A stretch of DNA of 64,000 bases from Clavelina lepadiformis (taxonomy: Eukaryota > Chordata > Ascidiacea > Aplousobranchia > Clavelinidae), in contig NC_135246.1 in the NCBI RefSeq assembly GCF_947623445.1, forward strand, positions 17,467,856 to 17,531,855. The letters are read 5' to 3'. Numbering within the stretch: position 1 is the stretch's first letter; each line of letters begins with the position of its first letter. Under the pieces are notes generated by a model. It was not told the origin of the DNA. It ran no database searches and saw nothing but the letters and a program-made list of their open reading frames with translations. Below are positions 1 to 64,000 of the stretch, in pieces. The position numbers were made by a program, and so were the translations under genes.

Positions 1-1944
1 TAGAACACAATAAAGATTTAAATCCACTAACAAAAAAGGTTGGTATTGTACAGTATAGCTACAAGGCAAAGTTACGCGAGTTAGATGCGTGAATTTTCAA
101 AAGAAAAAGATACTTTGTTGGTGATAAAAATATTTATCGAACGTATTTTAAAGGTGCCACGCACAACAAAAGTAGGAAACACTGTTTTGTGTGGATGACT
201 GGATGTAGAAGTAACGCTATAGCTTTAATAAGACTTCCTTATGACAGGTCATTGTAACTATTACATAGGCTTACTTCAACCAGTTACTGGTATAGGCGCG
301 TGTGCTTTGCACAACCGCACGTATGTTGGTGTGTGCGCGCGAGAATTTCTATTTTTATTTCCTCATGACGTCTAAACGCCAAAAAGGGCATCACGTGAGC
401 ATGTTTTTTCGTCTTCCAAATTCGACGAAGTCACATGATTGTGATGGAATAATTAGAAGTTTCAACAAGACAGCTAAGTATTCTCATTCTTAGACTAACC
501 AAACAATTCTGACGAGTAGCGGTATTACCACACCGCCGATTTGAGGTTGCGTTACAGCTTTAACCACTTTGTATTTTGTTTAATCTGCATTGAAAACGCT
601 ATCTCGTTAATGAGATTAGTTTTATGTCAGTAGAGTGAACAGACACTACAGATAGCCTACAGACAAAAATAGTTGACAGTTTGATAGTTAATCAACGACT
701 GTAATATAATCTTTTCCTTTTGTACATTACGTACAAGATGGTCATTGTTTAATGACCACATCATTTTCATATGAAAAGCAATACAAGACATGGCAGAATT
801 TGTGATTTGAAATGAACATAAAACATATTTCGATGAGTTGGCGTCTGAAATACAGATCTAGAAGCTTTGAACCCTGACAGTACAAGTACACATCGCAAGA
901 TGTTCAGTCTTCACTGCGTGTATCATGTAATACTGAATTAGAAATTACATACGTAGGCTACGCAACAGAAAGAAATGGATTCGAACGGGCCTAGCTAGTA
1001 TAACAGGTTACTGGTAAACAAGAAATAATTTCAGCATGAGCTAGTAATTCCTGTGATGTGTGTTTGACCGAATAAAACTGACCAATTTTAGGTCATCGAA
1101 ACTTTTGTGACGTATAAAAACGTCATAATGAGAGAGAAAAATCTACGTCGTTTTGCGCGCGCGTGACTCAGCTTTTCAATTACTAGCGTTAAAAAGCTAT
1201 GATCGGACGCTAGAATTAGATTAATGGGTCTTTGCGTCTTGTGTGCCTTACAAATACATTCATAGCTGCTTGCTGTAGGTACTAGATATGAATCAGCGGT
1301 TATGTTTTGAAGCGGTGCGTATGCGGAAGTGGCTACCGTAGATTTTATTGTTGCACCACGCATATATGTCATGTAGACATGACTTTAACACTAATGGAAG
1401 GCGAAGTGAAATTTTAATAAAGAAGTATACTGTAGGTAGGGTAGTTGTCTTACGTGTTATATCAGATTTAATCTTGCGTCTCGAGACCGACTGGAAGAAT
1501 GGTATTTTAAGCAATTCTATCAGTTCCGCAAATTTCTAGTTCACAACAATAGAAAACTATTTCGTACATTTGGCATAGCGAGGATACGCCCCGAACTTTT
1601 ATGCTAGACAAAAGGCTGAATAGCTTCAAAATAAAACCAGAAATGTCATCGTTACTCTCTCAGACCAAAAAAGAAACCTTCGTACACGTTTAATGTTTAA
1701 ATAGGTATAGATTTGCCAAATCACCGTTGTTGATTTTTGTCGGTGTAATACGTAGATATGCCCATTGTTCGCTTCATGGAAATCTGCCACGGGCAAGCAT
1801 GTTGCTTATTTTAGTCTCGGGTGCTTGTCGATATATTTGTATATGCACTCTATTCAAATGTGACTAAAGGCAGTGTTGATATAAAAAACAGAGGAAGGAA
1901 CGTGTTATTAATTTATTAACAGTTCTGTTAGCAGTGTTATAGAA
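1..1944. other. No supported gene
   Basis: AT-rich sequence with only short open frames (under about 95 codons) that resemble nothing I know and show no exon-like splice pattern. It probably holds the upstream region of the first array gene. I could not identify a promoter or an RNA gene in it. Confidence 0.5.
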
Positions 1945-2028
1945 ATGTTCGTAGTTAAGAGAAGCCAAGATAACGATGTTTACTTTCACAGAAGACATTT
2001 AAGCGATAGTGTTTTTGGAGTTACTGCG

Positions 2029-4840
2029 ATGTTGTCGCTGTATAATAAAATAGTTCTATTTGTCCTGGCTTGTCAACTGTGCTTTAGCTTGGTCAAGGTA
2101 AGCTTTGCATTTTTAATATAGACTATATAATGCTGTATGTAGACACGCCATGCGTTCCGACGTTCCATGAATGGTGACAGTTCGAATAAGCTCGTGGCTG
2201 AAAACACTACTTACGTAACAAACGTGTCTGCTGGTTGTCCAGTTTTAGGCACAAGATTTCCTGTCACTCGTTCTTATAATCGCAGCTGAAACAAGAACTT
2301 GCTGTATGGGAACGCCACACAGATGTCTTGACGTGTTTCTAGCCAGAGTAAAACTACTTTTGATGAAATCAATTTTTCCTTTTTTTGTAGTTGAATAACG
2401 CACTTCATTTCATAAGAAGTCTTTATTGGGAACTTATTAGTAAACTCAACCCGAAAAATTTTACTGCGTAGTGTAGAAGGTATTCGGCCAGGGTTGAAAA
2501 GAAAACAACTATAAAAAAACGCTAATGTTTGTTCGCTGTTTGCGCTAACAAAAACAAATGAATCTTTTAGCGTTACATATAGCGTTTTTCAACGCGCTAA
2601 GTGGATATAACAAACAAATGAATTTTTGTGCTATAAGTTTCGTAAAAGCTCAATACATAGCGTGCAGGGTGTGAAGTTGATAGCACTACGTCAGATCATG
2701 ACTGCTAATGTTCAAATTTCGTGTGTTAATATGGCTTGGTTAAGAACATGCATTAAATCCCCGTTTTTAATCAAAGAATGACCAATAATTTCGCTTTTGC
2801 ACACTTAACCATGTGAATGGTGGTAAATTGTTCCGGTGGACTGTAAAATCGAAACCAACGTACGGCTTGACGCTGGAACTTTATTATTGTTTTATAATTT
2901 TGTTATACAACTTTTAGCAAAAAGTATTCCTGAGTTTGTGTTTTAAAATTTGCTCTCTTTCAACGAGTTCTTGTTCCGTCACAATTTCCTGTTGAAACGT
3001 AACAACGTCAGAGAAAAATATCTCGTCACAACATTAAAACTTCCGAAAAGTAGGGACGTAGAGAAATGCTGACAAATTTAATTTTGTTTTTCAGGCTTCA
3101 GAGATTTGTGGAAACGGTCGATATTGCACCGGTAAGCATTTACGGCCTAAGGCATTTACGATTACGGTGGAACTGATGAAAGTTTTCAACAACAAAACTT
3201 TTGTTTGTCGTCATTCATTCATACCATGCTGAGTTTCACTGATAATAAAAAGTATAAAATGTGAACGTAAATGTAAACTGCATACGTCACTAGGGCAAAC
3301 TACTGTGTTATGAGTTTAAGTTAAAAACATTTCTGATGTAAGTTACTTAGCATTGGGTATTAAACCCAGATCAACCGTGTATAGCTATAGCTATAGGCAG
3401 GGTTGCCATCAGTCTCAACTCAAAAATAAGGACGACTAGAAAACGAACGAGGAATACCACCTTAAACAGTGTACAACAAGAGAAAGCAACCAATGTTCCT
3501 AAAAACAAAAAAACAAAAAAAAACAAGACACTATCTGCATGTTCATAATTTTGGTATCTCTTTGGTACAAAATGGTATCGTAAGGTGACAAAATGCCCAA
3601 AATAAGGACAAAAGTGCCCACCTCCGCCCTAAAAATAAGGACGAAAGTGAAAATAAGGACATTTCTTAGAAATAAGGACAAATATATTTTCTAAGACACG
3701 GACCTTTAAAATAAGGACAAATCTTATAAATAAGGACGGTATGGCAACCCTGGCTATAGGTTTTTTCCACTCCCTTAACCACGGTTTAACCTTTAAGTTA
3801 AGTTAAGTCCTTTTTTCACGCGCCAGTGGGGAATAATAATGACAAACTGTTTCGCTGCTACACTTGTATGCGCTATGGTGGAACCTTCTTTATCCGTTAT
3901 TTACTAAAACTTTTTTTCATTTTAAGATAGAGGCAGCTCGTCTGCATATTGCTGTAACAGGAATTACCTCGGAAATTACCAATGCTGTTATAGAACCCGA
4001 TACTACACTTCGATTTGGTCATTGTGGTGTAAGTATGCTAGCACCATTTTAAATATGTGTAGTACATGACTATCTCAGCGAGTTTGGTTCGCATCGTTTA
4101 ATCAACTTCCATGAGCTTTCTATAATGCTAAACATTTCCGATGAAAATGTAGAAAGCTGCTATTAGACCAAGTTCGATGTGTTGTAAAGCAGCCGGAAGA
4201 CTGCTCGCTTGGATTCTAATTTTTCATTTTGTAGATTTTTGGTTTGGTCTTGCTATTTTCCTTCTTCTAATATCGGGATGTATCGCCGGTTGCCGACGAC
4301 GACAATTGCGCATGCGCATGCAACAGACTATGCCTCAGACTCATACGGTACACGTTGCCACGGTAACCATGGCGGGACCCGTGGGACAGCAGGTAAATTT
4401 GATTTTGTGAAGAATTTTTTAGTTGAATAAATAACCCTTAACAAGAAAAAGAAATATTTAATTATCAATTTTAGCATCTATCATACCGAATAGCTATTAA
4501 ATATAAAACAAAAAACGATAGCTTTAAGTAAAGAGACATGTATCGTATATTAGTGCAGGTTATTACCAAGTCCAACAAGAAAAACATAAAATACTCTTTC
4601 TTTTCACAGAACCCAGGCTACGTGAAACCAACCAACGATCTGCCACCATCCTACAATCAGATCCAACAGCAGGGAATCTCGTCGCAATTTCAGGAGTTTT
4701 CAAAACAAGAAACCGCTCCACCTTACCCACCGCAAGGTTACGCTCCGCCCCCGTACCCCGCCACTCAGCCCGTTCCTTACCCCACTGCGCAGGGGTTTCC
4801 CCAGCCAACAATGGCTCCTAACCCAGCGCTTAATCACTGA
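2029..4840 (+). CDS. STMC6 (Shisa/CYYR1/VOPP1-like) membrane protein, array copy A
   Basis: Model: exons 2029-2097, 3095-3131, 3927-4028, 4235-4392 and 4610-4840, 198 aa, intron phases 0-1-1-0. Exon 1 encodes a hydrophobic signal peptide. Exons 2-3 encode six cysteines in the order C, C, CC, CC. Exon 3 ends in IWSLW, and exon 4 opens with YFWFGL and the membrane helix, followed by a basic cytosolic stretch. Exon 5 is proline-rich with PPSY and PPPY motifs, the WW-domain ligand type. VOPP1 and WBP1 share this order, including the LWYFW start of the helix; such proteins are thought to act as trafficking adaptors for WW-domain ubiquitin ligases. Function here is inference. An in-frame upstream ATG at 1945 would add 28 residues, but 2029 puts the signal peptide at the N-terminus. 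The exon 3 acceptor (3926) was chosen because it restores the cysteine frame. Confidence 0.82.
3398..3752. mobile_element. hAT-like MITE in intron 2 of copy A
   Basis: 355 bp between short inverted ends (CAGGGTTGCCAT at the left, the complement of ATGGCAACCCTG at the right). It is flanked by a perfect 8-bp direct repeat GCTATAGG (3390-3397 and 3753-3760). The interior repeats the unit AAATAAGGAC several times, mainly in its right half. There is no coding capacity. An 8-bp duplication and CAG/CTG ends fit a non-autonomous hAT-superfamily element. Confidence 0.85.
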
Positions 4841-6055
4841 TTTTTTGTCGCCGATGTTGTGGTGAAATGAGTTGTGCACGCCGGGGAGAGCTATGCATGT
4901 AACAAATCAGTGACAGGGGTCATTTGGAAGGTGTTTTTCGGTAATTGGTTTCATATATCGCTATGAGTTAAAGCACATATACGTTTTCCATGTCACGGTA
5001 AACCATTTTAATATTTTAATTTGACAACGTTGTCAAATTCGTGTGTTTCCGATATTGTTTTTATCATTTACTGAATATTGCAGCCTGTGTACATAACGTA
5101 TGTATTGCTTTCTGCAGCTTTTGTGATTTCACACTAACGCACTTTTTTATGGTTTTGTCCACTTTAGCGATTGTCTACTGCTTTGCTTTAATGTACTGTG
5201 AATAAAACAAATGTTGACATTCCCTTGCACGTGCTTTCTATGGAGTTGTATAAAGCGTGTCATGTTTTGAATTCTTATTCTGATTTTTGTGTCATTTATG
5301 TTGGTCGTTCGTATCACCAATACCCAGCAACCCTATTTACAATAAAGCTTCTCAATAAACTATTAATCTTTGGCCGAGTATATTTAAGTAGTGTCTGCCG
5401 AAACCGGAACCAACCAAACGAAGATTGAAAATCAGTTGCCTCTGAGGTAGCAAGTGCCATTGTCATATTTTATGGACAACGAAAGTCATGCCAAAGCTAA
5501 ATATTTCAGCAGCAACCAGTGTTGTAATGTTATATGGAAGCCGTATGTATAGTCGCTGTTTGCGCGGCTGAATACAAACATGAAAGTTTGTGGTGGCACA
5601 ACAATGTTATAGAACTTGTTCCCAAACGCTTAAAACAAAAAGCGAGAAAATTTTACACTTATTGATTTCGTGAGGCTTGTTTCGTGGCCACCGTCAGTAA
5701 GCTAAGGAATAGCTGTTGGCTTCAAACAAGGATAATTATGAATGTCGAAGTAGGGAATAGTTATGATCGAAACCTGAAAGTCAGGTACAGCAGTGATTGT
5801 AAAAATTTTTCTTTACCGTGGTCTATTAACGATATCAGAAAAAAATTTTGCATCAGATTAAATTTTAAAATTCAACGAAGAATCATTTTATGATCCACGC
5901 AAGTGTTTTAAATCTAAGCGAGATACAAAACTGACTGGTTTTATTAATTATATAGAAATAGTTTGATTCACTGAATTTAATCGTGTGTTTACTAAACATA
6001 ACTCTCAGCAAGTGAACACCCGTCTAAGTAGACCTGAATCGAAAAGTATTTCAAA
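4841..6055. other. Intergenic, copy A to copy B
   Basis: Contains the 3' UTR of copy A with its likely polyadenylation signal at 5201-5206. The rest shows no gene I can support. Confidence 0.5.
5201..5206 (+). promoter_or_regulatory. Polyadenylation signal of copy A
   Basis: Canonical AATAAA about 360 bases after the copy A stop codon, the first good hexamer downstream. Confidence 0.5.
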
Positions 6056-7501
6056 ATGACATTGCTTAAATTCACTTTGGTGACTTCCATGCTTCTTTGC
6101 CAGGCTACAGTAAGTCGTCTTTAAAGTATATTTCTTTCTTATATTTGTTTTGCTTTTGCCATTTAGTCATATTGCGGTTAAATACGGGCATTAGTTGTTA
6201 TCAAAAACTATCTTTATCTGGAAAATATGATGAGATTTAGATTTCTTGCTCACAGATATTTTCATATTCAGTTAATTTGAAACTGTTTCAGAGTCATGAA
6301 GTTTGTAAACTCGGACTTGTGTGCCCAGGTACGTTCACTACCGACCTATTTTACATTCATAAAACTTAACAATTTGCCAACTATCAAAATAAAAACCTTT
6401 CGCCGAAAATGTTTATGACAATGATATTATGTTAATCTCTTACCTTTGATTTATGTACAATTTACGTAATGTACAAACACATACAGACATGGAACTCTTA
6501 AACGGATACTGCTGCGGTTCTCTTTATGAGGATGCTTGCTGCTTTGAAAAGTTAACAATAGTGGATTTATGGTGTAAGTATATGACGGTTTATTAACTAC
6601 ATTACAGTGTTATACTAAACATTGTTAACTATATGCTAACAATTGATGAACAATTCCGCCCATTAACAAGCAGCTATATGCATGTTGTATGACAAATGTA
6701 GAGATAACATGCTCCTTAAGAAAATCCAACACATCACCCTATATCCTGTATACAGTGAATAGCAATCAATAAAATAATTACCTGAACAATTGTTCAGCTC
6801 TCTTATGAGGTTTAGGCGCATAAGATTTAGATTAACTTGAATATCTATCCAAATGACGGAGCAGGACTTTTAAGGGCCAGTTTATACATTGACAGATTTC
6901 TGGGTTGGCATTGGTTTGGCGGTTCTCGTGCTCAGCTGCATCCTCATAAGGATATGGGCATGTGTGATCAACCGACGAAACGTTTACGTAACTCTGACAA
7001 GACCTAACCACCCTAGCGAAGTTGAAATAGAGGTATGGGGGTATTGTTATGGTGTTCTGAGGCCTCTTAACAGCATTACTTTCCAAACCTAGCCCACTGA
7101 ACATATTTTTACATATGCCATATATTATGCCTATACGCGTTAAGTGGCTATGCATAATATGGTATTGGAATTATAACTTACGCCTTTAGCTATTTTGACT
7201 GCCTTAAGTTTCAAAGTTGGGGGTAGAATAACGCTGTTGTAAATGTTGTGTGCAAGCAATTACGAAAAACATGTGATAACAATGAGAAATGAAAAAGATA
7301 TGTACGTTATTGTTAAAACACATACACACTTTTTATTAGGATCATTGCTACGGTTCTATCCGCTACCCACCGCCATATCAACAATCTCAAAGTCAGCCAA
7401 TTGCTGCGAAGGACACAACACAAGTAGTTGTAGAAGGGAACCGTCCACAGGCGTATTGTTTTCGAGGCACGCTGAATGGCGCAGTCGGAGAACCACTTTG
7501 A
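6056..7501 (+). CDS. STMC6-like membrane protein, array copy B
   Basis: Exons 6056-6109, 6292-6328, 6487-6573, 6896-7032 and 7340-7501, 158 aa, phases 0-1-1-0 as in copy A. The signal peptide starts MTLLKFTLVTSMLLC. The ectodomain has the pattern C, C, CC, CC (VCKLGLVCP, YCCGSLYEDACC). Exon 3 ends in DLW, and exon 4 opens YFWVGIGLAVLVLSC as a membrane helix followed by basic residues. The tail holds PPPYQQ, a PPxY WW-binding motif, and ends in a non-proline segment unlike the siblings (VGEPL). Its exon 2 is 37 nt, as in copies A, D, E and F. A membrane adaptor role is inferred from the family. Exon 5 is too short and unusual to be found as a long frame, but phase and the PPxY motif support it. 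Confidence 0.78.
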
Positions 7502-7584
7502 TTATGTCTGACGTCTAGCTATTAGGCATAAGCTTTATTATTCAATTTACATTTTTCTTTTTACGTCATATCGTCCTATTAAAA

Positions 7585-7590
7585 AATAAA
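7585..7590 (+). promoter_or_regulatory. Polyadenylation signal of copy B
   Basis: AATAAA 84 bases after the copy B stop codon, with a second AATAAA a few bases downstream. Confidence 0.5.
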
Positions 7591-7845
7591 TCAAATAAAA
7601 TATAACGCTTGAAATAAACAATTTCTCTTGCAACTACTGCAATGTCGTCGGCTGAAAGCGCCGGATCGTTTAAGTAGATTTTTGACAGTGGAATATAAAC
7701 TCTAAAACGTTCCTGATGGGTTGAACGTTGGCAAAGAAATTCACGTTTATTCTGAAACTATTCAAAGCGGAGCTAAAGGCCACAAAAAGATGGTTTGAAA
7801 TGTACGATTGCTGCGTGGCTGCAGGTGCACACAACTAAATCCTTG

Positions 7846-7935
7846 CACACCAGCAGTGTGGCACTACAAGGTTCATTATACGTCATTAATCACACCAGCA
7901 GTGTGGCACTACAAGGTTCATTGTGCGTCATTAAT
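7846..7935 (+). repeat. 45-bp tandem duplication
   Basis: Two adjacent 45-bp units beginning CACACCAGCAGTGTGG and ending CGTCATTAAT, differing at about two bases. It lies between copies B and C, outside coding exons. The rest of 7502-8495 shows nothing I can identify. Confidence 0.85.
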
Positions 7936-8495
7936 TAATGCGTCCGCATAGGGCGTGATGTACCTTTTAAAGGGAACTTGTCCACAAAGCCGAAATTCGA
8001 TAAAGACAATATGCACGTGAATACAAACCTATGTGCGAGCAGGAAGCAATAAGAAAACAGAATGGGAAGTTTTTATCGCTAATAGAATTTTACATATATC
8101 ATATGAAAGCTTTAAATATCGTTAAGAGAAAAGTGAAAAGAGAACGTAAAAATTTAATAATGACGTCGTGCATTGCACATCGATTAAACAATTGTTAAAT
8201 GAGGAAGTAAGATGGCGACCGACACAACTTCTATTCCACCTTGTTGTATAAAAGGCGTAGGATAAAACCATAGCATGACGAAGGAAATTAAATAAAAGCA
8301 GAATAAGACATTACAAGCCCAGCCTATATAACTGGTTACACTTCGAAAGCAAACTTCCCCCAGAGTCAACAAGCCTTTTTAAGTAAATAATGCAAACACG
8401 ACTGTACCAGGCTCACCAATGACGGTGCTTTTCTCGTTACAGAGATTAAGTAGACGTTGGTGACAGCAGGTTTTTTGTTGTCAGTTGCATCGAAT

Positions 8496-9836
8496 ATGGG
8501 AGAGCTTATGAAAACTTCCATTTTGACATTGTGTTTTTGCCAGTTGTTTTTGCCTTTGACGTGGGTAAGTCGATCAAATTTACCGTTACTTACTAATAAA
8601 ATAACTTAAAACGACAATCATTTATACCTTGCATTGCGGTAAAATAACATACTTTTGGAAATTATACCTGTGTGGTTTTGCTTCTTATGGGTTGATGAAT
8701 GTTTTTCCATCAAACATTTAATCAAAATTGCAGCATATGCTGGAGGGAGGAATATCATTATCGCCTTGAAATTTAGCAGTAACGAAAGCATTTTAATGTG
8801 TTGCAGGCATATGACTTTTGTTACAGCAGAACTTGTTATGGTGAGTATTTTTACGGCACAAAGTTACGTTTTTTAAAGGTTTTTTAAAAAAAATTTTTGC
8901 AGATAAAGGAAGCGAAATCGGTTATTGCTGCGAGTTCTATGAAAATACATGCTGTTACTACACAGCAGTTTGGGGCCTGTGGTGTAAGTGTAATAAATTA
9001 GTACAGTTTTTCCAGAAGCCTAAACTTACGAAACATTCACCATCAAATTTGCCTGTGTATTTGACTCCGTTCGTGCATTCCTGCTAAAGTACAGTTATAT
9101 ACTATATAAGTCACAGTAGAGGTTCTATATGATGCGTTACATTTTGTGACAGATTAGTTAAGATTGGAGCTACTGTTCCTATGCTGAACAACGTTGTATG
9201 CCCTAAATAACATCTTATAAATCTTTTTCAAAACAGATTTCTGGTTTGGAATCATCTTGTTTGTTCTTTCAATCATTCTATTAGTCGTCAGGATCTGCTT
9301 CATACGTAGTCTGCGTCGCCGTCAACGAAATCTTCACGTTACCACGGTGACAACGCAGCAAACCGGAATACCGGTAAGACAGTTAAAACGTCCTGCACAG
9401 GCTGAAGTTAAGATATAAGAATATAATAAAAGATATAAATCGAGCTGTTTTTTATTTATTTACCATAGCTGTTGCATAGGTCACAACAACCACTGTGGCA
9501 TGGGTAGATATGCCTGGTCCCGCTACGTACTTCTTTATGCTGGTTTTAGCACTATAGTCGGCTTGTACCGCTTTTAATTATCTATGATTTTCCAAATTGT
9601 TTTTGCTCTTAAATTTTTAGAACCCGGGGTATGGTGGAACAAACACCAGCAACGACTATCCACCTTCCTACCAACAAGTTCAGAAGGACTACTTTACTGG
9701 AAATAAAAGCAATCCGTCACAAACTGGAAATGTGTATGCCCAACCACCTTGCACTCCGACACCTTATCCAGTCCCACCTGGCTTGACCACCCTACCAGCA
9801 GCCCCGTATCCCCCGCCAACACAAAATCAATCCTAA
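8496..9836 (+). CDS. STMC6-like membrane protein, array copy C
   Basis: Exons 8496-8564, 8807-8840, 8903-8983, 9237-9373 and 9621-9836, 178 aa, phases 0-1-1-0. It starts MGELMKTSILTLCFC, a signal peptide; Met5 (8508) is an alternative start. Exon 2 is 34 nt, one codon shorter than in the siblings, giving FCYSRTCY. Exon 3 has YCCEFYENTCCYY, completing six cysteines, and ends GLW. Exon 4 begins YFWFGIILFVLSIILLVV, the membrane helix, then arginine-rich residues. The tail starts NPGYGG and contains YPPSYQQV, a PPxY motif, plus further Pro-Tyr pairs. The shared architecture and close neighbours show tandem duplication. An adaptor-like role in trafficking or ubiquitination is a family inference only. 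Confidence 0.82.
9480..9503 (+). other. Possible 24-nt cassette microexon of copy C
   Basis: Within intron 4 of copy C an AG acceptor (9478-9479) and a GT donor (9504) bound 24 bases in phase 0. They would add VTTTTVAW, which resembles the thr/val-rich end of exon 4 in the sibling copies. Low confidence; no splicing evidence. Confidence 0.2.
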
Positions 9837-12492
9837 GGATCTGTATCTTTGTTGTAGGCTGCAGTTATTCTTTCCCCAATACCCCTACAGCTTTTCGTGC
9901 AATGTACCTCAGTTGTATTGGTGTGATTGACATTGTTAAATATGATTGTACTGTAAATAGAACAACTAAAGATGATAATCTGTTTCAGCTGTTGTGTTAT
10001 ACTTTATTGCCACATGGAAAATATTGTGTTGTTAACATTCATTATAAAACTGATATTTGAGGTATTACAGCTGTTAAATTTTGTCGCCTCTTCAAAGGTT
10101 TGATACATTACAACCTCGTTTATATCAACTTTCGTGCACTTTAGTGGCGTCTACAATTCTTGGTTGTCTGAGGATATTTAATAAGAATAAAAGTTTTTCC
10201 ACTTACAAGTTGTATCTCGTGTAGTAGAAAATGCACATTTGTATTTAGTAATTACAGCACGTGTAATGAACCCAACAACAACAACTGTGTTTTAACACAC
10301 GTGTTAAGCGCAGGTCCCATGCTGTAGCTCTTCGTTGTGCATCTTGCACGCAGCTCATGTGGAATTTCGGATATTACTAAACCATTACTTCTAAACTTAA
10401 GCGAATAAATACTACAGTTTTGCCGTTTTTGATAAGATTTTTTTGTAAATAAACATCTTTTGCATACTTTTGAAGGATTAAAAATCGGTTTGTCTTGTTG
10501 AAAAAAAAATGTCTAGAAAACATGAAAATCAATAACAGAAAACAAAGAAGCTTATTACGTGTGACTTTCAATTGGTTGTTAATGTCAAAACATTTATTTG
10601 CTTCTGTGAAATTTCGTCCAGTAAGTAATAGCAGAAAGCGCAACGAGAACTGTAGGATTAAATCCCTAGAAGAACTGTGTTTTGTTTGGACGTATGTGAG
10701 AATATGTAGGCAAGTGGTTCTGTTTTAAAATAACCTCGTGGTAAATTTCTGTATAAACTCGTTTGCCCTCTTTGGCACCCAGGTATCGCATTGATAAAAA
10801 ATTATATTGCTAAAAATTGTTAATTGTTGTTAGAAATCCGTAATAATAGTAATTTCAAAAGCTTAATTATCGTGCGTCGTTAGTTCACAAAGTTTTTGAA
10901 CCAATTAAAACACATGGTTTTGATGAGATTCGTCAGGCCGTCAACTTAATTCGATGATATCATTTATTTTCTTTCAAATTACTTCGATGATGTCATTTCG
11001 GTCATTCTTTTGTTGATCTGAAAACGCATCCCCTAAAATGTTATACAGTACATGGTAATTATATACAACCTATATGATATATACTCATACATATAGGTAC
11101 ACACGGTGCTCATATATCACAATAGCATACACAAGAACTAAATTAGTTTTCCTACTATTTGCAACATTAAAGTGAAATGCCCGTGTTTCTGGAATTCTGG
11201 AGATTGGTAAGCGATTATATTCTACAATGCGATCCCTCGCTAACCTGTGGTTAGGTTAATAATTAACCGGATACAATTGGAGACAGACCAGAGAAGATTT
11301 CTATTTGTGCATGAGTATTAAATGAATGGAGTGGTAGAGAACAGGCTGACAGTGATAACGGTAGGCTATATAACAGCCAATAACGCGACCACCAGATTGA
11401 ATGTTTGTTATGTTATATATCTGATCCTTGTGAAAGTGATAGGTTAAGTTCATGAAACACAACAGGTGTAATTTAAAATAAAACAGTATTTGTAAGAGTT
11501 GTATGATATATTAAGAAATAAATAATTTTAAGTGAAAGTTTTAATACTTCGTTAACTGCTTTATAACATTTACCTGAAACTCGAAAAAAAGAAATTACTT
11601 ACAAGTAGTGGTTTGTTGAAGGAGATTATTGCCACAACCCTAACTTAAAAATAGGCCTGAATAAAATTAAAGGAAACTTTAGACAATTTATGAGGTAGAT
11701 AAGTTACTTAGATCAGTTGTTCCCAAGAATATAGCGTTAAACTTTGCATGACGAATGTAGAAAACATTTTTCTTTTCTTTTTAGCTATTATTATTACCAG
11801 CCTGTCAGAAATATTGATTTTAGTACGTTATGATTATCGAAACAGTAATGTAAAGCATAAGACAAAACCAACAAATAAAACCAAATTGGTCAGATGTAAA
11901 AAGATTTGTTCGAATCTCTTGACAAACATAATGAAACCAAATTTATGTGTCGGCCCACTGAATTAATCAAGTACAGCAGATCACGATATTTTACACACAT
12001 GAGAAACGAAAGATAGTTAAATTCAAGTATAGTTTCGGGATATTTTAGGTTATACTAACAGCACTTACCTATTGTGTACAGTGTATAATGAAATAACGAA
12101 ATGTCAACCAAGAAAAAAGTATTCAATTATAAATCAGATTCGAAGCCAAGTTATTAAACTCTAGTCACCAGTCAACTGAAGTCATTTTCCTTTTAAGACT
12201 CAAGTCAAGTCGTTCAAAACAAGTTCGTTGAGTCAAGTCGAGTTTTTCAAATATTGACTCTATCATTCATATTTCATGTAATTTTCTAGCAAGGGACTCA
12301 AGATCTTTGCAAAACACGGCTCGAGTCATTACGATTCCGTTAAAATTATTAACACCTAGAAATAATAAAAACTTGTTTTTTTTATTCATGTATCTAAGTA
12401 GCAGACGTCAAAGTTTTACAGTGCGTTTTGAAGAATTATTTTCAAGAGAACTGATCGTGCTGAGGTTGATTTTAAAGTGCTATAACAGGAAT
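9837..12492. other. Intergenic, copy C to copy D
   Basis: Carries the 3' UTR of copy C with AATAAA at 10186-10191. The rest is AT-rich, with no exon pair, RNA gene or element ends that I can recognise. Confidence 0.5.
10186..10191 (+). promoter_or_regulatory. Polyadenylation signal of copy C
   Basis: AATAAA 350 bases after the copy C stop codon. Confidence 0.45.
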
Positions 12493-14138
12493 ATGGGAAC
12501 ACATTATCTGACCTTATGCGCCTTTGCACTTACCTGCGGCTTGGCTTCGGTGAGTGGTTTTAGAATCATAGACAATTAAGTTCATGTTAGTAACGATTAA
12601 TGACGGTGTTTTTCCATCTGTTATGCTTTATGTTTTAATACAAAAATATCTTTCATATAATGATTGATGCCAGCTGTTATAGCGCTACATTTTAAATGGT
12701 GTCTGGCGTAAATAACTTTCTTGGTGCAAATACAATACATACAGTGTGCACTCAAAGAAATACTAATAAACGACGGTCAATGGAATAAGTTATAATAATC
12801 TTATCATAATTTATTATAGCCACGTTTCTCAAATCATAATGTTATAGTTAATGGAACGGTTTGGTAGCGTAATTTTGTGTTGTCAGCGACTAGCTTTTTC
12901 GGACTGTAACAGCTCTGTTTGACATAAAAAACCGTCTAATTAAAATGGTAGGTTGGTAGGCGACAGGCTATATCTCACAGTAACTTTATTGTACAATTAA
13001 GCCTTATCGTAAACCTATGTACACCAAATATGGAAGAGAACTTCGCTATGTGCGTTATCGACCAACCTATTTGCTTTAGTAAATACTCATTGCGAAATAC
13101 AAAATTACATCAGGTGACCAGGTTTACAACCTGACGTATATTTGTAATCACTGTTGCGTGGATACTGTCAAACTGAAACATTGTCAATATTGTTTTTCTC
13201 GCAGGCCACTGATTATTGTGGAGACGGATTTTATTGTCCAAGTGAGTACAACGATAGTAATACATAATGTCACTACGTTTATCGAGAAAATTTCGGTTTG
13301 TCCAATTGTATAAAATTTTAAAAGAAAAAAAATGCCAGAAAATATTTACAGTGAGTTAAATATACTTCTGAAATATTTCTCAGATTCCAACACCTACTGC
13401 TGCGGCTATTATTACTGCTGCACTTATGTTTACGCTTTATGGTGTAAGTATTGTTTTGAATAAATTTGGGTCGTTTTCTGCTAATCTATGCCAAACACTG
13501 TACAATAAACACATAATTAATAAACCAACATCACGTAGAAATGTTCTGAAAAGCGATAACACGTTTAAATTAGCGTCTAAGTATTTGTACCTTTAGTGAG
13601 TACATGATGTTTTGATTTATTTTTGTCTTTGTTAAAATAAATTGAAATATGGTAGACTTTTGGTTTGGATTGGTGTTGGGTGTTGTCTTTCTGGTGAGTT
13701 GTTGTTGTGCTTGCATACGCTGCATGAAAAAGCCCCAGCCGCAGGCCCAGACTGGCACGATTCACGTGGCGACCACTACAGCAACAGTACCTTACCCCGT
13801 TGGGCAGCAGGTATGACAAACCATTCTCTATAACCTACTCTTTGCTTTACATTTTGCCTTTTTTTTTCTGTCAAACGCTATTTTGTTTTAATACATTTGC
13901 TGTTCTATACTTTGCTGAGGTCACTTTGTAAACTATTAACAATGCTTTGTTGTAGAACATTAGCTATGTCGACAACAACACGCCCCCTCCTTATCAATCA
14001 CAATACCCACCACAGCAATATGGAATGGCTGGAATGCAACAGGTGAACGAATCAAAAATGGCGCCGCCAGACTACACTACTTCGTCGGCCAACAATCCAG
14101 CTCCGTTGCAGCCAGTAACAACAAATTATGGCGCCTAA
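12493..14138 (+). CDS. STMC6-like membrane protein, array copy D
   Basis: Exons 12493-12549, 13205-13241, 13384-13443, 13656-13810 and 13956-14138, 163 aa, phases 0-1-1-0. Signal peptide MGTHYLTLCAFALTCGLAS; the mature part begins ATDYCGDGFYCP and continues with YCCGYYYCCTYVYALW, giving the six-cysteine pattern. The helix YFWFGLVLGVVFLVSCCCAC is followed by a short basic stretch and the conserved IHVATTTATVPY. The tail has TPPPYQSQ (PPxY) and the looser APPDYTT. Exon 3 is 60 nt here and in copies E and F, against 81-102 nt in A-C, so D-F form a subgroup. The open frame continues upstream of the start, but Met at 12493 begins the signal peptide. Confidence 0.85.
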
Positions 14139-15296
14139 TTTCATGGCGCTTCTCATATGGCCTTTATTTCGACTGAATGTTGTAATTATGCTACATGCTT
14201 ATTAGGGTGATGTTTTTGTTAGAAATTGATAACATTACTCTGATAACTCAACGCTATTATGCTTCTGCGTTTATGCTTCTTTTTCTTGCTTGGCTTATTG
14301 AAATGCTTCGTTAACTTTCTTCTTCAACGTGAATCAATAATATTAACATTGTTTTCTACCTTAAAGAATTATAATCGAGTGTGCCAAGATGTTTCTATAC
14401 TTGAAGACGTAGGCTATAGGTCAGTTAGAGACAGTGAATAGGAATAAGACGAGTTGACGTGATAAGACAATGAATGAAGATAGAACATTTTAACCAGCTG
14501 TCCATCAATGTCGAAACAGAAAAAAATTGGTTGTCATGTTTCCGTAATTTTGAATACTGTACGTGTAGGATTGCTTTATAACATAATTACACCTGCGTTG
14601 TCTGTTGTAAAATTGATTACAAAAAATCAAGTTGATCGAAATTAGATTTTCTCCTTTAACAGAGGCTACTCTATCAGTTTGGTGTGACATAATGCAATTC
14701 ATTAACTCTTCTCTTTCGTATTTGGAAACAATCTTTCAGGATTCTTATTCAGGACAAAAATTAAGGTGACGTTTGACGTCATAATATTAGGTGCTATTTG
14801 GTTTTCACGAGACAGACAAACCGACAGCGCGGCATATATTTTAACTCATGGTTTTAAAGGGGGTGGTGGCCAAATTGTTTTGTAAAAGTCAGAAATGTAT
14901 ATTTCAAGAAGCACGGGACACAAAGAGCAGATCATTATAACGTGCAGTTGATTTTTTCACAAATAGACGGCGTTTTTTAGTTCGAGTCGACACTGTGCAG
15001 ATAAGCCAGCAGTATCGAGTGTATAGAAGGTGCTGTGGTATGCGAATTTTCACATAAATACTATTTTCTACTGGTTATAGCGAGACAACTCCATACAACA
15101 AAAACATTAAGGTTACTGGTTCCTTTCAGAGGCATTCGGCGAAGGTACTGAAAGCCTCATTCAGCGGGACAAGAATTTTGGGTGCATGCTGGATGAGTGC
15201 TGTGTGACTCCTGGCTAAAGTGCTGTTCCCTGCAGGTGCATATGAGAGGGCCAGCGCGTGGATAATTTGTTACCGTTGAACAAAGCAACCTGTTAC
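14139..15296. other. Intergenic after copy D
   Basis: 3' UTR of copy D and AT-rich sequence. No supported gene. Confidence 0.5.
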
Positions 15297-15624
15297 CAGT
15301 GTTTCTCAAACTTTTTGCGATCGCGTACCACTCATTCGTTTTTTTTACTACACTGCGTACCACCTGGCTCCTGAATGACTTATTTTACTCAAATGTACCG
15401 GTATTTGTAGTTATTACCGTTATTACTATACCATAACACCAATGAATAGCAAGAAAACACAATTTAATTTGATAGAAGCAACTGTTTCTTCTGCACAAGC
15501 TTGTCTATCCGGGGCAACCCATTACTCACAGCACATCGAAAATCATGTTCAGCGGTACGCGGTACCACTTAAAAAGCTCTCGCGTACCGCTAGTGGTACG
15601 CGCACCATAGGTTGGGAACCACTG
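15297..15624. mobile_element. Old hAT-like MITE
   Basis: 328 bp with imperfect inverted ends: left CAGTGTTTCTCAAACTTT, right ending GGTTGGGAACCACTG, with matching CGCGTACCACT motifs just inside each end. There is no coding sequence. The flanking 8 bases match poorly, so it is older or eroded compared with the other MITEs in the window. Confidence 0.7.
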
Positions 15625-16339
15625 TGTTAAACGCTTAAGAGATATTTGGACACTCTCGATGAAACTTTGCTTTCAGGCGGTCAATGTTAGTTTGTGATTT
15701 TATGGTCAAGCTACAATCCAGGTTGACGCCCAGCTATTTAGGAATGGAATTAAACTTCAAGAAATTGCCATTAAATGTTCAACTTCGCTTTGATTTTGTG
15801 ATTTGCCATGCAATTTTTTAAGTGGAAAACGGACGCCATGTTTGTTTTGACATAAAGGTTATATTGTGTCGTATTGTGTTAGATTACTCTTGTGCCCAGC
15901 CTTGCTGTACGTTTGTGTACTTATCATGGCGGAGTACCTTGTAGGTGTTCCAGTGTTCGAGTGGTTACACCGGCCCCACGTGAGGCGCTAAGGTGTAAAC
16001 ACACATGGGTTGGGTAACCACAGGTTGCTGTAAGGCTGACTTGTCCAGTTTGCCAGAATTGGGTTTGCAAATACCTCCGTCTACTGTTATTATAGCAATG
16101 AAAGCGACCGAGCGGAGATTGATGAGCAACAACGAATATTTAATAGAAAGTGACAGAGTGTTGTGATTTCTATGCTTGCTTTATTTACAACCAAGACTGA
16201 AAACTTTTGTTAAAGAAGCAATATACAGCAAGTTTGACAAACTAAAGTTGATTTTATCCGCGCAAAAGGGAAAGATAGGTTTGTTCACTTGATGCCACAA
16301 TGACGCAATAATTTCCTCAGTCAAAACTGAATTATTTGA

Positions 16340-18537
16340 TCAATTGTGATTGCGCCCAGTGCATCGAAGAGGACCGAGTGTGTGCCAACCAGCTTCGCTT
16401 GAGTCATCCAAATCACCGAATTGCATCCCAGTGACAGGCAAGATGTCCTTGTTAGTCAAATATCCTTCATCTGACGTTTCTTGACGAGTGTTGTCGCAGT
16501 TACATTTTGTGTTCGCACGGCGACAAGTTCCTGAAAATGAAAAACATTTGTTGGTAAAGACAGATTTCGTGTTTTGCAAAATATGTAAAGCTCTTAATTG
16601 CAGTTTACAAGCTGTATAGATCTAGTTGTGTCAAGAATAATAAGAAATACAATAGTTCAATTTTATACATCATTTTCAGTACAGTAGCAAAACCCAAAAG
16701 GATTACACAAACTTCACAATGTTCATTAAATAATAGGTTAATAAGACACATTGCACGTGGCTTTTCCACTGGAATATCTGGTTAGCATTCAATGATGTCA
16801 GCGCTGACGTCATAGTTGTTGTTTAACATTCATAATAAGCAACATTATTTAGACGTCAGAGAAGATATTTGCAGTATAGGCTATACAGCAGTTAAAATTT
16901 CAGCAGTTTGGCGTATCAACTTTTTGCAAAAGCAGGAGTTAAAAGGATCTAACAAATCATGTTCCAAACAGAAGGAAAAAGCAGAAAGTTTCACCTGTTT
17001 CTCCACAAGCACAATAACCATCCCTGCGTGACGTAGCTCCTCCCCAGTAATGGATATGCGTCCCATCACGTGACAACCATGTTGCATAGTAAGTGCTTCC
17101 ACTAAAAATTAGGTTTCCCTTGCATCGATACTGAAACAATGTTACAAATTTAAAAGACGAGCCTGAAAAACTACCTGGTTCACTTCCGCGTTTACCTTGA
17201 TGAACTGACGACATTGCGATGATCGATTTATCAAAGCCACGATTTGTTGCATGGACACGTCGTAGCGAACTGGTCGTTTATAACATTTCCGCGGACCACA
17301 TTTTGTTGTGATTTCAATCTCACCCATGGTGTCGTGTTCGATGACGGTTTCTTTATAAAAATATTTCAAGTAAGATATACTTTTGCCTGCTTAGTGATTT
17401 TAGTCCTTTCACATTGCTTGAAAACAATTTCATACAACAATTATACAGTTAAAGCAGACAAGGAAAACATACAGACAAACCATTTTAAAGGCATTGTACT
17501 CGTTAAATAACAATAAACAAAACGTCTATTACTTAATGTCTTTCTGTGTAACAAAGTAATTTTTTGACCTGTTGTTCCTGTAAAGTTGCAACGAACATTG
17601 AACGGTTCGACATTTCCAGGATCAGGAGAGAGGAGATAAGTTCCAGAGTCATTCTCATCTCCATCAATGTCGTCACAAGTGAAGATATTATCACTGGTGT
17701 TTGAATCTGAAGGATTGACTTGGTTGTTTCCACCTCCGCCTTTTTCTGTACAAAGAATGCTTATTGTCAACTCGACAAAAATTTATCGTATTATAATCCT
17801 GCCACAACGGCATTCCTGTACTTGACGACGTGTATAACAACAACTAATTCTACCATTTTTACACGGTAGTATGTCTTTTTTAGCCTACGGTCATGTTGGT
17901 TCCTCTTTAAGAGGCCTCTTCCCGTTAAAGCGCACAGTAGGATAAAAAACATAATCGAGGCGATAGTATTTCTGAAGTTATTATAACTTTTGTATTTGGT
18001 TTAAGGAGTTATGCTTGAAATATAAAATGTCTCAAATCACGCTGCACATGCCATTTTAGCAAATAACATAAACTTCTTCTACCTAACAATGCTTTGGTTT
18101 CATCGACTTCCATCTTCAACATCTGTTGATTGAACTTCATCTCCTGCATCTCTCTCTTTAACATCTGGATCTCCGATGCCAGGTTGATTGGTGTCCCTGA
18201 TGGCTCACCCTGCAAAGGAAATTTTTTTTGCAAAAACTCGTTTTCCTGCACCACACCTTTACTGCCTTTACATCACGTCAAAAGAGAGGGTAAAATCACT
18301 TACTTTTAACCCCTTTTCACCTTTTACACCCTGGACACCTCGGGGACCAATTTTTCCAGGCCTAGATTGGTGAATAGGGGTACCATCGCTAACTCTGGGT
18401 TGCATTGTGTACCCATCCGGTCCCAGTATATAGTTTTGAATGGTGTAGCCTGGACAGTTGTTTTCAGAATCGATTTGCTGACATCTCACACACCAGATTG
18501 CGACAAAGCAAAGAAGAGCGAAAATAACTTGATTCAT
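16340..18537 (-). CDS. Secreted collagen-stalk protein with Caspr-type fibrinogen-like domain
   Basis: Minus-strand exons (5' to 3') 18537-18304, 18209-18083, 17745-17533, 17350-17196, 17130-16995 and 16530-16340, 351 aa. Signal peptide MNQVIFALLCFVAIWCVRCQ. A short collagen run of about seven Gly-X-Y triplets (GKIGPRGVQGVKGEKG) is followed by a helical segment (SEIQMLKREMQEMKFNQQ) likely to form a trimeric coiled coil. The C-terminal part matches the fibrinogen-like region of contactin-associated proteins: GTYLLSPDPG, CRQFIKYRCKG, WLSRDGTHIHYWGG, CACGETGTC, CNCD, DILPVTGMQFGD and LGPLRC. This layout is like ficolins, so an extracellular recognition or matrix role is plausible but inferred. 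It lies antisense inside the STMC6 array. The 17533/17350 junction is the least certain splice. Confidence 0.8.
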
Positions 18538-21066
18538 CTTTTCAAATCCACCTTATATGCTGCGAAAATAAAATCGTCACAAAGACAAGAAGGTCTGCTG
18601 ATGAACTCGCACACGTCACGCCAGAGCCCCGTGCAACGAACGGAACCGAAACTTTTCTGCGTTATACAGTGTAAATTAACAAACAATGTCTAAAAAATAA
18701 CTTAGATAGACGAACAACTATAGATTTGTTTGTTCTAATCCTTGCGAAAACACAAACTGCTTGTGTTGTTATCAGATGTTGACAATATTATAATACACTA
18801 ATAAATTTTCAAAAGTGTATTTGAGAAGTTTGTTCGAAACTGTATGTATGTCATGATACAAAAGTCACTTTACTTATTCTGATTTCTTGTGACAAAGCTA
18901 AAGGAAAGATTGTAAATAATTTATAAATAAATTATCTAATCTAAGAGGACCATTCTTTAGTAAACCTTTTGTCGGTAATACTGTAACCTGCTTTCGCTAC
19001 CTGTCATATATGCGCTGCCGAATGACGAAAAACATAAATTGCTACGTTAAAGTTTTTGTAAGAAAACAGTAAAAAGCTGGAGTTAATAAAATTGTATTTG
19101 AATGACTTGTGTAGTCAGTTTAAAATAGTTCTTGTTAAAGTTGCTAACAACACTATCATAACAAAAACTATTATACGTACGTTTAAAGCTCGATATGCAG
19201 AAACTGATGTTAAACTTAAATTAGCAAAAACAAATAACCCGGAAAATAAATTCTGATTAATTAATTCAATTAGGCTGCTTGCTTCTAGTTTGCATCCTGT
19301 TAAAGCTACAAATAAGTGCGATGCGACGCTGCTTAACTTTGCTGTCGTAACTTTACTTCTGGAATTAACTGCAACTACTTAACACTTGATTTTAATCGCA
19401 TGTTTTTGAAAACACATCAAACGATGACGCAAGCGTTTGCCTCAAGCGGTTGCGATCTTCCGAGAAACGTGAATCAGCCCACAAGAATATTGCAAGAATT
19501 TATACCTTCACTTCTCTTATATCCTGCAGTCAGCGGTCCGAACCAAAAACATATACTGCAAAAAACTGACCGCTTACCTCTCATAAACTGCCGGTGGTAA
19601 CTCAAGGAAATGCATTTAATCTGGTCTTGTTTTACACATACTCATTTCAACAATCGAAATCACTGATAAAAAATGAAAACATTTTTCATGGTGTACAACA
19701 AGTTTGCGAGATTGTCACAGGAGGTGAAAAGTGAAAAGTGCAAATACACTCATCAATCAAATTGAAAACCTCCAATCAAGGGATTACATTGCGGGGAAAA
19801 ACAAATCAAGCAACTATCCACAATTTCCAGACAAGAGAAACCAGACAAGGATCAAAATTGATAAAAATGATTATTTACTTCAGATACAAAATATTTAAGT
19901 ATCCTCGTCACACTTAACTTGTCCACACTAAGTTCCCAATATTTTCGCCAAACGGGCTCAAGCTATGTGCAGCTAATTGGGACGAACGTCGCAGCAAATT
20001 TCCACGGTCTGTGAAGAAACTTCAGAAATGAGTTCGATCGAAATGGTTTTTAAAGAATGCTGAGTCGACGCGAACCTTCTCGACCAACATTCAGGAATTG
20101 GACGGAATTCAGACGAGATATTCGCACTATACGAGCGGAGTTTACGTTTATTCTCAGATTGCGATTGCAATGAGAGACCGAGAACGTCAGTTAGAACGTT
20201 GTAATAGAATACTATCTAGTTGAAGCTAAACGTCCAAGCCAAATGGTAACCAGTTTTACGAGTTTTGATGACGTGTTCAAACGTAATGAAAGACCTTATA
20301 AAGGGGTCTATACTGTACACATTCTAGTCAGATCACCACTTTTTAACAACTTTGGAAAACTTAAACTGTGTTAAGAAGCAAACAAAGACAAATAAAAGCG
20401 TTTTTTTTAAACACTCCTGTTCAAAACTTCAAACACAGTTGTTGAATAATTTTTTGGTTCATGGACATACACACAGCGCGCAAACTTGCTTATTTATTAA
20501 CACATGAGATATACATAATCTGTGGGGGCAACTATTTTTGTAATCACGTAACATGTAGGATTGTAGGCTATATAATAATATGAGAACAGATGTGACGGCC
20601 CCTCATTTTAGTTTCTCTCAAGAAGTCATTCTCAAATATTAGCCTAACTACGACTACGACTAGCTACGACTTTACAGCCTTTTGTCAACATGGTTTATAG
20701 TAGATTTCGACATATGGAAGCTACAAAAAAGTGGAAGATACTAACGTAATTTATACCATTTCATAAGGCATACCGTTTTTATAACGACATATTCGGAGTG
20801 CTTTAAAAGCAATAAAAACTGATATAACTATCTAATAAAATTAGACAAAGGCATAATAACATTCATACATAGCAACGGAAGTAGTATTGACCAAATACAG
20901 AATAACAGAAGCCCATGATTTAAGAGTCAGCAACAGATTCTATGCGACTTATTTATGTCGGTAAGACCAGAAACAGAACAAGAGACGCTGCTGACCGCTT
21001 TTATACACTTATGCTAATCGTTTGAAGAAATACTTTTAAGAATAACGGTTGTAGACGATTAGGACG
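18538..21066. other. Intergenic between collagen-like gene and copy E
   Basis: Holds the shared or separate upstream regions of the minus-strand collagen-like gene and the plus-strand copy E. I see no supported gene; open frames around 19.4 and 20.0 kb lack family resemblance or splice context. Confidence 0.45.
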
Positions 21067-22707
21067 ATGAGAGCATATTTTTTGGCCTTTACATGGGCAA
21101 TTGGCCTTTCCTGTGATTTGGCTTCGGTAAGTAGTTTCACTAACTTATTATTATGTGCATACATAGACGTATACGTTTACACACGCATTTACTTCGACTT
21201 AAAACAAAGTTTCCAATTTTTTTTGTTTTCTTAATGCGGTAATCTTGTTCATGCTATCTTGTGTCTTGTTACCTAATACCATATACCTCTTTCTATTACG
21301 CTAAAATTTAAATATTGGTTATGATAGACCTACAACAAACCGGTCAATTCAGGAATTAGAATGTTATTGAAATTTTGAGAGATCGTCATAAAGTTTATGA
21401 TCATATACAGAATGTTTTAGAGTAGAAAGAGCATTACGGACACATTACGCAGACATTACGTCAAGCATCCGCTTGTGACCTGGTTTACGTGGTGACGCGA
21501 ATTTAATTTTTCTGTCCTTTCATGCATCGTAGTAAACTAATTTGATTCTAACTTTCTTGCAGGCCGTTGAATACTGTGGGAGTGGATATTATTGTCCAGG
21601 TAAGTACACAATTTTGTTACATTTCATTTCAAAATATATCAAATAATAAAAGAAAGCGTTAAACAAAAAATTTTGAACTCTCACTCAATGGCAAAAAATT
21701 TTGCAACTTACTAAGTTCTATGCTTTTCAGTTTCCTCCACGTACTGCTGTGGTATATTCTTATGTTGCACTTACGTTTGGGCTTTGTGGTGTAAGTATTG
21801 CCTGTATGTATTTTATCGAACATATGAATACTTCAAGTTTTTACTTTGAACAACTACAACCTTTACAGTAGTAAATAGTAGGGGGTATTTATATTTATCT
21901 TCCGACTGAGCAAAACCTTTGGCGCAAAACTTAAACTTGGCGATGACTCCTTACCCCTTCAGCTTCGGTTACCGAGCTAACCTTTGTTCAAATAGTTCTA
22001 TGGAAGCAAACTTTTTGTAAGTTTCTTGTGCTCTATTGTTCGGTTTGCAAGAGCAGTAGATACATTGGGTACAACGGTACAATTTCTGCCAAGTACCTGC
22101 TCCATTACTTTCAAAGTACTGACTGCCCAACTCTGTCAGTTTACAAGAACAGTAGCATTAAACATCAGCAAAAGTTATCATTGCTTTGTCCAGCAAGTCC
22201 GTCGCCTCCCTACTACATCACAAAGTGGACATCGTAAATCTTTGTTTTATTCATTCGGTATTTTGAACCATCAAACCTTTGGTAGTCGATGACGTAATAC
22301 TTTTTGCTGAGATTTCTCGAACTATGGTTTTCTAATTTAATGCGTGTAATTTTGCATAAAAAATAATGTTGCATTTTAATAAATACACCATAGGGTAATT
22401 GAGCTATATGCTTTATGGGGCGTGCGTTCTCTGCCTTCTCTTATGTTGTCTGCTTTTTTATTAATAAAAGTTTCTCGTTTCTCGAACCGTTTTTGTCGCA
22501 GATTTCTGGGTTGGAATCGTTTTGGGTCTTATCGCTATTGGGTCTGTCGTCTACATCTGCATTAGAACGAAGAACCAACAACAGATGCGAAGCAACCCAG
22601 TTCACGTGGCAACCGTAACGACGGCCGTTCCTTATAACGTGCCAGGACAACAGGTAGGCAGGCATATCGTTGAAGGTCTTTGGCCTGCATTGCAGCAAAG
22701 TTTGTGA
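21067..22707 (+). CDS. STMC6-like membrane protein, array copy E, no PPxY exon found
   Basis: Exons 21067-21126, 21563-21599, 21731-21790 and 22502-22653, phases 0-1-1. Signal peptide MRAYFLAFTWAIGLSCDLAS; ectodomain AVEYCGSGYYCP and YCCGIFLCCTYVWALW with six cysteines; helix start YFWVGIVLGLIAIGSVVY; then VHVATVTTAVPY ending in GQQ before a good donor (gtaggc). The siblings splice here to a proline-rich PPxY exon, but I find none between 22654 and copy F. Reading through the donor gives 18 more residues to a stop at 22707 (120 aa total). So this copy may make a tail-less protein, or its last exon may have diverged beyond recognition. Intron 3 is long (about 710 nt) and contains frames I judge to be chance. 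Confidence 0.72.
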
Positions 22708-22870
22708 AACTTCTTATAATTTTTCTCACTTCTACACGAAGAAATGAGATCAAATTAGTCGTTTTTAACTAACCACTGTATAGAGTATAGACTATATCCT
22801 ACACTGCACGTGTATTTTCCATTTCATGTACAAACGTGTTTATGACAGTTAGGTCCAGTTGTCACCTCAC

Positions 22871-22973
22871 CAACACTAATGCACATCGATGGGTCTAAGT
22901 CGGCGCCAATGGCGTTCACCACTTCTCCAAACTGAATAGCCTGGGCTCTTTCCCATTGAGTAACTGTGCTCAT
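22871..22973 (-). CDS. Orphan coding-like exon
   Basis: On the minus strand a start codon in good context at 22973 opens 34 complex codons (MSTVTQWERAQAIQF...DPSMCISV) followed by a strong donor (gtgagg at 22870). I do not recognise the protein, and no continuation exon is evident at lower coordinates, where copy E lies antisense. It could be the first exon of an unseen gene, a relic, or chance. An AG just upstream could serve as a cis or trans acceptor. Confidence 0.3.
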
Positions 22974-24647
22974 TTTTGCCTTGAAAATCAAGTCACATAT
23001 AATTGCCTTAGTTATGCACAATATCCTTAATTAACACACAAGATTTTTTGCTGTATGCGTGAAAAAGGTTTTCTGATGATGACAAAGTTTCTGCGCTGAA
23101 AAAAACGTCTTTGTTTCTTAATTTAGCAATAATATTTTATTATTTTACTGCAAAGCTATTGTTTAATAAATGCACGAGTAGTCGTCTTTGAAATCTTTGA
23201 ATAGGGTTTCATGTCATACAATATCAAACCCGATCGAGTCGGCTTCTTACGTACAATACCTCTGATGTCATAGTATAAATATACTACAGATAGGACAACC
23301 GAAATTGAATGTAGAGTTGTTCCAGTATCAACAACGTTTTGTAGACGATACAAAAACCCTCTATCGGATCCTCCTCTGTTTTAATGGAATTGCCATATCT
23401 TGTTTGCGTGACAAAGCCGATTAAAAACGTCTTTTTTATGTCTAAATGGGTCTTTGGGCGCGAGATACTACAGTAGTGAATGTCAAAAGCGCTATTTCAT
23501 GTTCTGGTAGTACTTGTGCTGACTGTGTAGATGATAAAGTTTACTGTGGGTTGTGTTGACAACCATAGTCGTCCCGAAAAACTCACACATTTAGCTTGGT
23601 AAGTTGGCATGACGCAAGTTTAATTTATGGCTTTTCCATTTTTTAGCTTCACATAACCAAAGGGTGTGATGACATCCATTGTAAGTTAATTGTATTTGCA
23701 ATTACACTCAATTTTTTAAGAAGTTTTGGGTTAGATTTGCACTTGCACTTTAGTTTCTCAACGTTAGGATCTTACAGATCTCAAAAGATCTTAAAAGATC
23801 TTAATTAGATCTTAAAAGTTAAAATAAAAATTTGTTACAGAGTTTCTCAATTCATCAGCGGTTACCATCGTCGCAGTTTCCCGCAAAATAAAATAACACA
23901 GGAGTATTTATCCCAGACTACTCATTGAGCTACTTATATCCGGTAAACATCTTGAGCTTCGAAAACGTCGGTTACCGCCAATGGTTAAGTGCTTGTCTTA
24001 GCCAAGATATTATACTGTATGTGCGTAAAAACGAATTTACCTCGAGGAACAAAGAGGTCTTGAGGAGTTTCCATAAGAGAGTATATACCTTTCTCGAAGA
24101 GGTTGTGTCGTTCGCTTGCTCGATGTCACATAAAACAAATAAAAAAACGAAGGCTTGTTTCGTACCAGCACTTGTGATTATGGTGCCTTTTACTTTCAGG
24201 CCTGGAATCGTTGCAAACTGTATGCCGATGGTTGGACGATTTATTTAATTTCGCTTATATCATGTATGATCAAGCACTTTATGCTCGCTTTGTACATTTG
24301 CTTTACTCTCTCATATAATCACTGCACAAATGAATTCTCGCAACAAATAGGCACAAGAACATGTTTTTCAAACATGAGAAGTCATTTTGCAAATAGTGGT
24401 AAAACAATATTTGCCAAATCAATGAGGTTAGTAAAATAATGGTACTTATTAGCTTGTGCCATAACTTGTTGGTGAAACGTACATAACAAAAAAAACTGCT
24501 TAATTTAAGAAAAGCATAATACAAAATCTCCTTTTAATGTGTGATAGCAGACTTATATTTCGCTTGTATACGTTTTGAAGAAACAGTTTGAGAAAAGAAT
24601 TATAATTTAATTGCTTACGCAGTGAAACCTTAGTGCAGGTATATACT
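22974..24647. other. Intergenic, copy E to copy F
   Basis: No supported gene and no PPxY-encoding exon for copy E. A small run of AGATCTTAAA-like repeats lies at 23767-23812. Confidence 0.45.
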
Positions 24648-27600
24648 ATGGAAACATACCTTCTGGTCATATGCACATTAAGTCTTTTCTTCGGCGGGGC
24701 TTCGGTGAGTATAGTCTTATTATTATCATGTTATATCAGCTTTGAGTAAAGGCTTTGTTCGTAAAAATTGTTATAATTTCACGAAAAATCTGTCTGCATG
24801 CAGCGATCAAGTAAGTAGATTTATACTGGTTTTTGCGTTGTTTTCTTTTTACGTATCGCTATATAGTTTCACTATATATGAATACCTCAAATACAAATAA
24901 AAGATTGTATAAACAGTCCTTTGTGCATTACGTGATATATGAGGGGTTTTATCAAGGCAAAATATGTAAAGAGCAAATTCGCCAAAAAACCACACTGTTA
25001 TTTTGTTAAACACTTTAACTAAACACGAAAAGTGAGGCCTAAAAGAAACGCCTAAAGTGGTTACATGTTTAAATCGCACATGTTTATTCTGTTTGGTGTT
25101 TAAATGTTGTACGTGTTTACTAACTAGGTGTTTATTATCTTTGGTGTTTATGTTTAAATGTTGTACGTGTTTACTAACTAGGTGTTTATTATCTTTTGCG
25201 TCTAGTCATTTGGCAGTCAAAATTTCCAAAAGAAACGTTTATTAAGGTACAATCACGAAACAGAAAGGAAACAAATCACAAAAACAAGGCAGGTACAGAA
25301 ACACGGGCGCCGCAATTAGGGCACGTACTATTGACAGGGGGCATAATTCTAAAAAGGGCAAAATTCATAATGTTACATGTTCATATTGCTTCTCAAAGAA
25401 GACGTATTTGGAGGACTTATGATAACCACACAGACTATCCTTCAACAGATGAGCTTGTAAAAAACCCAAAATAGGGTAAACCTTTGGGTATTGCAATTGC
25501 CAAGCATAATAACAACCGATAAGTTGCATTAAATAACCTAACACCACCCTCGAATCGTTGTTACATGTGATGTGAATTGAATCAGCAACAATGAATGCTT
25601 GCATGGTTCCTGCTTCGTTGTAAGAAACAAGCAAACTTGGCGGTGTTTTCTTTCTGGAGTTTAAATTAATCCGAAATGCCTAAAAAATTAAAACAAAAGT
25701 GTCAATCTATACAAATTGTTATGTGAAGCCACCAGTTAAATGAAGCAACTACAACTCACATCAACAGTCTGAATTGTATCAAACAGATTTGTTTTGCGAG
25801 TCGGCTGAAGTTGTTTTTGTAACCTCAAAAAAAGATTAAGTTCATCCTGTTGTGATGGATCCTACAAAAATTTTGTTAGGTTAATACACCATTTAAAATG
25901 AATTTATAATTTATTCAATATATATCAAATGTCTCAAGATCTGAACGCATTGTTCTTCAACAAAGCATAAGTAATAAACTAGCACACAAACAACCAACTT
26001 TTTGTTAATTGCTGCATGAATGCTTAGATTGCTCACCTCAGTTTCATCGCATTGCCGCTCAACATTGCTGTTAAATATTTTGTCAAGTGTTGTTAGCATG
26101 ATTACATAAGCCTCTTCTATCGCATTGCAATCATATTCATAAACGTTTTTGAATTCTTCCTCAATCTGCATAATTTATCATCATATCAATAACCATGTCG
26201 CAGCTTCCAAACATGATCTACAACTGTAATCCTGTACAAAAGTATCAAAATCTAAAACATCTTATCATAGTTTCTCTCAGAGACTTACAAAAGGCATGTG
26301 GCCCAATAATGGAAACTTTTCAATGATTTCACTGACGCAACCATCTTTCATTAAACGAATTGCTTCTTGTCGAAAGACAGCATTGGCATTAAATGCCTGT
26401 TTTAGTAAACTATACTCCCATTCTGATTCTTCCTTTTGTAATTGTTGTCTAATAAATTCAGCCGCCTTTTCTTTTGTCCATTCTGAATCTACAGTAATTA
26501 CAAATATAACACGGCATGTGCAGTCTACATCAAAATTAGTTCAATATATCCAATAATATAAATTTTATGTGGATCAAAAATATATAATTCTGCATCACCT
26601 GCCACTCTTTGCAGCTGAAGGAAACCTAACGATGCGGATCGTTTACCATGTGATGGCACAGGTGGATGGCTTCTCTTCCACCGTAAATTTCTAAGCTTTT
26701 CTGATAACTTTCTACAGAAAAAGCCCTTAAAGAAATAGTTTAGTATAAATTGTTATAGCCTATTAAGTACAAAAATATTTTATAATATAGGAAATTTATC
26801 ATTACAGTGTATTGAAAACTTTTTCTTTAGGCTCCATACATCACTAATTATGTCTTCATTCTACTAATTGATTAAAGCAGCAGTTTTCAAACATTCTTCA
26901 CTCAAAGCACATCCGACACTAAAGTTTCAGGACAAACCTTGCTGATTTAAAAATTTTCTTACTACTAAATGATCAAAATGAAATGTTTACCCAAGGTTTT
27001 GCTCTAGAATCAGAAGTTCCAGAAAAGTTTAAAGAGGGGTATCTTTTCAGCATTTGCTTTCCAAATGCCTCATACTCAGACTTTGTCTTGATATCACCAT
27101 TAAATAACAAAAAAGAAGCCGTTTCTGCAACAACCATATGGAAATTTTTTTTATCTATGACAGGTGCAGCAAGGATAAGCTCAACTTCTTCTTTGAATTT
27201 AGGTAAAACCATGGTATAGCTCTCAAAAGCAAGCACATCCTCATTAACGTCAGCAATAACTTCAGTATCTCTGCTGTTTGAACATTGTGATTCATATGAC
27301 ACCTGGAAAGATAAAGGAAAAATTCTAAGCAATAACAATAATTCAGCTTTGAACTGTCTCAGTTTAATTCCTGATCTTATTCAAAGTTTGAAAAATATTA
27401 ACAGGTGACACTCTAGTACTTCTAGACCAGTGGTCCCCAACCTTTTTGTCTCCGCGGACCGGTCTACGTTTGATAATTCTACCGCGACCCACTAAAAGGG
27501 TGGGGGAGAAAAATACTCTTGAATACTGGCTAAATAACCCCAGCCTGTGAAAATAAAAGTTTGCGCGCCTCCTAAAAAACTGAATGTAACAAACTTACTC

Positions 27601-30600
27601 TCCTGATTAAAGGGCATCGGGCAGTTAGAATGGGCAAGGGATACTAAATTAGGGATACTGAGACTAGCTGATACACTCAAGATAACAATTCAAGAATTTT
27701 AGCATAACAAGGGCTTGTGATGTAATAAACTAAGGTTATTATGCGATAAAATGGCCTCTCCAGACAATCGATTTCGAGAACTCAAGCGTGCCTACGCAAC
27801 AAAAGGGGTTCCCACACTAATTAACAGTACCCTGTGCGGACCGGTACCAACTGACCTACGGACCGGTACTGGTCCGCGGACCGGGGGTTGGGGACCACTG
27901 TTCTAGACCACTAGACTACTTCTGTTTGCGTTTCCATAAACACAAGCAATTTTTTCACTATTCCCACTTTCCCTGGATACATCAAGCGTAAATCACTTTC
28001 AGTAAGTTTTTTAAAGGCAAGTTCGTCAACCTCGTTCTCTGCAAACATGGAAATAATTTAAATTCAATTTGTAAAATTTGAAAATTATTAGAAAGTAAAA
28101 TTTAATGAAAGTTGCAAGCAATGCAGATAAAACATGATGACCATTTTGATACTCTACTAAAAAATAGTCACTTATGTATTTGCAAGTTAAAAGTACGTCG
28201 AAAATTTCTACAACCCACTCAAACGTTTACTGTATTAAAAATAGTAACATTTCCAACACAATGATCGATTCATTATCTTGGGAAGCTGGAAATACTGTAA
28301 ATTGAAAGGGCAGCAATGTAATTATCTAACTGAGCCTGCAAATATGGCTTCACTACTGTATAAGATAAGAAAAGCATATTATTTTGGAAAACAATCTTCT
28401 CCAAATTATACTGGAAGTAAACCTAACTAAGATTGGCTTTTTAATCACTCCAAACCCTACCCACATGTTGCATCATAACAAAAGTCTTGTGCTTAGCGCA
28501 ATGCACTAATTGTGGCCAAACACAGAAAGATTTTGCAAGCAACAAAAATGAAGTAGATTCTGAACGCAACACTTCAAAGCAATTCAACTCACGACAAAAA
28601 TCACCAGTAACAAGATCATTACAAAAAAAGCAAGTCACATCATCAATAATGACAATTTCTTTTAATTCAGTAAACTCAGGAACCTCAGTACCCTGCTCAC
28701 TAGAGAAATCTTTTAACAAAACTGTTCCTCTCCTATATGTTATCCCGTGAATTTTAACTTCCCCAACAAAGAGAACTCTTTCCAAAGTGTTTCCAGGAAA
28801 ACCAGCATCAAGCATAAAAGTCAATAGTTGTGGTAAATTGTTTTCGATTTCTTCCAAAGTAACTGTTCTTATTTTAGAATTACAAACTTGGTGATCGAGA
28901 TAATTTTGGCAACGAAGACCTGATTCATCTATCATATTACAACACATCCATTTTTGGTGAAAAACTGACAAGCTAAGCGGTAAATTTATGAAGTTGAACC
29001 ATTTCTTCTGTTTGAAAAAGCCATTTTTGGCTTCAAGTCTCATACACCAGTGATAACGAAGTGGCCCAAACAAGCGCATTTGCTCTCCAAGGTGCACCAT
29101 ATAGTGCATTTTTGGTGTGAAGGAATGGTCTGGATAAAGCATTTGCGTAACATCAATATATGTAGCTACGAGGCACTCCAGCTCTACAATTGTGTCCTTG
29201 TACACAGTGACAGATGTGCATAGTTGTACAATTTGTAGTAACCTAATAAAATTCATCCAATTATTATTTTGTGGAGGGATCCAGTCAACAACAAAAAATG
29301 GTAGCAAATGCATCAAGTTGAGCATACTAGCAGCTGTTTGAGGAAAAGTAGAACCATCCAGTAAATGCTTCTTCTCAATTATCTGTGGCTTGTCCAGGCC
29401 CTCTTCTACAGAATACTCAAAAAACTCAATGCAGTGATTAAATTGCTCCAAAGTGAAATATTTTTTCTCAAAAATCAAATATAACATCACATGCTGCACT
29501 TCTGACTTGCAAACACCTTCCAATAAAATATGCATAGGGTCTTGCAAAATACATTGACAAATATCAAATCCAGGAATATCCAAAAGGAATGATGATTTTG
29601 TTATACCCCATTGAGATGAATAGGCTGTCCTTTGATCTGCCATGCCATTTAAACTAACTATTCTCGAAACATGCTCACTGTGCGTTCGTAACGGGCATCT
29701 TTGATGCTCTAAATAGCTGCTTAAAGTAGCTCTGGTCACGTTACATCTTCTGCATGGGCAATTTGCTGCACCAACTCCCTCTTTGAACCCACCCATTGCC
29801 TGTGCTGCTGGAGTGTCTCCCACAGCATAGAGTAACAACCCCTGAAATAACCTTTGTTGACCTCCAACATTTAAAAGAACACCATTATACAACTCTATCA
29901 TGCTCTGTACGAAATCTTTTAGCATCATCCCAACGGCATCAAACTCCTTGATATCCTTAGATTTACCCAAACAAAGTAACTGTATTAATTTCAACTTGTT
30001 TCTCACGTAAGGGGGTAAATTCAACAATGTCCAATAGTAAACAGTAATTTTATGCTTCTTTCGGTATGACCCGATAGGATTAACTATCTCAAAATCATCT
30101 GTATACAACGAGAAAAGCAAACAGCTAACACTACTTCTCATTAACTCATGACTTTGCCAATAAGCACCATCTCCAATGTCAACCAATCTATCAGCAAAGC
30201 TTTGTGTTGTGTTTGAATTTAAGTGGCTCAAGACTTCTGGCATATTAAGTAAAGAAGTGAGCTGAGATAAAAATGGTACATAATACACCTTTACAGGTTG
30301 GCGAATTCGCTGAACACCAGACTTTCCTTTTATATTTTTGTACTTTGCACCAATAACTGCAGCAATCGGTTTCACAAAACCAAAATGATTTGTAAAATAC
30401 TCCTCTTGTGAGCTTTTAGTCATCAGCCTATCGAAGGAACAGCCGATTTTATTAGGATTCGCAATAGCATTATTCATGGAGGAAATTTTCTTCTCAATCA
30501 AGCAAGACATTGACTTTAAAATATCTTTTACAGCGCTTTCACTTGATTTATGGAAGGTGAGAAGTTTTAAAATAAATGCGGCTTCATTACGCAAAGAGTC

Positions 30601-33600
30601 TGTTTGACTATAAGAGCCAGTGGGAGCAGTATTCATCATAAAGGTATTAACTTCAGGTAAGTCCATATCCTGTTCATTGTTATGAACATTGCTGCTAGAT
30701 TGAATATGGTATCGTTGGCAATGGTTTAAAAACTGCTTATATTTTGTAAACCGTCTCCTGCAGTCCTCTGCACCGCACTGATAAACCAGGTTCGAGTCAC
30801 GATGTTTCTTCAATATGTGTTTGTTTAAATTTAAGCGTGACAAAGCAGTATGAGAACAAAACATGCATGAATAATTATTTAACGATGTCATAAGGCTAAA
30901 AGGAAACTACAAGTCCACCACTATTAAGCTAAATCAATGTTATCCCTAAATAAAAAGTGCACATAGCAAAAAACAATCTTGAAAAAAATCATAATACTTT
31001 GGAAGTAGACAGCAATTTTACCAGTGTTGTAGCTTAACATAACGGAATAGATTAATAAATTTTCCTGTTTTGTGTTGGACAATAGGAAACAATAGGCATA
31101 CCTTACAAAGAAAATAACCAAAATACATCTCACGCTGTTTTATCAACTTCACTCATCAAGGTTAATTTTAATGCATATATTTAAATGGTGTACTATTTCC
31201 GATCGCATAAAATGGATCGCATAAATGGATTGGATATAAAAGATCTGTGCAAAAAGCTACAAAGCAAATTATTCTTTTGTTTCATTTTAATTAATAGGCC
31301 TATACATAGTTTTAATTATGTATGGGAATTAAACGTTTGCCTTTATCAAATATTTCATATCTTTGGTCCAATTTTTAAAAGCAGTCATTTTGCATTGGAC
31401 TCATGCTAAACTAATTGCCCATTGTTAACATTCAGAGTATTTAGGCCCCTTATTTGATCATGTTAAACATGTGTGAAAGTACAAATGGTCACTTGTGGTC
31501 GTTCATCAAGACTAGTGCAAATCATCATGCTTGGTTTACAGTTCTTAACATAACTTAAGTTTAATTTATTTTCTCAAATGCATTCTAAGATATAAACTTT
31601 ATTTTTATCTGTTAGGTGTCAACCTGTTCTATCAACCTATAATACATATATAGAAAACTGTAGACTAACACAGCACTACAGTAGAAAGTTTGCAAAAGGA
31701 GACGTTGGTTTTGCTGTATCTGCAATTTGGAACATATCCAAACTTTAAAAAATATATGCCGCTTGATATGATTGTAATATACACAAGCGCTAGGCCTATA
31801 GCATCTGCATTTTCCTTGTTACATGTCGTAACCGAAATCTACTTCAGTTACTCATTTTGCAAACTTTCTAGTGAAGTACAAGCACAGCAAACAAAGTACA
31901 GCTTAGCTTTCATGGTCTTAGCCACCTCTACTGAAAAGTTAGCATTTACTAGTTTTTGAAATATACCATCACAATCCATGATAGAAAGGTAGTTTACCGT
32001 ATGATATATGATAATGTATACGTTATTCCAAGGAGTGCTGGCCTGCACAAGGAGAAACAGCTTAACAGACTCTTTCCGGGTTTTTGTCTGAGTGACAAGA
32101 TTAGCCACCTGAGCGAAACCTTTGCAATGCAATGTCTAGGCTACAACAATTGCAATTTGAAAAAGAACCAAAGAGGGTCAACAATTTTCACTGAGGGTGT
32201 AGGACAACACTAATCTATAAAAATGCGCAAGCAAAAACATTGTAACAATAGGCTACGGCGCTACACAATGCCTTAAAACAATTCGCTGTCTGCATATGTA
32301 AGCTCAAAATGGATTTAGATTTTACAGCCTGTAGCCGGCTGAAGCTGGTATATGCGCGGACACATTTTTGACAATGGTGGAATTTAACATGTTGTTTCAT
32401 ATAACTTAAAGCAATCTAGAAATGGCAAACTTGTTGGATAAAAAGTAAATATAAAATAATTGCGTATTCCAATATAAAAAAAACGTTTAATGTTACGAAA
32501 GCATTTTTAACTTCTTTATTTTAGGTTTGGAGTTATTTAAACATGAAAGAAATAGTAATATCCTATTTTTTTCAGTTGCATATTCTAGATTATATGAACA
32601 AACGCTGATCTGACATTTCACACCATTAAGTGGTGATAAAGACTTTTCTTTAGCCTTCCAATCGAAAGGCGACGAAGATAACGCATATGTTTGGGTATGC
32701 CCGAGTGATTTTAAACTTTGATGGGCAAAGCGTGATAATTGGTCTCTCACTCTCCATTCCTGGGTGAATGGCTTTACTTAAAAACCAATTACAGCCAAAA
32801 ACATATGATGAAATATGGCCTACAGTAACGCCTGAACAATACAATTTAGTGCTCAGCCACTCCATACAGGAAAAATTTCAAAACGATTTTAAGTTGCCAA
32901 TGTTTTATTCCATTGTCCAACTTTAAACCTAAGAATTGAGTTCGACATATAAATCTATATACTGAACTATAGTTCGTGTAATTGGGTAATGCGAGCAAGT
33001 CTAAAGCATTTGGCTAGTACCGAAAAAGGTGCCCTTGAACTATTAGTTTTTTAAAAGGAACACGATCAACACTAAAAAAACAAAAACATTGGCATACGAC
33101 GATCGACCGATGATATAAAATTAAACCCGCGTTTAGTTAGGTATAGAAAAACTAATAAATGTTCTTGCTTTGGCTGAATTATTCAAGCCATTTAAACTTA
33201 TTCTGCTGATGATATATATTAAAATATGCTTAACTTGCGATCCAAACCGAAAAAACTGGTTCCAACTTGAGCCACACAATTGGAAAATATGTATATGATT
33301 AAAAGCAAATATAAAATGTTTTAGATATATTCTTTCTAAAGTAACTTAAAGTATAAGTTATGATTCAATAAAACTCATTAAAATAAACACATTCCTCCTA
33401 AACGCCTTTTGGTTTGACACATTTTGTAATCTTTGTGTTATGTGTTTAACATTTAAACGCTAAAAGCGTGGAAAAAGTGTAGAATAGGCATAAATCATTA
33501 CTAAACGTGTCATGGATTGTGGTGTTTAACCCATAAAGTGTTTAAATTTTGTCAAATTAACAAAATTTATACACTTAAACACATAATTAAACACTTTAAC

Positions 33601-34842
33601 ATGTTTAAAGCGGTAAAATTGTGTTTAAATTTTAAACACATGAATGACAGTGCATAACTGAAAATAAACGGTGAAATATTTTTCGTCGTGTGCTGATAAT
33701 TTCAAACTCACTGCATGCGTGAGTACGTATATATGCGTCAAACGAATCATTGCCAGAAATAAATTAACGTCATACTCTATTGTAACTTGATTTACAACGT
33801 TACGCTTATGTTTCACTGTGATTGTATTGCAAACTACCTGATTTTTTTTCTATTTTCTTGCAGGCCTATGACTACTGCGGCGGTGGAGAGTACTGTCCAT
33901 GTAAGTATCGAAATCATATAACATGGAATAAAATTTTAAGAAAACTTAGTAAATCATATTTACATTATAAAAGAAAAACGTCAATTGAAAAAGTTTATAA
34001 TCAACCTACACTAAAAAACTTTGTTGACAACTTTTCAGATGACAACACCTACTGTTGCGGTAACAGTCATTGTTGTACCTACGTTTGGTCTTTGTGGTGT
34101 AAGTATTTTTTCACCTATAGGAAGATTTGCAGTGTTATTTGCATGCAAGGCTCCCTATTAATCGACGTATATGGAAAATTTATCATCTAAAATCACAAAT
34201 CAAATCAAAAATAATTACTTACGACGCTAGTTATTTCACTCCCCCTTTTTCTCTATTAAAATACTTTGATGTTCTAGATTTTTGGGTTGGTATTGTGGCG
34301 GGGGTCATACTACTCATAAGCTGCATTTCGGCCTGCGTTTGCCATGTTAAAAAGAAAAATCAAAGGCAAGTACAGACTGAAACTGTTCAAATAGTACCAG
34401 TTCCTTACCAAACAGAACAACAGGTAAGCCAATATATATTTGGGTACAGTTTTTGTTTAACTTCTTAGATTATTCAACATTTTGTAATTAAATTTTTGAA
34501 ATTTAAATTTGTCAATTTGATGAAGTTTTTTTCTTGACTTTGAAACTAAAATTGATAAAAGTTTTATTGCAGTTGGCATAACAAGCAACAGCATATAAAT
34601 GCCTGTCATATAAAACCTTAAGGTAGAATTAAAGTTGTACACAAGTGATATGCAAGTTTGGGTTTTAGTTAAAAAAAAATTTTTTTTTCGACTTCTGGTT
34701 CTGCAAAATGTTCGGATTTTTGTTTTGTTAAAGTTCGCGTTGGTATCCTTGCATTATCCACAATGATATGTTTTAAGGTAGGCTACCAAGATTAGTTTCT
34801 GTGCAGAATCCCAGCTACGTCACCGAAACTCAGCCACCATAA
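24648..34842 (+). CDS. STMC6-like membrane protein, array copy F, tail cut short
   Basis: Exons 24648-24704, 33864-33900, 34039-34098, 34278-34423 and 34807-34842, phases 0-1-1-0, 111 aa. Signal peptide METYLLVICTLSLFFGGAS; ectodomain AYDYCGGGEYCP and YCCGNSHCCTYVWSLW with six cysteines; helix YFWVGIVAGVILLISC; then VPVPYQTEQQ. The last exon reads NPSYVTETQPP and then a TAA stop (34840-34842) exactly where siblings have the tyrosine of PPxY. The same frame stays open after it to a second stop at 34960-34962 (40 codons, Pro/Gln/Ser-rich, LPPTEY), as expected of a tail lost recently. Intron 1 is about 9.2 kb because a CACTA transposon occupies it; without that element it is about 500 nt, like the siblings. 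Assignment of exon 1 across this intron rests on phase and the shared ending GGAS-AYDYC. Confidence 0.7.
24993..25200 (+). repeat. Left terminus and subterminal repeats of the CACTA element
   Basis: Begins CACTGTTATT and contains repeated TTAAACAC/GTGTTTA motifs. A 54-bp unit starting TGTTTAAATGTTGTACGTG occurs twice in tandem (25097 and 25151). Confidence 0.75.
25365..28048 (-). CDS. Transposon accessory protein with SAM-like segment
   Basis: Exons (5' to 3') 28048-27920, 27302-26991, 26725-26599, 26488-26289, 26165-26037, 25861-25760 and 25679-25365; 437 aa if Met at 28048 is the start. The start is uncertain: an AG acceptor at 28040-28039 could instead join an earlier exon. The N-terminus FAENEVDELAFKKLTESDL and KVGIVKKLL resembles the C-terminal half of a SAM domain. 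The next exon has KRYPSLNF and KPW, then KLSEKLRNLRWKR, and the last exon has IGCYYAWQLQYPKVYPILGF. This order recalls SAMD3-like proteins that accompany transposases in fish and other animals. I know no proven biochemical role; a DNA-binding or regulatory partner like plant TnpA is inference. All seven exons are in phase. The nested MITE lies in its first intron. Confidence 0.68.
27428..27900. mobile_element. hAT MITE nested in the CACTA element
   Basis: 473 bp with inverted ends CAGTGGTCCCCAACC and GGTTGGGGACCACTG, followed inward by GGACCGGT-type repeats at both sides. Perfect 8-bp duplication TTCTAGAC at 27420-27427 and 27901-27908. Non-coding. It lies in an intron of the accessory gene, so it arrived after the CACTA element. 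Confidence 0.93.
28441..30891 (-). CDS. C2H2-finger DDE transposase of the CACTA element
   Basis: One uninterrupted 816-aa frame. Two C2H2 fingers at the N-terminus (Cys9, Cys12, His25, His30; Cys39, Cys44, His57, His62). The catalytic core resembles the TNP2-like/CACTA group of RNase H-fold transposases: GDTPAAQAMGGFKEG near residue 360 (first Asp) followed by a CPCRRC cluster near 380, LQDPMHILLEGV near 450 (second Asp), then a helical region and FGPLRYHWCMRLEAKNGFFK near 605-630 (Glu). The C-terminal 180 residues are Cys-rich and unplaced. Role: cuts and joins element ends, acting in the nucleus. An AG just before the ATG suggests a spliced leader exon. The intact frame implies possible activity or recent arrival; host domestication is less likely given intact element ends. 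Kinship to KDZ-type transposases is the alternative. Confidence 0.88.
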   Translation of the reverse strand: MTSLNNYSCMFCSHTALSRLNLNKHILKKHRDSNLVYQCGAEDCRRRFTKYKQFLNHCQRYHIQSSSNVHNNEQDMDLPEVNTFMMNTAPTGSYSQTDSLRNEAAFILKLLTFHKSSESAVKDILKSMSCLIEKKISSMNNAIANPNKIGCSFDRLMTKSSQEEYFTNHFGFVKPIAAVIGAKYKNIKGKSGVQRIRQPVKVYYVPFLSQLTSLLNMPEVLSHLNSNTTQSFADRLVDIGDGAYWQSHELMRSSVSCLLFSLYTDDFEIVNPIGSYRKKHKITVYYWTLLNLPPYVRNKLKLIQLLCLGKSKDIKEFDAVGMMLKDFVQSMIELYNGVLLNVGGQQRLFQGLLLYAVGDTPAAQAMGGFKEGVGAANCPCRRCNVTRATLSSYLEHQRCPLRTHSEHVSRIVSLNGMADQRTAYSSQWGITKSSFLLDIPGFDICQCILQDPMHILLEGVCKSEVQHVMLYLIFEKKYFTLEQFNHCIEFFEYSVEEGLDKPQIIEKKHLLDGSTFPQTAASMLNLMHLLPFFVVDWIPPQNNNWMNFIRLLQIVQLCTSVTVYKDTIVELECLVATYIDVTQMLYPDHSFTPKMHYMVHLGEQMRLFGPLRYHWCMRLEAKNGFFKQKKWFNFINLPLSLSVFHQKWMCCNMIDESGLRCQNYLDHQVCNSKIRTVTLEEIENNLPQLLTFMLDAGFPGNTLERVLFVGEVKIHGITYRRGTVLLKDFSSEQGTEVPEFTELKEIVIIDDVTCFFCNDLVTGDFCRELNCFEVLRSESTSFLLLAKSFCVWPQLVHCAKHKTFVMMQHVGRVWSD
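30892..33400. other. Non-coding 5' part of the CACTA element
   Basis: About 2.5 kb upstream of the transposase without a supported coding exon. It presumably contains the transposase promoter and untranslated exon. Confidence 0.45.
33400..33652 (-). repeat. Right terminus and subterminal repeats of the CACTA element
   Basis: Roughly eight copies of GTGTTTAA or TTAAACAC in 250 bases, ending in the complement of CACTGTCATT at 33652. The density matches the left end. Confidence 0.75.
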
Positions 34843-34962
34843 CACCATTATCAACCTCCACAACAGTACGGCATGGACGGGAGCAAGTTGCCGCCAACAG
34901 AATATGCAGCTTCGTCAGTCAATAGCCCAAGTTCTTCACAGCAAGCAGCTAATCCTCTTTAA

Positions 34963-36075
34963 ATTTAAGAACCTTGTTATATGATATGTCTTTAATTAAC
35001 AAAACATTTTGTACTTATAGGCCAACGTTGGTTGTTTGGAGTGATCCTTTATTAGCTACTACAGCGCTACAAGTCAATATCATGATCTGTAATATAGGCC
35101 ACGTGTTACCTTCTGATTCTTTACAATTAAATAATGTTTTTTCATTTTTGTGTAACATATATTAATAAAAGAGCCATTTTGTATGCATATGGAGTAGGGT
35201 ATATGCTATAGCATGAGTATGTTGTCCTGTGCACCTTACAAATATTCTGAGTCATATTTAGGATTGATACTTGAATTCAAATTCGTGTTCGACTTCGGAA
35301 GATTAACGAGTACCTATTTCAAACTTGAGTTCAGTGAAATGCTAAATTTTACTGATCAAACTTGGAAGTTTATTGTAATGCAAGCTGCAAGAATGGACGA
35401 AACATTTGTTGCAGTTGTTTGAAAAAACTACTAGCATAAGCTCGGCTCCATGGAAAGCCATTAAACTTAAATTGTCAGTTTTATTGCTGAAGGTTTCCCA
35501 GCGAATAAAGCTAAATTGCACTCTACCATTGATGCAGACATTCTCTGCCTACAAGAAACTCACCGATAAACATGACATCTGTCATTCCTAAAATGATTTT
35601 GATAGTAACTGAGTAAAATATTGTCCGTGGTAGCGCAATTTTTACAAAAAAGCAAAAGTTGTTACATTATACTTATACTCAACATGGGAAAAAATCCAGA
35701 GTTATCCCGCTAGACTAGTACAGCCGCTGTAGATTATTTTGACAAACGTCTTAAGAGCAGAACAAAAGTAAACATCACACACATAATTTTCTCGTTTATT
35801 CTCACATACATCCACTTAATTCGGACAATGGCACGCACGCATTTTGAAGTGCTTGTGGTGTAGCAACGAAATGACGATGCTACTCATAATGTAGTTTTGC
35901 AAACAAGACAAGCCAACTTTACCGCCTGTTTTTTTTTTTCATTTGGCTATGTTTTTGAGTTGTATAGCGTTTGTTGTTTTGTGTGTATATAGTAGATGCT
36001 TTTTTGTGCACAAAAGGGATCTTTTACGGACCTAAGGGTTGATCTTCGGGACGTTTTTATTGCCTACCTACTACC
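34963..36075. other. 3' flank of copy F
   Basis: Contains the probable polyadenylation signal at 35164-35169. Short open frames around 35.2-35.6 kb show no resemblance to known proteins. No gene supported. Confidence 0.45.
35164..35169 (+). promoter_or_regulatory. Polyadenylation signal of copy F
   Basis: AATAAA about 200 bases beyond the end of the former reading frame of copy F. Confidence 0.45.
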
Positions 36076-36083
36076 CTTTTAAT

Positions 36084-36853
36084 CAATGGTGGGATTCAAA
36101 TATTTTGTAATGGAAAATGGGTATATGGCACCTAAACTTGATAGGTTGACCCACTTCACTACAATAAATACTTGTTGAAATGTTTATTGCGGGTGATAAC
36201 ATATGAGTCTCATGAGGTCGTTGTCTGCTTTTCTCGTCCACAGATGTAATTGTTCACCTTGACGGCTTATTGTCTGATGACTAACTTCAATTAGCAGTGA
36301 TCAATATTACAATGACTTGTTTTCCACTGCTATATTATAGGACCAAAGTACTTGTTACCTTGTAAAGATGACAACAAAGTTGTCTATCTTAACACTGAAC
36401 TTGTTCAGATAGAATTCAACAATGGTTACATAGGAATGAAAACCGTATATACTGATTGTATTAAAGTTTCTTTGAATAACTCCAATTAGACAAAACATCA
36501 GCACAGCAACAGCATAAAGACGTCCATGTTATAGGGTTGATCGTAGTAGAATAAATGCTTTGAACAGCTGTGCATAACTCACGCAAGATAGGCAGGCGCG
36601 ATATTTATGTCACGACTTAAAACGGAAAACAGAAAGTTATCGGTACGCAATGTAATCTATCATTGACGTCATGTTTCGTAAAGCAGACATCTGAAAATAA
36701 GAAATCAAAATTCTATTCGATTTGTATATTATAATATCCCTTTATTATCACAGGCCTATACATACACTTGTTAACAACCGTTTCTTGGAGGTCATTAAAA
36801 TTCCAAGAACCGGTTCGCACGAACCGGTGCGAACCGGCTGAATCCCACCACTG
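36084..36853. mobile_element. hAT-like MITE carrying an LTR insert
   Basis: Outer ends CAATGGTGGGATTCA and the complement of CAGTGGTGGGATTCA, flanked by a perfect 8-bp duplication CTTTTAAT (36076-36083, 36854-36861). The MITE itself is about 190 bp; its middle is filled by a 580-bp lone LTR (36173-36752). The right arm has GAACCGGT palindromic repeats. Confidence 0.8.
36173..36752 (-). mobile_element. Lone LTR of a retroelement family (fossil)
   Basis: About 580 bp bounded by TG/CA (reading TGTGATAATAAAGGG on the minus strand). It is related to the LTRs at 40.1-42.0 kb and to the copy at 45.1-46.0 kb, which is in the opposite direction. No internal retroelement sequence accompanies it, so it is a solo LTR. 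I see no clear duplication around it, so it is probably not young. Confidence 0.65.
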
Positions 36854-36892
36854 CTTTTAATGCATAAAATAGTAGGATAGGCAGGTTAGCCG

Positions 36893-39866
36893 TGTGGGGA
36901 TTATGTAGAAATTAATTATATATTTTTGGCATTGCATAAAGTTTTGATTTTTCTCCAGTTTAGATAATGTGATGTTTGCAAAAGCTTCGTATTCATGCTA
37001 AGCTCTTATTCAAACAAATTGTATTTCTAACTGACATATTGGACGCAGAGATAAGCATTTCAAGTAGCGTTGTTTTCACGGCGTAAAGTTTGAGTGTACT
37101 TGAAAACGTTCAGATAACGCGTGTAATATATGCGACATGTGGTTTCATGGTAGCAGTGTAATAATAGAACATGGCGTTAGCTGATTGGCTGACGTGTATG
37201 ATATAAAACGTTAAGCTTGGTTCAAATCGTTATGCTGGATGTTCTGGCCGGCGAGGCTCTGCAAGGGCTTGTCCCTTCAGGACTTGCTAGTACTCTCTCT
37301 CTCTTCTCAGAGTGATTTCCCTTGTTCTGTAAAATTGAAGTTATTACTGAATTATTAAGAAAGTGGGATCATGGTGTAAATATTGCTAATTCGATACAAC
37401 TGATTCGGACAATATAACAACTAAATTTTATGAAGTTGGTGTTGATTTAAGAAGCAATATAGAGACAGTAAACAACGGAGTCAAAGACAATCATAGGAGT
37501 CAGACAATAAAACTGAAAGACTGGGTTTGGCTTAGGCCATCCCAAAACCATTACCACATTACCACACCCCAAATCCCATAAATGGTAACCCCGTCTTTCT
37601 TCTGCAAACGAAGAAGAACACATGCACTTCTGAAAGATTCGATTATAAAAGGTGAAAATTGGAGTCAGATTAGGATCGAGAGACAAAACTGCATTCAACC
37701 GTCTGTTAGCGAGAAAATTGCGGCAGACATTTCAAAAATTCTCGACGTAACCAGTTGAAAGAAATCTCGCTAACGAACAATGACTATCATGCTACTGGCC
37801 TTATGGATTACGCTGATGACGACCCTAGCCAACACTAGCCAAAGCCAGCAACCAACACAGACCAGCGTCAAGCATCGCTCAAAAGAAAAATGGAAGAAAA
37901 ATCATCAAGAAGAACGAAGTTATCAATCTGTTGTGGACACTTCTACATTTGATTCTGCACCCGATTAATTCTTAGCCGGTAAAGTACATTACTCATTTCT
38001 GAATAAATCGTAGCATGTTATTGGTGTTATTAGATATTAGCTAGCGCACATATATCATGATTATTAATAACAAAAATATTAAATACGTTTCTTACTCTGA
38101 TTTTACCTCATAAATTTATGTCCCCAAGGGCAACGCGCATATAAATTCATACTGTAGTTATATCTTATTTGTTCTGCGTAATCAACGCATCATAATCATA
38201 AACGAGAACTTAAATTTGAACTGTAAGTTAATGTATTCCTTATCCCCCTGTCGACTTCTATCTATACTTATTTTTCCATATCATGTTTTGTGGTAGATGA
38301 TTTTTTATTTTATTTTATTTGCATGGACACAGGCTAACTAAGCCACATACTTATCAACGGTCACTTTCACCCATTGTCTACCTACAAAGCATTCTTTTAA
38401 TCTCTTCTTACGCTAAGCACTTTTAGCTACGTTTTATATTAACCCACCTTTATTGCTTTCATAAATGACTTACATAAGTACAAGCGTTAACAAAAACGCC
38501 GTACGATTATTTTGCCTGTTTGTCATCATACCAGGTTGCAAACTGCTATCCTGTATAAGTCAGAATCTGTTGATTTGTAATTATCCCGTAATAACCTCGA
38601 TTCACAAATTGGTACCGCATAACTTGCATACAACAAAATGCAAGCAGAAAACGAGTTGGGGCGAATCGCGATATTAAGCTTATTACTCAGACTGATCGAA
38701 CTTTTATTTTCTTCTCCTGCATTATGCAAACCCTTTTAACCCTTACCCACCCTTGTACTTACATTATCTTGCTATGAAAATTCGGCAAACCAAACGCGTT
38801 GTCCGATATCATTTGTGACAAAATATTGAAATGCAATTAGTTATAATGGCAATCATTTCATTCAAACTGTTTGTATTAGGTTTTGTGTAAAATTACAATT
38901 ACGATTCTTTTATGTTACTTTGGTTGTGGTAAAAGTATATAACAAAAAAATATCAAAATATTTAAAAACCCTTCTATATAACATAGTATTAGTGAAGAAT
39001 GTTTACTGCTATTTTTTTCTTTTGCATATTCCATCTGTGTACGTTCGTTGACTGCATCACAATCCTGACTGGAGGGAAAACAAATTCTGCATTCAAATTG
39101 CAAGCTGCCAACAACAATCTTGCAAGATGCCAAAACCAACATTCCTACCTCGAAGCTTTTCTGAGTGGGGGGAATTATATTGTGGGGATTATGTAGAAAT
39201 TAATTATATATTTTTGGCATTGCATAAAGTTTTGATTTTTCTCCAGTTTAGATAATGTGATGTTTGCAAAAGCTTCGTATTCATGCTAAGCTCTTATTCA
39301 AACAAATTGTATTTCTAACTGACATATTGGACGCAGAGATAAGCATTTCAAGTAGCGTTGTTTTCACGGCGTAAAGTTTGAGTGTACTTGAAAACGTTCA
39401 GATAACGCGTGTAATATATGCGACATGTGGTTTCATGGTAGCAGTGTAATAATAGAACATGGCGTTAGCTGATTGGCTGACGTGTATGATATAAAACGTT
39501 AAGCTTGGTTCAAATCGTTATGCTGGATGTTCTGGCCGGCGAGGCTCTGCAAGGGCTTGTCCCTTCAGGACTTGCTAGTACTCTCTCTCTCTTCTCAGAG
39601 TGATTTCCCTTGTTCTGTAAAATTGAAGTTATTACTGAATTATTAAGAAAGTGGGATCATGGTGTAAATATTGCTAATTCGATACAACTGATTCGGACAA
39701 TATAACAACTAAATTTTATGAAGTTGGTGTTGATTTAAGAAGCAATATAGAGACAGTAAACAACGGAGTCAAAGACAATCATAGGAGTCAGACAATAAAA
39801 CTGAAAGACTGGGTTTGGCTTAGGCCATCCCAAAACCATTACCACATTACCACACCCCAAATCCCA
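36893..39866 (+). mobile_element. Short LTR retroelement with two matching 686-bp LTRs (fossil)
   Basis: LTRs at 36893-37578 and 39181-39866, both starting TGTGGGGATTATG and ending CCCCAAATCCCA, and identical as far as I can compare. The 6-bp duplication TAGCCG flanks the element. A purine run (GTGGGGGGAA) lies just before the right LTR, which sets + orientation. The 1.6-kb interior has no recognisable gag or pol, so it is a non-autonomous element that looks structurally whole. LTR identity implies recent insertion. Family uncertain; a Ty3/Gypsy-dependent element is a guess. Confidence 0.85.
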
Positions 39867-40082
39867 TAGCCGCTTGAAGCTTTATCAAGTTAAGCACAAG
39901 CTTATTTCTCGAGCTAAAATTCTTTTGAAATTTTATTGATTTCAGTTCAAAATTGGATGAATTTTATCTCTTAAATTTTTTTTACATTTTTACCATAAAG
40001 GAACCTTTTTAAATGAAATTAGGGTGATGAAGAATCAGTCAGTTAGGGTCTATACAAAAATATATATGCAAATGATAGTATT

Positions 40083-41956
40083 TGTAATGAAATGGAGGTT
40101 TATCGTTCCTTTGCCTGTAAGAACGACCACTTCAATTACAATGTTTGTCTGTAGAATTGCTTAATGTCCTCGAAGTGAAATGAGTCTCAGGTCGTTGTTT
40201 CGCTTCTCTTAATCTTAGAATCAATTGTACACCTCGACAACTGTATAATCTGGTTATATTGAAGTTTCATTGAACGAATACATCAAGATAGAACACTGTG
40301 ACAGCAACAGCACAAAGACATGTTGCGGCGTTGAACGTAGAAACCAAAAGAGACTGAATGAATCAAAATGCACGCACAGGGGAAGCAGTCGATTACGTCA
40401 CGCAGTGTTATGCTTCACTGATTCCATAGATGAGAATTCTATGTAGTACACAATTTTATATTATATTAAGTGATATATTTATCACATAACCTCCCCCCAG
40501 AAAATCGCGTTAAAATGTAATTTTAAAGCAATTTTCTAATCATGATAGAAACAATTCTCGATAAGCAATAATTAAAACAATAGTGTTGATAACAAAAGTC
40601 AATATAACACGTTAAATGTAGATCACATGACAATAAACGTTGAAACATAGTTACAATACAATTCATATTGGCAATAGATTCGCAAAAAGGTGGGTACATG
40701 TTGTCCTTAAGTCAGAAAGCAAAATTAGTGTACAAAACAAAACAATGTCACGACTTTAAATAGAAAACAGAACACAGGATGTCATTTGACACGCAAAGCA
40801 TTAGTTTGTTTGAGCAGATTCGCAAAATTAGGAAATCGTCAGCAAATTTTTCATCTCACGTTTCTTGATGCTGATTTCCGTAAACAAAACTCTATACATT
40901 ATTTCTGCTGCATAGTTTAATCTCGTCTTATCATCACAAGACCATTTAATAATATTTCAGCATCTGGTTTTACCAGTATAGCTGTGTGAATATTTCACTT
41001 GGAAATACGCGTATTACAAAATATATATAAAATTAGTCAAATACGTTTTGTAATTGACATTCAACATAGTGTATCGGTGTTAGCCTTGGGATTTGTTTAA
41101 CCTTCGAAAACAACCGCTATGTTTTAAAGCATAACAAAATAACACAAAGAAATATTTCTCCACGGCATGACTTAAACCGTTTAGAGAGTATGGCAACTAA
41201 GCCACCATCAATTAGACGTAGTCTGAACAATAACGCTATGTTATATACTATATAGAGAAAAAACAAACAAAAATCATTACTGAATGTCCAAATACCGATC
41301 AAGTTCCTTCACTGGCCTCCCACGACTAGTGGATGGGTCAGCGTGCTTTGTTCGTCGGTCATTGTTGTGTTCATAGTTGACTGAATTCAACAAGTCTTCG
41401 TTGAGCATTTGCATATGATGTAGATAAGACATATCTTCGAAACTTGTAGTCTGAGATCACTAGAATTCTCTCAACCTCAAATTTAACTGTTCATAGATTC
41501 CTCGATAAAAGAAAAGCGTAGTTCTCACCGAGCTCGTTGGCACCATAAACGTTGTAATGAAATGGAGGTTTATCGTTCCTTTGCCTGTAAGAACGACCAC
41601 TTCAATTACAATGTTTGTCTGTAGAATTGCTTAATGTCCTCGAAGTGAAATGAGTCTCAGGTCGTTGTTTCGCTTCTCTTAATCTTAGAATCAATTGTAC
41701 ACCTCGACAACTGTATAATCTGGTTATATTGAAGTTTCATTGAACGAATACATCAAGATAGAACACTGTGACAGCAACAGCACAAAGACATGTTGCGGCG
41801 TTGAACGTAGAAACCAAAAGAGACTGAATGAATCAAAATGCACGCACAGGGGAAGCAGTCGATTACGTCACGCAGTGTTATGCTTCACTGATTCCATAGA
41901 TGAGAATTCTATGTAGTACACAATTTTATATTATATTAAGTGATATATTTATCACA
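40083..41956 (-). mobile_element. Short LTR retroelement with two matching 414-bp LTRs (fossil)
   Basis: LTRs at 40083-40496 and 41553-41956 of equal length and apparently identical, bounded by TG/CA. A 4-bp duplication TATT lies at 40079-40082 and 41957-41960. On the minus strand a tRNA-primer-like TGGTGCCAACG follows the first LTR closely and a purine run (GGGGGGAGG) precedes the second, so the element points leftward. The interior of about 1.06 kb has no recognisable coding domain. Non-autonomous, structurally whole, young. The 4-bp duplication suits the Ty3/Gypsy group. Confidence 0.85.
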
Positions 41957-41960
41957 TATT

Positions 41961-44729
<2,769 letters not shown>

Positions 44730-45099
44730 AGTCCTGTTCATTCCCTTCAAGATAAAATAAGATCATGTTTTTTCTACTAATCACATCAACTCTATATAAA
44801 TTTGTAATTGATCGTAGAATAATTAGTATTATTAATTGATTTATGCAATGATTAAGTTGTTATTTCATGAAATTCTATGCTTCTTAATTAAAAAATGTGC
44901 CAATTTGCTTAATGTGCCATTATTTTCTGCTGCAATACTTAGCGTATCATTTCTTGCATTTTAATGTTCCTCTTTCACAATGAATGAGTGCAGTGTGATA
45001 AATTTGAACTTGAAACTGGAGAATGGTGAAAATGGTTGGATGACTATGACAGGTTTCTCATATTTGGGTCATGTTTAAAAACTTCATGTTAGACTGACT

Positions 45100-46049
45100 T
45101 GTGTTAATAAAGGGATATTATAGTATACAAATCGAATAGAATATAGAATTCTTATTTTCAGACGTCTGCTTTAGGAAACATGGCGTCAATGATAGATGAC
45201 ATTACGTACCGATAACTTTCTGTTTTCCGTTTAAAGTCGTGACATAAATATCGCGCTTGCCTATCTTGCGTGAGTTATGCACAGCTGTTCAATGCATTCA
45301 TTCTACTAAGATCAACCCTATAACATGGACGTCTTTATGCTGTTGCTGTGCCGATGTTTTGTCTAATTGGAGTTATTCAAAGAAACTTCAATATAATCAG
45401 TATATACGGTTTTCATTCCTATGTAACCATTGTTGAATTCAATTTCAATAAGGTAACAAGTAGGGATGTGTTGCGAGGAAGATTATTCGGGTTCGTGCGA
45501 ACCCGAATATCATGAAGGTCGACACGAACGAATCCCGAATCTATTTGCATTAGAACCAAGCAATTAAATTTCCTCCAAAAGTTGTCAAGTCTTGCTTCTA
45601 AAAGGACGTAATCGATAAACAAATCGCTTTCTTTCGAAAAATAGTGTTTAAAAAACGATTGAAAAAGCAAAATCGTTAGGAAAACGACCTTCATTGTAAG
45701 GACTGCTGACTCTAGTTTAGCATTGTCGGGAAGCTAGATCATCATTTTTTACGAAATTCAGTAAATTTATAAGTACTATTGTATTCGGGTTCGCCATTGT
45801 TGGTATTCGTGTTCGCTCGAATCTTCCATAAAGGCGATATTCGGCGAATCTATTCGGGTTTGGGTTCGTATCGGCCCATCCCTACTAACAAGGACTTTGG
45901 TCCTATAATATAGCAGTGGAAAACAAGTCATTATAATATTGATCACTGCTAATTGAAGCTAGTCATCAGACAATAAGCCGTCAAGGTGAACAATTAAATC
46001 TGTGGACGAGAAAAGCAGAAAACGACCTCATGCGACTCATATGTCATCA
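45100..46049 (+). mobile_element. Second lone LTR copy, with nested insertion (fossil)
   Basis: Related over most of its length to the lone LTR at 36173-36752 but in the opposite orientation, beginning TGTGTTAATAAAGGG. It is about 520 bp once a 424-bp MITE and its duplication are removed. The end near 46049 is eroded and no clear target duplication remains, so it is older than the paired-LTR elements. No internal retroelement genes. Confidence 0.65.
45461..45884. mobile_element. hAT-like MITE nested in the LTR copy
   Basis: 424 bp with inverted ends TAGGGATG and CATCCCTA, flanked by 8-bp GTAACAAG (45453-45460) and CTAACAAG (45885-45892), one mismatch. The related LTR at 36 kb shows the uninterrupted target, confirming the insertion. 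The inner arms carry GTTCGTGCGAAC-like palindromes. Non-coding. Confidence 0.78.
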
Positions 46050-46628
46050 TAGTATTAATTATCGCCTTTTTCGATTGAAAGTCCTCAATTTTAAATAACC
46101 GATTCATGGTGTGATGTCAGATTACGTTTAAATACTATCCATATAACCGTTTTTTGTTTCACAAACTTTGCGACATTGCCTACTTCTGTGCATACATGGA
46201 TACGTGAAATCACTCCATCTATTCACATAAAATGTAACGTGCCTTTTGTCACTGTACCAAACCTAAAAGTTTTTAGTTCAAATCAAATATGATCAGCCTT
46301 AAATGTTTGTGTTTACTAAAATAGATGTGCGCCAGTCCAGTCTCCAGCCGAAAGTTAATGGAAAACACAGGTATGGTTGATTTTTATTTTATTTTTAATT
46401 AACTTTGCCCCAGCACGCCAATGTAATTTTGGCTTTAGCTAGGGAAATCCCCTTTTTTGGAATTTTTTTTTTATTGGGATTATGCAATAGGCTACAACTT
46501 TACCTTGTACACAACCACTGCAGTCGTAGGGATCAGTGTACTGCCGGCCTAAACTTTTCAGTTTATAGGCTTAAAATATAAATTGCATAGTGTGATAGAA
46601 ATCAAACTCGAGTTTTTTTATATGTTCT

Positions 46629-46967
46629 ATGTCTGCATTTATTTCAATGGCTGCTACTGGATTAACTAGAAGTACCCTAGGAAATTTGTCCGAAAAACTG
46701 TTTAAAATTTACAGCACGATTGGTAGTAAAAGATCAATTTTTCTATCTTCACGGTGCTTCAATGATAAAGAGCAAACACCCCCAAAGAAAGCTAAAACCC
46801 CTAAAGGAAAACTTGATGAAGATGGTACCGCATATAAAGGATCGAATGTTCTAGAACCATTTCCAAATAACATTAATCCAGCAACCGGAGAACGAGGTGG
46901 ACCACGTGGTCCAGAACCAACAAGATACGGCGACTGGGAAAGAAAAGGAAGAGTCACTGATTTCTAA
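46629..46967 (+). CDS. SDHAF4: Succinate dehydrogenase assembly factor 4
   Basis: A single 112-aa exon. The N-terminal 45 residues are Ser/Thr/Arg/Lys-rich, like a mitochondrial targeting peptide. The C-terminus carries the family signature: LEPFPNNINPATGERGG followed by PRGPEPTRYGDWERKGR and DF at the end, nearly identical to human SDHAF4. In the known system the protein binds FAD-loaded SDHA in the mitochondrial matrix, limits its autoxidation and promotes joining to SDHB in complex II. Met1 (46629) and Met7 (46647) are both possible starts; the first gives the longer presequence. No introns seen, unlike its neighbours. N6AMT1 follows 446 bases later on the same strand. Confidence 0.95.
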   Translation: MSAFISMAATGLTRSTLGNLSEKLFKIYSTIGSKRSIFLSSRCFNDKEQTPPKKAKTPKGKLDEDGTAYKGSNVLEPFPNNINPATGERGGPRGPEPTRYGDWERKGRVTDF

Positions 46968-47413
46968 GCTTGTGATAGTTGTTGGCTGATTGCTTTATCA
47001 AACCTAAATTGAATTTTTTTGTATTTCGGTTGGTTATTGTATTTCTTGAATATATTTTGTTTCTTCATATATACAAGGAAAAGTTTTTTGTCACCACAGT
47101 GCGTCTATTTTGAAACTGCATAAAAAACAAACATAACATTGTTATACTTTGCATAACATTGTTATACTTTTCAAATGCACTGGTTTATTTTGCCATGCCC
47201 ACTAAGCATATGCTGTTGTGTCCAGTCTGCCAGTATCTTGAGATAACACCCTTAAATCGACCGTCTAGTGCACTGTAAATTAAGATATTATTTTTACAGT
47301 TCTTCAAATTTTTTCCTGAAATCAATAATGTATTTTTGTTTCTCCACGTAGACATCACTGGAATCAATTAGTGAGGTAATTACTTTTTGCTGAAAATATC
47401 AGGTTATTTAACG

Positions 47414-49517
47414 ATGAAAATTGCAACACCAATCTACAGTCATGTAGCAGACTATGAAAGTGTTTATGAACCTGCTGAGGATACTTTTCTCCTTCTTGAT
47501 GCGTTAGAATCAGAAATTGGTTTTTTGAAGAAATTAAGGCAAGGAAACAGCTTGTTTGTTGTTTTTATCCATTTCTTTTGTATAATAATCACATGATTTT
47601 TTTCATACCAAGCTTTGCTGAGTGATGCTTGAGATGTTAACTTTTTATTGTTTAATTTCAGACCGTCTGTTGCGCTTGAGGTTGGATGTGGTTCTGGAGT
47701 TGTTTCCACGTTCCTTTTCAAAATTTTAGGAGCATCCACAACTTACTTGTAAGCAAAGTTTTAATTTGATACTGAATAAAATAATTCTGAACTAAATGGA
47801 AACTTTTGTAAACACTTGCAAAGTTTTCAATATTTCATTGCTGTTATTTCCCATATCAACAAGTTAGTCTGCTTCCTCTAGTTCAGTGCTCTTCAACCTT
47901 TTTTGGTTTTGTGAACCCTTAAAGTTGTTGTGACAAACTCATGCACCCTTTTTACTTAAAATGTATAAACTGAGGTATAAAGCAATATGAAAAATCATTA
48001 TGCACGTCATCATGTCAATTAAACCGAGCGGAGCTGCCGATGTTTTACACACTGTCCACACCACAGTTTAACTTGCACAGGCCCAACGGAATACCATACC
48101 ATGCCACATGCGACAGACAGACAACATGGATATAACAATTTGGTAAAATTTCCATTACGTAACACGCCGCAAGCCAACCGTGAAGACACCACTCAAATAA
48201 AGTGTCGCACAAGCAAAAAAACGAGAGAAGGCGGAAAAAATAGAATTGACTCTTGAAAGAATCAGAATCCGTTCTCTCTTTCGCGCAAGTGGAATAACTG
48301 ACTTAAGTTTTTTTAAAGTATACATCTTTTTTCTAATATCCTGAAAGGCAAATAATAATGGTAATAAAAGTATCTGTTTAGTGTGACAAGTTTGTGATGC
48401 ACCCTTGTATACCTTTTCGTATTGGTGCACCCCATGCATATTTTGGGGCACTGTGCACACCGGTTGAAGAGCACTGCTCTAGTTATCTTTATCTGCTTGG
48501 ACAACTCACCCATCTTATGGTGGCATACTTGACAAAACATCAAGTAAGATTTTTTATCTAGATGCACCGACAAGAACTCAGAAGCGGCAGCGTGTTGTCA
48601 TGTTACTGCTGATTTGAATCAAGCACCATTGAATATTGTAACCACAGACTTGGTAGTGCACATTTTCTCATCATTGTTATGCTGGGTTTATAGGATGTTA
48701 TCTCACTTCTCTGCATCTGTTGTAGGTGACTGGGCTTTTACCTCGATTAGAAAATAGTTGTGACATTTTACTTTTCAATCCCCCATACGTTGTCACACCT
48801 TCAGATGAAATAAAAAAACCCGGGATTTCCCTGGCATGGGCGGGTGGAGTAAACGGGAGGGAAGTGATGGATCGATTTTTTCCACTGGTACCTAAACTCC
48901 TCACAGACAAGTATAGTGTTCATATTTATTGATCATTTTTTGTTGCTGTGCTTTTGCCAAAGGTGGCTGGTCAATATCCCATTTCAGCTCTAGCTTTGTC
49001 ATCTACAGAGTTTAGGTTGATTTTCCTTCAAACTGAGTTTGGGTTAATTCAACTTTTAACTATAGTAACGTTTTTTGTGCTGCAGCCTCTTATGGTCATC
49101 GCTCTATAACCTAACGCACCTCTTCTAAAAATTTTGGTTCATATTTTGGTAATTTAAATACTAAACCAAAATTTATAATTCAACGGTTGAATGTTATGCG
49201 GTTGATTTTACGAATGAGCTTTTAAACATATCATTTTTCACGAAAAAAAATTAATTAAAAGATCTCATGAACCTCAAGAAAGAGGTTTGCAAATCCCAGA
49301 TTATTGGGTTTATAATGTGATTAAGAAAACTTTTTTACTTTTTTTTCTTTTCTACAGAGGTGTTTTTTACCTTGTTGTTGTAAAAGAAAATAAACCAGAT
49401 GAAATTTCCCGCCTTTTTCGTGAGATGTCTTTCAGTGCTTCTACTGTTAAGTCGAGGCGAAGTGGCCCAGAGTGTCTATCAATTATGAAGTTTCAGCGCT
49501 TGGTACGTAGAGCATAA
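47414..49517 (+). CDS. N6AMT1: eRF1 glutamine methyltransferase catalytic subunit (HEMK2)
   Basis: Exons 47414-47538, 47662-47748, 48562-48652, 48726-48910 and 49358-49517, 215 aa (human 214). [14 protein letters not shown] precedes the SAM-binding motif [22 protein letters not shown] follows; the catalytic NPPYVVTP lies in exon 4, then [16 protein letters not shown]; the last exon starts [13 protein letters not shown]. The known enzyme, as a heterodimer with TRMT112, methylates the Gln of the GGQ loop of translation release factor eRF1; histone H4 methylation is also reported. Intron 1 appears to use a GC donor (AG|GCAAGG), the only reading that joins the two exons in frame. Intron 2 holds a 593-bp hAT MITE. 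The start at 47414 fits the family; there is no upstream in-frame ATG close by. Confidence 0.95.
47884..48476. mobile_element. hAT MITE in intron 2 of N6AMT1
   Basis: 593 bp with inverted ends CAGTGCTCTTCAACC and GGTTGAAGAGCACTG, 15 of 15 bases matching, and a perfect 8-bp duplication CTCTAGTT (47876-47883 and 48477-48484). Non-coding. Confidence 0.94.
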
Positions 49518-49980
49518 AATTTTGCATTGTATGTTTAACCCAGAATTTATTATTTTGTAATTGCCTGGCAAACATCGTACGTAGCTCTACAAAAGTTTTA
49601 AAGATTTCATTTGGGAACTAAAATCACATTGTCGCCTCTACATCTAATATTACATGAGTGCATTCTGGCTATATCAGGTGTCAGAATATAGCATTGTCTT
49701 AAGGTGATTTAAAGTTTAAAAGTCACCAGTGTTTAAGCTGACTACAGGTAATATGTCCTTAACAAGGAAAATTCCTTGAAAACCATAACGATCATGTTAC
49801 TGTATATAATCAGTGTTACTCTGATGAATTGATCTAAGTGGATATTGTCATGACACCAGAAGTTGAATTTTATGCTTAGTGGAGATTACAGCTTTAAATA
49901 AGTTTTTTGAGTTTACAAAATTACCTAGTGTGTTGAAAAAGGAATAGTAATTTTTGCTAAGACCTATAGACACAGTGAGA

Positions 49981-50731
49981 ATGGCAGGTATAGCAGATGC
50001 GATTCGTCTTAGAGAGTTCACAAACGCCCACCCACAAATTACTGTGGATGATGTTGATAAAACAAAGTAAGAATTGTTAAACTCGCATAGAAATGTAAAT
50101 CAATGCAAAAATATTTGGAGAAATGAAAAAACTTCTGATTCCAACTTCGTTAACAAGAAGGTGTACTTCGAAAACACGAAACCTTGTGAATAACCCGAGC
50201 TCTAACTGTTTCAGGGCACCAAGAGTGGGTCACACGGTTGAGGGGCTGTATGTCTGCCAGGTGGGACGTGTACACCCATCTGATCCCAAAAAGTCGTAAG
50301 TGCAAATAAAAAAACACCTACACTGTCACATCATATACCTGATAACAACTATAAGGTAACATATTCAATAAAATTTTGCTCAGAACAAAAAGGCCACCAT
50401 ATAACTTGACATATCCTGATATGTCGGAGGTTGAACCAGTCATAGTTGGGCCATGGAACAGATTTGAGACAACCTATAAGCTGCATTACCCAGCTGGACT
50501 TGGTAAGTGTTGTGTTGGTACTGATATAATATCAAATTCCTAATAACAATGCATTTTTCGTTATTAATAGCTCCGATAGACAAGCGATACACTCCAACTA
50601 CTCATAAAGCACCACTCCCAGTGGGAGCACAATCCCCACCTTCATTGGAAGCCCTCAACCCTCTACTTGCAAATCCTTTCTTGCCTGCTAATAATAGCCG
50701 GGATTGGAATAAGATTTCAGAGAAATCGTGA
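49981..50731 (+). CDS. Unrecognised 148-residue Pro/Tyr-rich protein
   Basis: Exons 49981-50066, 50215-50295, 50384-50502 and 50571-50731, all in phase, 148 aa. It begins MAGIADAIRLREFTNAHPQI. I do not recognise the family. The protein is soluble-looking, with no signal peptide or membrane helix, and is rich in Pro, Tyr and Thr: KRPPYNLTYPDMSEVEP, GPWNRFETTYKLHYPAG, and a final segment with PLPVGAQSPPSLEALNPL and NSRDWNKISEKS. Such short Pro/Tyr-rich chains with a Trp-Asn ending recall ciliary microtubule inner proteins, but that is only an impression. A polyadenylation signal overlaps the stop codon. It converges with IMPDH; the two stop codons are about 225 bases apart. Confidence 0.75.
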
Positions 50732-50736
50732 ATAAA
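50731..50736 (+). promoter_or_regulatory. Polyadenylation signal overlapping a stop codon
   Basis: AATAAA sharing its first base with the TGA stop of the 148-residue gene. If used, the 3' UTR is extremely short. Confidence 0.4.
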
Positions 50737-50955
50737 CAAAAAATGTATTTTTATGTATTCTTTGCACCACAAAGTCACGATCAAGAATCAGGATGCGATT
50801 TAGTAGAGACAACAGATAAATGCAATAAAAGATGGCAAACTACATAACAGTACAGAATAGACCTAATACTCGGCAAAATGATCCTGGCAGTTGCCGTAAG
50901 CAGCTTGTTGTTTTAGTTGCTTTTGAGCGATGGCAGATGATGATCAACACTGGCA

Positions 50956-59817
<8,862 letters not shown>

Positions 59818-62800
59818 TTTTATGTCTGCGCACAATATATTCTAGCCAAGCTCTCTGATGTTTCAGCCTATTAATAGCTGCTAAAAACTATCATACTCGA
59901 GATTCCACCTATCAAAACAGTACAGTGGTGTTTATGAATTGTTTAGTGTAGCCATTCTAGCACTAGCAGTTACACAGATAGGAAACAACCAAGAAAAAGT
60001 TTACTTCTGCCAAACCATGCAATTTCATCTTACAGAAGCAAATTAAGACTGGCCGGGTCTTTGGCTAAAACTGAATCAAACTTAAAACTGCCCATTGTGA
60101 CGGGCCAAGTTCCGAAACTTACGTAGAGCTATTTTTGTCCAACTAGTGCCAATGAAAATATAGCTACAGATAGGATTAATATAGGTAACTGAAAAATTCA
60201 CCACACAATGCAAACTTCCGGTTTGTATCATCCAGTCTGATATTGTCGTTTTTTTTAACCAGCAATCATTTGTTATGTAAAATTGAAAGTAAAAGGAAAC
60301 CAGAGGTTACCAAAATCGTTTCCCTTGCACAAAATTGACTTTATAATGAGGTGATAAATCTAATCGATAATGACGCACATAGCCTAGCTAGTTGTTATGC
60401 TAACGATCAAGGTACAGGTGAGGGCGAATCCTGTGGGAATAATATTAAATCTCCTTAGATATTAGAAGAACCGTATCAAATCGGTAAAAAATTAAGCCTA
60501 TGCTGGCTTTAAAGTCTGGGGCTTGTAGCAATTGATTAGGGTGTTGACATAAGCCTGCTAACATTTTTTTTCATCCATATCTTCAGTTTTAGCCTATTCC
60601 GACTTCATCATGGCGTCTTGCCACCTGCCTAAAAATTCTGCTTCCGAATGATCGTCGATAGATTATTTCTAAATTGAAGCGTTATTTTGCTAATTTTATT
60701 ACTAAGGCTGGATCCACACAAAGATTTTGGGCAAGCGGATATTACGTTCGTTGACCTTGAATGAGCGAACTGGCCAAGTTAGCTCATTCACTTTTCCCCT
60801 AGTTAAACAGGAGGGATGAGCATTGTGACGCAATAATTCCAATCAGATGACAAATAAAAAGGCTACCAGGCGTTGATCTTATTAACCAGTAGAATGAAAG
60901 GTATTTACATATTTCATTTAAACGTTGAGTCGAAAAGTGATTAACTATAACACAAATATACTATCGACACCAAAAAGCTTCAAGTATAATTGTTATCGGT
61001 CCAATCAATATTCACATATGCTCAAGAATAGCATGAGGCAAGCAGCTTACCATAAGCTCAAAGTTCAAAATTTAAATGGTTCGGGCTCAAACCAACTACC
61101 ATTTATTAATGTATCTCCTTTGAAAAATCTCACCTAACGTTATCAATTATTTATCAATTGGATCTATTAAAGTCGAACCTAACTATGCTGGAATTTCTAT
61201 CATGTTCTCGTTTTCATATATCTAATATATAACAATATAACCTTACTCGTATAGTGCTTCCACTTTAACTGCAACTTCGCCCAATCTCTGTCTACCCCTC
61301 AGTAACGTAGGTGGGTTCGATTAAAGAACACGCCTTGCCGTGTTCTTAGATTGCCTAAACACCAGTTTATCTACGTAAAGCGTAAGCAATCAGCAAAAAT
61401 GGGAATTTTTCCTCCAGTAAGCGGAAGGAATTAGTATAATTATAGAATCGGCGGCAGATGTCGAAAATATGTTACAATGAAACTGAACCGTGCTAAAAAT
61501 AGAAGCATGCTAAAAAAAATTACAGCCGTGTTAAAATATAGAATAACAATGAGCTTGCCATACCATTACCCTCTAATAATTAATCCATGCATAATTATAT
61601 AGTGAACACTTCATTAATCTGTCGTACGCAGCAGGGCCGTTGCAAGCCAGTCAAGCACCATTGACAAGTCCTATTGTAGCGCTCCGGGTGTAGACCGTTT
61701 TGTATAGAGACTGGGTTGTTTTTACATTACTTCGAGCGAGAACTGTTTTTCCTTCTTCAACTAATTGCCTGCTTTGTGTAACTGGTTAGCAGCCGCATGC
61801 ATAAAGGGGAAAATCAAGGATCTTGTCGCTCTATGTAACACGTAATGCAAACATTGGCACCGACGGCGTTACTTTTTGAGGTTATAAGCAACTTTAAGGT
61901 GACGAGACAATTAGCAAAGATTGAGACTATGTGTAGTGACACAAATTTTTTCCTTAGGGTGTGAGAATGCTACGTGAACTATTCAACGTAATATTTTGTT
62001 GTGTTTTTCAAGCATGCTGGAGGCTTTGTGACGTGCCAATGCAACTGTGCTGTTGTAGTTTTTTCAGTGGTGGGTAACCTAATTAAAAAATGTTTTCGAA
62101 TTAAAATATAGGCAAATTTTGCAATTTTCTCGACTAATGGCAAAAAACGCAAATCAAAATGTGACTTCGGGAATAAGCGCCAGCCTCATTGGTCATTATA
62201 TTTATTTAGGCCTACAACTTGGATTGGTTTTCAAGAAAATATTGAAATGTTATTTTCATGCATGCCGTGAGTTTTATTTCGCAGATTTTCACAAAATCAG
62301 CAGCAGCACCATTAACCTATATGTAACAATATATATAACTATATATAATAATTTATTATTAAACTGCATCAAGATTATATCGAATGAGCTTTAATTATAA
62401 ATTATTTAGTTAACCGTGACTTCAGTACGGTGATAACCAGTTTGACTTGCTTGAAAAATATGCGGTTTATCATAATCATTCATTTTCAAAGTGTTTTCAA
62501 GTATCTAATATTGTGTTATTTAATCTGTTTTGTGTTTTATTTACAATAACATGTTTCTAGTGAATTAAATTGGAAATAATGTCGAAGCAAAATGTGTCCT
62601 ATAACTTAGAGAAAGTGAAACAAACGCCGAAACGCTACAACGGATGTGACGTAATCAAAATGATCGGAAAGGTCTATACTCCATATTTTTGAATTTAGAG
62701 TACTTGGAACACTATAAACTAACACTTGGAACTCAAGTTTTGCAAAATTTTATAACTCCATCTCAAATACTCTATTGTAGGTAGTTTGTTTTTAGAGGGG

Positions 62801-64000
62801 CCACAAAAGCTCAATCTTGTGCGTTTCAAGAGTCTTCAGAACCGATGTAAAATGAGGTTCACTGGTCTCCACCAAATATGCAATGGTGCAACATTATCTC
62901 CTCCTAAGCTGCGACAAAGTGCGTTCCACTTACTTGCATAACGCTCATTCACACTTACAGGGTGTACATTCGTCACTTTTCACACTTTTGTACTTTTTTG
63001 TCGGCTCCTTTTGATTACATTGAATCCCCGGTGGCCGACAGGTTTGCTTGATGATAGCCACGATCTTGGTAACACGTCACCAATAAGTATATTCTTTAGC
63101 TTGTAAAATACAATTCAAATTGACACATTGATGACTTTGAAAGCAGCTATATAGCCCCTGCGATTCTACATGACCTTCTGGTAAGCTTATGGTTTTCGAT
63201 TACTTATAACCATTTGCATTATTGAAACGATAAAAATCAATAATCCCAGTATTTCCGAAAATTTATTACGAAATGTTGTGTGGAAAGGTCATCAAATAGT
63301 TTCTCCTCAGCGTAGCTTGCTTTCCCTATTGACACTTAATTGAAAAGGGATTTTGGTATTTCACTGTTCGCTGAGATTAAGTTCTTGGATTATTGTCAAT
63401 CCTATATAACTACAAAAGATAAATGAAATATTTACAAAAAAAGATACCGGACACTAAATCAAAGTAAAAATATTAATTCATATGTCTTGGTTCGCTTATA
63501 CCTTAAAGCTATTTGTCGTTTTTTTTGCGTTTGAAAAACTACTTTCAACGTCACCGTTTGTTTAAACATACAAGAAGCCATTCAATAGATTTAAATAAAT
63601 TACAGTCTTTCTTAAATTGTTGGATGGATTGCGTATTGCATAATACAATGTATATGATATTTCTGTTCAATATTTTGCGGTTTATTTCACCGAAAGCACT
63701 GAAGCCAACATGACGAGCTTGAGCACAAATTTGACGCAAGTGGATCACGTGATCATATATCGCTATAGAAACAAAATTACAAGCTGCAATTGTCACGTGA
63801 AAAACTTATAAATGAAAATTGCGGCAAAAATGCAAACAGAAAAGTATCAACAGAATTGGCGAATATTGTAACTGCTCCACATAGGCTACTTTCATGTTAC
63901 GTCATGTCATGCACTACGACATCAAAGGAACAGCAACTGTAGTCGAGTAATAAATAATACAACGCAATCTAAACAGTATCAAACGCACGAAACACACCAC
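59818..64000. other. No supported gene
   Basis: AT-rich sequence upstream of IMPDH to the window end. Open frames near 60.9, 62.1 and 63.5 kb are short, low-complexity or without splice partners. I see no tRNA, no CRISPR-like array and no clear element ends. Confidence 0.45.

Follow-up and report, generated by a model that had tools for sequence, protein, structure and literature searches.

The Shisa-like or STMC6 superfamily is described as being marked by a C..C..CC..CC pattern of cysteines and by a motif of four aromatic residues at the transmembrane domain (PMC5578492). Among the closest described systems, WBP1 and WBP1L (OPAL1; Pfam family PF11669) combine an ectodomain of this pattern with a tail carrying L/PPxY, and WBP1L is reported in the same source to be palmitoylated, to bind NEDD4-family ligases and to regulate ubiquitination of CXCR4 (PMC6991692). 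VOPP1 (ECOP), which is counted in the same superfamily, is reported to bind WWOX through PPxY, as are WBP1 and TMEM207 (PMC6125347). CYYR1, a protein consisting of a signal peptide, a cysteine-rich domain and a helix, is reported to possess three PPxY motifs that bind WWP1 and to promote the lysosomal degradation of WWP1 (PMC11399591). In deuterostomes, Shisa genes have already been reported to have expanded independently, and Shisa proper has been reported as lost in Ciona intestinalis (PMC7653359 for both statements).

The window analyzed here, by which the whole stretch of 64,000 nucleotides of Clavelina lepadiformis DNA is meant, contains six + strand genes (named g1 to g6) of five exons apiece between positions 2029 and 34842 (Table 1). 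Spliced models of these genes, rebuilt from the sequence, possess an open frame in all six cases, GT/AG borders at 24 of 24 introns, intron phases 0-1-1-0 throughout and, in every copy, the exon-3 donor T/GTAAGT (the slash representing the exon end). In each encoded protein, a C..C..CC..CC ectodomain is followed by the sequence LWYFW, a single transmembrane helix and a variable tail. A sequence-only reading of this DNA had claimed a six-gene + strand array with this five-exon plan and these phases, a constant exon-3 donor, six cysteines and an aromatic start of the helix, all of which is confirmed by the spliced models. It had also placed the end of g6 at 34962, which has to be corrected: the tail of g6 ends early at an in-frame TAA (34840-34842) in exon 5, and 34962 is the next in-frame stop. 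When the whole window was searched by tblastn with nine family proteins, including the six of the array, exactly these 30 exons and no further family site were recovered at E<=0.01, while the 50 kb preceding the window, searched with the six proteins as queries, gave no match below E 0.01 (best E 0.020).

Table 1. Genes of the array and associated features, given in positions of the window.
Feature	Position	Strand	Details
g1, 198 aa	2029..4840	+	exons 2029-2097, 3095-3131, 3927-4028, 4235-4392, 4610-4840; two PPxY, one NPxY
g2, 158 aa	6056..7501	+	exons 6056-6109, 6292-6328, 6487-6573, 6896-7032, 7340-7501; one PPxY
g3, 178 aa	8496..9836	+	exons 8496-8564, 8807-8840, 8903-8983, 9237-9373, 9621-9836; one PPxY, one NPxY
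4.7-kb segment holding entire g4	11298..16003		copied at C5 22331414-22335817
g4, 163 aa	12493..14138	+	exons 12493-12549, 13205-13241, 13384-13443, 13656-13810, 13956-14138; two PPxY
g5, 131 aa	21067..22935	+	exons 21067-21126, 21563-21599, 21731-21790, 22502-22653, 22849-22935; short tail without PPxY
g6, 111 aa	24648..34842	+	exons 24648-24704, 33864-33900, 34039-34098, 34278-34423, 34807-34842; no PPxY, one NPxY
Transposase-like frame in g6 intron 1	28441..30906	-	DUF4218 27.4 bits (cut-off 27); Plavaka 22.5 bits (below 26.3)
Frame open past g6 stop	34843..34962	+	resembles g4 tail by eye; no PPxY

The alignment of the six proteins contains 15 invariant columns, among them those of the six ectodomain cysteines, of LWYFW and of one more cysteine, which lies at the inner helix end. 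The cysteine pattern of the superfamily is thus found in six of six proteins, and so are four aromatic residues at the transmembrane domain, in the form of an invariant WYFW. A single helix, called from hydropathy alone rather than by a trained predictor, is located behind LWYFW in each protein, with a hydropathy peak of 2.25-3.01; the further peaks are a second one above 1.6 at the N terminus of g1, and one of 1.66 at residue 38 of g5 which adjoins the helix. The first exon appears hydrophobic by eye in all six, with a crude 19-residue hydropathy cut being passed there by g1 only. Judged from this architecture, each product would be a type I membrane protein, the small ectodomain of which is probably held together by disulphides among the six cysteines. 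Additional cysteine occurs in the signal-peptide region of g4, g5 and a copy of g4 located on contig C5 (see below).

Based on spacings taken from the alignment, two classes can be distinguished, being C-4/5-C-9-CC-6/9-CC-7/11-LWYFW in g1-g3 and C-5-C-6-CC-4-CC-5-LWYFW in g4-g6, which is in keeping with successive local duplication. The protein tree separates g1, g2, g3 and a relative on contig C7 from g4-g6 and the C5 copy; it is poorly resolved, five of its six inner branches being open, and it puts the long WBP1-like row on the side of g4-g6.

Homology between the six proteins was assessed with leave-one-out profiles, in which five proteins are used to score the sixth. The scores obtained (63.0-122.7 bits, the lowest being that of g2) compare to 11.0 bits for the best of 300 shuffles each, and therefore the homology of the six is not a product of chance; the local expansion that had been proposed is upheld as six homologous tandem genes. 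The Pfam WBP-1 cut-off (PF11669, 28.1 bits) is passed by three of the six, namely g4 (38.6 bits), g5 (29.4) and g6 (39.6), and the C5 copy of g4 scores 32.1 bits; g3 (20.9), g1 (12.8) and the C7 relative (20.2) fall below it, and g2 is not listed. The best Pfam score of g1 is that for TMEM52 (15.6 bits, below cut-off). Shisa proper (Shisa1-9) has the cysteine pattern and a presumed adaptor role in common with the array, but the cut-off of its Pfam family (Shisa_N, PF13908; 22 bits) is passed by none of the six, the family being listed only for g2, as the best Pfam score of that protein (13.8 bits). Similarly, despite the comparable layout of CYYR1, its Pfam family (PF10873, cut-off 31) is listed for none of the six at E<=1, and scores 16.7 bits in the C5 copy of g4. 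The profile comparison with Shisa and WBP1 that had been proposed therefore yields WBP-1 over its cut-off in three genes, and Shisa_N over its cut-off in none. VOPP1 presumably carries a run similar to the LWYFW of the array. Rfam gave zero matches, and a search for relatives of solved structure with the array profile matched four sequences, all fragments of the amyloid precursor (E 0.7-1.3), which were taken as a chance likeness of helices and rejected.

A connection to WBP1 is provided by the same genome, where a Pfam search placed WBP-1 over its cut-off on contig C5 at 22419019 (40.8 bits); modelled exons 3-4 of this WBP1-like gene score 73.9 bits. The array profile matches the corresponding protein with 25.2 bits, as compared to 5.4 bits for the best of 300 shuffles, and hhalign gives a probability of 96.7. 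Moreover, the gene contains a phase-1 intron after TGG-T, between LW and (Y/W)FW, at the same position as in the array, the variable residue being Y in the array and W in the WBP1-like gene. Considering that this intron is common to both, the constant exon-3 donor most probably goes back to an ancestral splice site of the family and is not a peculiarity of the array. In contrast, the array genes possess an extra phase-1 intron which splits the cysteine region and of which the WBP1-like gene is devoid, and exon 4 of the latter ends in phase 1 as opposed to phase 0.

The proposal that the genes encode Shisa-like/STMC6 adaptors is thus supported by the cysteine and aromatic pattern in all six, by WBP-1 in three, and by the profile link and common intron with the WBP1-like gene on C5. 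We consider it about 80% probable that the array represents tandem paralogues of WBP1-type adaptors (WBP1/VOPP1 branch of STMC6) which, by analogy with their described relatives, would recruit NEDD4-family ubiquitin ligases. Values of dN/dS below 1 among g4-g6 (given below) also speak for this reading. The points that weigh against this reading are the WBP-1 scores of g1, g3 and the C7 relative below cut-off and the absence of g2 from that list, the two genes of six without PPxY, the WBP1-like gene's deviating cysteine-region intron and exon 4 phase, and the weakly resolved tree. PPxY is present in the tails of g1-g4, and neither PPxY nor LPxY is found in g5 and g6. Through PPxY, the products of g1-g4 would most probably bring ligases of the NEDD4 family to membranes, with WWOX-type binding as a possible alternative. 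As g5 and g6 have no PPxY, they could not recruit ligases in this manner, and could act only otherwise, for instance as non-recruiting competitors, or may be decaying. At the start of exon 5, NPxY is found in g1, g3 and g6, a motif which in other proteins serves in endocytosis. The array is a new tandem expansion inside a known family: it was not found among the best matches to literature searches on Shisa/STMC6, WBP1, VOPP1, WBP1L, ascidian relatives and invertebrate expansions, in which there was likewise no match joining tunicate, NEDD4 and PPxY.

Further members of the family are located outside the array. The segment containing g4 is present a second time on C5 in two pieces of 90.1% and 93.9% identity, with an insertion in the window copy (15295-15624) that is absent from C5. 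The C5 copy of g4 retains five exons and intact splice sites, and one of the two PPxY motifs. The two genes, which constitute the one recent duplicate pair that was found, exhibit dN 0.055 and dS 0.057 by NG86 (0.061 and 0.044 by YN00). With exon sequences diverged by 5.3% and intron sequences by 6.1%, the pair is overall near neutral so far. The relative on C7 (minus strand, ~1.2 Mb away) is matched by the array profile with 72.9 bits, carries one PPxY and follows the array plan in exons 2-5, while no exon 1 was found within the stretch examined.

This near-neutral divergence is also what would be expected if the array consisted mostly of relics, i.e. of duplicates that are decaying, g5 and g6 being the first to do so, with g6 broken by its stop and by a transposon-filled intron. 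The absence of PPxY from g5 and g6, the in-frame stop of g6 and the 9159 bases of its intron 1, which harbours a transposase-like frame, point in the same direction. Nevertheless, we regard such a general decay as unlikely, because GT/AG is retained at all introns, exons 1-4 are open in all six genes and the cysteines and LWYFW are invariant. For g6 itself, its short protein branch (0.16, in a weakly supported tree) and a dN/dS of 0.16 relative to g4 (NG86, at a dS of 2.24) are further arguments against it. As the frame continues open beyond the g6 stop, with a likeness by eye to the tail of g4, this stop seems to be of recent origin, or else represents a polymorphism or sequence error.

A second alternative, which had been put forward by the sequence-only reading together with fast-changing ectodomains, is that the genes encode receptors specific to this lineage that serve immunity or cell recognition and whose ectodomains have been diversified by selection. 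The presence of an array of paralogues would fit this, as would the similar dN and dS of the g4 pair and the distribution of its residue changes: 5 of 19 are located in ectodomain residues 20-36 (17 of 163 residues; hypergeometric P 0.03), and none of the 19 in a 20-residue core around CC..CC..LWYFWFG (P 0.07), a weak signal as both regions were picked after looking at the data. Across the six proteins, however, conservation of the ectodomain equals that of helix and tail, mean pairwise identity being 0.32 for both ectodomain exons (cysteine pairs excluded), 0.29 for the helix and 0.30 for the tail, as compared to 0.91 for LWYFWFG, 0.37 beside the membrane and 0.28 in the signal region. The ectodomain is therefore not specially variable, and diversification driven by it is not supported by this comparison. 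Furthermore, it is short (~30-45 residues), and dN/dS among g4, g5 and g6 over exons 1-4 is below 1, being 0.16-0.29 by NG86 and 0.41-0.50 by YN00, at a high dS of 1.28-2.24 (NG86) and in a data set in which 15 of 28 pairs have no dS by NG86 and most others a high one. The g4 pair, for its part, is near neutral overall, and we know of no immune receptor in the WBP1/Shisa-like family. An immune or recognition role is thus unsupported and appears quite improbable.

Equally doubtful is a division of the array into opposed sets, in which g1-g4 recruit ubiquitin ligases to client proteins, and these clients are also bound by g5 and g6, which bring no ligase with them. Such a division would account for PPxY being confined to four genes while the other two retain the six cysteines and LWYFW, and NPxY in g6 would agree with it, but the seemingly recent truncation of g6 may instead reflect decay or polymorphism, or an error in the sequence. 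Its extension, whereby g5 and g6 have kept ectodomain and helix but lost PPxY and shield the clients that g1-g4 hand to ligases, so that receptor turnover in this lineage depends on the balance between paralogues, seems less probable still.

The finding is a modest family expansion. It would offer a natural set for separating the roles of ectodomain and PPxY, as the presumed ligase-recruiting motif is carried by only part of its six Shisa-like adaptors. A search of the assembly for COX1 gave no match. Copy numbers obtained from the genome searches (209 Mb assembly, 95 contigs) represent lower bounds, only the best candidates having been scored. Weak genome matches at C2:1944609 (E 2.8), C8:4598158 (E 0.24), C7:19909797 (E 0.64) and C6:19804508 (E 1.79) were left out of the family, as was C6:6578635 (E 0.73), which by eye resembles another gene. 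A stretch at C3:2870914, which contains an LPSY motif and scores 23.2 bits with Pfam WBP-1 (below cut-off), was likewise left out of the family and represents a candidate further relative.

The segment copy that contains the whole of g4, the fourth of the six tandem membrane adaptor genes, and the WBP1-like gene of the genome are both located on C5, a contig other than that of the array. A distance of ~83 kb separates the segment copy (C5:22331414-22335817) from the WBP1-like gene (C5:22418724 onwards), and this closeness, for which a cause was not found, may be due to chance. Within the 140 kb of C5 examined, no further family members were retrieved with E < 0.01. On a further contig, the stretch C3:2870914-2871168 obtained 23.2 bits against Pfam WBP-1, which is under the cut-off, and contains an LPSY motif; it is a possible additional Shisa-like gene.

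The duplicated segment in the window carries a 330-base insertion (window 15295-15624) that is missing from the C5 copy, and the termini of which we take to resemble those of a short hAT-type element. The inverted-end stretch in the intron of g6, the last gene of the array, also resembles a hAT element. Regarding the frames located between g4 and g5 (the fourth and fifth genes), those resembling a secreted protein with a collagen-like repeat scored 14.7 bits to Pfam Collagen (under the cut-off of 27.2); three more frames gave zero Pfam matches.

Other features in the window
Feature	Window position	Strand	Remark
Inverted-end stretch	about 27426-27905		inside g6 intron; ends CCAGTGGTCCCCAACC ... 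GGGGACCACTG
Frames resembling secreted protein with collagen-like repeat	16340-18552	minus	between g4 and g5
Exons of short-chain dehydrogenase, DUF1674 protein, IMP dehydrogenase/GMP reductase	42866-43162, 46626-46967; 52840-53118, 55481-55729	minus for 52840-53118, 55481-55729	

Two stretches situated 2.3 kb apart (window 36913-37554 and 39201-39842) matched the same places of C5 (from 22418724 onwards) at 88% and 96.5% and, on the basis of these matches, are interpreted as a repeat with a copy on C5.
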